This document shows positions 1 through 64,000 of a stretch of 64,000 bases of DNA, piece after piece (within the stretch, counting starts at the first letter, position 1; each line of letters starts with the position of its first letter). This DNA comes from Cerioporus squamosus. Taxonomy: Eukaryota > Basidiomycota > Agaricomycetes > Polyporales > Polyporaceae. The translations under genes were made by a program, and so were the position numbers. The stretch is from the NCBI GenBank assembly GCA_022592435.1, contig JABYQS010000005.1:186001-250000 (forward strand), read 5' to 3'. The notes under the pieces were generated by a model. The model worked only from the letters and a program-made list of their open reading frames with translations. It did not search any database and had not been told where the DNA came from.

Positions 1-1466
1 AACTCATTGCGTGTCACGATAGGCTGAGCGGGCGTTCGAAGCCGCCAGGAATCTGGAGCCATATCGCCTGTGGGACATGGAGGTGTATTCAACGCTCCTG
101 TGGCACCTGCAGCGGAACGTCCGGCTGTCCTTCCTCGCCCAGGAGCTCCTCTCCACCGATCCCAAGTCCCCTCAGGCCTGGATTGCCGTCGGAAACTGCT
201 TCTCACTGCAGAAGGAGAAGACGCAGGCGCTTACGTGTTTCAGACGTGCAGCGCAGCTGGACCCTACATGTGCCTATGCCTACACGCTGAGCGGGCACGA
301 GTCGATCGACGAGGACCTGAGCAAGGCCATCAACTTCTTCCAGTCCGCTTTACGTGCTGATGCACGACATTACAACGCCTGGTGCGTCGAAGGGTTTCCT
401 TTGTCTCACTGATAAGGGGGTGCGTGGCTTGCTTATCACCTTCATTTGGGGCTTCTGCAGGTATGGGCTGGGGACATGCTATATGCGCATGAGCAAGTTA
501 CGTCTCGCGGACTACCATTACAAGAAGGCCTCTCAGATTCATCCGCAGAACGCCGTCCTGCTGGGCTGCGTGGGTGTGGTACGTACTTCTTTGCAGTCAT
601 GCGTTTGCCTTTCCAGGTGTGCGGCCGTATCGAATAACCACGCACCATGCACTATCTCACGGACGCGATCCTCCGGGTGTGCTTAGGCCCCGGGGATCTA
701 CATAGCAAGCCTGGGTTCCCAAAGGGGGATCCAGGAGGGTTAAGGGAGAGCGCCAGCGAGAGATATGCTGTACGCGTCTTTGGCGACGCTGTTCACCATC
801 CGGAGGGCTGTGCTTATTGCGCAATAAGCACGGCCTTCCGACTGTGGTCGCTTGGGCGAGCTCTCTTAACTCTCGCGTGCCATCTGTCAGGCGGAAGACA
901 CGCGTTTGCGTGGGAGGATTACGAGCACGAGCACACCTTGAAGGACATACGCGAGCAGCCTGTGTTCTGATCCGCTTTTACGTTACTCACGTTGGACGTT
1001 CGTGGTGATTAGGTTCGCGAGCGGTACGGCGAATTAGACAAGGCGCTGGAGCTCTTCAACGCGGCGATTGGATACTCCCCCGAGAACGCTCTCGTGCGGT
1101 ATCATAGAGCGAAAATCCTTATCGCCATGAAGAAATACACGGTTAGTGTTTGGCGTTTGCAGTCCGTATCGCTGGGTCTCACTCGTCTGATTGATACCTG
1201 TTCTGGCGTTTGTGTTGCGTCTCCGCGGACGGTTGCGCCACCACCCACAGGAGGCCGTGCAAGACCTCGAGCACTTACGTGACACGTCGCCGGAGGAGTC
1301 GAACGTGCTGTTCCAGCTGGCCCGGGTGTACCGGCTGATGGGCGACGAGGTGAAGTTCGCGCAGCTGCTGGCGGAGGTGCGCGACGTGGCGCCGAAGAGC
1401 GCGGGGAAGATAAGGAAGCTCGTCGAGACTGTTGCGGACGTGGGAGAGGTCATGGACGAGGGGTGA
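1..1466 (+). CDS. CDC27: Anaphase-promoting complex subunit APC3/Cdc27, C-terminal part (5' end outside window)
   Basis: This is the C-terminal tetratricopeptide part of APC3/Cdc27, a scaffold subunit of the anaphase-promoting ubiquitin ligase that binds Cdc20/Cdh1 activators in the nucleus. Visible exons are 23-381, 461-578, 1013-1141 and 1251-1466; phases join without gaps and give 273 residues. An upstream intron ends at 22. Diagnostic strings are EPYRLWDMEVYSTLLWHL, GNCFSLQKEKTQALTCFRRA and YTLSGHE, followed by TPR units GLGTCYMRMSKLRLADYH and LVRYHRAKILIAMKKY, as in fungal and animal Cdc27. The family name is established knowledge applied to these motifs. The intron between exons 461-578 and 1013-1141 is 434 bp, far longer than the 50-110 bp introns elsewhere, and contains a palindromic insert. 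The coding frame on both sides of it is intact. Confidence 0.93.
739..870. repeat. Palindromic foldback insert inside an APC3 intron
   Basis: Positions 801-840 form a 40-base near-perfect palindrome centred at 820/821: the arm cggagggctgtgcttattgc faces its own complement with only two mismatches, both compatible with G-U pairing. A second arm pair lies outside it, 740-760 (gttaagggagagcgccagcga) against 848-870. This layout resembles a foldback or MITE-like insertion. No open frame of its own is seen, and target-site duplications could not be fixed by eye. Confidence 0.6.
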
Positions 1467-2210
1467 GGGAACCGCGTCGGTCGGAGGCTGGGGGCGAGTC
1501 GGATCGGAGGATGGGCTGTAGACAGACACGGACCGATTGTGTACCATTGCGCGGATGTATATACAAGACTGGCGGCGGCGAACGCAATGCTGGCGCGAGC
1601 AGGACGAGGGCGGGCGCGGGGTGGCGAGAGCGGGCGGGTGCCTGTCGCCATCGCCAGCGGACCAGTCGCAGTCGCCAGTGGCCCGTTGCGCGGCTCTCCT
1701 GGCGCCGTGGCCCGTGGGAGACGCACGCGAAAAGACCCGGGGTCGGCGCTTCCCGATTAGGCAGCGTTGAGTCACCGGTGAGCATGTTATAAGGCGCGCT
1801 TGGAGAGGTGGCCCGCACTGGCCTGTTGCCTCTGCCTCCCCCCACCATGTCCGCCTAAGTCGTCCCGCGTCCCGTCCCCCGTCCCTTCGTTTTCTTGCCT
1901 CGCCTTGTTAGACTACACTAGTCTCGGCGACCCAGAGGACCAAGCATGGTTAACAAATCCGTCCGCAAGTCCAAGAACGGCACCATTCTGTTCGAGCCCT
2001 TCATCGTCTACCGTATACACCGTTGATCAGACACACGCAAGCCTCCTGCCTCGTTAGTATCTTGTTCCTTTACGTCCCTCTCCGCTCATCAGATGCTCAC
2101 ACGCGTCGTACGCGCACCTTCGCAGAACGCACCACTGCCCCGCCACAGTCGTGTCGTTCAACCGGCCGTTGTTATCTCTCTCCCCTCCTATAAACACTCC
2201 CTCGACGTCC
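1467..2210. other. Intergenic region and 5' leader, with a candidate upstream ORF
   Basis: The region runs from the APC3 stop to the start of the acidic protein gene at 2211. A 26-codon ORF at 1946-2026 starts with ATG in a good context and could be an upstream ORF in the leader of the 2211 gene. The overlapping longer open frames on both strands are GC-rich and carry no recognisable protein signature. No RNA gene was seen. Confidence 0.4.
1946..2026 (+). other. Candidate upstream ORF (26 codons)
   Basis: An ATG-started frame encodes a lysine-rich 26-residue peptide beginning MVNKSVRKSKNG. It lies 184 bp before the next coding start. Splicing from a GT after it into the 2211 frame does not keep the frame, so an upstream ORF is the simpler reading. 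It may equally be chance. Confidence 0.25.
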
Positions 2211-3101
2211 ATGCAATCAGACCAACCGCAATCAGAACCTCCGTCGCTCTTCTCCATGGCCCGCTCTAAGCTGCAGACTGCCGTCTCCGGCGGCGTCCGG
2301 GACTCCTGCAGCCTTCACCGCTGGGTGCTCCTCAAAAACTCCATTCTTCGCTCTCATACAGTCGACCCTGCCCCGTCCCCGGCAGACGCTGATGTACAAC
2401 ATGTATATAGACACGACGACGACGACGAGGCACGCGACGAGGTCGAGGAGGACGCCTTCATGTTCCCTGACCCTCACGCTATTGGTGCTCGCAGCGCCCT
2501 CGTTGGCGATTCTGAGAAGCAATGGCTCGACTCGCTGTTGGAGGATCTCGGTGACGACGACGAGGACGCGGACGTAGGAACGTCGCTCTCGGTTCTCCCC
2601 GTCGACGATGACGACGAACCGCTGAGTCCCCTGTGCTCCCCTATGTCTTCTTCGGACGATCTCGTCGGACATTCCAGCTTGTTCTACCAGCCCCCGCCGA
2701 TAGCCATCCCTTATCCTGTTCCCTACCCTCCCCTCCATCCCCCGCTTCTTCCTTCTTGGCTCCAGCTCGACTCGCATGACCATGACCCCCTGCCTTACTA
2801 TGACGCGGACGACGACCTCCCCGTGCCAGACGCGATTGAGGACACGTCTGATGACGAGTCGGATGCGCTGTCAACACCATATAGCCAGTCCATGTCATCA
2901 TTGTCCCCTACCGACCCAGCGTCTGTGCCCCTACCCGCAGAGCGCAGGCGGTTGCGAGGCCATCCCCACGTGTACGTCGACACGGACGCCGATTATTTCT
3001 ACCCTTTCGAGCTGGACCCGCCTCTCCCCTTCCACGATGATGCAGAACACCCTCTCGATTCCGCTCGTGTTTTCCGTCCCCCCATTTATCAAGAGTGTTA
3101 G
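2211..3101 (+). CDS. Acidic, proline- and serine-rich protein of unknown function
   Basis: This is a single-exon frame of 296 residues. I chose the ATG at 2211 because the frame upstream has only a GTG. The N-terminus contains SLHRWVLLKNSI, followed by long aspartate- and glutamate-rich runs (for example DDDDDEA and DDDEDADVG), serine-rich acidic blocks (SPLCSPMSSSDDL) and a proline-rich centre (PYPVPYPPLHPPLLP). There is no signal peptide or membrane segment. The pattern suggests a mostly disordered protein. I recall short WVLLKNS-type motifs in unnamed Agaricomycete proteins but cannot assign a family. The gene follows APC3 on the same strand, without evidence of a shared role. Codon use is like that of the neighbours, which supports a real gene. 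Confidence 0.7.
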   Translation: MQSDQPQSEPPSLFSMARSKLQTAVSGGVRDSCSLHRWVLLKNSILRSHTVDPAPSPADADVQHVYRHDDDDEARDEVEEDAFMFPDPHAIGARSALVGDSEKQWLDSLLEDLGDDDEDADVGTSLSVLPVDDDDEPLSPLCSPMSSSDDLVGHSSLFYQPPPIAIPYPVPYPPLHPPLLPSWLQLDSHDHDPLPYYDADDDLPVPDAIEDTSDDESDALSTPYSQSMSSLSPTDPASVPLPAERRRLRGHPHVYVDTDADYFYPFELDPPLPFHDDAEHPLDSARVFRPPIYQEC

Positions 3102-4223
3102 CCTTCCCCGTGTCCATATGATCATTTGCCCCCCTATCCATACAGTTCGCGTTTTACACCCCTCTCGGTCGTCTCGCTGCCCATTGTCCGCTGGAGCCCA
3201 TGCTCACATCTGTCTGTCTGGTCTGTTGTCGTTATCCTACTGCTCGTATGCTCTCTCGTCTCATATCATCGTGTTCTTAATCTCTCCTGGGTCCATATTC
3301 GGTTTCCGAGTACAGGGTATTGATAACGACCAACATACGTAATAGCATGGGGTCTAATTCAAGCCATTGACGATTTCTGTTTGGGCCCGATCGCGCATGT
3401 CGACCTAACTTCTTCCAGGACGCTCTGTGCAACTCCGCTCTCCAGCCGCTCTACCCCGCATCACGCTCGTTCCCCGGCCTCGAGCGCAGAGGCTGTCTGA
3501 TGGGGCGTCTGCCTTACGTCGTGGACCGGACATACGGAATGTGGTGCGAGGCCGATGTTGGATCGGGCTGGGCAATGCCACCGACACAAGAATGATGTCG
3601 CCGCCGCCGCCTGCGGGGCCCATTGCGATATTGAACGCTATTAGGGTTAGGCCTCACGCGACCCCCAGCGAGTCAGATCGCGACGTTACACGCGGAGTAT
3701 GACGCAGCTGGTCGGTCTCATTCCGAATCCTGCAACAGGTACCGACTCGCGCTCGACTGGCCCCGGGGCACAAGGCGTCGAAGGCTTCCAACCTTCGAGC
3801 TTCTGGAAGTAGGCGACGACGCCCGATGCGCCAGCCAGTAGGATGAGCCTGAGTCCGTTGAAGAGACGACGTACCCCAACGTACCCCTGAGTCGACGGTC
3901 CCCCACATCTCGCATCGCCGTCGCCCATCTCGTGTATGACGGATTGACGGATTAGAGAATCGAATTGTGATCGCGACTGTGCGGTCCTGCGCCTTCCTGC
4001 GCCTCGAGTCCGCTGTACTAGTCCGGTCGCCGCCTCCGCGGCGACCTGTGCGAGAACCCGACAGGACCTCCCTCCTCATTTCCGAAGGTGCTGCGCCGAG
4101 TCCCTCCTCCCGACGACAGACTCTTGCCGACGCACATGCGAGTCGAGCTGGAGTCGGGGCATCGCTCTAGCTATGACGCGACCCCGGTCTCCACATCGCC
4201 GGGGTCGGACGTCACGGGCACGC
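3102..4223. other. Intergenic region between convergent genes
   Basis: It holds the 3' flanks of the acidic protein gene (+) and the SRR1 gene (-). A short TTAGGGTTAGG at 3641-3651 equals almost two telomere repeats, too short to call a telomeric tract. A minus frame at 3686-3928 (80 residues, beginning MGDGDARCGG) has one hydrophobic stretch GLRLILLAGASGVVAYF that could be a membrane helix. I cannot name it, and it may be chance. Confidence 0.4.
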
Positions 4224-5841
4224 TCACGTTCGCGAACGCCGTCGCCTGCTTTGCAGCATCTCCATCGGTGTTAGCCTGAGCTGCACTGGCGTCGACGTTG
4301 GCGTTGCCCCCCGAGCCCTCGTTATCCTCGTTATCTGGGCGAGGCCCGGATTTGCGCTGGGCGATCGGGAGCGGGGCGGTGGAGTTGAACCCGGGGGAGT
4401 GGCGGCTGGACCGGAGGAGGATGCAGTTCGTCCCGCCGGGACTGGCGATAGCGCAGGGAGCGTCCACCATTCGGCGTCGCGTTCTGCCAAGGCGGATGCG
4501 CGCACGAACTGCACTGCGGTGTTGTTGAAGGCGGTGGGGTACGGCGCACAGGGCCGGAGCGGGCGGCTTGTGAGATAAGGAGCTGTATGCGGGCGCGCGG
4601 TTTGCGGTTTGCATGGGACCAGTAACGCGCGTAGAGACGAGGAGCACGGGACAGATGCGAGAGCGAGAGATGGGCCGGGCGATGGCGATTGAGCGGACGC
4701 GAGGCAGGGCCGGAGCGCCGTGTGCCACGGACGAGGCGCAAGCGATGGAAGCCAGGAAGAAGGCCGAGTCGGACGTGAGCGAGCGCGCCAGGAAGACATG
4801 GGTAAGACGCACCAAGGCGCGCCACGCACGGGTGCTCTACGGCCAGCCTCCTGGATGGGATCCTGTAAGACATGATATTAGCGACGGAACGAGCGCAGCA
4901 CGCAGAAGCAGCGCGATTACGGACGCTGAGGAAACAATGGGCAGAGGTGACAATTGGGCCCCGGAGGACGGAGGCAAGGCGAATCACAGCGCGAGAGCCT
5001 CGGAGAAGGCACGCACCTCTCGGCATACTCGCTCAGAGGGTTCGCGATAAGCAGGACGTTGGGCAGCCGTTCCCTGGACCAGTTCTCGCGAAGGAGATTC
5101 TCGTAGAGATGCAGGTCACAATGTGGCATGAACGCGATCGTGGGCGATTCGAGCGCATGCCTTGCCGTCTGTGAACATCGAGTCAGGCCGCGTCAGCGCA
5201 TATAGCGATCGATCTTGCTGCAAAACGCAAGCGGCGGGTGCGGAGGCGAAGGCTCCCCCACCGCTCGCGATAAGCAAGCAGCAAGCAGGAAGGAGGACAT
5301 ACGCGGTTCTCGGGGATCGGAGTCAGCCCGCGCTGCGCAAGAAGCTGGAGGTCCTGTTCCGTAAGGACTGGGTCGAAGACGGACACTTTTGTGCGGTCCT
5401 GCAGGAGATGAACACATGGTGATGGTTTTGACGGTAAGCGCCCACATACATGGGAAGACGACACACTATGCGTAGATCGTCGCACGCTGCAAGCAGGAAC
5501 GCGAGTTGGGCGCGAGCATCACGCGACGACGAGGGGCTCCCGAGCCCGAGGCACAGCACGTCCGGGGTGTCGTCCGCAGGGGGGAACGCCTCTTCAAGCG
5601 ACTCGCGCAGCGTTTCTGGTGGGGAAGACATGTCAGGAAGAGGACGCGACTGGGTCAGAGGATGCGGACACGGACGCATTGTGTCGCGCAGCCAATCGGT
5701 GGGCGCAAGTTCCTCCGACGCTTTGTCCAGGAGGACAGATGGAGACGGGGGTTCCGTCGGGGGCCTGTTCTTGCGTTTCTTCCGGGTGCGAGCAGGCGTG
5801 AAGTGATCATCGTAGCCAAATTGCGCGTCGTGCTGGGCCAT
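4224..5841 (-). CDS. SRR1-like domain protein
   Basis: The reconstructed exons are 5841-5467, 5398-5303, 5168-5017, 4862-4813 and 4582-4224. All have GT-AG borders and compatible phases and give 343 residues. The SRR1-like domain is clear: DVLCLGLGSPSSSRDARAQL, then VSVFDPVLTEQDLQLL, FMPHCDLHLYENLLRENWS, VLLIANPLSEYAERIPSRRL and a C-terminal PTAFNNTAVQFV. SRR1 family proteins are linked to circadian or light signalling in plants and to heme or transcription regulation in other eukaryotes; the fungal role is poorly known. The N-terminus carries a basic patch TRKKRKNRPP that could be a nuclear signal. Introns (68, 134, 154 and 230 bp) are longer than usual here, so one or two borders may be slightly different. 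The proline-rich C-terminal 60 residues are unsupported by homology. Confidence 0.85.
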
Positions 5842-8037
5842 AGTTGTCCAATGCTGCTCGTCGCGTCTTGGCCCGTAGATGGGGGATTCGGCTCACCGCC
5901 TGTGGACGTCTATGGTGAGGAAGAGATGCCATCTTGTGAACCTTGAGCTTGCAGGAAAACTTGCAAGCGCCGGAAGGAGCACAGCACTTCCATATCGGAC
6001 GCGACCGGATACGTGACTGCTTCGCTTACACCAACTCTGTCTAAACCACATCTCGACTGTGGCAAACGCTCGGTCGTATTGTTGATGCCTCTTGGTCTCG
6101 ACACACCTCAAGTTAGTATGTCGTTGTGGAAAAGCTGCAAGCCTAAGCCTACCCTCGACAGGCGTTCGAGTCGTCGCATCACTTATTGGCGGATATCGAG
6201 GAGCAAATGCCAGATGTTGCACTCAAAATCATTGCGTCATGATACTGGCTGAATAAACTGCTCATATACAGGATACACAGGTGCGCATCCTTTTGGGTTG
6301 TTGTTAGTTGTTCCTTAACCTTGAGATGCTCACGTCGCAGCGAGACCCCCGGTTCACAGAATCCCTGGGCCTCGCGGCACCGATCTGGTATATGACAGTG
6401 GCCTTCCAGTCATGAACGGGGGTTTTACCTGTCTTCACAGCTTACCCACCATCTCAGATTGACATCTGGATAGCCCCACACAGTTGTGTGCGCGTATCAT
6501 GCTTCCTCCAGGTGTCGTCAAGCTGTGCGACCGACACAGTGCGCGTGTCCCCCTGAGATACTGCATACTATTGCCCTCAGCCTGCAGATTATCTATCGCC
6601 ACGTCTTTATGGGACGATAGTATTGACGCACCGTCAGCGTGAGTGCCATTCATTGGCATCGACATACTCCTACTCAACGGCTTCGGCCTTCAGTTGTCCT
6701 CGCAGACGGCTTGGTCTGGACAGTCGTCCTGTGCATGTTATGCTCGGAAATGACGACAAAATCACGATCAGTTGTTGCGCGTTTCCATCATGGTGCGACC
6801 TTGGGCTGTACCTTCCATCCTAATACGAGTAACATGCTGATTCGTCCATACGGTGTGTCAGATTTCTCCAGCGACAAAGTACTCTACGCGGTCCGTTACA
6901 ACCTGGAGACAGCGGAGATGACGTTGCGGCAGATAAGGGATCGATATGTGGCATATGCAGGTCATCGATTCGTTGCGGAGTCCACGGTTCCAACTATGCT
7001 ATGAGGCGTTTCAACTTTCGGCGGAGAGTGCCGCCCATTCGAGTAGCTCCGCTTGATTTCTTGCATCAACGCAGCAGGTTCCAAGACCCGCCGCTGAAAC
7101 GTGCCTATGTCTACATAGTCAAGTTCTATGATGCCTGTTATCCGTCCTTTGTTCACCGAAACTCGTCTCGAGCACATCGAGTGCCGCTTACACGCCATCT
7201 TGAACTTCACTTGGCCCACCCTGCACACTCATCCGCGCGGCCAAGGCCCATGGTTCCCCTTCGGTCTTCTCGGTAGGACTGCTCGATCCGCGCGAGTCAT
7301 TGCATGCAATGCCTTTCAACGTCTTCGTTCCTCCTATTACGCCCAAGCTCGCCGACCCTTGCGAACTCCACACGCTTGCGATAACCATACCTCAACCGTC
7401 TTGACGAACTACGGATGACCAGGCGGCATCCACCAAGCTGCACATTGTGCACGGCTCAGTACTCATAGCAACCTGCCTACAAGACCCTTACAGACCGAAG
7501 TGTCGTTCATGGACCAACACTCGTCTCACCCGCCTATGGGATACAAGTCCATGTCGCGCCCGTTTAAGATGGTTGGAGGAGATCGGAGAGGGAGTGTAAT
7601 TTCGGGGCTTGATACACGGTGAGACCTAGCACCTATGTTTTCTGTCGTCTTGTGGCATCCCCGTCGGTCGATCGCGCCCTTGTATATCTCGAACTCTCGA
7701 CGATCATCTGCCCGGTACCTCCGAACCTTGCAATACATAGCGTGTTCTCCAGATACTTCGGCGGGCCAGTTGAGCCGTCTACTCAAAGCAATTGCCCTTC
7801 GAGAGCGAAGGCCTACATAAGCCACGCCGTGAAGTTGTCAATAGTACAAGGGATGCGTTGATAGTACAGTGAAGGGGTTTGGATATATGAGGTGATTCGG
7901 GAAATGAGGATCATCGTGATACAGGAGGCAGCTCGTGGAATGCCAACGCAAGTGCTAGAACGCTAGTCAGTGTAAGATACGTAGTTCTATGGATAGATCA
8001 GAGCGGATATGCCGCACCTCAAAGCCCTTCCGCATGC
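5842..8037. other. Gene-poor stretch, no recognisable gene
   Basis: Base composition drops relative to the neighbouring genes. Short frames occur, for example 6639-7004 (+), which contains SDKVLYAVRYNLETAEMTLR, and 7128-7418 (+). None joins into a spliced gene I recognise. They could be relic exons. No tRNA, terminal repeats or transposase motifs were seen. Confidence 0.4.
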
Positions 8038-8741
8038 TTACCGCTGAGAAGACCCAAGGCAGACCTGCCACCAACTTCTGTCGGGGTTGCTTGAGGCGCG
8101 GCTGACAGGCGGCGCGTCGTCCCGTGTTGCGGTATTCACTGGAGTGTTCGACGCTGTGTGGAGAAGATCCATGAAGTGGGTGCTCCCGACAAGCACATCG
8201 ACTCCAGAAAGCTCACCAGCTTCGCCCACCGACGTCCCTTGCACACCCTGTTTTCCGGTGTTGTTGCTTCCTGAAGTCGCTCCCCCGGTATGCCGAGACA
8301 GCGTTCAGCCAAGGACAATATGGACTGAACGCAGGACTTGCCTTGGGTAAACGAACAGGGCAAGCTCTTCTCGACGCATCTCGGGCAAGCGGTGTTGGTC
8401 GGGAAGCTACTGAAGTCGACCAGACATCGAACCCTATTATCTTGACTTGAGCGGGCCGTGAGTGAGCGACGCCCGTCGGGGGAGACAACACAGTGCTTGC
8501 CATGCGTCGCAGGCCTTCCTACGCTTGCCGGTGCAGCTCATATCTTCGGTGGGCCATTCACACAGGATGTTGATGTTGAAGCACCTCTTGCACCCATACA
8601 TTCCGGGTATCTTCTCGCATTTGACTAGCAGACGAAGTCGTCGGCTCCGATATCGAGTCGGAACGGGAGTGGCGCACCTTTCCTCACAGCGCAGGCATTG
8701 CAGGCTGCGCGTCGAGAGGGCCCGTACACTACGCTTGACAT
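8038..8741 (-). CDS. Double Zn(II)2Cys6 cluster protein, family member ZC1
   Basis: Exons 8741-8678, 8624-8501, 8445-8342 and 8270-8038 give 174 residues. Cluster A has cysteines at 14, 17, 24, 33, 36 and 43 (CNACAVRKVKC, then CKRC). Cluster B has them at 60, 63, 70, 83, 86 and 93 (CDACQDNRVRC, then CPRCVEKSLPC). Both fit the fungal binuclear zinc cluster spacing CX2CX6CX5-12CX2CX6C with basic residues in the first loop, so DNA binding is a reasonable inference. The tail ends SWWQVCLGSSQR. Introns lie after RK (phase 1), inside the second cysteine codon of cluster B (phase 2) and after CSFTQ (phase 1), as in the other members. Introns 2 and 3 use GC donors (gcaagc, gcaagt). No transcription-factor middle homology region is present; the protein is far shorter than normal Gal4-type factors. 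Confidence 0.75.
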
Positions 8742-11700
8742 GGCTGCATAGGATGATGGGTGGGACAAGGACAAGGTGGACGGAGCACCCCCAAGACTAT
8801 TCCTAGGGCTGACGGCGGATGAACAATGGGGAACCCTTCACGTAACCACGATTCGCAGACGGATCCTATTGCCCAGAAATGCTGTTCAAACAGGGCTATA
8901 TTGAGCTGAGTAAGAAGGTTTGTACGCACACGTTACCAGGACAAGGTGGTTCGCCCACACTGTATCTTCGCTTCTCGGAACGAGTATGGGATAGAACGTG
9001 CCCGATTCCTGCCCGCGAGCCCGGACGTTCAAGTCGATTAGGTTCATCGGATCCTGCGAATGAAACCTAGGAGATAGGTGGGCGTTCGGCAGCATACCCA
9101 TGAAGTATATTGAGCGATATCCAGGAGTGAGTGATAGTCAACGCGTTGCACGAGGTTGTCGCACTCTACCGAAGGCTTGTGAACAGTGACATCCTCGACG
9201 CTTCTACTTGGCAGGTATATATGTTCCGGACTGCGTGGTTTGGAGACAGTAGACTCAGGCCCCAGAGAGGTGTTCGGAATACGGACGCAGGATGATGGTC
9301 AGGGAAGCGTCAAGTCAGCTCCAAAGAGGCACAGCGGCTTCATGTGAACGCACCCTCGACCTCCCATTGTGAGCCCTTGAATGTCCCCGATATTTGCGTA
9401 CCAGCTTGCCATGATTAACGGAAATGGCAAGAGGAATCTAGACAGCCCTGCGAAGGCTATTACTTGTGGTTGTTAGAAGTGTGGGCCGGGCGTGCGTGAT
9501 ACACGCCACCGAATCTCGGCGAGATCAAGCTGGTCTCCCATGCGTCGACAGAACATACCACCTGAGGTCTGTGGGATACAAGTACGCCATTGTCACGTTC
9601 TCCTGGCACAGATGCCCTAGAATGAGCCTCGCGGCACCCCGAGCTTCATGTCGGCGAATACGAGGTGTTTCATGAAGACACGTCTCAGCCGGAAAGTACG
9701 CACCTGTTCGACCGCATGAGCAGTTCTGGAGCAACCTTTGTTCCTATAGTGAGGCGGCGTGAACTCGTGAGAACGAAGCGACGGCGCACGCCGATTACCA
9801 CCGTCTTGCATCCAGTGTATGGGAAGTCTGCCGCGCATACTCGTAGTCGCAAATTCAAGTCGTGCAGAGGCGGGGTTCTCCTGGTGCTGTGAATTACAAG
9901 GAACAAGTCAACATGACAGCGAAGCAAGACACATGGAAGCAGAACTGCAGCAACCATCAGCGGGCCCAAGTCGGCCTTGGAAGGACCGGCCGCGAAGCCT
10001 CCGAAGAGAGGACACTGAGGACAGCGGAGTTGCGGGATTGGTCAGATTGCAGGCCGTCCGACGCACGGTGCTGCCTTCCCCAACTCTCCACTACCATGTT
10101 GAAAACAAAGGCAGAGTCTGCGCCAGGACTCGTAGCGATTGGTGCCGCACATTGAATGCCAATTGCCAACTCCGTTGGCGCTGGCCGAAACGTTCAACTC
10201 CGCCAGGTATGCCCGACCTGCCGTAAACTGACGCATCCCATACCCTCAGGTTCCACGCCACAGCGTTTCGAAACTTACGGCCTTAATATCCGCTCCCTCA
10301 CCGCTCCCTCTGATCAACGTTTTTGGTATTGGAAGAGTCTTGGGGCCGTCAGGTGGTAGTAGGCCACTTGGGCTATTCCGTGTCATATGGGCGAGCACGG
10401 CAATGAACAGTTCATCCCTACTGATCACTGATAACGTGGGAGAGATGAAATGTTCGAAGCCATGGATTGCGGATCCCTCTGAGGACAATCCGTCCGGTCA
10501 AGGGACAGCCTGAGCATGCACTGACACTAACAAGCCCAACCTGGGGAACTTCGGGAGTAGCAGTGCAGCCAGAGGACTCGCCGACATCGATAACGAGCAT
10601 GGGAGAAAGCGCGCGCGCGATATCCAGCACGAAATGTGACTTACTCACCGAATCGTAGAGGAGCCCGGCTTCGCCGGAGATAGCTCAGGTTTGATGACGT
10701 GTAGAAGCATGTCCGGATTCTGGACGTTCATGGAGACGCAGGGAGCATCTTGAAGCAGATGGCGGCACAAAGGCGGCAGAAGAGGTCGCAAGAGGCCAGG
10801 TTGGCCATCGAGAATTCACCAGGATTATCGGCACTTCCATTCGTGTGCCTGTGTTCGCTCCAGTCCAGCAGACATGAGCATGTGGGCCCTGCGCTGCAAG
10901 GCATGTGAGGAGAGAGAGGCCCGGTCGTCGTGAGGAGAGGGCGGATCACGCGTATCGTACTCGCCACAACAACGTATATCTGCAAAGAATTTTGAACCAC
11001 TGACGTGCCCGCCGGAGTCCGGTGAGCCAGTAATCCTCGTTGTTCTGAGTTGACACCGCCGCAGGACAATGTGATGGCTATTCTGTGCAAGCAAACATGG
11101 CTCAGTAAGGAACGGACAGAGAAATAGCCATGATCGGGATATGCATCGGGAACGGACAGGCGGGTTAACATAGGGCGCTAAACAGTTCGAGCTACCAACA
11201 CCGCCACGTGCCCGCGTCCTTCGGCTATGGGAGGAGTTCCGACTGCCGGGTGCGCATCGCGAGTACTTACTTCAAGTCACTGTCAGAAGACTATCGAACC
11301 AGTCACAGAGACATTCGTCAGCGTTATATCCCCTAGGCAGAAGATTGGGTGGCCTTCTTTAAGGGGAGACGGACGGCTCTCCGACGAAAGACGAAGGCTC
11401 TTGTACTGGCCAGTGGTCACGAAGTCGGGTACTTATCCGGGAGATCATCAGCCTCGTTGTGCTGTTGTGTGTTCAAGTTCAAGAGACGCGACAAGGCTCT
11501 ACTTCAACGTACGTAGTATGCAAAGGGTGGGTCTAATACAGAAGAATCTCAGCCTGAGCCTGAGGCAAATCGCTCACTTCCCTGAGCAGCTTTCGCCAAG
11601 GATGACGGCGGCGATATTTACTCTACTCACTGACATTGTCTTGGCTTTGAAGGTTATATCTGACGAGAACCATGGCTGCAAGTCTACGTCCATGTCTGGC

Positions 11701-12387
11701 GGTCCTAATCACCTGGAACCACACCGGGTTCCAGGCTACGGAGATGGATGACTTCTCGCTTCCGGAAGACGGTATGACGGCATCTAGGTACGTAAGGAAA
11801 AAGAGGTTATTGCTGTGCGCGGGTGCATATGCGAAAGACCATCTGAGGTACCGACATACCGGTATCACGTCCTCGCGAACCCAGAAGAGGCGGTCCAAGG
11901 ATAGGGCTGCGAAGCATCACATATAGTGGTACTTATTAGCAGTCCTGAGGAGTCTATCGGCTTCGATCGGCAGCATCGATTGTCCACGAGCTCTCACATG
12001 AGAGCTGCGCACCTCGGCTTGTTCACTTGAGACAGAAGCTAGGTCTTTGTCAGCCGACGAACCTCGAGTATCGCGGGCGTGTCCAGGACCTTTACGACAT
12101 CCGTGCAACTACTGGTGCAGGAATCATATAATTCCTAGAACAGGACGTTACTTCACAATACACGTTGCAGGTACCCGGAGCTAAAGCGGAGGGATCGTCG
12201 AATAAAGGCATATGGACGCGGATACACCGGATGTCGATGAAAGGTTGCGACGGCAGGAGGCACACGAGGAAGTAGGGTGAGGCGAACTGGGTGAATGTAT
12301 ATGTCTTGGCCTGATTAAAGGTCAAATTGGTTCAGCCGTCCGGATACCGACATGGATTACGCACCTCAGGCCCGCACTACTTCGCGG
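8742..12387. other. Gene-poor stretch, possible decayed sequence
   Basis: No confident gene is seen. Frames such as 9819-10226 (+), 10728-11171 (-) and 11227-11751 (+) are open, but their compositions look random and they contain no domain. Isolated CXXC strings on the minus strand near 10.5 kb (SACSGC) and a degenerate GVPRGSF string near 9.6 kb hint at old zinc-cluster relics; neither keeps enough of the pattern to annotate. No transposon termini were recognised. Confidence 0.4.
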
Positions 12388-13643
12388 CTAGCTTTGTTTG
12401 TCTGGCGAAGCGGCCATGCAGACATCCCACCAGCTCCTCCTGGCGGGAGTCCTCGGCGCAGAACCGGCCGCCTCGCTCACTCTTACACGATCCGAAGATG
12501 TGGAGAGCGGGGTTTGCAAGGCTGTACTCTCAAGCTGCGAATGATCGAGGATCAGCCCTTGCTCGCTGACGACGCCAATGAGAAGACCGATCAGGATGCG
12601 CCTGTCAACGACAAAGAAATGAGGGCTTACTGCGCGCTGACGATACCCACGACGCCATCTTGAGAAGCAGAAGACGGTTCGCGGACGGGACATCTGCCAA
12701 CGGAAGCTGTCTCCTCGGATTCGCGACGGCCAGCCGGCCAACCGACAGCTCGTTCACACACCATCTCCCTTCGTAGGCATCGAAGACACGAAGACGCTCC
12801 TAGGACGTCTAAACAGGCGACTGATCGAGAGAATTTGTGAGACTCTAGGGATGCGACAATGCGCCGACAAATGGTACCTTTCTTATCCGCGCATGCATTG
12901 CATGCGCACCACTTCCCACTCTGCTTCGTGGGGATAGGGGGAGGTGTGCCGAACCTGCTCGGAAGAGTATCCGCAGGACCTTTGTCCGGAAGGGCAGACA
13001 TATCAAGGACGCTCGTCCTCGCGGGAGGTCTAGGAAGACGGACGTTGCTTAGGCTCAGTGGATATGTGGCGGGAAGGATCGAGGGGCCGTAGGATGACGT
13101 CTCATTGGACGTGCGAGACAAGATCCCGTGTAGACCAGGCTGCTGAGGACCGGTGACGTTCGGCTTCCCTACTGCTCGATTGTGGCGCATTGATAAGCCG
13201 TCAGAAGATGTGGAACCTTGCGACTCACCGGAGAGGAATGAACAAGAGAGGCTCTTCTCAATACACCTCGGACAAGGACCGGAGGGGTCCCGTGAGCATC
13301 GTGTCTTGGACCTGGTGCTGAGAAGCGGTGTGAGCGGTCCGTCGATGAATGAGAATGAGGAGCTTACCAGGCGCTGCAGCATCTCTTCGAACGAGGGGTG
13401 GGCGGCCTACGAGGCTTACCACTGGTGTTGCGAACCTGACAGGTTCCGTCGGGTCGTTCACAAACTGTGTCGTCTTTCAAGCATCTCAAACACGAAGGCA
13501 TCCCCGGGACGTCGACACACTTGGCTGAGAGACTCGAGAGTGTCAGGGCAAATGAAGAGCAGAGCGCGGCGAAGCGCATTCGTACCTCTCCTCCTGTGGC
13601 ACCTGATGCACGCAGGTGTTGAACGCTGATGCTTCTTCAGCAT
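12388..13643 (-). CDS. Zinc-cluster protein with three Zn(II)2Cys6 clusters, family member ZC2
   Basis: Exons 13643-13586, 13524-13368, 13317-13229, 13171-12878 and 12820 onward join in phase. Cluster A (Cys 12, 15, 22, 31, 34, 41; CIRCHRRRAKC, CLRC) and cluster B (Cys 69, 72, 79, 87, 90, 97; CSACTRSKTRC, CPRCIEKSLSC) match the family, including the intron in the codon of Cys72. Instead of ending, the frame continues through a serine-proline linker into a third, A-type cluster (Cys 192, 195, 202, 211, 214, 221; CNACADKKVAC, CLRC) with the usual phase-1 intron. The last 80 or so residues end RRSWWDVCMAASPDKQS, the family tail. The exon join between about 12660 and 12500 is uncertain, and a second B-type cluster seems missing there. 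It may be one fused gene, or two adjacent genes of which the second lost cluster B; its own ATG could be near 13003. Confidence 0.6.
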
Positions 13644-15042
13644 GAGGTGGAAGGTGGGGGAACGGCAAGGGATGATACACATGTCGAGCATCGGTACACT
13701 TAGCGAGGAAGGGTGGCTGACAACATGGCAGAGGGGCTGCCAGTAGCAGGCGGGAATGGAATCGAGGATCATAGCAACGCACCAGATGCATTTGCAACAT
13801 GAGCTCTCTCAAGAAGACGCAGATGAGTCGCATCGCCCACCAGAACTGTCCAAATATGCGGGTAGGTTTCCGAGTCCACGCAAGACATGGGTGTTCGAGT
13901 CGTTCAACTACATGGGTGTTCAGGTCGTCCAACTTAAGCCGTCAATATGCCTGGTTGCGGCTGTTGCGTGCCTCTTCATTGCTCTTTAAAAGCCGCTACA
14001 GTGTTGGAGAGCACTCGGCCTCAGGTTAAAAAAGAGTTCAGGTAGAGTCAGACTCAGAGCGAGACGCAAGCAGCGACTCGGAGTGGCAAGGGAGACGCTC
14101 GCTGGCAGGCCAGTGTGACGAGTCTGGACGCGATCACATGATTGTTGTCACGACTCACGCCCTCCGAGTCCGGAAGACTCGGAAGACTCCGACTCGGAAG
14201 CTCGGACTTCAATCGTTGTTCAATCGAGTTACGAGTACACTTAGAGGGGGTACTTTCTCTGCAAGTTCTACTAGTATAGGATGAATGGGTTTAGTTCACT
14301 CCGCACCATCAATGCGGTCGCAAATAGACTATGCATTGCATCAATTTGGTACCTATGCCGTTGGCAGGCAGAGTACTAGGCGGGACCGGGAGTATCCCCG
14401 TAGATCGGGATACTCTCGAAGCCGAGAACCAGGTGATGACTCGGAAGAGACACTCACTGATGTGTGCCGGTGAAAATATATCCTGACAACATGGCGCGTG
14501 GCACGGTCATCGATCCAAAGCCTCATGTTAGCCACATGCCGGTGATCTGTACAATGGCATGCGGAACGCAACAAGCAAGGCATCTTGGAAGGTAGTCAGA
14601 CCACACAGAAGCATGAAACACTCATGGAACTCAAACCCTTCCGGTACTTGGTGGTTGCTTGGTAGCTAGTTACCCTCAGGTCCATCAACCGTCAATAATC
14701 CCTAAACATCCTCAAACAAATGACGATTGTGATCACAGTGACCCCTGGGTGGCAGTACGAAAGCAAAGTAGCGTCGGCTGGCTGATGCAAAGGCAAAAGC
14801 GTCATAATTGCTGACTAACGACGAGGACTACCATCAGGGTGCTTACTGGACTTTCGGAGTTTGAACATGACTATTATGGTTGAAAGAGCCGAGGAGCCGC
14901 AGATAAGACAAGATCTAATCCCATAGATCTCGCCCTCTGCCCACTTGGCCGCCACAGCCTTTGGCTTCCCGTTCTGTCAGCAGTTCGATATCGACCACGA
15001 CGACGACTACCACTACACGCGTCTGCCGATAGCTTTGCCACC
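13644..15042. other. Intergenic region upstream of CRM1 with repeated short motifs
   Basis: Around 14.04-14.23 kb the octamer-like strings GACTCGGA and CTCCGAGT recur in both orientations. A perfect 9-bp hairpin lies at 14390-14415. No coding gene is supported. The last 100 bp before 15043 would hold the CRM1 promoter. Confidence 0.4.
14390..14415. repeat. Short perfect inverted repeat
   Basis: GAGTATCCC at 14390-14398 faces GGGATACTC at 14407-14415 across an 8-base loop. It lies in a non-coding stretch; no role can be assigned. Confidence 0.5.
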
Positions 15043-18000
15043 ATGGAGGTACGCCTAGCCCATCATGCTTCCCACCAGCATTCCAGACTCACCGTGTCTC
15101 AGGGCATACTCGACTTCTCGAAAGAGTTCGATGTCGCGCTCATGGACAGGGTGGTGATGGCATTTTACTCGGGTGCTGGCCAAGAGGTGCGTGGTACTGC
15201 TATGGCAGTGTGCTCTGTGTCTTATACTGTTTGCTCCACGCTTCAGCAACAATTGGCGCAGCAAGTCTTGACCCAATTCCAAGAGAACCCGGAGGCATGG
15301 ACCAGGGTCCCTGATGTTCTTGAACGCTCGTCCTTTCCGCAGACCAAGGTGTGTTTGCTTATTCTCCTGCTGTGCTACTGGTCCTAAGCTGCTGTAGTAC
15401 ATTGGGTTGCAAATCCTGGAGAAACTGATCTTGACGAGGTGGAAGTCTCTTCCGGAGGGTCAACGGCAAGGTGCGCGTCGACCTAGTGGCTCACAAGCAT
15501 GGACTCTTACCCCCTAACGCCTCAGGGATTCGCAATTTCGTTGTGGGCATCACGGTGAAGGTATCTTCGGATGAGGCGACGATGCGGAGGGAGAAGACGT
15601 ACTTGAACAAGTTGAACCTGGCGCTCGTTCAGGTGCGTCCCTGCCAATCATCATTCACCCACTCCATCTCACCCGCATGACGCGCTTTCATAGATACTGA
15701 AACAAGAGTGGCCACACAACTGGCCAACATTCATCCCCGAGCTCGTCGAGTCGTCGAAGACCAACTTGTCCCTCTGTGAAAACAACATGGTCATTCTCAA
15801 GCTCCTGTCCGAGGAAATCTTCGACTACTCTGCGGAGCAGATGACACAAGCGAAGGTCAAAAACTTGAAGAACCAGATGTGCGGCGAGTTCTCAGAGATC
15901 TTTAAGCTCTGCTCGGAGATTCTCGAAGAGGCGCAGAAGACATCTCTCATTAGGGCGACTCTGGAGACGCTTCTGAGGTTCCTCAACTGGATCCCCTTGG
16001 GGTACATCTTTGAAACCACTATTATCGACCTTTTGTTGAACCGGGTGAGTGCTGTATGTCACATGCCTATAGTCGTATGTCTAAGTCCGTGCTGGCTTCA
16101 GTTCCTGGAGGCGCCAGATTTCCGAAACGTCACGCTCAAGTGCTTAGCTGAGATCGCTGCACTGAACGTTGGCCCGGAATACGACCCCAAGTTCGTCATC
16201 CTTTTTGCCATGGTCATGACTTCCGTGAACCGTATGATTCCCCCGAGCACCAACATCGCCCAGGCGTACGCGAACGCAGGTGATGCCGGTCAAGAGCTCG
16301 TCCTCAACCTTGCCCTCTTCCTGTCCAACTTCCTGTCCAACCACCTCCGCGCTGTCGAAACTGACGCTAATCGCGATGTCCTTCTGAACGCGCATCTGTA
16401 CATGGTGAAGATATCGCAAGTCGACGAGCGGGAGATCTTCAAAATCTGCCTGGAGTATTGGTTGAAGCTGGTCGCTGAGCTGTACGAGGAGATCCAGAGC
16501 CTACCAATAGGCGACAGCGGCTTGCTCATGGGGCTTAGCTTGGGGAGCGGCAGCAGTGTGCTCAACGGTGTCTCACTGCGGAAGAACATCTACAGCGACG
16601 TGCTCTCCAACCTCCGATTGGTTGTCATCGAGAAGATGGTCAAGCCTGAGGAGGTACGTTTCTTCCCGTCTCTGTGCTTTACCGTGTATGATGCTCATCG
16701 TTCGTGCACAGGTGTTGATCGTCGAAAATGAGGAGGGAGAGATTGTTCGCGAATTCATGAAGGAGAGCGACACCATTGTTCTCTACAAGTCGATGCGCGA
16801 GCTCCTTGTATACCTCACCCACTTGGACGTTGCCGACACGGAGAGCATCTTGACGGAGAAGCTCTCGAAGCAGGTAGATGGGTCGGAGTGGTCATGGCAG
16901 AACTTGAACACGCTCTGCTGGGCAATTGGTTCGATCTCTGGAGCAATGAGTATGTGGTCTACCATTCGCTTTCGACTCCCCTGCTGACATGTTACACAGA
17001 TGAAGAGACGGAGAAACGCTTCTTGGTCACCGTCATCAAGGACCTCCTAGGGTTGTGTGAGATCAAGCGAGGGAAGGACAACAAGGCCGTCGTCGCGTCA
17101 GACATCATGTACATCGTCGGCCAATATCCTCGCTTCCTCAAAGCGCATTGGAAGTTCTTGAAGACCGTAGTCAACAAGCTTTTCGAGTTCATGCATGAGA
17201 CGCACGAAGGTACGACTTGGTATATTGGCTTGCGAGAGCTGTGCTCACGGTATTGTAACAGGTGTGCAAGACATGGCTTGCGACACCTTCATCAAGATCG
17301 CGCAGAAGTGCCGGCGTCATTTCGTTATGCAGCAGTCAGGAGAGTCCGAACCGTTCGTGGACGAGATCCTCCGGCTGCTGCACAGGATCACCGTCGACTT
17401 GTCACCTCAGCAGGTACGTTGTGACCCGACTCTGCCTTGTACCAGTCTTGCTCACGTTGTGTCTTGATAGGTGCATACCTTTTACGAGGCCGTCGGCTAC
17501 ATGATCTCTGCGCAGCCCAACAAGCCGCAGCAAGAGAAGCTGATCGCAAAACTCATGGAGCTGCCGAACAACGCAGTATGTATCTTGTCTGTCCACTGTC
17601 CAATCCCATGCTCATTGATGGCTGACTCTTCTGCAGTGGGATTCGCTGATGGCGCAAGCAGCCCAGAACATGGACGTCCTGAGCAGCATAGACAACATCA
17701 AGATCTTGTCCAACGTCTTGAAGACCAATGTATCAGCATGCACATCCATCGGAACGTTCTACTTGCCGCAGATTGGTCGGATATTCTTGGACATGCTCGG
17801 CCTCTACAAGGCTGTCAGTGGGATCATCAGCGAGACAGTTGCTCGTGAAGGTACGTGTTCCCCTCGGTGATGACTCCATTGAGCGCTGCTCACCCATCCT
17901 AGGCCTCATTGCGACGAAGACGCCGAAAGTCCGGCAGCTGCGTACTATCAAAAAGGAGATCCTGAAGCTTATGGAGACGTTCATCAAGAAGTCGGAGGAC

Positions 18001-19141
18001 CTCGAGACTGTCAACAACAACTTCATGCCGCCCTTCCTGGACGCGATCCTCGGCGATTACAACCGTAACGTTCCAGCGGCTCGGGACGCCGAGGTGCTCA
18101 ATGTGATGGCCACGATCATTGGCCGCCTTGGGGTGCGTGGTCTTGCGTAAATACCTAACGGAATGGAGTGATAACCTTTTTCCAGCCTCTGCTCACGCCA
18201 CAAGTTCCCGCTATCCTGGACGCTGTGTTCGAGCCTACGTTGAACATGATCAACCAGGACTTTGCGGAGTTCCCAGAACACCGTGTGGGCTTCTTCAAGC
18301 TCCTGCGTGCGATCAACCTGAACTGCTTCCCTGGTGCGTCTCTCTGTCCGTGAACTGGACTTATCTTGCTCATCGTCGGTTTAGCGCTGTTGACCCTCCC
18401 TCCACCGCAATTCAAGCTGTTCATGGACAGCATCATCTGGGCCATCAAGCACACGATGCGTGACATCGCGGAGACGGGTCTGAACTGTAGGTCTCCTAGG
18501 ACCGTAACATTTCGGATAGTTTTATTAACCCTTGATTGCAGTGTGCCTGGAAGTCGTCAACAACTTCGCGGGCGCGGATCCCGCGGTAGCTAACGCCTTC
18601 TTCCAACAATATTTCCTGAGCATCATGCAGGATATCTTCTACGTCCTCACGGATACGGACCACAAGAGCGGCTTCAAGCTCCAGTCGATGCTCCTTGCAC
18701 GGATGTTCCAGCTGGTGGAGACGAACCAGATCACCGTCCCGCTCTTCGACCCCGCGACCGTGCCCGATCCGAACGTCAGCAACGCGCTCTTCTTGCGCGA
18801 GTACACGGCGAACCTCCTGAAGTCGGCGTTCCCTCACGTGCAGAAGTGAGTGACGTCCTAGCGTCTGCACATGGACATCATCTGACCGAATCTTCAGTTC
18901 GCAGATTCAGACGTTCGTCGTCTGCCTGGGCGAGTTCCACAGCGACATCAATCGCTTCAAGCTCGCACTGCGCGACTTCCTCGTGCAGCTCAAGGAGTTC
19001 TCTGGGGACAATGCGGACCTATTCTTGGAGGAGAAGGAGGCCGAGGCGCAGCGCAAAGCACAGGAGGAGCGCGAAGCGGCGATGCGCATCCCGGGAATGC
19101 TCAAGCCGTCGCAGCTCGAGGACAAGGACGAAGACATCTAA
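15043..19141 (+). CDS. CRM1: Exportin-1 (CRM1), nuclear export receptor
   Basis: Seventeen exons can be read: 15043-15048, 15103-15186, 15247-15348, 15398-15470, 15526-15632, 15694-16044, 16102-16653, 16712-16949, 17000-17209, 17262-17413, 17471-17575, 17637-17850, 17903-18132, 18186-18333, 18385-18486, 18542-18845 and 18898-19141. All phases agree and give 1073 residues, the normal length. The HEAT-repeat receptor binds RanGTP and leucine-rich export signals and carries cargo out of the nucleus. Signature strings include [51 protein letters not shown] and [20 protein letters not shown]. Cys524 in [15 protein letters not shown] matches the cysteine attacked by leptomycin B in human and fission yeast CRM1, so sensitivity is expected. 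The first exon holds only two codons. It is the only large housekeeping gene within the zinc-cluster region. Confidence 0.97.
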
Positions 19142-21311
19142 TGGACAGGCGCGCCGCATGACTTATCTTGTCACTGTATGATAGACATTCTTTCGCGTTC
19201 CCGCTTCATTGTTGTGCGACAATCCCCCCTTGGTCCCTAGCTCGCTACCCCTACCCCTACCCCATGCACTTTGCCTTCCCCTTCCCCTGTCCGCATTGTC
19301 GCTCGACTACATACATACAATCGTCGTGCCGTTGGCTTGCTTCTTGTCTCGGTTTCTCGCGCGTATGTGTACCCTTGCTATCGCCCCTCGCTGTTCATCC
19401 GCATCTACCCACACATGTAACAATAGCTTACGACCAGAGGAATACGAAGAACGAAATAATGTATCGTATCGCTTGCTTCTCGCGTATGTGTCCGGGGGTG
19501 CCTCGGCCCTCGCTGAGGCTGTCGGAGACGAAAACGGTCGACGCGGGCAATCGCCCTCCGTCCGCGGGGTCGCACCCCATTGTGCGCGGGGCCCATGGGC
19601 CACTATTGTCGGACAATGCGGTCCCGCCGCCGGTGTCGAGGTTGAGCTTGTCCGCGCGCAGGCGAGCTCCGCGTCGTGGACCCGACTGGCTCGCGGGGTC
19701 CCTTCCATGCCGTCGCCCGCCGAGGGCCGAGCAGGGGGGAGTTGCTCTGGGTTGCTGCAGCACATTGTTCTGCAGCCTTCTGATCCAACGCTGTTCTGAT
19801 CCATCGGACACGTTTGTTCGCGGGCGAGGAAAGTTGTCATGGATTGGTGAACGGGGCACACTGGGAGCGATACTCGTTGATACCGCACCAGACAGATGTC
19901 GTCTGTCGCTAAGGGTTCGGTGGTTCTAAACGCACGAAACTCTGGATCTAAGGGTCCTGGCAGCGCTCGCGGCCCTTCACAGCGTTTCACATCCCCACAC
20001 GCTCTCACAGGGCACGGCTCGCCGTGGCCAGTAGCAACAGCTGCCGAGGCCCTGGTCGCGGCATCCCTTCAGAGTCCGAGTCCGAGTGCGAATCCGAGTG
20101 TGTGCGGTGGAAGTACACAGGCGGGAGAACGGATTATCCGCGGTGTATACACAGTACCGTGACAAAGGCCCGGAGGAGGAACGCCGGGATTCATGATGTA
20201 CGCCGGCGCGGGGTAAGTACACATTTTAGGTGGACAGATGCGATAGATTGCGCTAATTGCGACCGAGGTCCGCTCACTCCGGTCATCTGGTGCACCTGTC
20301 GCTGGCGTCGGATGCCAGGGGCGTTTGCCGGTGATCGACTGCTGGCGGTTGCGGGCGACCGTGGCGTGGCGGCCCGGAGCTGGCATCTCAGATACATTTC
20401 TGCTGCGACCGACAATGAATCGAGCGGCGAGTCCGACTGTACGTATGGGCCTGGCGACTATACGCGGGGCCTGGCAGCCATGTGCTCTGCGGGGTCGAGG
20501 CCTGTCCTAGTATGCAACGAGTGTCAGAACAGTCTTCTGGTGCTCGCCACTAGTGGCCGGGTGGGCTCTGAGATGGGCGCTGGAGTGTACGTGGGTCCTA
20601 ACGGGGCAACTTCCAAGTCGAGCATTGCCTGCGTGCACGACAGCCATGCCGCGCGGCCATGGGCTCATGTGCAGACTCCGACGCGCCGCGCTGACGAGCC
20701 AGAGCCATGTCCCTGAGGCCGCCCGGCAGGCCGTCTGCCTTTCCGCGCGGTTTTTTGGGTGACGTGAAACGCTAGAAGGCTGTCAGATGCGGGGAAGTAG
20801 AACCCCTGGCCAGGACACATGCATCCTCCAGCGTCCCGAGCGAGTGGCAGGCAGATCTACAGCGGGCGAGTCTGTTTTCGGCCATGAGACCCTCGTTCTC
20901 GCCCCCTCTATGGCCGGCGCGGCGTATGGGAGGAGCCTTCCGCACTGCGGGCGTGTGGGACGCGCCGACACGCGTAGTCGAGCAGAAGTTCCTGGGGTTG
21001 GGCCTCGTGGATCGTCGCTGGCGTGGCGGGTGTATACGCGGTGGAAATGAATATCTGGATATCAGGGAATGGAGAGAGCTTCTGTTCCGAGTACTGCGTG
21101 TTCTGACCGCATCTGCGCAACGAGTGGCAGGAGGCGGCAGGACCAGGCTGGCAAACGCGCGCTGGATGAACGCTGTGCCGGCTCGATCTCCATGGATCTG
21201 GGCAGGTCAGCGGCCGCTGCTGCACGGACGCTGCCGACACGCGCGATAGCATCTCAGCCACCTCTCTCACCACTCGCACTCGCACTCGCCTCCTCCGCCG
21301 TCCTTCTCGTC
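19142..21311. other. GC-rich intergenic stretch, no confident gene
   Basis: The 3' flank of CRM1 has a CCCCTA run near 19.25 kb. Long open frames exist on both strands (19307-20008 -, 19428-19859 -, 20024-20716 +), but they overlap each other in a GC-rich segment and show no domain. The plus frame starts with a TCCGAG hexamer run coding Ser-Glu repeats. The TMA20 promoter must lie in the last few hundred bases. Confidence 0.35.
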
Positions 21312-22116
21312 ATGTTCAAAAAGTGCGTCCGCGCGTCCTGCACGCCGCCGATCTGTTCCGCTGATGGCTCGACTGCCCAGGTTCCAGCCCTCCACCGACG
21401 TCTCGGGCCAGGTCAGCGTGAAGTCCTCCGTCCAGCGCAACATCCGCGCCAGCATCCTCTCCCAGTGGAAGATCAACCCGGAGACCTTCGAGCAGATATG
21501 GCCCAAGAAGGAGCCTCTCACCCTCGTCAAGTGGTCAGTCCCATCGCGTTTCTCGATCGCCGGAAGGCGATGAGCGAAGCTGTTCGTGCTGACCCCATCG
21601 CTTTCCTCCTTCTCTGTTCCCCTCCGCGCGCCCGTTCCCCCACTTAGCAGAGAACACATCTCCATCTACACTCTGCACGGCGAGCCGCTCTTCTTCCAGC
21701 ACTTTGATGGCCCTTTCTTCCCGACGCTCCGACTTCTCCACAAGTGTACGTCCCAGTGCCCCTCTGCCGAGCCGCCATCCCTGCCACCACTCTATCTGAC
21801 AGCGGGCGGCTTGCATCCATACAGACCCCTCCATTTTGCCCATGGTCAGGGTGGATCGGGGCGCCATCCGCTTCCTCCTCGCCGGGGCGCACATGATGTG
21901 TCCAGGCTTCACGTCCGCAGGCGGCTCTCTTCCCCCCGCCGATGCGGCGCTTCCCGCGAACACCCCGTCGCGATCCACGCAGAAGGCAAGGAGCACGCAG
22001 CAGGCATCGGCCTCACCAAGCTCGGCACGGAGGAGATCCGGAAAGTGAACAAGGGCGTGGGCGTCGAGACGGTGACGTATCTTGGGGACGACCTCTGGAA
22101 GATCCAACAGTTGTAG
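21312..22116 (+). CDS. TMA20: Translation machinery-associated protein TMA20/MCT-1 with a one-base frameshift
   Basis: Exons are 21312-21322, 21381-21533, 21648-21745 and 21825-22116. The protein matches MCT-1/Tma20, a ribosome-associated factor that works with DENR/Tma22 in 40S recycling and re-initiation. Seen in order: MFKKFQPSTDVSGQVSVKSS, an N-terminal domain with WPKKEPLTLVK, LFFQHFDGPFFPTLRLLHKY, and a PUA domain with VDRGAIRFLLAGAHMMCPGF and KVNKGVGVETVTYLGDDLW. The coding length is 554 nt, one short of a multiple of three. The break sits near 21965, where LPPADAALPANTP ends in one frame and VAIHAEGKEHAAG resumes in another at a run of four C. One missing C would restore the usual protein length (about 184 residues). 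Sequencing error is the simplest cause; a real mutation of an important gene is possible. Confidence 0.9.
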
Positions 22117-23129
22117 CGTTACGATGATGTACTAACAGAATGCCGGCCGATGGCCCCGTTGTATCAACAGTCGCCCACTGAAACGTCTCGCTGCCCCGTC
22201 GCATTCCGCAGTGCCGTAAGGAGCGCCCCTCTTCCCGCGACAGATGTCCCCAGACGCGCTCGTACGTGGCTTATTTGACCGCCCCCCTTGCGCATCTGTG
22301 CGATCTCCAGCGCATCGTCCGGGCACCCTCAATCGCCGCGCGCGTATAGGCGGGCATGCCGGCAAACAGCGGCAATTGCTCGGTACCTTTGCTTGACTCG
22401 GGTGGCGCCGATCGCCATTTTGCCTTCGGTATGTTCCTAATAACCCTGTGTTCTCATCAAAATCAGCCAGGGAACGCGCTTGTGCGCTTTGGGCCGGTCG
22501 CCCTGCCCCCGCATGCCGTCCCGGGCTCTGCTGCGTGCGGTGTCCGCGGAGGGCCCAAGTATCCCGATGCGGGGACATTGAACCTAACCGTTCTGGGCGA
22601 GCCACTGATTGGTGCAGTAGGTGCGCGGCGTGTGCGCGGTGCGAAGCCTGGGCCGCGTTTGCCCAGCGGAGGTGACGCTTTCTGCCCGTACGGGAGCAGG
22701 CACCTTTGTGGCGGAGTTACACGCAGCTGCCAGAGCGAAGGCGAGAAGCGCAACGCCACCGTTCTCGCCCGTCCCGACGGCGGGAGGGGCCAATGGCCAC
22801 CCGCTCGGCCATCGTCATCACCAGGAGCCCGGGGGCTTCCATGCGAATCTGGGATCTGTGCACTATGGCGATGGACGCCCGGCCTGCAGTCTCCCACCAC
22901 GTACGTGACCGCCCTGCGTAGCCCTCTTCGGCGAAGATCATATCAAAGAATCCGCGGGGGTCCCGCCTCGGCGCTGCGTCGCTGCGTCAATGAGAATAAA
23001 TATCGACCCTGCTCTGACGCATTTCCCCCCAGCTCACCATCCTCCCTCCCGTCCGTGGGGACAAGGTCTCTGGCTGGCCCTGACACTCCGACCCTTCGTC
23101 CTCCTGATCCCCCAGACCCACGCTGCGAT
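22117..23129. other. GC-rich stretch upstream of ZC3, possible relic
   Basis: A frame open from 22356 reads in phase into the first exon of ZC3, but nothing in it resembles a domain. Another frame near 22448-22675 is unusually cysteine-rich (RPGLCCVRC, later CSRCAACARC), roughly like a decayed double zinc cluster with wrong spacing. I do not annotate a gene here. Confidence 0.3.
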
Positions 23130-23663
23130 ATGGCAAAAGGCAAGGCCTGCCGGGAGTGCAGCTACCGCAAAGGTGCGTTCCTTCCGACGCTCGGGTAGAC
23201 CTACGCTGACAGCCGTCGTCGGTACGCAGTCAAGTGCATCTTCCCCGAGGGCACCACCAGCTGCGAGGAGTGCACGAAAAGAGACACCCCGTGCGTGCGG
23301 CGGACGCACGGCGCGAACTCACAGAACGGCCCCTGCGACGGCTGGTACGTACAAGCCGCCAGCCTGCGATCCTCTTAGGTTCCCGTCCGCGCGATGCTGA
23401 CTCGGATTCTGTCCACCCCACAGCAAAAAAGGCCACTTCGGCTGCGAGTGGTCGGGCAACGGCCCATGCCTGCATTGTGCTCGCACGGGCGCGGTGTGCA
23501 CGCTGTCTGGCGGAGGTAAGCTCTGACTGCACCTTTGACGGGTGATGTGCACGACGCTGACGCCTCGCATCGCGTGATAGACAGCCCGCCGCCGTCAAGC
23601 CCGTCGTCGGACGGGGTGGCGTCCCCATCCCGGGGACGCTTCTTCGACATCGTGCTCAACTAG
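23130..23663 (+). CDS. Double Zn(II)2Cys6 cluster protein, family member ZC3 (shortest)
   Basis: Exons 23130-23172, 23230-23344, 23424-23515 and 23581-23663 give 110 residues. I chose the ATG at 23130 because other members also have a short basic lead before the first cysteine. Cluster A: Cys 7, 10, 17, 26, 29, 36 (CRECSYRKVKC, CEEC). Cluster B: Cys 50, 53, 60, 68, 71, 78 (CDGCKKGHFGC, CLHC). The Cys53 codon is split by intron 2 as TG|C, and introns 1 and 3 sit at the family positions in phase 1. The tail is very short and ends GRFFDIVLN, with FF in place of the usual WW. Only two zinc clusters and a serine-proline linker are present, so it lacks any evident activation domain. DNA binding, possibly as a competitor of larger factors, is inference. 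Confidence 0.75.
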
Positions 23664-24839
23664 GCGCAACGCACTCCGGGGCGTCGGCGGATGGGGGTGC
23701 CGTACGTCGCGGCGGGGGGAGGATCCGGTCGCGGTCGAGGTTGGGGCGGGTGGTCGATGGAGCACTGACACGGACTCGGATTGCTGCAGTCGTCTGTCCC
23801 TTGTGATTGGTTTATGCCACCAGAGATTCTAACTCGTTCAGGAAGCCTTGGACGCGGATGCAACCGCTGTGCGCTCATCTCCGAGTGCGGATTCGCGTGG
23901 TGGCAGGTGCCAGTATGGCTGTCAACGCTCGCGCTTCCCACCGTAAAATGAAGTTGATCTGGGTGAAATATTGCAGAAGCACCTCCGTGAGGCGTGCCGG
24001 CATGAATCAGGACGACATATTGTCGAAGCATCGTTGGGACGGGAGATGACACGCTGCGCGCAATATTGGGCCTCCCGACGAGCCGTCAGGCGATGGACGC
24101 AATTGAGTTCGATATCGCAAAGCACAAAGGAAGAGCAGATGGGGCAGGTAGGGCCCCCCGCCCGACCCTCGGCGGACACAGAAGGCAATGCCGGCGGCAT
24201 GGGAGGCGTTCGCGGAGCTGCAGCACAGAGGCGAGATGAAAGTCAGATTGGGCATGTCTGCAGTGCGTGGGAGGCCCCAAGGGCGATCTCGTCGTGCGTG
24301 TGTCCGGCTGGCGGCTGCGCGCGCCCACGACCGCCCCTCCTCCGTTCCGCCCACGCGAGCAAGCCATTCAGCGGCCAGCCGCCCGCGTCTTCTGGTGCGG
24401 CCACGCCTGCTCTTCTCGCCCCCACGCCCCGCTTCTCGACCCACGTTTGTGTACCTGTCTTGATCGTTGTCGTATGCGCTGGCACTTGCAGCGGCCGCGA
24501 GGACTCAGGAGCTGCTGTTGCTGCGTGCGCCCGCCCTGAGCACCCCGCCGACCCTGACACAACGACGATGCCCATGCCGCGCTGCACACCGCCGGTCTCT
24601 CGCGCGACGCGTGTTCGGACATAGTGCGTCTCGTTGCGGGGCCCGTGATGTCCCTGTGCTCCAGGTCGCACTGTGGAGCGTCCCGTGCGTGTTACGTTTG
24701 TGCACTGAATGGGTCTGCGCAGGTCATAATAAGTACTCTGGACTCGCGCACTACCTTCGCCCCTCAAGCCTTCGACTTCGGGACGCTTACGGTGACGTGA
24801 CGACCTTCGTGGCGTGGCCCGACAAACAAGCTAATAGCA
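23664..24839. other. Intergenic stretch between zinc-cluster copies
   Basis: Open frames on both strands (23971-24624 +, 24007-24444 -) overlap and carry no recognisable motif. A CSAW string near 24.26 kb recalls the exon-2 end of the zinc-cluster genes but has no supporting context. Confidence 0.35.
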
Positions 24840-25130
24840 ATGTCTGGGAAGACTCGGAAGCACGCATGTGTAGGTGCGCCCGTGCTGGGATTGGCAATGT
24901 TCAAGCTCAAACAGGTACGTGCTCGATGGTCCGCACAGGTGGGACAAGCTCCCGACTCCCCAGTGCCTGCCGGATACCTGCAGGCTGCACGGTCCAGACA
25001 GAGGCCTCTGGTCACCTGCAGAGACGCCAGCGAAGCAAGGTGCGTGCTGCGCTGTGGCATATCCGTTGATGCCACGCGCCTTCCTCCCAGCGAAGACATC
25101 GTGAAACGCCTCTTCTCGTGACACATGATG
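24840..25130 (+). pseudogene. Decayed zinc-cluster family copy
   Basis: The frame begins like an intact member: MSGKTRKHACV, then GG TGC GCC, where one missing base would give the CXXC start of cluster A. After a likely intron the text reads CLPDTC..., GLWSPAETPAKQGACCA, which parallels ECVWPAERAGRACRQC of member ZC4. A later segment CEDIVKRL has the CX6 spacing of cluster B with leucine where the cysteine should be. Cysteines are lost and spacing is disturbed, so a coding function is unlikely. The assignment rests on these partial matches and on its position between two intact members. Confidence 0.4.
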
Positions 25131-26234
25131 GCATTGTCATCTCCCAGCCCCCTGCGCTCGATGCCTCATATCAAGGACACGGTCATGGTGGGCGTCATGA
25201 CCCAGGGACGAGCCTGCGTGGTGAGAACATTCATTGCTTTGGCTCTCTGCGCATTGCCGGGATCTGCCCGCGTCCTGCATTCGAATTTCCACGTCTCGCA
25301 GCGTCCGCCTAGCACCACGAGTCGCTCGCGTAGATTCTCCTGCTGCGCCGGGATCTGGGCATCTTGACAGGTCCAGACGGAGAGGGCTGCCAGCATGCCC
25401 GCACGCGAGGTGTCGTCCCCGCCCCGATGGGAGCCCTCGACCCGCCGCAGCCGGGCGCGCACGGCGGCATGCGCGCGAGTCATCGCGTACTCGGTACCTC
25501 ATCGTTTGCTAATTGTCAGGAGCCCGAAATAAGTCTCCGCCGGGATCAATGGGGGGCGTTGCAGGCAGGCGAGAGCCGACTGGCAAGGAGTCGGACACCG
25601 CTTGGGTCGGTGGCGAACGGGACTCGCGATGGCGCGCCGGGCTCGTTGGCAAGAGGCTCGTCGGCGACGGCGACTTGACGGTCGTCCCCGGGCCATGCCG
25701 CGCGGACGCTGGGCAGGAGGGTCGGGTAGCGGATTCGGTCAAAGTCCTGACAGCAACAGGTGCCGCTAGTGCGGCGGCCACGCCACCCGTCCTCAATCAC
25801 CATCCTCATTTCCCGGGTCTCGTGTCCTGGTTCTCGCTCTGCTGGCGACACTGCACGGCGTTTTCCAGCGAGCCCATAGGCTGCCCGCAGGCGTCGCGCG
25901 AGGTCCGTCGAGGGTCCGAACTCTATGCCGGCGGGCACTTGGGCAAATTCGCTTATTGGAGGACGCGCGTCCCAGGTGAGCGGACTCGGAGGCCCTGTCC
26001 TCGGATGTCCATCCCATTCCGTTATTCGACAGCGTATGTTCCCACCTCGCTCTCGCACATCAATTCCGCGCCCTGGAAGGCAATCCGAAGCGAGTAGCGC
26101 CTCAGAAAGGCAGTGCCCACATCCAGCCGCAACGTTATTTCTTTTGCGCTCCCCACATCATGGACGCCATATAGCCCAAGCCCGCGCCGGCTGCTTCCTC
26201 GGTCTCCCTCCCCTGCCCCTCCCTCCCGCGAGCC
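25131..26234. other. Intergenic stretch upstream of ZC4
   Basis: Several overlapping open frames (25166-25483 -, 25513-26097 +, 25546-26058 -) are seen in GC-rich sequence without domains. The last 60 bases before 26235 are pyrimidine-rich (CCCTCC runs), typical of a fungal leader. Confidence 0.35.
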
Positions 26235-27031
26235 ATGCAGAAGGTCGTGTCCCGGTTCACGAAGCGTCGCGCCCAGCGCGGCCAGCCCAAGCACTCTCGC
26301 GGCGAGACTGCCTGTGTCAGGTGCGCGTCCACGAAAAGTACGTGTCTGCATTGACGTTGCGGTGCTCTTCGCGGACGCGTGCGTTCTCACTGCGCCGTTC
26401 CAGCTAAGTGCACGAAGTCCTCCGCAGACCCACAAGGACGATGCGGCAGGTGTATCGAGAAGAAACACGAGTGTGTGTGGCCCGCTGAGAGGGCCGGGCG
26501 AGCATGCCGACAGTGGTTCGTTTCTCGACGCGTTCGGGGCCGGCGGCCATGCTGACTATCTGGTCCGCAGCCGCGACGCCAAGATCCGTTGCCCACATGT
26601 CCGCTCTCATTCGACCGCACGCAACGGGACCGAGCATCCTATTGCTGACGCTACTCCTCACGCAGGTCCGTGCTTCGCTCATTTCGTCTGTTCGACATCT
26701 CATGTCACGCTGCCTTCGCGGTTTCATGCACGCCCGATCGCGTTCGCTCAGAAGCAGGCCCGGCGTCCACGCCTCCGCCCGTCGCAGGTCCTTCTAACGC
26801 GGCTGTTATTCTCAACCCCGGTACGTACCTATCCTTCGACTTAACCTTAAGCGCTTGCCGACTGCCGACTCTCCAGATGAACCTGTTCATCCGTACGTCG
26901 CCGGCTCGCAGCCTCGTCTGCATGTCGACACCAACATGAACGCATACGACACCCCTGGGACCCCGCCGTCAGTTGCCAGCAGCCCGCGATCCGACTACTG
27001 GTCCATCGTTTTGTCTGACGACTCGCGCTAA
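26235..27031 (+). CDS. Zn(II)2Cys6 protein with a complete cluster A and half a cluster B, family member ZC4
   Basis: Exons 26235-26337, 26404-26515, 26571-26665, 26752-26820 and 26877-27031 give 177 residues. The N-terminus is basic (FTKRRAQRG). Cluster A has Cys 27, 30, 37, 48, 51 and 58 (CVRCASTKTKC, CGRCIEKKHEC). Cluster B keeps only Cys 69, 72 and 79 (CRQCRDAKIRC); the following residues, PHVRSHSTARNGTEHP, contain no cysteine but three histidines. The intron inside the Cys72 codon and the phase-1 introns are conserved. The tail ends RSDYWSIVLSDDSR, an YW version of the family WW motif. Either cluster B has lost function, or histidines replace some ligands. Reading frame and splice sites are otherwise intact, which argues against a plain pseudogene. 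Confidence 0.68.
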
Positions 27032-29599
27032 GCCCTTTCCTTCTATCATTACTTCGTTCGACTTTGGATAGTTCACGTTCATGGATACATACACGCACTC
27101 ATGGCCGGCCCAAGCTTCGTTGATACACTACCATCGCTGTATTGCACCAGCACCCACTACTCCTGCCTCGTACATACTACATAGTCTAATCTTCCTCGGT
27201 CTCGTCCACTTGGCCACTCTGCTCCACGTTGTAGCACTATGTTCCCTTGTTTGCTCCAGTATCGCTACCCGCTCTAATTGTTCTCCCCCTCCAATTGTAG
27301 TATTTTGTTGGTGCCCTTGGCGTCCGCTCATCAGACCCGCGACGATCGATATTCGTCGATCAGGCATCAAGATTCGCGCAGCACGCTCAGCTGACCAACT
27401 GGCAACTCACTTAGACGTCGCACTCCAAGAGCATCGCTCTTGCCCCGCCCATGGGCCCGGTCCGTGCATGGGCATATCCGGCATCCGCGTGATCGGTCGA
27501 GGCCGATAGACGTTCTCAGACGTTGTGTACGTTGTTCACTTGTGCTTGGCCGCGTGAAACGCTGCTGCGCGCGTGGGCTCGGACTGCCGACCGACGTTAA
27601 CCCTTAGCCTCGCCTCAAGCGAAGCCCCGCTTGTGGGCTTCAGCGCGATGGGCATCTCATCGGCAGCTTCGTACAGAGCCGCCTGTAGCGAGGATCGCGG
27701 GCAGGCTCGAGCGGCGGCCCGGCCTGGCACCATTGAGAAAGGCGGGGACGAAGGGACGCATCAGGTTCTTTTGGCGCGGGAGGGCGCGACGCCAGAAATA
27801 CACGTAACAGAACTCCCATGAGAGGCTTTCGACGGTATACGGATTGCCTGTTGTGCGTCCCAAGGCCCACACAGTTATATTCTGGGTTGCGCCCGGTGTG
27901 CTGACGTACTGGGTCCTGGGTGTCTGGGCTTACTGCGGAGATGTTCGGGCTTGTGGTCCAGTGGTGGAGCGAGCAGTGTCTTCTGCCCGAGTCGCTCAGC
28001 AGTCACTGGTAGGAAAAGCCGAGCGTCGCTACAGCTGTCAGAGCCCGGATCCCGCCATGCCGTCAGGGTCAAAGCGGCCACGATGACGAGCAGCTGAAGT
28101 CATCTTGGACCCTGTCGCGCGTGCGCGAGAAGTCCGAAAGGCGGACTCTTGGCCCAGATATCAACTGGGGTGGTCGATCTAGGGGAGCAGCGTCAACTAG
28201 ACAGAAGCCAGCAATATCTGGCGGGATTAATTGACACATCTCACCAGACTTCAGGGTCTCTAGGTGCCGCTCACGAAGGTCCGCGCGCCAACAATGCAGC
28301 TGCTCGAAAGCGACATTGGCATGAACACGCTCGTACTCTCTATACTTGAGGAAGTGTCAGAAACTACGTGGCAAGTCAGTACTAGTGACATACCAGGGCC
28401 ACGCGCGAATTCTTCTTATCTGACCCATCAGTAACCACATCACTTGAGGGACCCAGACAGGATCTCTTGTGTAACGGATCTGGGAAGATTGGGACCGACA
28501 GACAGCATGAGGGTCCCAATATTCTGATGAGAAAAGGTCTAGACGGAGGACAACACGTCGAAGTGTCTGCCACCGGAAGAAAAACCGGCCACGTGGCGGG
28601 CGTCTGAGCCGACTCCGAGTTTCGCGGGCAGGGCAGTGCGCTCGCCCGGCCCTTCTTGAAGTTCTTCAGCTCAAGCTGCCAGTACCTCCAACGTCCGGAT
28701 CCCCCCTGTCCTGCATCGCTCTCTGGACTCGCTCGTCGATGCAATATGAAGCTTGATCAATTAAGTGCCCCATACGTCAATCTCCGTCTCGTGAGCCTGG
28801 TCAATATATGTACCTATCTTCTCCGAGACGCTGCCTGAGGCTTCCGGAAGCTCGAACGGTGGCAGGAGGCTACGGAACGGATGTATGTGGTCACCGCGTT
28901 GCTACGTAGAATTAGTACAGCTCACGACTTATCATTGGTTCCTCCACCAGCGATACCCCGCAGGTTCTTTCTCAGCCGTGGGCATCGAAGTCACGGTCCG
29001 TCCTTCTTGTTCCGACAGATGTCTCGAAAGACCGAGCGCAGCCAGGAACGCCCAGAGACGGTGGGGTGAAGGGACACAAAAGGTACGAATGACTGCATCT
29101 TCCGCGTCAGGTGTTCGCGCTTGAGTAGAATTGCAGCTTGCGGGGATAGCGCGCCCGTTGGGGGCTTCCTTGGATGCATGATCCCTTCCCACCGATGTCG
29201 CGGATAGCCATCAGCAGGAGCTGATTCGAAGGCCCCTCTGCCTACTTCCCGCCGAGATGAACACGTACGCGTCGTCCCAGGAGCGAGCTGGGACAGCACG
29301 GCACCCCTCGAACCCACACGGCCCAGCCGGCGACGCGCGGACAGGCGGGGGGTCGTGCAATCTAGCTCAGATCTACAGGCCCGAGGAAAGAGGTGCAAAA
29401 ATAGATTGCTCCTCATCCCGGGTGGCCAGCAGTTGGTTCGCATTTTCTTTTCTTTTCTTTTCCATTGTCCTCTCAGTTGGCAGTACGCCGTATCGCAATT
29501 GTTCCCTCGCGGCATGCTTCCATTCGTTGATATATGCCAACAACGAATAGGCCCGTCGCATTCCTCGATCGTATCATACATTCGGGTGCGATATAGTAC
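27032..29599. other. Long gene-poor stretch
   Basis: No gene recognised. Frames at 27081-27509 (+) and 28991-29695 (-) are open but show no domain. The minus one covers 234 codons and overlaps the zinc-cluster relic on the other strand. A TTTTC tract occurs at about 29447-29465. Confidence 0.35.
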
Positions 29600-29904
29600 A
29601 GGCTTGCTTCCTCTTGCCTCCCATGTTCGCTGCTCGCCGTGCAGCAACTCATCGAAGCTGTCTGCCAGCGCGGCTGCCGAGAGAAATTTACGCATTCTTT
29701 ACTTCGGATGTGCTCATGCAGTGCGAACAGGTCCCGGGCAGAAGAATGGTCAGGCGGCTTCGCTGGCTGCGTCCCCTATCACATCTAGTCGCCCAGTTCC
29801 CCATCTGCCGCGTCTGCTGCTCAGCATCTAGCGTGCGCTCAGCTCGTGATCACCAACGTGCAAGAGCAGAAATCAAATCAATATACAGAAGCCACCGGAG
29901 TTAG
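29600..29904 (+). pseudogene. Decayed zinc-cluster family copy with cluster spacing preserved
   Basis: A first segment reads RCSPCSNSSK, like the start of cluster A. After an intron-like interval the frame gives QCEQVPGRRMVRRL and on to RWLRPLS. Compared with KCEDVPGHSSCKKC of member ZC5, the order and distances are identical, but Cys4 is valine, Cys5 is leucine and Cys6 is serine. Further on, VCCSASSVRSARD matches CCSACTRSKTRC of ZC2 with both later cysteines replaced. Intron 2 appears absent. Exact spacing with lost ligands indicates a former member under relaxed constraint. Confidence 0.5.
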
Positions 29905-30934
29905 GGCTGCAGTTTACGAGAAAGAGGCCGGCGGAACTCCTGGAGCCTCGATCCGAGTATGTGGTGGGTGAAAGCGCTGAGAGTGGCATGATGGTACGTG
30001 ACAATTGGCGTTCTATCTGGACTCTTCATTCTCTGGTGCCGCCGAGAGCCGTGATGCCGCCGATACAAAGTCGCGGAGTTGACAACGGCGCGTTGCCAAC
30101 CCAGCAGTGAGACGTAAGTGTCTCTGGCACGATGCGTTTCATGTTCATGCCCTCTCTCACGTAATAGTCGTGGACGCGCCAACCTATCTCTCTGGGTGCT
30201 CGGAGCGGGGCATAATTCAGAAGACGATGTGCACCAATTGCCACGCCCGACCGAGGCTTATAGCCTGCCCGGACAAAAAGCGCACTGACACATGATCCTG
30301 CATGTCAAGGTTTTCTCGATGATGCTGTGACGAATTTCCTCAATGCACGCCGAGTACACAACTCTCTCGGGGTACACGCGCCCTCTGCCTCGTCGAGTAC
30401 TTATGCGGAAGTAGCAACTCAACCAGTACGAGGCGATGCAGAGGGCATTGCCTCCTACGTAGCGCCATTTTCTATTGTTCTCAAAGAAATGCCACTCTCA
30501 TCTCGGAACGTCAGGAAGCATCGCAATAACGGAGGACCCTGTTCAGCCTCGCTCCCGTACCGGTCTCCAGTCGCTTCGGCCTTATGAAGATGGAGAAGGT
30601 GTCCTTGGACCCTGCATCCCACGCGCTTGGTGCAGGGGCGCGTGGGTGCGCCATGTCGAAAGAACCACAGTACTAATATCGATATTTACACAAAATGGAT
30701 TCCGCAATATTCGTTCGCCCCTTGTGTACGCCGCTTCACCAAGTTGGTCATTCGCAGATCCCGTCAGAACTCTACATCGCCGCACAATCCAAGGTTTCGT
30801 CGCGGCGGCTCTGAAGTTGACCCCGCTCGTCACTTTTTCCGTCCTCTGGAGTACTTAATCCCTCCAGATGATGCGCGGCTCTCCCATCCCCTCCCTGTTC
30901 TTCGTCTCTCTCTCTCACCTGCCCCCCGCCCACA
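29905..30934. other. Intergenic stretch upstream of ZC5
   Basis: No gene recognised. The 40 bases before 30935 are CT-rich (TCTCTCTCTC), consistent with a fungal promoter or leader. Confidence 0.35.
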
Positions 30935-31765
30935 ATGGCTCCTGGTGTCAAAAAGTCGGCGTGCACTGGATGTTCTCGGCTCAAGCGTGCGTATATCGCC
31001 CCCTATCAGCCCTCCGTCATACCGACCACCTCCCATACCCGCTCAGTGAAGTGCGAGGACGTCCCTGGCCACTCCTCCTGCAAGAAATGCGCAGCCAAGA
31101 AGCGGCCTTGCGAGCGGCCGGCGCCGGGCCAAGGACGTTGCAAGAAGGCGTGCACACCGTGGTAAGCCGTGCCCTCTGCTACCGTGTACATACCGATGAC
31201 CTATTTCATAGCAGGCACGCCAGAACACGATGCGATAGAGACTCGCAGGGTGGCGACTGTCAGAGGTGCATAGAATTGGACATCCCCTGTTCGTTCGGTG
31301 AGTGTGAGAGTCCCTCGTCTCAGATGTAGTAGCTGACATGCAGCGTGCTTCCGTGCCCCTTCATAGGCCAAGGTCCCACCGCCAACGAGCCTCAGGCGGG
31401 CAAGCACGCTTGCCCCGGACTCGAGCCCATGGTCACTCCGGAGACGATGACCGGAGACTATATGCTTGAAGCTGCCGCTGGACCGAGCTTCAGCCAGTCG
31501 GAGACACGCCTCACTCGTGCGTCCCCACTCCCCTCCCCTCCCCTGCGCCGTTTCTATGCTTATATCCGCCGTTCCTTGCCTAGTCACCACGGATGATGAA
31601 GCAGGTGGCGTAGTGGCCTCGGCGCCAGCCTTCAAGTTGTCGGTCGATGTCGATCTGGCTGCTGCCGACGACACCGTATCCGGTCCCACCTCAACAAGCA
31701 GTACTCAAAACAGCCCGAACAGCAACTGGTGGGCTGTGTGTGTCGTGCCTTCTCCCGATGCATGA
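30935..31765 (+). CDS. Double Zn(II)2Cys6 cluster protein, family member ZC5 (reference member)
   Basis: Exons 30935-30986, 31047-31161, 31212-31297, 31367-31516 and 31584-31765 give 194 residues. Cluster A: Cys 10, 13, 20, 29, 32, 39 (CTGCSRLKLKC, CKKC). Cluster B: Cys 53, 56, 63, 72, 75, 82 (CTPCRHARTRC, CQRCIELDIPC). The Cys56 codon is split TG|C by intron 2; introns 1 and 3 are in phase 1. The acidic, serine-threonine-rich tail ends SPNSNWWAVCVVPSPDA. Both clusters carry the lysine and arginine residues that contact DNA in Gal4-type clusters, so nuclear DNA binding is expected; no coiled-coil dimer region follows, which is unusual for that class. Splice sites are all canonical GT-AG and the gene looks fully intact. 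Confidence 0.78.
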
Positions 31766-34409
31766 CTGATTCTTGGTGCGTCAGTTCTCAGTTCTTAGCC
31801 ACGCCGTACTTACAATTCCAACAGGTAGCATACGTCGTACTCTATCCCGTCTAGTATACCCTCGCCTAGTTTAACACTTCAGTACACGCATTCACTCCTT
31901 CGCCCATTCGCAGGTTACTGTTATCGCACTATGTACCCCGCCTATCTCATTCCACTAATATATACCCGTCCGGGACCGCTTGCGTCCCGCACATCTCATG
32001 CTCCGTTTATTGGTTGCTCGAGGTCCACGAGAACTTTGACTTCCGAGATTAACCAATAGTTCGTGCTTACGTGGTTCCCAACCTAGCCGTCACGAGCCTC
32101 AAGTGGAAGGTATAGGCAGTTGAATGGCCTTCCCGCTGCGTAGATACTTTGCTGTCCGACGGAGGAACCTGTGTGGCGCACTGGGAATAGGCACTGCCGG
32201 GACGAGACGGAATCCGTCGCTGCCGAACACAGGCACCTCGACGCTTGAGGCCCACTGCAGGATCGCTCATAGCTCTCGACGTCAACTCCAATAGAGCGCA
32301 TGCGCGAGAGGTACTGTACGTAAGTGCATTCCAGTGGGAAAGAATTCGCCAGCCCTCCCGACGGGCAGAGGCGTGTCAGTGGCAAGCGGGAGATACCCGT
32401 TTACTTGAATGATGGTTAACGCATACCTCTCGTCGACCCTGAATGCCGCTCCCGCGACGAAAAACCCATCGTCATAGCGTCCTATTGCTCCTAACCCGCA
32501 CGGACACACAAGCACAGCATAGTTGCGGTTTGTCTTGTTCGGCCTCCCAGCCCTCTGTCGTCGGGGAACCAGTGCGTAGCCTCCAGAGCGGGAGAATTTG
32601 CATGACAACCCAGCAGAAGCATAACCTGCATTGTAGCTGTACAGGGGAGCATAGGATACCTAGTCTGGCCTGAGGATGCGACCGAAGAGTTCATGGACGT
32701 CGGAGTGGGCACGGGCTCAGACGCTCGGGTCAAGTTGGCCACCCAAGTCGATGAGCGCTTGCTACCAAGTTGAAGTTCCAGTTCCCTCTTTGGCACAGCA
32801 GCGTACCACTCTCCTACTCACCCCCCGCACGCCCCCATTCTCAGACGACTGTCCTGGATGGACATAGAGGGAACGATACCTTGCGTCTCAGCTCTTCCAC
32901 CGTGAGGAGACTGCGGTAACTGCCACCAAGCGGCCCTTCAAGCCATCATGGCAACAGCGGCAGTGTCCATCATTTGGCCTTGTCCGTCTCGGAGGACGTG
33001 CAGTGAGGGGCACTGAGTCCTCGGGACTCAGGACGCTCTCTCCGTCGCGTGATGGCCTACTAACAGTTCTGTTTCACTTCGCGCAGAATAGCCTCCGCAT
33101 GTCGCCATAGGCTCGAAGACGGAGACGGCCTGGCAACCCGAGCAAGCGTAGGGAGCGCGACGTGCGACTGCTACTTCGCACACTCCATGGGAACCTACTT
33201 GGCGAGATGACAATTGCTGCGGAGTGTAGCTTGATTGTAATGGGTGTACTCCGTCATTTCGGTGAGTACCTATTTATGTAGATCGTTGATGATGGCGAGT
33301 AGCCGGCCGCGGCCAGCGAGATGCATCTCCGCGGCAGAAAGGACTTATTAGAAAGACCGTCTTGTCACGAACTCGGTGAGTACTCCTACGAGCAAATTTA
33401 TCTTCGCTACGGTCCATCTTCGACCCTCTAGACAAGTCGACGTTGTACGGAGCTCTTCTACTGGTCGGCTACAACAATGGCGCTTCGGCGACCGCCAACC
33501 GCAAGACACTCTATATAACTGGAGAGACTCTTTCCCTCACGTGAGCTACGACAATATGCATTTACGCCGCGTCCATGTCCGTTATACGCCGAAGGTAAGT
33601 AGTGCGTCTTGGATTCCCGCTGATTACTAACCCAGCTGTCCCCGTCCTAACTAGATGTCAGTCGTATCGAGCTGATGTTCACAGATCACGTCAACACTCG
33701 GTGACTTCGGTGTCCAGATAGCTGCTCCCATGTCCGATGGGACTCGCTCCCGACAGGCTCTACACACAGACTGGTAAGTCGGGAAACGGCGAACGCGATA
33801 TCCGGCCGTGTATTCTCTGCCTTTGGCGCTGAACAGATATTGCAACATCGATAGCAAGGAGAGCGACGAGGCGTCACAGCGCCGACAAATCCTCGCCGAC
33901 TCTACCGACAGGGCGTCTCTTAGCATCGTCCAGACATCGTGGTCCTGCAGAGCGATGCCAGCTACCCAAAGTACGCTGTCCGCCGATCGTGCTCCTGCAT
34001 ATGCTTAACGAGGCACATCCCTTGGCGGCGAATAGGCAGACTCGCCCGTCTTGATGTCTCGAAGCAATGAACTCGGCGGTTCGTTGTGCTGAGTGCATAC
34101 CACCATCGCCTCCTGCGCATCGGTTCCCCACCGTGGCCTGCTGCATGTACTTACACGATGTATTACGATACATGTACACCATAAGAATCACTTTTGATAA
34201 ATCACCGCAAGACCGCGCGTTCCGAGCGCGATGCACCGCATGAGCTCACTGCGTTGTGACCTGTATCATGTGATCGCGTTGAAACGCGTCACAGTTGTGT
34301 TCCCGTGCGCGCGCGTCGCGACAACCTCGACCACGACCACTGGGTGACGCATACAAGTCCTGCTGTTCTTCCGAACCTGTATCTCCCCCCAAGCAAACTT
34401 GTGCACCAC
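31766..34409. other. Gene-poor stretch with possible weak zinc-cluster relics
   Basis: Minus frames at 33028-33213 (RRAPYACSGCQA) and 33651-33926 (ARICRRCDAS, later SVCRACRERV) contain CXXC strings with nearby arginines, similar to cluster A starts, but no complete cluster. An 8-bp perfect inverted repeat CTGAGTCC/GGACTCAG lies at about 33012-33030. No other feature is supported. Confidence 0.35.
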
Positions 34410-35295
34410 ATGTCGATCAACATTAAGGATGCGGTGTGCGTTCAGCATCTACCCTCGCAGGAACGTTTTGAACAAGCTAACCTTGGCTTTGTCAGAAAAG
34501 CTATCAGGGAGATGGTACCTATCATCGACCCCGAGGATGACTATCTCACTATTGCGGCTGCGGAGGAGCGGATGGCGATTACTCATGAGGCGCGACAGAA
34601 GGAGCTACACGAGGCGCATGTGAAACTCAAGCGTGAGTGGTCGACCATCTATGATTCTACTCTCGACATGTAGCTCATCCCTATTGCATCTCGACTTCGT
34701 GACCCTGTCGGAAACACACACTACTCCTCTGCTCTATCTGTTGCGCGCGCATCAGAACTTGCCAAGGTCCTCGAGGCCGCACGGATATCTGCTACCCGCC
34801 CCTCTACGATCCCCTCCGCGGAAGAACACGTTGCGCAGATGAACGACCTCGACGCCACGCGGCTCTCGCTCGCGAAAGCCATCAACGATGCCGAAGGCGC
34901 GCTAGCAGGCAAGGAGGCCGAGTTGACCCGGCTGAAGGAGGAGACAAGGGCGTTGGAGATGTCAGACCCTGCTGCAGAGCACGACCTCGATGCTACCGCG
35001 TGAGTACTCTCTCAACCTACCATCACTTCATGCGACTCAACGAAAGCTCTCTTGCGCGGTAGACTGCGTCTGGCCATGTATAAGGGTCTCGGATTTGAGC
35101 CCGTAATGGACAAGGATGGCCAGATGTTGAAGATCCTCATTCGTGAGTCTCCGCGTATGGTCATCCGGAGTTCACAAACTCACACAGGTCGCGCTTCCAG
35201 GGGCTGAGTCCGGAGACGTCCATCGCGTCACTTTCGACCGCAGCAAGTCAGATGCAGAGTATACGAACTTGCTGTGGAAGCTCGCCACTTCCTAG
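34410..35295 (+). CDS. SPC24: Kinetochore protein Spc24
   Basis: Exons 34410-34435, 34496-34632, 34756-34999, 35063-35142 and 35201-35295 are in phase and give 193 residues. Spc24 pairs with Spc25 in the Ndc80 complex, which links kinetochores to microtubules. The N-terminal part (AIREMVPIIDPEDDYLTIAA) and the central coiled coil (heptad-rich EAELTRLKEETRALE) precede the globular domain with ALRLAMYKGLGFEPVMDKDG and SGDVHRVTFDRSKSDAEY, ending LLWKLATS, as in other basidiomycete Spc24 proteins. The first intron was placed so that DAV joins KAIREM; reading through it would also be open but breaks the family pattern. The gene ends 293 bp before the convergent CAF-1 gene. Confidence 0.88.
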
Positions 35296-35588
35296 TCTCC
35301 TTGATCGCTGCCAGTCATGCTCGAGCTCGCCCTATGTATCATATAATGTGCTCTACCCGGGTCTCACCCAACCATGTATCTTCACGCCATAAGAATAGGA
35401 CATGTATAACAAAACAGGGATATATACAACAACTACACGATACATTGTAACACAACTCGATGCGACTGCACGCTCGCCGACAGAAACAGTGCAAGCACAT
35501 GTGTAGTCAAAGGGACAAATCACGACAGAGCAAGCTGCGCCTGCCCAACCGCAACCAATATCAGTACCAGTTCAAGCAAACATAACGG
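35296..35588. other. Short convergent intergenic region
   Basis: It holds the 3' ends of SPC24 (+) and the CAF-1 gene (-). It is AT-richer than its surroundings, with no further gene. Confidence 0.5.
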
Positions 35589-38576
35589 TCAGACACTGAC
35601 CCGCACATCCGCCTTGACGACCCACACCTTCTTCTCCTTGCACTTCTCGCCAACTTCTCGCACCTTCGCCTCGATCGCATTCTTCTTCACTTTGTGTGCC
35701 TGCAGTTCGCGATGCACCGTCTCCACGATGCATTGCAGGCTGCTTGTCCCGAGCGCGTCTATGCGTGCAAGCAGGTGTGGAAGGTGCGCGTCCGGGAACG
35801 CAGTCTTCGGCGCTGGTATGCCGCGTTTCGCATGCGGACCTGGGGACGCAGTCGTGTTCGAAGTCGAGCTCGAGCTGGGCGTCAGAAGACCGGATTGCGG
35901 GGTGGGAGACGACTTGGCGAGGTGGGGAGGTAACGCGGGGATCACGAAGCCGTCTGTGGTCTGCTTGTTACCATGTCCCGAACCCGAAGCAGTAGCCTGC
36001 TGTTCGACGGGCTGGGAGACGAACTTGAACGGATCGATTGGGAATGGTGTATCTGGGACGCCCGAGGACCACGGGTAAGCGGAGGCACGATATCAACAAG
36101 AAGGACGTACCATTGAACAGCTGTATACGATATGCCTTGAACGGCTCGTATGCGCAGCGCCCGATGTGCATCTCCCACTCCGGGCCTTTCGCAAAAGGCA
36201 CCAGAGGCACGACCACTCGTCGCTTCTTACCGGAGCCGCTCTTCTCCTTATCCTCTGTTGGTTTCCGCTTCCCGACCTTCCCAATGGGGGGTAGATCGAC
36301 GTCCGGAAAGTCAGGAGAGCCCATGCGATCCTCGATTGGCGTTCCGGGATCCTCGATGTCGTCGTCGTCGTCTACCAGCCAGCTGTCCAGATCCGAGTCC
36401 GGCTCGTCCTCCCCATCACCCTCATCCTCGGCGTCTTCAACGACGTCGTCTGCATCGCCCGCATCCTCCTCTGCCCACTCCTCGCCTGAGTCGTAGGTAT
36501 AGTCAACTTGCACAAGGTCCTTGGCAAAGGGAGTGCGTGGTCCAATCTCGCGCGAGTTTCGCGTGAATGTGCCGAAGTAACCTGGACGTGCATCCTCATG
36601 GAAGGACAGCGCCTTTGCCGGTATCGACTGGCGATCTCGCAGGAGAGCAAGCAGCCGGCGCACTTCAGAGTCGTCGCCCGCGACTTCGGCTTCGGTCAGC
36701 TGAGACATGAGACCACGTACCGACAGGGGGTTATATGTCTTGAACCCTGTGGGCTGCCGTGGTCGGCGAGGTGGATTGAGTCCCGGTGGAAACCGAGCCA
36801 ATATGGCTTGCAGTCGACCTACAATCCGGGTTAGATGTACAGGGATATGCAGAAGACGTCGAACGACTCACTCTCAGCACTTGTCGCCTGTGCATCGGTC
36901 ATCTCCACGTCCTCCGGTTCCGCCGCCGTTGCCTCATCCTCATCATCGTCAATGACGATGACGTTGCCTTCAGTGCGGCTGACAGGTCTTCGCTGCTTCT
37001 GGCGTCGCCTGCGTTCCCGGAACCAGTTCTCAGGAGCAAGTTCGGCACCCTTCTTCAAAGCAAATGGCCGGAATGTGCGCTGGAAGTCGGATTGGAAAGT
37101 TGCAGGTCCAGGAGAACCTGTTTCGCCTTCCTTCGCCACCTTTGTCTTAGATGGCGACGCGGTTGCAGGGGGTTTGGCCTTGCCAAAGAAGTTTGCCATG
37201 ATTGAGCGGGACTTGGCCTGCGCCTCCTGAGCTTTCTTCTCGCGTTCGGCCTTTGCAGCCTGCTTCTCCAGACGTTCCTTCTCCTGTAGGAGCGCGCCGG
37301 CAATTAGAAGCATGAACGGGATCCTTGAGGTGTCACAATACCTTCGCGGCCTTCTCAGCAGCTTTCTCAGGATCCACAGGTTTCTTGGGTCGTCCAATAG
37401 GCTTCTTCTCTGTCGTCTCTGGAGCATTCTCCTGAGGCCCTGAGGTCAACGCTAGCTTCATAGCACACTGGAGTAAAACGAACCTCGTTCTCAGGTGCCT
37501 CCGAGGTTTCCTTTCCGGAAGCAGCGTTGGAAGATGTCGGCTCAGGAGCGGCAGGGTTGGGCTTCGGGTCTCTCAAATCTATAACGGCCGTCCCCGGTAT
37601 GCCCTTCGTTCCACTTTTCGTCTTGGCAGGCAGTTTAGCATTGTTCTTGCTACCCAGGATGGTTGTTCGTTCGTCTTCAGGAAGGGACTCGAACAGTGCT
37701 TTCACTTCGTTCTTCGCCTGGGCATATCTCGGTCCAATGACCCCTCGGCTCAAGCGCGGACAGGGACGCACCTGTTGCCTCTCTCTGGACCTGTTGTCCG
37801 CCTTCTCCCTGGCAGCCTTGGGCAGCCAATCTCGACAATTGTCCGACACCTCCCACCGCCAAATCAACCAGGCAGCTGGGACCTTTCCACCCTCCCCAGT
37901 GTTCTCGAGGCCATAGTTGACACGCTTCGCAACAGACTTGATAGCTTCCTCTACCGTCTCAAGCGGGAGGATCGTCGGTGTCTTGCAATCTTCCTCCTCG
38001 TCTTCGTCTACAGCCGGAGACAATTCTTGTTGTATGTGCTTGGACAATGCCTGCAGCGTCTTGTCGCTATGGCATGGAGAGTACACGTGAAACCATTGCA
38101 CGAGAGCCGAGTAAGCCTGCCAACACGCACCTTTCGTGCACGAGCTTCGCAATGACTGGTTTGTGCTCGTCGGGAATGGTATTCAGGGGAGGCTGCTTCG
38201 ATGCCAATCGTTCTTCCAGCATCTCGCGGAACTTGACGATCTCTGTGGTGGGGGTGTTCGAGGACGCCACCTCACGGGTCGCGTGAAGATTTGTACGCAC
38301 CTTGCATGGTCTCCGACATCTTCTCGAATGAGAGGGATTTCTGCTTGAACACCAGCTTGCCATTCTTGTATTCAACCAATGACGGTCTGTCTGATTTGTC
38401 TGCGCGTAATGAGCGGTTGAACACGTGTAACCACCATGCTACCCGCTCACCGTTGAGCATGCCCTCGGAGGGGGCAGCTATGAAGCGCGACATGAGAGCA
38501 AGGAACACATGCACGGTGCATTCAACGCACCTTTGTTGAGGTCCGCGTTGGTCATGACGCTCATCGGGGTCTTCAT
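35589..38576 (-). CDS. Chromatin assembly factor 1 large subunit (CAF-1 p150/Cac1)
   Basis: Exons 38576-38531, 38399-38301, 38242-38131, 38066-37772, 37717-37484, 37431-37342, 37283-36872, 36818-36111 and 36052-35589 give 819 residues. CAF-1 deposits H3-H4 behind replication forks with PCNA. Seen in order: an N-terminal region with LVEYKNGKLVFKQKSLSFEK; a charged KER-like helix EKERLEKQAAKAEREKKAQE; a degenerate PIP box RSIMANFF (arginine where glutamine is usual); the conserved KALSFHEDARPGYFGTFTRN; and a strongly acidic ED region (DSGEEWAEEDAGDADD). A C-terminal helical domain ends the protein. It shares a 161-bp promoter gap, with an MCB site, with the divergent RFC gene. A mini-exon containing GMLN could replace the long first intron; I preferred skipping it. 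Confidence 0.92.
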
Positions 38577-38687
38577 GCACGTCGCGGAAGACGGTGGCCG
38601 GGGCGTCCTGGATGTGGTCGGGAACAGCGACGCGCTCCGTCACATCCCCTCTCTTACGGTGACCCACCGTGACGTGTCGCGCCCAAG

Positions 38688-38693
38688 ACGCGT
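38688..38693. promoter_or_regulatory. MCB (ACGCGT) site in the shared CAF-1/RFC promoter
   Basis: A perfect ACGCGT lies in the 161-bp gap between two divergent starts (38576 - and 38738 +). In fungi this hexamer is the MBF site that drives G1/S transcription of replication genes. A related GACGCG lies near 38630. Regulation is inferred from the motif and the roles of the genes. Confidence 0.5.
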
Positions 38694-38737
38694 CACACCG
38701 CGTTCCGGCGCACACCGTGACCTCCTTGCCTCCAACT

Positions 38738-40144
38738 ATGTCCTTCTTCCAGCCACACGCCCCCAAAGCCGCGCAGAAACAGGCTGCCGACCCCCAGCAT
38801 CAGCCATGGGTAGAGAAATAGTGAGCAGTCTGCTACCGTCGACGGGCTTCACGCTGACCAGCATCACCCAGTCGGCCCAAAACTATCGAAGACGTCTCTG
38901 CACAAGAACACACAGTGGCGGTCTTGCGGAAGACACTCACATCCTCAAATGTGCGCTGACTTGGCTGTCTATGGGCTGCAGCTGCTGACCTGGGAATAGC
39001 TGCCCCATATGCTGTTCTACGGGCCACCAGGAACCGGCAAGACATCCACTATCCTCGCGCTAGCACGGCAGCTCTTCGGGTGGGTACGCGTCCAATTACG
39101 TTCTTCGCAACTTACCTCACCGTATATCCAGCCCAGATAACTTCCGCTCTCGAGTACTTGAGCTGAACGCCTCTGACGAACGAGGTATTAGCATTGTCCG
39201 CGAGAAGATCAAGAACTTCGCCCGGCAGACCCCTCGTGCACAAGCAGTCGCGTCCGACGGGAAGACATACCCATGTCCACCATACAAGATCATCATCCTA
39301 GACGAGGCCGACTCCATGACACAGGACGCGCAAGCTGCTCTGCGCCGTATCATGGAGTTGTATGCTCGGATAACGCGGTTCTGCCTGGTGTGCAACTACG
39401 TGACAAGGTGCGTCTCTGCTTCCCCTCGGTGCTGTGCTCCCGGACCCTCATGGGGACACCTTCTCTTTGCCTTCAGAATCATCGAGCCACTAGCTTCACG
39501 TTGTTCCAAATTCCGCTTCAAGCCTCTCGACCCTTCCTCTACGTCCACGCGTCTCGAACAGATTGCGAGCGCGGAGAACGTCCCCGTCACCCCCGACACC
39601 ATTCAAGCCCTCATCTCCACCTCGCATGGAGACCTCCGCCGCGCAATCACATACCTCCAGTCCGCGTCGCGTCTCGCGATGTCAACGACACCTCCCAGCA
39701 AAATCACACCTCGCGACGTCCAGGAGATCGCTGGCGTGGTCCCAGATGCCGTCGTTGTGGACTTCGCCAGTGCCCTGGGGATCGAGCAGGTCGGCGGGGA
39801 TGGTATGGACATTGACATGGACGGCTCGGGCAAGGTCAAGGCAAAGGGCTTCGACGGCGTAAGAAAGAAAGTGAGCGAGATCATCCGAGAAGGATACTCG
39901 GCCTCTCAGATGATATCACAGGTAAGCTGTTCAACGGCTCAGTCTACTTTGACGCGGCCTAATTTCGTGTTTGTAGCTGCATGACCACGTCGTGCTCCAC
40001 CCTACGTTGACTGCGAGGCAGAAGTCGCGGTGTGCTTTGGCCTTTGCAGAGGCCGACAAGGCTCTGTGTGATGGCGCCGATGAGGAGCTGTGGATACTGG
40101 AGGTTGGACTGCGTGTGCACAAAGCCATGACATCTCAGTCGTGA
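38738..40144 (+). CDS. RFC2: Replication factor C small subunit (yeast Rfc2/human RFC4 type)
   Basis: Exons 38738-38820, 38872-38950, 39000-39079, 39132-39407, 39477-39921 and 39977-40144 give 376 residues. The clamp loader opens PCNA and loads it on primed DNA. It has a Walker [16 protein letters not shown], Walker [11 protein letters not shown], sensor region [16 protein letters not shown] and the arginine-finger motif [11 protein letters not shown], with ASDERGI typical of RFC subunits. [16 protein letters not shown] and the long insert before KGFDGVRKK fit the Rfc2/RFC4 branch better than Rfc3/4/5; the branch call is family knowledge. The first exon supplies the usual [14 protein letters not shown] box, split by intron 1. 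An acidic loop with [11 protein letters not shown] is an insertion common in fungi. Confidence 0.92.
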
Positions 40145-40495
40145 CGTACGATACCATGTCAGTCTGTAGCATTAGTCGCTTTCGTCGCATCTTGCTTTGT
40201 ATATCGTGCATACATGACGGCATCGTGAGCTGAAGTTGGGAAGCGACTGTCCACGCGACAGGATCTAGCACAAGTTCACGGACGATGAGCTTAGAGCTAC
40301 ATAAAGGAAAGCTTCATTGATGTATGGACGTGTGCGTACGAGCATGTAACAACAACAGAAGATGTGCAAGAAACAGACAGAGACAGACAGCGACGATGCC
40401 AGACGAAAGCATGCATGTGGACCTAAACTCCACCCTCTCGCATCCTACACCGGCGCATACATATATACATCGTGATCAGTCGTAAGTCTGTGGCT
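40145..40495. other. Convergent 3' intergenic region
   Basis: It lies between the RFC (+) and Ssb (-) stops. AT-rich, with no gene seen. Confidence 0.5.
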
Positions 40496-41720
40496 CTACC
40501 GCATGCCAGCGGTCGCCTTTTGCAGCGCACGCTTGATGCCCAGCTGCGCCTTGCGGAGCTCGTCCGCCGACGAGTCCTCGATCTCCAGCTTCTCGAGCGC
40601 ACGCGCAAGCTCGGCCTCGACCTGAGCCTTAGCATGACGCTTGATCTTCATGCCGATCTCGGGCGAAGTGATGGTATTCTCAACCTGGTGGATGTAGCTC
40701 TCCAGGTCGGCCTTCGCCTCGTGCCGAGCGCTGAAGTCCTTGTCAGCCTGCTTGTAGTGCTCAGCGTCCTTAATCATCTGGTCGATCTCTACTGATGAGA
40801 GACGGCCGACAGAGTTCTGGATGCCTGTAAAAGATTAACATGGTGAGTATCATCCCAGTGAGATGATTCGACGGGGATACGTACTGATCTGGGCCTTGCG
40901 GCCAGATGCGCGGTCCTGGGCAGTGACCTTGAGCAGACCGTTCGCGTCAAGCTCGAAGGTAGTGATGAGCTCAGCCTGGCCGCGGGGCATGGGGGGAATG
41001 CCAGTGAGCTCGAACTCGCCAAGCAGACGGTTGTCGCGGCACTGCGTACGCTCGCCCTCGTACACGGGGAAGGTGACAGTCGTCTGATTGTCCTCAACGG
41101 TGGTGAAGACACGGGACTTGTTGGTGGGGATGGGGGTGTTACGGGGGACGACGACACCGAAGATGTCACCCTGCATGGCGACACCGAGGGAAAGGGGAGC
41201 AACATCGAGGAGGAGGAGGTCGGCGGTCTTCTCAGAGGTCTGACCGGTGAGGACGGCGGCCTGGACAGCGGCACCGTAGGCAACAGCCTCATCGGGGTTG
41301 ATGGACTTGTTGAGCTGACGGCCACCGAAGTACTCCGAGACCAAGGACTGAACCTTGGGAATACGAGTAGAACCGCCGACAAGGACGATATCGTCAACCT
41401 TCTCCCGGGGCATCTTCGCGTCCTTGAGCACGCGCTCGACGGGGTCAAGGGTCGACTTGAAGAGGGGGGCGTTGATCTCCTCGAAACGAGCACGAGTGAT
41501 GTTCGCCGAGAAGTCCTCACCCTGGAGTGGAAGAGATTGAGCATAATGTCGACTTCGGGAGAGCATGATATGTCCGTACCTGGTAGAGCGAGTCGACCTC
41601 AACGGTGGTCTGGGCAACGCTGGAGAGAGTGCGCTTAGCGCGCTCGCAGGCGCTGCGAAGACGACGAAGGGCACGAGCATCGTCGGAGATGTCGTGGCCA
41701 GTCTTCTTCTGGAACTCCTT

Positions 41721-41762
<42 letters not shown>

Positions 41763-42665
41763 CAAGTGAGTGTCACCAGCAGTAGCCTTGACAGCGAAGA
41801 CACCACCGGTAATGTTGAGGAGAGAGACATCGAAAGTTCCACCACCGAGATCGAAGATGAGGACGTTCTTCTCCTGGCTTGATTGGCGGTCAAGACCGTA
41901 GGCAATGGCAGCAGCGGTGGGCTCGTTGATGATACGGAGGACCTCGAGACCAGCGATAGCACCAGCATCCTTGGTCGCAAGACGTTGTGAGTCGTTGAAG
42001 TAGGCAGGAACACTAGCACTCTGTCAGTCTCCATACACGCGTCAAACGCAAGAAATTTGCTCACGTCACGACAGCCTTCTTGACGGTCTTGCCGAGCTTG
42101 GCCTCAGAGATCTCCTTCATCTTAGTGAGGACCATGGAGGAAATCTCCTGGGGGCTGAAGGTCTTCTCCTCGCCGAGGTAGTTGACCTTGATGAGAGGGG
42201 AGCCGTTCCTCTCAATGACCTCAAACGGCCAATGTGCCATATCCTTCTTCACATCAGGATCGCTGGGAAGAAGAAAATTTGGTACGCTGCATCCATCCGG
42301 GCAGTCTGTCTACTTACTCGTATCTCCGGCCGATGAGACGCTTAGCATCGAAGACCGTGTTCTTGGGGTTCATCGCGGCCTGGTTCTTGGCGGCATCACC
42401 GATGAGACGCTCCTCCGCAGAGAACGCGACGTAGGAGGGAGTGGTCCGGTTACCCTCTGCAGCATGACCTTGAGAGCACATTCCCAGCACCAGAGGAAGA
42501 GCACGTACGGTCATTGGCGATGATCTCGACACGGTCGTTTTGCCAGACACCGACACAGCTGCAGGCGCGTCAGTTTCGCGCAGATTTGTGAAGCAGCAAG
42601 AGAGATACGCACGAGTAGGTGGTACCGAGATCAATGCCAACAGCGCCGTCGAATACGTCCTCCAT
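40496..42665 (-). CDS. SSB1: Ribosome-associated Hsp70 of the Ssb type
   Basis: Exons 42665-42613, 42558-42509, 42456-42318, 42262-42065, 42012-41580, 41521-40885 and 40824-40496 give 612 residues, the normal Ssb length. Ssb binds nascent chains at the ribosome together with the RAC complex. The start [19 protein letters not shown] and the phrase [12 protein letters not shown] are Ssb-like rather than Ssa-like. Nucleotide-binding motifs [12 protein letters not shown] and [13 protein letters not shown] are intact. The substrate domain is complete, and the C-terminus ends [12 protein letters not shown] without the EEVD of cytosolic Ssa proteins, as expected for Ssb. It shares a 191-bp divergent promoter with mitochondrial uS2m, both being translation genes. 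Confidence 0.95.
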
Positions 42666-42856
42666 TTTTGTTGAAGAGAGAAAGAGCGAGGGAGTGGGAG
42701 AAGAAGAAGATGGGAGGATGAGGCGAAGCTGAGAGGACGGGCGGTTCAAGAAGAGAGAAAAAAATCGATCGTGGCCGCTGAGGTAAGCGACTGCCACGCG
42801 CGCCCGGAACGCGCCTTGCCATTCGCCGCCACCGCGTCCTCCGTCTCGTCCCAGCC

Positions 42857-43821
42857 ATGGCCGCCGCCCTCGCCCGCTCCCTCGCTGCCTCCGCCGCACG
42901 CTCTGCTCGCTGCACACGGCTTCCGACATCGGCCGCAGCACACGTCCGGCACTCCTCGTTTGCGAGGGTCGAGGAGAGGCCGCTCGAGACGACCGAGGAC
43001 TGGACCAACTTCCAGCTCAAGCGCGCAGAGTACCAGACATTGGGTGCGTGTCACGCTATGCCGGCTGCTGTCTTCGTCCTCTGACGATACTTGCAGTCGA
43101 CACGTTCTCCGAGTATGGCTCGACGCAGACGCGGGACAACACCTTCCAGCCCCACCACTCCCTCCATCGACCCGTAGCACCCTCCGACATCACCCTCTCC
43201 GCTCTCATCGCTTCCGGGGCTCACTTTGGCCACTCACAGAAGCGCATGAACCCCAACTTCGTGCCGTACGCGTACGGTGTCCGCGCAGGCATCACCATCA
43301 TCGACCTCGACCACACTCTCCCCCTCCTCCGCCGTGCCGCACAGGTCGTACGAGGTGTCGCTGCCCGCGGCGGCTCCATCGTCTTCGTCGGCACACGGTC
43401 AGACCTCCGCCCGGCAGTGCGTCTGGCAGCCGAACGCATGGGCAAGCAGGGATACCACGTCGGCGAGCGTTGGTTACCGGGTACTCTCACGAACAGGGTG
43501 CACATGTTTGGTCCGGAGGTCGCTGGTGAGGAGCAGGTCATCCCCGACCTGGTCGTCTTCCTCAACCCCATCCCCAACATCCACGCCATCCGAGAGTGCG
43601 CGCTCGAGCACGTGCCGACAATCGGCATTGTCGACTCGAACGTCGATCCCCGAGTGGTCATGTACCCCATCCCGGCGAACGACGAGAGCACTCGGACAGC
43701 AGAACTCGTCGCGGGACTGCTCAGCGTGGCCGGTCGCGAAGGAGTCGCTATCTATCAGGAGGAACAGGCAAAAGCTGTTGCACGCGCAGCGAGGAGGCCA
43801 CAGCGCTTCAGGGACAACTAG
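42857..43821 (+). CDS. Mitochondrial small-subunit ribosomal protein uS2m (MRP4 homologue)
   Basis: Two exons, 42857-43043 and 43097-43821, give 303 residues. The first 35 residues are rich in Ala, Arg and Ser without acids ([19 protein letters not shown]), a likely mitochondrial targeting signal. The S2 domain is shown by [51 protein letters not shown] and IPANDEST, the conserved uS2 strings. It acts in the mitochondrial 28S-type subunit. The stop is only 38 bp from the stop of the convergent anthranilate synthase gene, so their transcripts probably overlap. Confidence 0.93.
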
Positions 43822-43859
43822 CATGGCATAGATCGCTATATACATTATGTCTTCTAATA

Positions 43860-45772
43860 TCATGATGTCGGTGCACTCTTCGCATTTTGGATGTCGTACC
43901 AGTACTCTGCAACCATTGGTCAGCTTCGTACGGAGAATGTCGGTCCAGGGCAGACGTACGCTCAGCAGCCTCGAGTGCCCTCATGTTGCCCTTCAGCTTG
44001 TTCAGAGTCTCGACATACTCATCCTCCTCCACGCTGTCGAAGACAATGCCACCACCTGCTTGGAGATATGCAATGCCGTCCTTGAATGTCATTGTGCGGA
44101 TAGCGATGCAGGTGTCCATCTCATCCTCGGCGAAGTCGAAACGGCCCACAGCGCCGGCATAAATACCTCGTCGCTGCTTCTCGAGCTCGTAGATTAGCTC
44201 AATGGCCTTAATTTTGGGTGCGCCCGACACCGTTCCCGCAGGGAAGATGGATCGAAATGCGTCGAACCTGCAGGATCCAGAAATTCAGCAGGGAGTTCTC
44301 TTCCGCGACCGGGAAAGCTCACCTGTTCTTCCCCTCGCGCAGCAGACCAGACACTTGTGAAGTCAAGTGAATGACATGACTGAACTTCTCCAGCTTCAAC
44401 AGATGATCGACGTGCACCGTTTCCGGCTTGCAGACGCGGTTCACGTCGTTCCGTGCGAGGTCGACCAACATAATATGTTCTGCGCGGTCCTTTTCCGAGT
44501 TGAGCAACTCAGCCCCTAACCGTTCGTCCTCTTAAGTTCGCACACAATGTCAGTGCGTAGGCATGTGCGGCGTCGTTGCAAGAGCGCATACCTTCCACAG
44601 TCTGGCCCCTACGGATCGTCCCAGCGATGGCATGGTTGTACACCTTGTTCTTCTCGACCTTGCACAGCGTCTCCGGACTCGCACCGACGATTTGGAGGTG
44701 GCCACAATCGAGGTAGAACATGTAAGGACTCGGGTTGATGCGTCGAAGGTGGCGGTAGGCGTTGAACGGGTGTAGGTTCGTTGGTCTTGCCAGACGCTGC
44801 GATGGTACGGCCTGAATGATGTCTCCCGCGACGATATGCTCCTTCAGCTTCTTCACGAAGCCCTCGTACCCCTCCTTCCCCACATTCGAGACCGCCTCGT
44901 TGCCCAGTATGATCGGCTGCTGGTACACTTCTGGGGTCGTCGTGCTCATGACGAGCTTCGCAAGTCGCCGCGCTTTTGACACCGCCGTCTGGTAGATGAA
45001 CGAGAGATTCACATGACCTGCGTCCCCAGGGCAGTGAACGTGCGAGACGACCTTGAGGCTTTGGTAGAGGTGGTCGTAGATGAGGAGAGTATCGACGAGC
45101 ATGAAGATCGCCTCGGGGATGCGTAGTGGATCCTCAAGCGGGCACATAGTCTTGGGCTCAAAGTGCTGGATGGCATCATACCCGACATACCCAATCGCGC
45201 CGCCAGTGAAGGTCGGTACCTCGGGGAGCTTCACGTACTTGTACATCCCGAGCTCCTTCTGCAACGCCACCATGGGGTCTCCGGTGTTCTCTTCATTGGG
45301 GCCGACCCGGATGATCTTGAATGGGTCTTCGGCATACTATGAGATGTTGTTTTCGACGCGAGAAGTGGAGGACGCACCTGCTCCGATGAAGCTGTACCGT
45401 GCCAAGTTCTCGCCCGCTATCACTGACTCCAGGAGGAAGCTGTACTTCGAGTCCTTCGCTATCCGCAGATACGCGACACATGGCGTAAGGAGGTCCCCCG
45501 GGAGCTCGACGTATACAGGAACGCAATTTCCACGCTTCTCCTTGAGGATGATGTTTTCGATGGTCGAGAGCGGCGGAAACGCCGGGAGTTTCTGTGAAAG
45601 CCCATATGCACAGTCAAAAATCCTGCTACAGCGTCTGATCAAAGCTCGGCTTGACCTGCGTGTCCACGGACATATTGGAAGGAGGCGACTGTGTCAGGAA
45701 GGGAGTGGAGGTGGCGGTCGAAGCCGAGGAGGGACTTATAGACGTCCACTTGGTCAGATCGTTCAATACCAT
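43860..45772 (-). CDS. TRP2: Anthranilate synthase component I (TRP2)
   Basis: Exons: first exon ending 45656, then 45591-45378, 45326-44592, 44530-44323, 44267-43960 and 43906-43860. The enzyme turns chorismate and glutamine-derived ammonia into anthranilate, the first tryptophan step. [15 protein letters not shown] fits the LLES-X10-S feedback site for tryptophan, so inhibition is expected. Catalytic strings [39 protein letters not shown] and [15 protein letters not shown] are intact; the end [10 protein letters not shown] is typical. There is no fused glutamine amidotransferase. The start is uncertain: ATG 45772 gives 542 residues, ATG 45673 in the same frame gives 509. Intron 1 begins with codons reading VKPSFDQT, which resemble the family N-terminus, so the first splice site may differ. 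Confidence 0.93.
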
Positions 45773-46051
45773 GTACCGGAGAATGCCCGCCTCATGAGTC
45801 ACCGCGTCGCCGCAGGCCTTCTGTCCACGATCGGAGGCACAGCTGCATCTCCATCTCAGTTCCGACTCTGTACGCTCGCAATAACAAATGGCACTGTCTA
45901 GTGGTCCACCACGAAGCTGTCGGAACGAGGAGGAGACGAGCAGTTGGTTAGATCTGGGATCTCGGACGTTCCACGACGGAGCGCCGGAGTGTTTGAGTGA
46001 CGCTTTTGTGGCTTGCCTCCTTCCTCCTCGACTTTAAGTTCGCTCAGCGCC

Positions 46052-47764
46052 ATGATCACCCCTCGCTTTTCGTGCTCCCAGACCGACAAGTCGGTGGTCA
46101 TATCCATATACTGCCCCTCGGTGCGAGTGAGTATGCAGTCATCTGCTCCTCGCCTGCTCGTGTTGAATAGAGTTTTGATCGGAAGTAGGCGTCGGACGTT
46201 GAGATCAACGTGGACGAGACGCTCTTCACCGTGCACATCAACCCATACTTCCTCCGCCTCAATTTTTCGCACCCACTCCTGGAGGACGACGCCTCGTCTG
46301 CAGTCTACGATCCGAGCACCGGATATCTGACCGTGACGCTCACCAAAGAGGTCCCCGGACAGGAATTCAAAGACCTCGACTTGCTCGCGAAGCTCCTTGC
46401 CCCGCGACCTTCCAAGGATGCATCCACGCAGCCGACGATCGAGGTCCTGGACTCGCAGCAAGCCGAGCAAGACGGCGATGCTGACGAGCTCGCTGAACGG
46501 ACGCAACAGCTCAGTCTCGAACAACGCGAAATCCTCGACGGTGTGCAACATGCAGTGAATCCTCCCGATGAAGACGTCGCTGACGAGAGTTATAGCCGCT
46601 GAAAATGACTGGCAACTACCTCAAGCTGTTCCAGAACCACTTCCGCAGTTGCACACCAGCGCTGAGCACCGGTACGGGTTCTTGGACATGCACTCTGGAT
46701 ATTTCAGGCATGTAGAACATACCGAGAACGAAGTGAACGAGCTCGGCGTCGATGCCGAGACTTGTCCGCCCGATGAGCGCCGTCGGAGGCGTCTGAGACA
46801 CGAGGAAGAGAAATGGGACGAAGAACACTACATGTTAGCCCGCCCACTCGTCCCCGCTTCCGTCTACTGAACGCCGTGTTACGTAGGGCGGACTTCGCCG
46901 ATGACGAGTACATACGCGAACTCCTTGCCTGGTCGCACCCACACGCCACCTCGACTGACGAGTTCCAATACACCGAGAAGGAAAACCTTGTCATGCTGCG
47001 CTTGCCGCGAAAAGAGTGTACGCGCCCGTGTTCACAGCTTCTGCGTTCCCAACGCACTTCTGACCTTCGATCAACACAGATCTTGCCACCCCGGCGCAGA
47101 CGCACCAACTATACCTTACCCTCCTGACGCTGCTATTCTCATACGCCTATGAGATGCGCACAACCCAACACGACCCAACGCCGGAGAGCGCTTGGACCCT
47201 TGCGTCTCTCACACCCGCATTCTCCGCGCTCGACCCGCCGCCCTACGATCAAACGCAGTCGGCGAACCCATCGACCTTTACTGCGGACGAGTTAGGGGCC
47301 ACATTCACGGCGAGCTACCGACGTGCTCTTGCGTTTCCGTTGTACCGCTCCTTCGCACTGGCAGAGGCATGTCGGGCCGATGTTGCTGCACTGCTAGCCC
47401 GTGGTAAGCGGGTCGTGGCACGATGCTTGCTGGAGGTCAAGGACATCCTCGATCACCACGACGTGTATTACGTCTACAGCAAAATCTGGGTCGATGACTT
47501 CTGCGTGTGGGTCCTCGCGTATGCCAGGTGATCATCTCCCCACACGTGCTGGCCGCGGTGAATAGGCTGACCCCAAGAAATCGCAGCGACGAGGTGCTGG
47601 CGCGACTAGCGGCGTCCGTGAAGACACTCCAAATGAAGAAGAGCATGATCGGGTGGGACCTCGACGAGCTCGAGGCTTTGACACGAGAGGACGGCGAACG
47701 GAGTCCGGATAGCGACGACGAGTCTGAGGATGAGATAGAGCGTATGCTTCCTGCCCCGTTGTAG
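46052..47764 (+). CDS. SHQ1: SHQ1, H/ACA snoRNP assembly factor
   Basis: Exons 46052-46126, 46189-46540, 46596-46833, 46887-47017, 47080-47527 and 47587-47764 give 473 residues. SHQ1 chaperones the pseudouridine synthase Cbf5/dyskerin before it joins H/ACA particles. The N-terminal CS-like domain starts MITPRFSCSQTDKSVVISI and includes VDETLFTVHINPYFLRLNF. The SHQ1 domain contains HRYGFLDMHSGYF, DDEYIRELLAWSHPH, LLFSYAYEMRTTQ, ALAFPLYRSFALAEAC and VYSKIWVDDFCVWVLAYA, ending in an acidic tail (SDDESEDEIERM). The fourth intron was set with donor GTACGC so that RKEYLATPAQT is continuous. It is divergent from TRP2 across 280 bp, with no evident functional link. Confidence 0.92.
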
Positions 47765-50700
47765 ACGGTCACTTGCGGTAATGTAGGGATATTTTTGTTC
47801 GGTAACACGCTCACTTCTCCTACTTCTGAGATGCCACCTGGAGCAAGCGCTAAGACGAGTCGAGACCCACCGTGACCGTCGTACGCACGTCGTCCAGGAG
47901 CTTGGCAGTGGCGTGTGCTCAGGACTTCGTTTCTGGAGGAGACGGCGATGTGCGAACTGTCGCCGAGTGGTTGACTAGGGTCGAGACCGCTGACGCGGGC
48001 GACGCCACCAACCAACAAGTCCCGACTCACTATACATTCCTGTGAAAGCAGGACAGTCGACGGGGAACCGACGACGACGCATGTACAAGATGCTCTCGAA
48101 AAAGAACAAGGCCACGCACGCACGACGCATGCATGCTTCCAATGGGGTCCTGTGCAATGCTCATTACTGGACGGCCATTTTACAGTGATACAGCGGTAAT
48201 ATAGCGGTCGAAAGCCTGCTATTCTGCTGCCGCTGACTGCTGCGGAATAGCTCGTCAAAGGATCGAGTAAGTAAGTAAGCTCAGAACGCTGCACGCACGA
48301 TATCATGCTCATCGGCACTAACCCTGAGCTACCCTTGATGAGAGGCTATCAATCGCCCACTACCACATGCAACCACTGGTCCCAGTCCCGATGTGTGCAC
48401 TCACTAACCTATCTGCCTGTGCCCCCCCGAAGGTCGTCTGCGCTTCCCCTCTCGGAACGGCCCACTGCGAACCAAGAACAAACGAAGGCAGACATGCGGC
48501 ACGCAGAGCGGCGCTTCCATGTAACCTTTCCACCCTAGGCCTTCGCCCCGCGATTCCAATCCTCGACGCTCGTCTCGAAAACGTGCGCCCGCACGCGGCC
48601 CGGCCACAGGCTTCTTCCCCGAGATCCCCTCCCTCGGATAGGAGTGGTGCGAGCCAAAACCGTCCCCGCTGTATGGTCGAAGGGCTTCGAGCGGGCGCGT
48701 GCCCGGCGAAGGATCCGATGCGGGTGATTGACTTTGGCTCCGACGCGGGCTTCCCAGCGGAGCTTGTCGCACTGCTTGCGAGAATGGGCGGGGCTTTTCC
48801 CTTGCAGGGCGCGCGGTCCTCCAGAGTCTCCGTGGTTCCGTCGCAAGGATGGCCGACAGGTTGTTGAATGTCGAGGTCATGCGGTTCACCGGCCACTATT
48901 CGTCCTCGCTCGTGAGCCGTTCCGAGTATATTGCACCTTATTGACCGTTCAGTGGTTGAGTACTATAGACTCGGGATCGCTCGCATGCAACGCCGGGTAG
49001 GCTAGGAATATATGAATAACAAGCGCTGCCTGCTGTAAGCCATTGTAAATTCGGATTCGATAGAAGATCACCCACCGCTCGTGTATATATGAACGCGCAG
49101 CTCAGAGCTAGAAGCCGCCAGCTTGCGATGGACGCAGCACGTAAATAATTTCCGAGCTTAGCCGCAGCCGATCGGCGTGTACTTGTCGTAGTATTCCCGG
49201 CTTTCTAACACACTTCTCAAGGCCCTCTTCGCGCCTCGATGCCAATATGCCGACCACATCCCCACGGCACGCACCAGAGAAAACTGACGCTCCCGGAAGA
49301 AGTGTCATGTCATAACAGATCCCGCGTCGTACTCACGGTGTGGTGCTCACTGATTTGGGAGATGAGAAGCAAAGCAAATCAAGGCTGTCTTGTTTCCGGC
49401 ATGGGCGAGGCTCTGGCACACTGCGCCCGCTCGGGACCGCAATGCCGTAAGAGCGCGTTGTAGCGGAGAAAGTTCGTCCAGACATGGCCCCCGGGGGGCG
49501 GCCGTTGTGCACTTCCTGGACAGCGGCCCGAAAGGGATCGATTGTCGTCCCGATTCCTACCATGAGCGGCAACGGAGACTAGAACAGCAGTCGCACGTCA
49601 GTGAATATCCGTCGACCCCGGATCACTTACCACATACATCCATGCACCCATACCCGCCTAGAAGAGAGTATGTGCGCCGCGGCTGCGGTCGCCCGCGCAG
49701 CCTGTTCGATGTTGCGAGATAGAAGCCGATAAGGCGAGAAGCGTGCTCGAGGAAGGCTGCATACCGGCGGCTGGACACGGATATGTCGAGCCGCAGTCAG
49801 TACGGGTAGGGAACACCGCAGAAGTGTATGTACCACGATCAAACTACACAGCCTTGCCTTGACAAGATGACAAGCCGAGCAGGAAGATCAAAGCGGACCG
49901 CGAGTACTATGGCTAGTTAGCCTTGTCATGATACTTGCGTTTGAGTTAAGCCACTTATCTGGGATTATCCCAACGCATGACCAATGCCAAGCATCGAGAG
50001 GAACGCTATACATATCTTGCAATCCGGGAGCTTGTGCACTCTCTCAACATCCGAATGTGGCAGGTAGTGTTGTGGTGGACGGACGTACCTTCACGTACGA
50101 AGTCCCGATCGAACCCGGCAAGAAGAGTGTCTTGTTGAATGCCCCAACCCTCGGGTCTCAGAGGGTAAATGATCAGTATGCCTCGTAGATGTTGCTGTCT
50201 GATAGTACGTTGGAAATGCATGCTCTGCTAATCCCGCCGCCAAACAAAAGAATACCTTTACGCACCCGGACCGCTTCACCTTGTCGTGTGAGAACATGCC
50301 GCCTCGGAGGTTGCCTTGCGCTCCTCTTCCCCGACGCCACCAACAGCCAACAATCATTTCGAACGAACACTATTGCATCGCTCTCGTCACTTGCCTCGAG
50401 CCAAGTCTCCAATGTCAATAACCCGTGCCGGCGGTCCGCCACCCACATCATCTGGTCGTCCTCGAGCGTCCTCGAGCGGCACCAGCGGCGAGATCGTCGA
50501 TATCGTTTCGCTATCACACATCTCGTCGCGCCATCTCATGCTCGCCCATCTCCACTCAGCGGTACCGGGGAGACTCCTCGACACCAGACCCACGCGGTCC
50601 CACGACAGGCCCTAGCGTTTTTGTGTCGCAAGCGCGAACTTTTAGTTGTTTAGGTTGGTCAAGCACGCCCCGCCCGCAACGGGAGGACCACGGAGATGAC

Positions 50701-52836
50701 ATCTCCGGCGGCGGGTGCACTGACCAGTCCCCGATCCCCGAAAAGCAAACCCTCCAGCTTGGCAGCTGGGACAGGTGAGTCCAGCGGTCAAGCTCGTCAA
50801 GGTTTCCCTGCTCAACACGCAGCGTGACGACTCGCACGTTGAAGGGCACGCGCTCACCTGCAAGAGTTCTCAGCATCTGCCATCTGCACAGTTGCCGACT
50901 GCATCGAGACTCAACTCTTCATTCTCAGATCCATGATACAATCAACGCCGACACGTACCAATGTCAATAATAATAACACGCACCTCATGACAGACTGGGC
51001 CATGGCGACGAGGGTCGCTCCCGTCGCTCCCTCGTTGCGTCATCGAGGATATGCGTACTTCTCGTTCTTGTCCAGCTCAGCCTGATAATAATATCTGCGA
51101 GAGCCCTGTCCGTGTGAAAGGAGGTCAGAGGTTGTCATTGAGAAGAGAAACATTGAAGCATGCGAGCGAGACCGCCGGCGTCCTCGAGCCCGATGACAAT
51201 CGCGATCGCGAGGTGAGACTGAGACGACCGCGACCCGCGCGAACGGAAGGTTTCCGCGAAGCTCTGAAGCTCGACCACACCCAAAACAGGGCTAGTCTTG
51301 GGCGTCCGCGTCAAGCCTGTCTCTGTCTCTGAATCGCTCGGCCAGTCCGGCCCCCCGAGCCACCAAGTCCAACAAAGCTCGGTCCAGAAGAAGTCACTAG
51401 TCAACAACGAACCAAGATGGGCTCACCATCGGGACGTCCACGCCGCGTGGACCCGCCCCAACGGGCTTGGGGCGGGGCGGACAAGAACACGCATTGAACA
51501 AGACGACAAGAACGCGCCAGAACGCGCAGAACACCCGACACGTTGCGACGAACATGCATGATGTCGCTTCTGGGTCCAAGCGCAGGTCGAGAAGTTCTGT
51601 CTCGTCGGGACGGGCGACGCGACCGCCGGAAAATTTGGCAATGGCGATCGCGAACATGCTGCAGCTGCCCAGATGCGCATGCACGATGCGTTGGGGACTT
51701 CTTCGAACGCGCGAACTTCAAACTTCGAAGGATGTCCGAGACGGATGCGGTGATGTGGGTTGGGAAGGGCCACCGTCGCCGTCGCGGTGCGGCGTGCCGG
51801 CCGCGCGTAATCGTCCTCCTCGTCGCGACTCGCATCGCGGACTCCGGAGTGTGCAGTGGGTATCGCCGATCGGGGCAAGTACTGGATATGAGGACGATGT
51901 GGCCGAGGGTAACCGGTATATGCGAATGCTGCATGCGAATAACGATTAGGATATGTGCTCTGCTCGTCGTGTGTACATACGCGTGTCATGGAGGAGGATA
52001 AAGTGAGACGAATAAGTTATTCTGCGGGCATTGCAACCGAAGGGCCACTATAGAATACATCAGTGCGGGGGGAGCGGGACTCTGGGAGGGCCTACGTACA
52101 TTCATACACGCTCGCGAAAATTAGGGTACGATCGATAGTCTACAGGAATGCGTAGATGAATGCAGCTCCACGCCACGCGCCACGAGCCTCTGCGGACATG
52201 GAACCTGCAGAGCCAGAGCCCGGGGTCGTGGCCGTGGTACTACTAGTGGCAGGCCGTGAACATGGTCGGGGGCGGGGAAACTATAGCTAGCGATATGGCG
52301 AGATGCGGGTTGGAACGAGGAAAGCGTGCAAGGACATTACTATCGACAGGTGCGAGCTATTATGGTATCGTGGATGTGTGTATGTGCAATGCGGACTTGT
52401 GCGTGCGTGCCGGGTCCGAGGCGAATGCGATATGCATGCAGGTGCAAGAATTGAAAGGCGACTGTGATGCAGGTGAGACCGAGACCGAGACCGAGACGGG
52501 CGACTATGTGCAGCGTGCGCGAGACGAAAGCAACGTGTACGGCGAAAACATAGAACATAGAACGAAATGAACGAAATAAAAGCGACGGGGACCACCCGAC
52601 TGAACGAGAAGCAGAGAGCACGCACTAGAACGTGGAGTGCATGGACGAAGGTCAGGGAAGCAGCGGCCGACTCGCAGCGCCATGGTGGCTGGGAGAATCG
52701 CGAGCTCGGAGTGCCAAGGTCCTGGTCGCTGGTCGCCAGAGGCATAAAACGTGTGACAGCCAAGACGCGGTGCGCACTGGCGAATCGGCGTATCCCAGTG
52801 GAGAGGATGTGTGCAGGGAACCATCGCGGGTCGCCG
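47765..52836. other. Five-kilobase stretch without a confident gene
   Basis: No recognisable domain is present. The GC-rich part at 48.4-48.9 kb gives long overlapping frames on both strands. Between 50.4 and 51.3 kb the plus strand has natural-looking protein segments (MSITRAGGPPPTSSGRPR, TSPRSPKSKPSSLAAG, RLSLRRETLKHASETAG) with plausible splice sites, perhaps exons of an unrecognised serine-rich protein; I could not connect them. The minus strand at 50659-51003 also allows a three-exon 50-residue frame. A GACCGA hexamer run lies near 52.47 kb. Confidence 0.35.
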
Positions 52837-55042
52837 CTATCCACCGGTCCGTTTTCGCGTCATGCCCAATAAGCCGAGCATGCCCGCGCTGCTCCGTCTG
52901 GACTGCAACTCGATGCGCGCGAGCTCCTCCTCCCACGCGCGAATCTGCTCAGCCTCGAGCTCCAACTGCAGATCGAGACCGGCAGGTCTGGGTCTTTCCC
53001 TTCTCTCTTGGTCGTCCTCCGCGGGTTCTCGCTCGCGTTTCCCATCACCCTCCCGAGCGCGCGACTTCCCCCGAACCTTGTCCACCGCGTTGAGCATACT
53101 CTCCCCGAGGCCCGATTCGCGGAACTTGCCCTTCGACGAGCCATGGCTGTGTGAACTCGACCGCGACTCCTGGCTCGACATCGGGTCCCTCTGGTCCGGA
53201 TCGAACCGCGAGCCGGCGTCGGCCTCCACCGCGAACGTGAAGTTCGACTTGTCTCGGGGACCAGCAGATGTATGCGGCCTCCGCGGTGCCTTCTTGCGCG
53301 GCTTGCTGCTCGTGCCCGCAGATGGCGTCTTGCGATGCTCCCCCTCGCTGGACTGCGCTGGGGTCTGCGGAGGCGAGGGTAGTCCGTGTCCGCTTGCCGG
53401 AGCGTGAGCGCCGTCCGCACTAGTGCCGTCCTCGCCGCGCCGTCGCCACGGGCTTTTGGACTTGCTCCGCTGTGCGAGCTCCTTTTGCTCGGACCACTTC
53501 TCCATAGCAACCCTCCGATCGGCTTCGTTCGTCGGAACGACGGTCAGCTCCTTCGGCTCCAGTTCGAGAGTGTCTGATCCACCGGGTCCCGTGACAACGA
53601 GCTTTGTCCGGATGAAGAAACGCACCGTTGCGAACTCGCTGTGCATGGTCTCTCCAATCGCCCATCGAGACGTTCCACGGCTCTCGGGCCACTGCAGGGT
53701 GACGCTCTTCACCCAGAGCCCGGAAGAATCACGCGCGAACGAGTTGACCTCTGTGGAGACAACAGAGGCAGTGAAGACTCTCAGAGGGGTGTCGGAAGAA
53801 GGTGTCGGAAGGACACGAGGCGAGACCGATAAGGAGGAAGAGGGAGATGGGGGCGGACGGGAAGGTGACGGGACACGAGGGATCGGGATGGGCGAAGAAG
53901 ATCCGTTGGGGCTCTTTGGTGAGAGCAGGGGAGACGTCGATGAATAGCTGACGTTAGTGGTCACGGACTCAAAGGTTGTCTGACTGGGGCTGAGATGAGG
54001 ACCATACGGTGACTGGGGATATGCCAAAGACCCTGGAGCGAGAGAACCCGAGGTGAAACGAGAAGTGGTCGGAGTGCGCGCGTCGTCGTCGGAGTAAGAG
54101 GAAGGCGTCAGAGAAGCAGGCGAGAAGGGCGTGGTAGGAGAAGCAGAAGCGGCCATAGCATGATTAATGCCTGCTGTGACGAGCGGTGTGGGAGCTGCGG
54201 GAGCGTTATGGAGCTCGATCCGTCGCTCAACCGATACCGTCGCGCCGCGAATAGCGACATCGGGGTCTTGGGGCTGGAGGAAGAGAGTAGCATATATGAT
54301 GTCAGACGGCCCTACCGGAAGTGCGGGTGCGGACACGGTGTAGCGAACAACGGGCGCGCGAGACTTGTTCGTCTCATGGAGGAGGGCGTGCTGCGACGGC
54401 GAGAGGGTCGGTGGCGGGTGTATTGATGGGGGGAGGTCGTAGCGGTAGAGGGCGAGATCGTTGTAGCGGACGATGCGGGAGCCGACGCTGGGAATTGGGA
54501 CATGGTCTAGGACTAGGAAGATAGAAGGGGGCGGGTAAGATGATTGGAAAAGCGTGATGGTGGCAGATGGCAGATGGGTGCGACAGGCGGGGGAGAGAGC
54601 GTGATGACTTACTCGCTTCTAAACGCCAGAAGACGCGGTAATCCTGGTAGTTTGCAGTACTGAAGCCAGGAGTGCGTTTTGGGAGGGTAATCTTGAAGGG
54701 AAACTCGAGCTCTCCGACGTCCGAGTAGTCCTTGTCTGGGGGCTTGACCCATAGGACGTCGGTGTGGTCTACGACGAGGGACGAGCGAAAGGAGCGGGAG
54801 CGCGTCAGGCGGGACTGGTAGCATCGGATGGAGACGGAAAGGGACTTTGCAGGAATGGGCTTGCGGTCCTCGTCAAGTTTGGTGCGCACGACTGGAGGGT
54901 GTCAGACGGAGACGGGGACGGGGACGGGGAGGGGGGACGTACTGCCTTCGACGCGGACGGGGGTGAGGCCGAGGTAGCCCTGGTGGGGGAAGAAGCGGTT
55001 CCCGGAGTTGCCCCGTGCGGTGGAGAGGACGAGGTGGACCAT
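52837..55042 (-). CDS. Arrestin-like protein
   Basis: Exons 55042-54943, 54891-54613 and 54512-52837 give 684 residues. The N-terminal arrestin fold is seen in NRFFPHQGYLGLTPVRVEG, VRTKLDEDRKPIPAKSLSVS, VGELEFPFKITLPKRTPGF and TANYQDYRVFWRLEAILDHV. A second arrestin-type segment, DIIYATLFLQPQDPDVAIRG and VSVERRIELHN, follows. The centre is a long Ser/Pro-rich disordered region; the C-terminus has basic stretches and a charged helix (LELEAEQIRAWEEELARIEL). Fungal arrestin-related proteins recruit Rsp5-type ubiquitin ligases to membrane transporters, but I see no clear PPxY motif, so the partner is unknown. The start is the first ATG of the frame; a longer N-terminus via an upstream exon is possible. 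Divergent from the transporter gene across 312 bp. Confidence 0.85.
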
Positions 55043-55354
55043 GGGGGGGCGGGAGGGGGCGACGAAGGCCCCGGAGACGATATAAGTAGGCGAACATTGG
55101 GTGATCCTACCAACATCCAGCGAAGCCAGAGAATAGAATTCCCCATCTCCTTCTTCGTTTCCCCATTATTTAATTATTTCCCCGGTCACTGCCTGATTCG
55201 GCCGTCTTCCAGGCGAGCCTTCCACGCGGGCAGAGACGCGCGCCGCTGCCACGCGCGAGTGACCCCGCCTCGCCCGGCGCCTCCGCCTCGGGCTCCGCTG
55301 CGTCCGCCAGCAGCTCTCGCTCGACCGCCACGCCCGCCCGCCACGTCGCCCGCC

Positions 55355-57524
55355 ATGCCGTCCTCGCTCTACGTCCCCGTCCTCATCGCGGGCATGCTCA
55401 TCACGGTCAGTCACGCCCCCGCCGTCACGTGCGCCGCTCACTCTCCCGCAGGGCTCCAGCAACTCGCTCTGGAGCAAGTGGCAGGTGCGTGTCGTCCCCC
55501 CCAGCGGCGGGCCCGCGAGCTCACGTCCCCGGACAGGACATGCAATGCGTCGAGAACTGCGACGACCCCGTCCCGGCAAACCGTGTGCTGTACGAGCAGC
55601 CCGTCTGGCAGACTCTCCAGATGTTCCGTGCGTCCTCCCCCCGTGTCCTGCATCCCACCCTGACCCGCCGTAACCGTCCGCGCTAGTCGGAGAGATGCTC
55701 TGTACGTCCATTCCCCCGCCTCTGCGCATGCGCTGCGCTCACATTCGCGCGCTGCACGTGTCTGTCACCAGGCTTCCTTCCCGTCATCTACTCTCTCGTA
55801 CGCGCCAGGCGCCAGACCCAGCCGCTGCGCCTTCCCTCCGACTCCGAAGAGGAGCCTGCCGCCGGTGCAAAGGCCGAGATCCCCCAAGCACGCCTCCGTG
55901 GCTGGAAACTCCTCCTTCTCTGGTTCCCCGCCGCGTGCGATCTCACCGGCACCACGGTACGCCCGCCTGCCTGCTCTGTCTCTGCCTTCTCATGACATCC
56001 GTCCGCATTCTTCTCCCGCGCGCCTGCTCCCCTCCGGATTTACAGCTAATGAACGTCGGTCTCCTCTACACGCCCGTTTCAATCTACCAGATGACCCGAG
56101 GCGCCCTCGTCCTCTTCGTCGGCATCCTCTCCGTCATCTTCCTCCGCAGGCGTCTCTGGCTGTACCAGTTGAGTCTCTTCCCTGCTTCCCACCCATTGTC
56201 CTCCATGTAGCGTGACCGTCCGTCCGCCGCACTCTGGTCTGGCAGAAGATACTCACTCTTGTTCCATAGATGGATCTCCCTTATAACCGTCATGGCAGGT
56301 GTCTCTCTCGTCGGACTCAGCGGCTCGTTGGTCAAGGACGCCGTCAAAGAGTCTCCCGTGCACTCATTCGACGAGATCCCGCCCCCGGAGCCTATCGAGG
56401 AGCCTGAGGTGACCAAAGTCCTCGTCGGTTAGTCAAACCTTCATCGTCCGCAGTCTGCTTCCATGTCATCTGACCTTCTTCCGCAGGCGTGTTCTTCATT
56501 CTGTTTGCCCAAGTCTTGTACGTTTGCCCTTCCCTCCTTTCATATAGGCTCTTTCCTACGGCCACCACGCATATCCTCCCCTGTCTTGGCCCGTCTGCTG
56601 ACATATTCTTCTCCCGTGGTACGTACACACTGCTGATGCTTGGCTATACACAGCACGGCTACCCAGTTCGTCGTGGAAGGTCAGTCTCTCATTCAACTCC
56701 CATGATGGATGACCCTGCTCATCGTTGATACACTCCCACCGGCAATGCAGAGAAGATCATGAGTCGCTATACCGTCGCGCCGCTCGTAGCCGTTGGGTTT
56801 GAAGGCCTCTTCGGCGCGCTCAGCATCGTCCTTGCGATGCCTCTCCTTGCGCGCTACGCGTCTATCTCGCCCTTCTTTGATCTTCCGCGCGGCTGGCACC
56901 AGATGATTGACACGCCTTCGGTGCTCTACTCCGGTCTTGCCATCGCGTTTTCTATCTCGCTCTTCAACTTTTTCGGCCTCAGCGTGACTCGCCACGTCAG
57001 TGCGACCGCTCGCAGCCTCACTGACACGTGCAGGACCCTCTCTATCTGGATCGTCAGCTTAGGCCTCGGGTGGGAGGTGCTTGTGTGGCCCGTCTCCCTC
57101 TTGCAGGTCGCCGGATTCGCGCTCCTCGTGTGAGTGCCTATCGCATACTCCGCCCGACCCTGCATGCGTAAACACTGACATAACGGGCGCTGTCTTACAG
57201 ATACGGCACGGTGAGCACGTTATCGCATGGGCAGCATTCTCGGATCTTGTCCGTGCTGACATCATCTCACAGTTCCTTTTTAACCACCTCGTTACGCCCC
57301 CGCGCTTCCTTCGCCCCGCGTCCGAGCGGGCCGCTGCAGCGCCCACGGACGACGAGGGCGAGACGCAGACGCTCCTCGCTGAGGAGTCGCTCGAGGACAC
57401 GGCGGTCCTCCCCGTTGACCTGGGCCGCAGCGGCTTCGACGTCGTGCCTCCCGAGGAGCACGCTACCCACCCGCACGGCCGTGGGCGTACCACTGAGGGC
57501 CCTGCGAGCGAAGTCGCCGTCTAG
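55355..57524 (+). CDS. SLC35F6-like drug/metabolite transporter superfamily protein
   Basis: Twelve exons: 55355-55405, 55452-55484, 55537-55627, 55687-55701, 55772-55956, 56046-56167, 56270-56427, 56487-56517, 56654-56679, 56751-57129, 57201-57210 and 57273-57524. Phases agree and give 450 residues. About ten membrane helices are seen, starting YVPVLIAGMLITGSSNSLWS, then QMFLGEMLCFLPVIYSLV, LWFPAACDLTGTTLMNVGLL, YQMTRGALVLFVGILSVIF and FTATQFVVEEKIMSRY. The strings GEMLC, CDLTGTTLMNVGL and RGALVLF are typical of the SLC35F6 branch (endomembrane nucleotide-sugar-like transporters; substrate unsettled). Exons of 10 and 15 nt are unusually small. The last 80 residues are acidic and cytosolic in character. 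Confidence 0.9.
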
Positions 57525-59999
57525 GTTTGATCGGTGACAAGCCTGCTATGCCGTATGCCGTATGCCGTATGCCGCATATGGCGATAGATGCGCCTCCTAG
57601 GCTCGAACCCCCGAGGTTACGCCTAGTGCATCGTGGCCGCTCATGGCTATACACTGTGCTTCTTCGTGCTGACCTGTGTGGGACTTTGGATCCGTTTGCA
57701 TTTTGCATTGTACAGTACTTACGCGCTCTCACAAGGGTTTCCTCGCCGCTCGTCTTGATCTATATATTATACGTTACAGCGTATCCGTGATATATACCAC
57801 GCAGACGTGCGCTGGGTCACCAAGACGTATCCCGTCATCACCTCGCAAGATGCGGACGGCGGTCCGCCCCTTCATAAGCTCCTCGACATGCAGCTCGGTA
57901 CAGAGCCCGAGGCCGAGCACAAGTCCCGCTCGCCGCTCGCCTGCCCTTCTTCCGATTCTAGACAAGACCTTCATATCCGTTCCGACAAGGCCTTCTCGAT
58001 GCGTGCGTACACTTATCCACTGTTGATAAGTAACTCGCCGACAACTGCGCCGCTGATTGGAACATTCCACGCGCGCACGAATTTGAAGCTGCTCGCGACT
58101 CGCGGGGCGGCACCGCCGGGCATGAGGCCTGGAGGCGCACGAAGCGTTATTGTCGCCGCCCAACGGGTGGCATCAGATCTGGGAGAGGGAGCTCGGCTCG
58201 CTCCTCGTACTTACACACATAAGTACATAAATACGCACTTTATACTTTGCCGAGCTGCACGTACGTTCCAGGCGGAAACTGATTGGTGCATCGTGATGCA
58301 TCTGGGCTGCAAAATCTCACTAGTGGGATTTTGCTTGATTACCGGCGCGCACAAGTGACAAGACTGCACAAGACGCAGACGGAAGGGTCGAGGCTCTGCA
58401 GGTTTGCCACCTCGTCGCGTGTCGGTCGTTGCGCCAGGGTTATGTGTCTGTGGGAGGCAAACCGCGTGTCATGGTATGTACTCAACTTCTGAAGGTGTCT
58501 CACAGCGTTAGCGGGTGCTCGTGGCCGGGTCGGGTGCAGGAGCCTTGTGCTATCTCTGTCACCAAGTACGTACCCCGGATGAAGTGCTTAGTGCCATACG
58601 ATGTCACCCGGGTACCGGGTCGGAATGCTAATAAAATGCCTCACATAACGTGGCTGGAGTTAGCGGCTATGTAGCGCTGTCAACGGGCACCAATATGCAT
58701 GATGACCTGTGATGACCTCGGCAAGCTACTTCGGTGCGGGTATCTTCTGTCAATATTGTCGCTTCGGCGTTTTGATGGCACCCCAGTTACAAAGGTCGGA
58801 GGTGAAGTTAACAAGCCAAGAGACACGGGCTGACCTTGGTCCGGAACGGAATGCTTGTCTGCACGAAGCTTGATACCGCTCTCGGGGTCGTATGCGTGCG
58901 TGTTGTTGGCCGTCTTCGGAAGTTCGGGGTGGCCCCTGCTGCAGTGTTATGCAGTATGCAAAATCGCCAGCCTAGTCCGAGGAGTCGCATTTGTACCGCA
59001 AGCCTTCTCTGAGTAGCCCGGCGTACTGTACTCCATCTTCCTACAAAACATCATGGAGCCTGTGAGTAGCGCGGACGAACCCCGGTGTTTCTCCGACTCG
59101 CATATGACGACGGAGGCGTTGATCCAGGTCTTCCATGCATCCCGTCACAATCAAAAGTACTCCAACGCAGACTTGCATGCATGATCCGTTCATAGAGCAC
59201 GAACGGTTCATCCACGAGAGGTATGTAGGAGTCGGACGCCCCGCACGCACGGTATGCTGCGCACCGACTGGAAGACGCTTTCTCCCGTAAACATCATCGC
59301 GATCGATGATCCTTGAGGTTGTAGGCGGTCCGCGGTTTACGAGTTCCTCCTCATAAGCAAGCAGGAGTCACGGCTATCTGCTTGCCGCGCAACATGCGCC
59401 CAAGAAGACTGACGACCACAAGGTGCATCTCTTGTCATCGTCCGATGAGCCTCGGGGCGCAAGTGAGCGGACACTTTGAATATCAAGCAGCAAGCAATCA
59501 CCTTTCAAGCGATCACTCTGCAGGTGCGTTCTTACGTACGCTCTAAGGATTTACTTACCGCTTAACCTGATGTGATACTTACCTTGTATCGTCACGGTGG
59601 GTAACTCAATGGCAGACGACGGTCCGATAGGTGCCCCTCAGTGTAATGACTCACTACTGGACTCCGTGATAAGCTGCTGTTTCACGTATATGAGCCCAGC
59701 CTAGCTAGCAGTACTCACATGAAGGAAGCTGCTCAACAGTGTTAGACAAGACAGCTTAAAGAGCCAAGTACCCAAGTACTCCCTGGTACGGATGCTCCGG
59801 GTAATGCCGAGAAAGCCATCGGCGCTTGACATACCTCTTATGGACGTGCACTTCCATCCGATTGGGACTATGGAGGTTCACACGAGAAGAAAAGGGCGCA
59901 CTTCAATCTTCCAGTTCTTGATACACCTTGAGCCCCGGATGCGACGAGATCAAGTCCTGAAGTTTGGACCTTCAAAGGAAGGAAGAACCAAAAACGCTC
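57525..59999. other. Intergenic stretch without a confident gene
   Basis: It holds the 3' flank of the transporter gene with a four-copy 7-bp tandem repeat. A plus frame at 57807-58358 opens with GTG and reads naturally for its first 65 residues (DADGGPPLHKLLDMQLG, DLHIRSDKAFSMR), but no family is recognised. Nothing else is supported before the tRNA. Confidence 0.35.
57547..57574. repeat. Tandem repeat, four copies of TATGCCG
   Basis: Four perfect 7-bp units lie in a row directly after the transporter gene (23 bp past the stop), followed by catatggc, a partial inverse of the unit. Confidence 0.8.
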
Positions 60000-60102
60000 T
60001 GCCCCGGTGAGGCTCGAACTCACGACCTTCCGATTACGTAATTCGGGTCTCAACACCACATCTATAACAGTCGGACGCTGTAACCAACTCAGCCACGGGG
60101 CA
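60000..60102 (-). tRNA. tRNA-Asn (anticodon GTT) with a 30-nt intron
   Basis: The minus strand folds as a full cloverleaf: acceptor tgccccg/cggggca, D stem gctg/cagc, anticodon stem tccga/tcgga, T arm gtgag-ttcgagc-ctcac. The anticodon loop reads ctgtta-a, giving GTT at positions 34-36, once a 30-nt intron is removed directly after position 37, the standard place for nuclear tRNA introns. Length without intron is 73 nt. The 3' CCA is not encoded, as expected for a eukaryote. It sits about 200 bp downstream of the SERCA gene on the same strand. Confidence 0.93.
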
Positions 60103-60306
60103 CATGTGTGAACCCCCTCCCTGTGCAAAACTTAATAATTTCGATCTTACCGCACCCAGTCCGACTGCCGAGGTTGGCAAGTGGTCCACGGTCCACCTGG
60201 ACACGGTGTGTATATATGTTAGAGGCTGGATATCTCTACTATTACGCTGGATCATTACATGTCATTACACTGTCCCTGATGTCGTAGACGAATGTGTAGT
60301 GTATGT

Positions 60307-63839
<3,533 letters not shown>

Positions 63840-64000
63840 GTCGCAAAGCCGAGAGCTCTATGCGAAAGAGAGCGAGTGGTGAAGGAGAGTATGTCGCGGG
63901 GAACGAGAAGTCAGAAAGTACGCCGTTTCGTGGAGAAGTGCCTCGGCTAAGACGCCGGTATAAGTGTAGGCGCGCGCGCTAAGCTGACGTGGCGACTTTC
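63840..64000. other. Upstream flank of the SERCA gene
   Basis: About 160 bp of leader or promoter reaches the window edge. No specific element is recognised. Confidence 0.4.

Follow-up and report, generated by a model that had tools for sequence, protein, structure and literature searches.

Zinc-cluster transcription factors of the Gal4 type commonly set the spacing of their DNA half sites with a dimerisation helix. The question raised by the present locus is whether small proteins that consist of little more than two such clusters in tandem form a family in their own right, or are remnants of ordinary factors of this kind. The stretch of DNA analysed (64,000 nucleotides, hereafter the window) is part of a contig in the 54-Mb assembly of Cerioporus squamosus (Polyporales). 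Judged by sequence, its zinc-cluster genes belong to a real, conserved and so far unnamed family, which is a variant of the Gal4-type zinc-cluster proteins.

Five genes were modelled from a reading of the DNA together with the pairing of cysteine half-motifs, and were spliced prior to any database search; their introns measure 50–86 nt. Two lie on the minus strand. ZC8 (8038–8741; 153 residues) comprises exons 8741–8678, 8624–8501, 8445–8342, 8270–8217 and 8153–8038, and encodes cluster A (8702–8560), cluster B (8511–8355) and a C-terminal tail motif (8112–8041). Once an extra 63-nt intron is added, it equals the deposited protein P0011 (153 residues) apart from residue 99, where the window has S and P0011 has N. 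Two of its four introns (8271–8341 and 8446–8500) open with GC instead of GT, as they do in the deposited model. ZC13 (12388–13772; 364 residues) has exons 13772–13586, 13524–13368, 13317–13229, 13171–12878, 12820–12631 and 12565–12388, with clusters A (13610–13460), B (13378–13242) and A′ (12902–12756) and a tail motif (12462–12400); it is identical to deposited P0002 (364 residues) after an additional 57-nt intron and a start further upstream.

The other three genes are on the plus strand. ZC23 (23130–23663; 110 residues; exons 23130–23172, 23230–23344, 23424–23515 and 23581–23663) is deposited as P0007 and contains cluster A (23148–23294), cluster B (23334–23499) and a tail (23601–23660). 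ZC26 (26235–27031; 177 residues; exons 26235–26337, 26404–26515, 26571–26665, 26752–26820 and 26877–27031) is deposited as P0003, with cluster A at 26313–26474, only the first half of cluster B at 26505–26592, and the tail at 26960–27028. ZC5 (30935–31765; 194 residues; exons 30935–30986, 31047–31161, 31212–31297, 31367–31516 and 31584–31765) carries A (30962–31111), B (31151–31290) and the tail (31688–31759), and is 100% identical to P0001 (194 residues) over its full length. The five spliced genes of the initial annotation are confirmed, all inside the span it gave: three equal deposited C. squamosus proteins and two match after one extra intron each, with exon joins as in the deposited models. 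Its size range of 110–194 residues has to be given up, as ZC13 is 364 residues long.

In four of these five genes, both Zn(II)2Cys6 clusters of the tandem are complete. Among the 12 proteins compared, all complete clusters fit CX2CX6CX7–12CX2CX6C, which lies within the CX2CX6CX5–12CX2CX6–8C pattern of Zn_clus proteins, and the linkers between A and B span 10 to 27 residues. The claim that every gene joins an A and a B cluster of canonical spacing therefore applies to four genes and fails for ZC26, whose cluster B is reduced to its first three cysteines (C-X2-C-X6-C); ZC13, moreover, carries a third cluster. Both departures recur outside C. squamosus. The ZC26 orthologues of Polyporus arcularius (P0005) and Lentinus tigrinus (P0006) likewise retain only this half of B, while relatives in Daedaleopsis nitida and Fomes fomentarius combine ZC26-like tails with a complete B. 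The simplest reading is that the half cluster would have arisen by loss in the Cerioporus/Polyporus/Lentinus line. Likewise, the order A–B–A′–tail of ZC13 is also that of Lentinus brumalis P0004; it resembles the product of an old fusion between two tandem copies, which likely predates the split between Cerioporus and L. brumalis.

Introns interrupt all five genes at three common positions, in phases 1, 2 and 1. The first lies two residues ahead of the third cysteine of cluster A, the second falls inside the codon of the second cysteine of cluster B, and the third follows the B region. This shared layout implies that the copies descend from a gene that already had the tandem arrangement. The five proteins also end in a common aromatic motif; the pattern [WYF][WF]-x-[VI] fits 12 of the 13 tails in the wider family (see below), with the Fomes tail having T at the last place. 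A SUMO-interacting motif was considered for this tail, given the likeness of IVLSDDS in ZC26 to IIVLSDSD in Daxx. In PMC8616421, the motif core is given as hhXh or hXhh, where h is I, V or L; this strict core occurs in only one of the 13 tails, and the candidate was rejected.

Relatives were sought by two profile searches among about 5.8 billion proteins, which returned 10 and 8 rows at E ≤ 10. P0010 (E 2.8) and P0015 (E 9), which have one cluster each by eye, were left out of the count. The result is a family of 13 proteins in six Polyporales species: five in C. squamosus, three in L. tigrinus (two strains), two in P. arcularius, and one each in L. brumalis, D. nitida and F. fomentarius. Such a search requires shared five-residue words, and one of the two scored only the best 7992 candidates by these words, so that the range of the family may be wider. 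A single-sequence search with ZC5 returned only ZC5 itself at E ≤ 1e-3. The members, those of the window included, are annotated as ‘hypothetical protein’ at source, and as ‘Zn(2)-C6 fungal-type’ or ‘Uncharacterized’ in UniRef. One of them, P0009 of L. tigrinus ALCF2SS1-6, resembles a ZC23 orthologue; its deposited model apparently reads through introns, which hides the clusters from Pfam. With relatives in five other species and common intron positions, the family is more than a chance assemblage.

Linkage, too, appears to extend beyond the window. P. arcularius P0005 and P0013 are both reported on a contig of 89,654 bases, and P0006 and P0014 of L. tigrinus ALCF2SS1-7 both on one of 2,240,950 bases; since the paired proteins report contigs of equal size, linkage between ZC8-type and ZC26-type genes is probable in these two species as well. 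In a protein tree, the ZC13 pair and the ZC8 trio are supported, seven of nine inner branches are unsupported, and the ZC23 branch is very long.

Comparison between species indicates which parts of the proteins are held constant. Identities of ZC26 with its two orthologues amount to 22/23 and 23/23 in the tail, 25/34 and 27/34 in cluster A, and 47/75 and 39/75 in the middle region. For ZC8, the corresponding values are 17/20 and 15/20 (tail), 25/31 in both cases (A), 29/35 and 27/35 (B), and 25/39 and 18/39 (middle); for ZC13, they are 27/31 (A), 28/30 (B), 23/31 (A′) and 13/17 (tail). In these alignments, the clusters and the tail are conserved while the middle drifts. Third codon positions are the most divergent in all ten paralogue pairs, a weak test given that the pairs are near saturation.

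These data bear on the possibility that the genes are remnants left by the decay of ordinary Gal4-type factors, or artefacts of annotation. The missing half of cluster B in ZC26, the merely hypothetical status of the relatives and the two GC-start introns of ZC8 could all be taken in this sense. However, the half cluster recurs in three species, the three-cluster order is found in two, the tails are conserved, and a genome search for a larger factor bearing the family tail found ZC26 alone. Decay or artefact is accordingly a very unlikely explanation.

The domain content points in the same direction. In the 13 members, no Pfam family other than Zn_clus exceeds its cut-off; Zn_clus is detected in the five window proteins, P0002, P0004, P0008 and P0011–P0014, falls below the 21-bit cut-off in P0005 (18.1) and P0006 (14.7), and has no match in P0009. 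Neither Fungal_trans (PF04082) or another regulatory domain nor a septin domain was found by Pfam in any of the 13. With this absence and with layout and tail in common, the proposal that the window holds a local group of small, related proteins with tandem clusters, as opposed to fragments of ordinary Gal4-type factors, is supported. Two AlphaFold2 models contain two Gal4-like folds (block pLDDT about 77–91) and a disordered tail, at a mean pLDDT of only 63, and have no helix of four or more residues outside the clusters; the region between the second cluster and the conserved C-terminal motif is of low confidence. Their structural matches are zinc-cluster proteins, and none of the folds listed by the structure search covers both clusters well. 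A profile search of the PDB placed PPR1 and LEU3 on top of 29 sequences at E ≤ 10; eight rows for GATS-like/CASTOR1 proteins (E 1.6–1.7) were taken as chance.

The nearest comparison is with the Gal4-type DNA-binding domains (PF00172), as represented by PPR1 (1pyi), LEU3 (2er8), HAP1/CYP1 (1pyc) and GAL4 (1d66), with which the window family agrees in cysteine spacing, in fold and in its basic contact residues. The window family differs in having two clusters per chain, no dimerisation helix in the models, no Fungal_trans domain, and a length of 110–210 residues in all but the ZC13 types. At the positions that make contact with DNA in Gal4, 25 of 26 cluster halves have a basic residue three places before the third cysteine, and 23 of 26 also have one a single place before it.

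Several roles are conceivable for such proteins. They might be zinc-binding proteins that work via protein contacts or zinc handling and not by reading DNA: they are small and cysteine-rich, and cluster B of ZC23 and of ZC26 has lost DNA-contact or zinc residues. With the basic contact residues kept in 23 of the 26 cluster halves, this role is improbable. They might also be competitors, which occupy and block the half sites of full-length Gal4-type factors with neither activation nor a regulatory region of their own. The preserved contact residues, the short length and the lack of a regulatory domain in the 13 members would suit this role; the conserved tail, however, points to an active partner, and a two-cluster chain would not be expected to mimic a spacing fixed by the dimerisation helix of another factor. 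Competition is rated as rather unlikely.

Among the functions that had been listed at the outset, DNA-binding regulators are favoured by the fold and by the retained contact residues. Sequence and models together are consistent with a lineage-restricted family of compact DNA-binding regulators, each a single chain with two sites and a partner-binding tail, and this reading has somewhat less than an even chance of being correct. Each cluster would bind two zinc ions and would read a CGG-like half site via the basic residues that precede its third cysteine. As a single chain already carries two clusters, a dimerisation helix would be unneeded, and the protein could bind paired half sites in the manner of a built-in dimer, with the tail recruiting a partner. 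ZC26, with its half cluster B, might bind by one cluster or have another role. A more specific and more tentative version, to which perhaps one chance in three may be given, is that these are undescribed single-chain ‘built-in dimer’ regulators of the Polyporales, in which fused clusters replace dimerisation, the aromatic tail addresses one shared partner, and copies diversify within the locus by loss and gain of clusters (ZC26 and ZC13, respectively). A natural chain of two clusters with little else would show how far the Gal4-type plan can shrink; paralogues with two, one and a half, and three clusters offer a ready series for examining the role of each cluster, and the family brings together proteins that databases list only as hypothetical. 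Autoregulation via paired CGG sites was also considered and rejected: the top shared spacing occurs in four of the five upstream regions, a count equalled or exceeded in 232 of 300 shuffled sets.

Two clusters per protein are already on record. According to PMC7295025, PoZCP55 of Pleurotus ostreatus has septin domains and two zinc clusters and is treated as one protein; it resembles the window family in its two clusters, with septin domains in PoZCP55 only. An Alternaria factor, as quoted in PMC10305253, contains two Zn2Cys6 domains and, unlike the window family, a transmembrane domain; it is set alongside by description only. Dual-specificity fungal factors, as defined in Shelest 2017 (PMC5415576), combine a C2H2 domain with a zinc cluster. 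Like the window family, they hold several DNA-binding domains close together, and some paralogues have lost one, which recalls the half cluster of ZC26; their domains are by definition of different classes, whereas both domains of the window family are of one class. A described and conserved family built almost entirely from two neighbouring clusters plus a tail was not found in the literature, with largely open-access coverage.

C. squamosus itself has a second two-cluster locus. On contig C955 (50500–59500), at about 800–2821 of that piece on the minus strand, a septin frame precedes two Zn(II)2Cys6 clusters separated by about 160 residues, with a further, third cluster half some 6 kb from this pair. 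The arrangement of two same-strand clusters adjoining a septin frame resembles PoZCP55 as outlined above. In each of the C955 clusters, a phase-1 intron lies two residues beyond the second cysteine, a site that differs from those in clusters A and B of the window family; clusters were therefore probably paired independently in the two cases. Hence the layout that had been called unusual remains so as a compact family of two clusters plus tail, but not as regards the mere presence of two clusters.

The genes in the neighbourhood bear on the last of the functions proposed, selfish or defence genes. An exportin-1/CRM1 gene (15000–19200), between ZC13 and ZC23, separates the minus-strand members ZC8 and ZC13 from the plus-strand members, and a frame near 21.3 kb (no Pfam match) resembles MCTS1. 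To the right lie CAF-1 subunit A, an RFC-type lid domain, HSP70, ribosomal protein S2, anthranilate synthase and a P-type ATPase; 11 of the 20 neighbouring frames scanned with Pfam had no match. Clustered, diverged and lineage-restricted copies would be in keeping with selfish or defence genes. Against this, the recognised neighbours are housekeeping genes, Pfam detected no domain typical of toxins, nucleases or mobile elements, and other species have kept relatives, with the ZC8 and ZC26 types on equal-sized contigs in two of them; the idea is left without support and has hardly any probability. Plasmid and Rfam searches gave zero matches.

The initial annotation had also counted at least two relics, which did not reach significance. 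When the window was scanned in six frames with a profile, nothing further scored below E 0.1. Among 50 intergenic segments, the strongest DNA match, at 28970–29056 on the plus strand (score 47 against ZC13), is at most suggestive of a relic of a ZC13-type exon 2: its score is reached by one of 2000 shuffles (p about 6e-4, or about 0.39 after 600 comparisons). This DNA scan is insensitive, since only three of 15 pairs of true copies exceed z 4, and old relics may thus exist unseen. Between ZC23 and ZC26, a frame at 24839–25200 has a start, cysteine residues and ‘RSWWAS’, and may be a decayed copy; at 24.84–25.19 kb it was not distinct in the intergenic DNA scan.

Protein searches of the genome for more copies recovered the window locus; the remaining matches were weaker (E 0.002 or worse) and mostly contained stops. 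A scan with PF00172 found 29 places at E ≤ 0.001, none of them in the window, where introns split the clusters and cause the genes to be missed; absence of copies elsewhere is to that extent not firm. Three of the 29 places are on contig C955, two of them being the pair beside the septin frame. Equal zinc-cluster scores were seen within the contig pairs C179/C395, C423/C757, C42/C645, C168/C20 and C656/C921, which suggests that the assembly contains some regions in duplicate; the family locus was found once.
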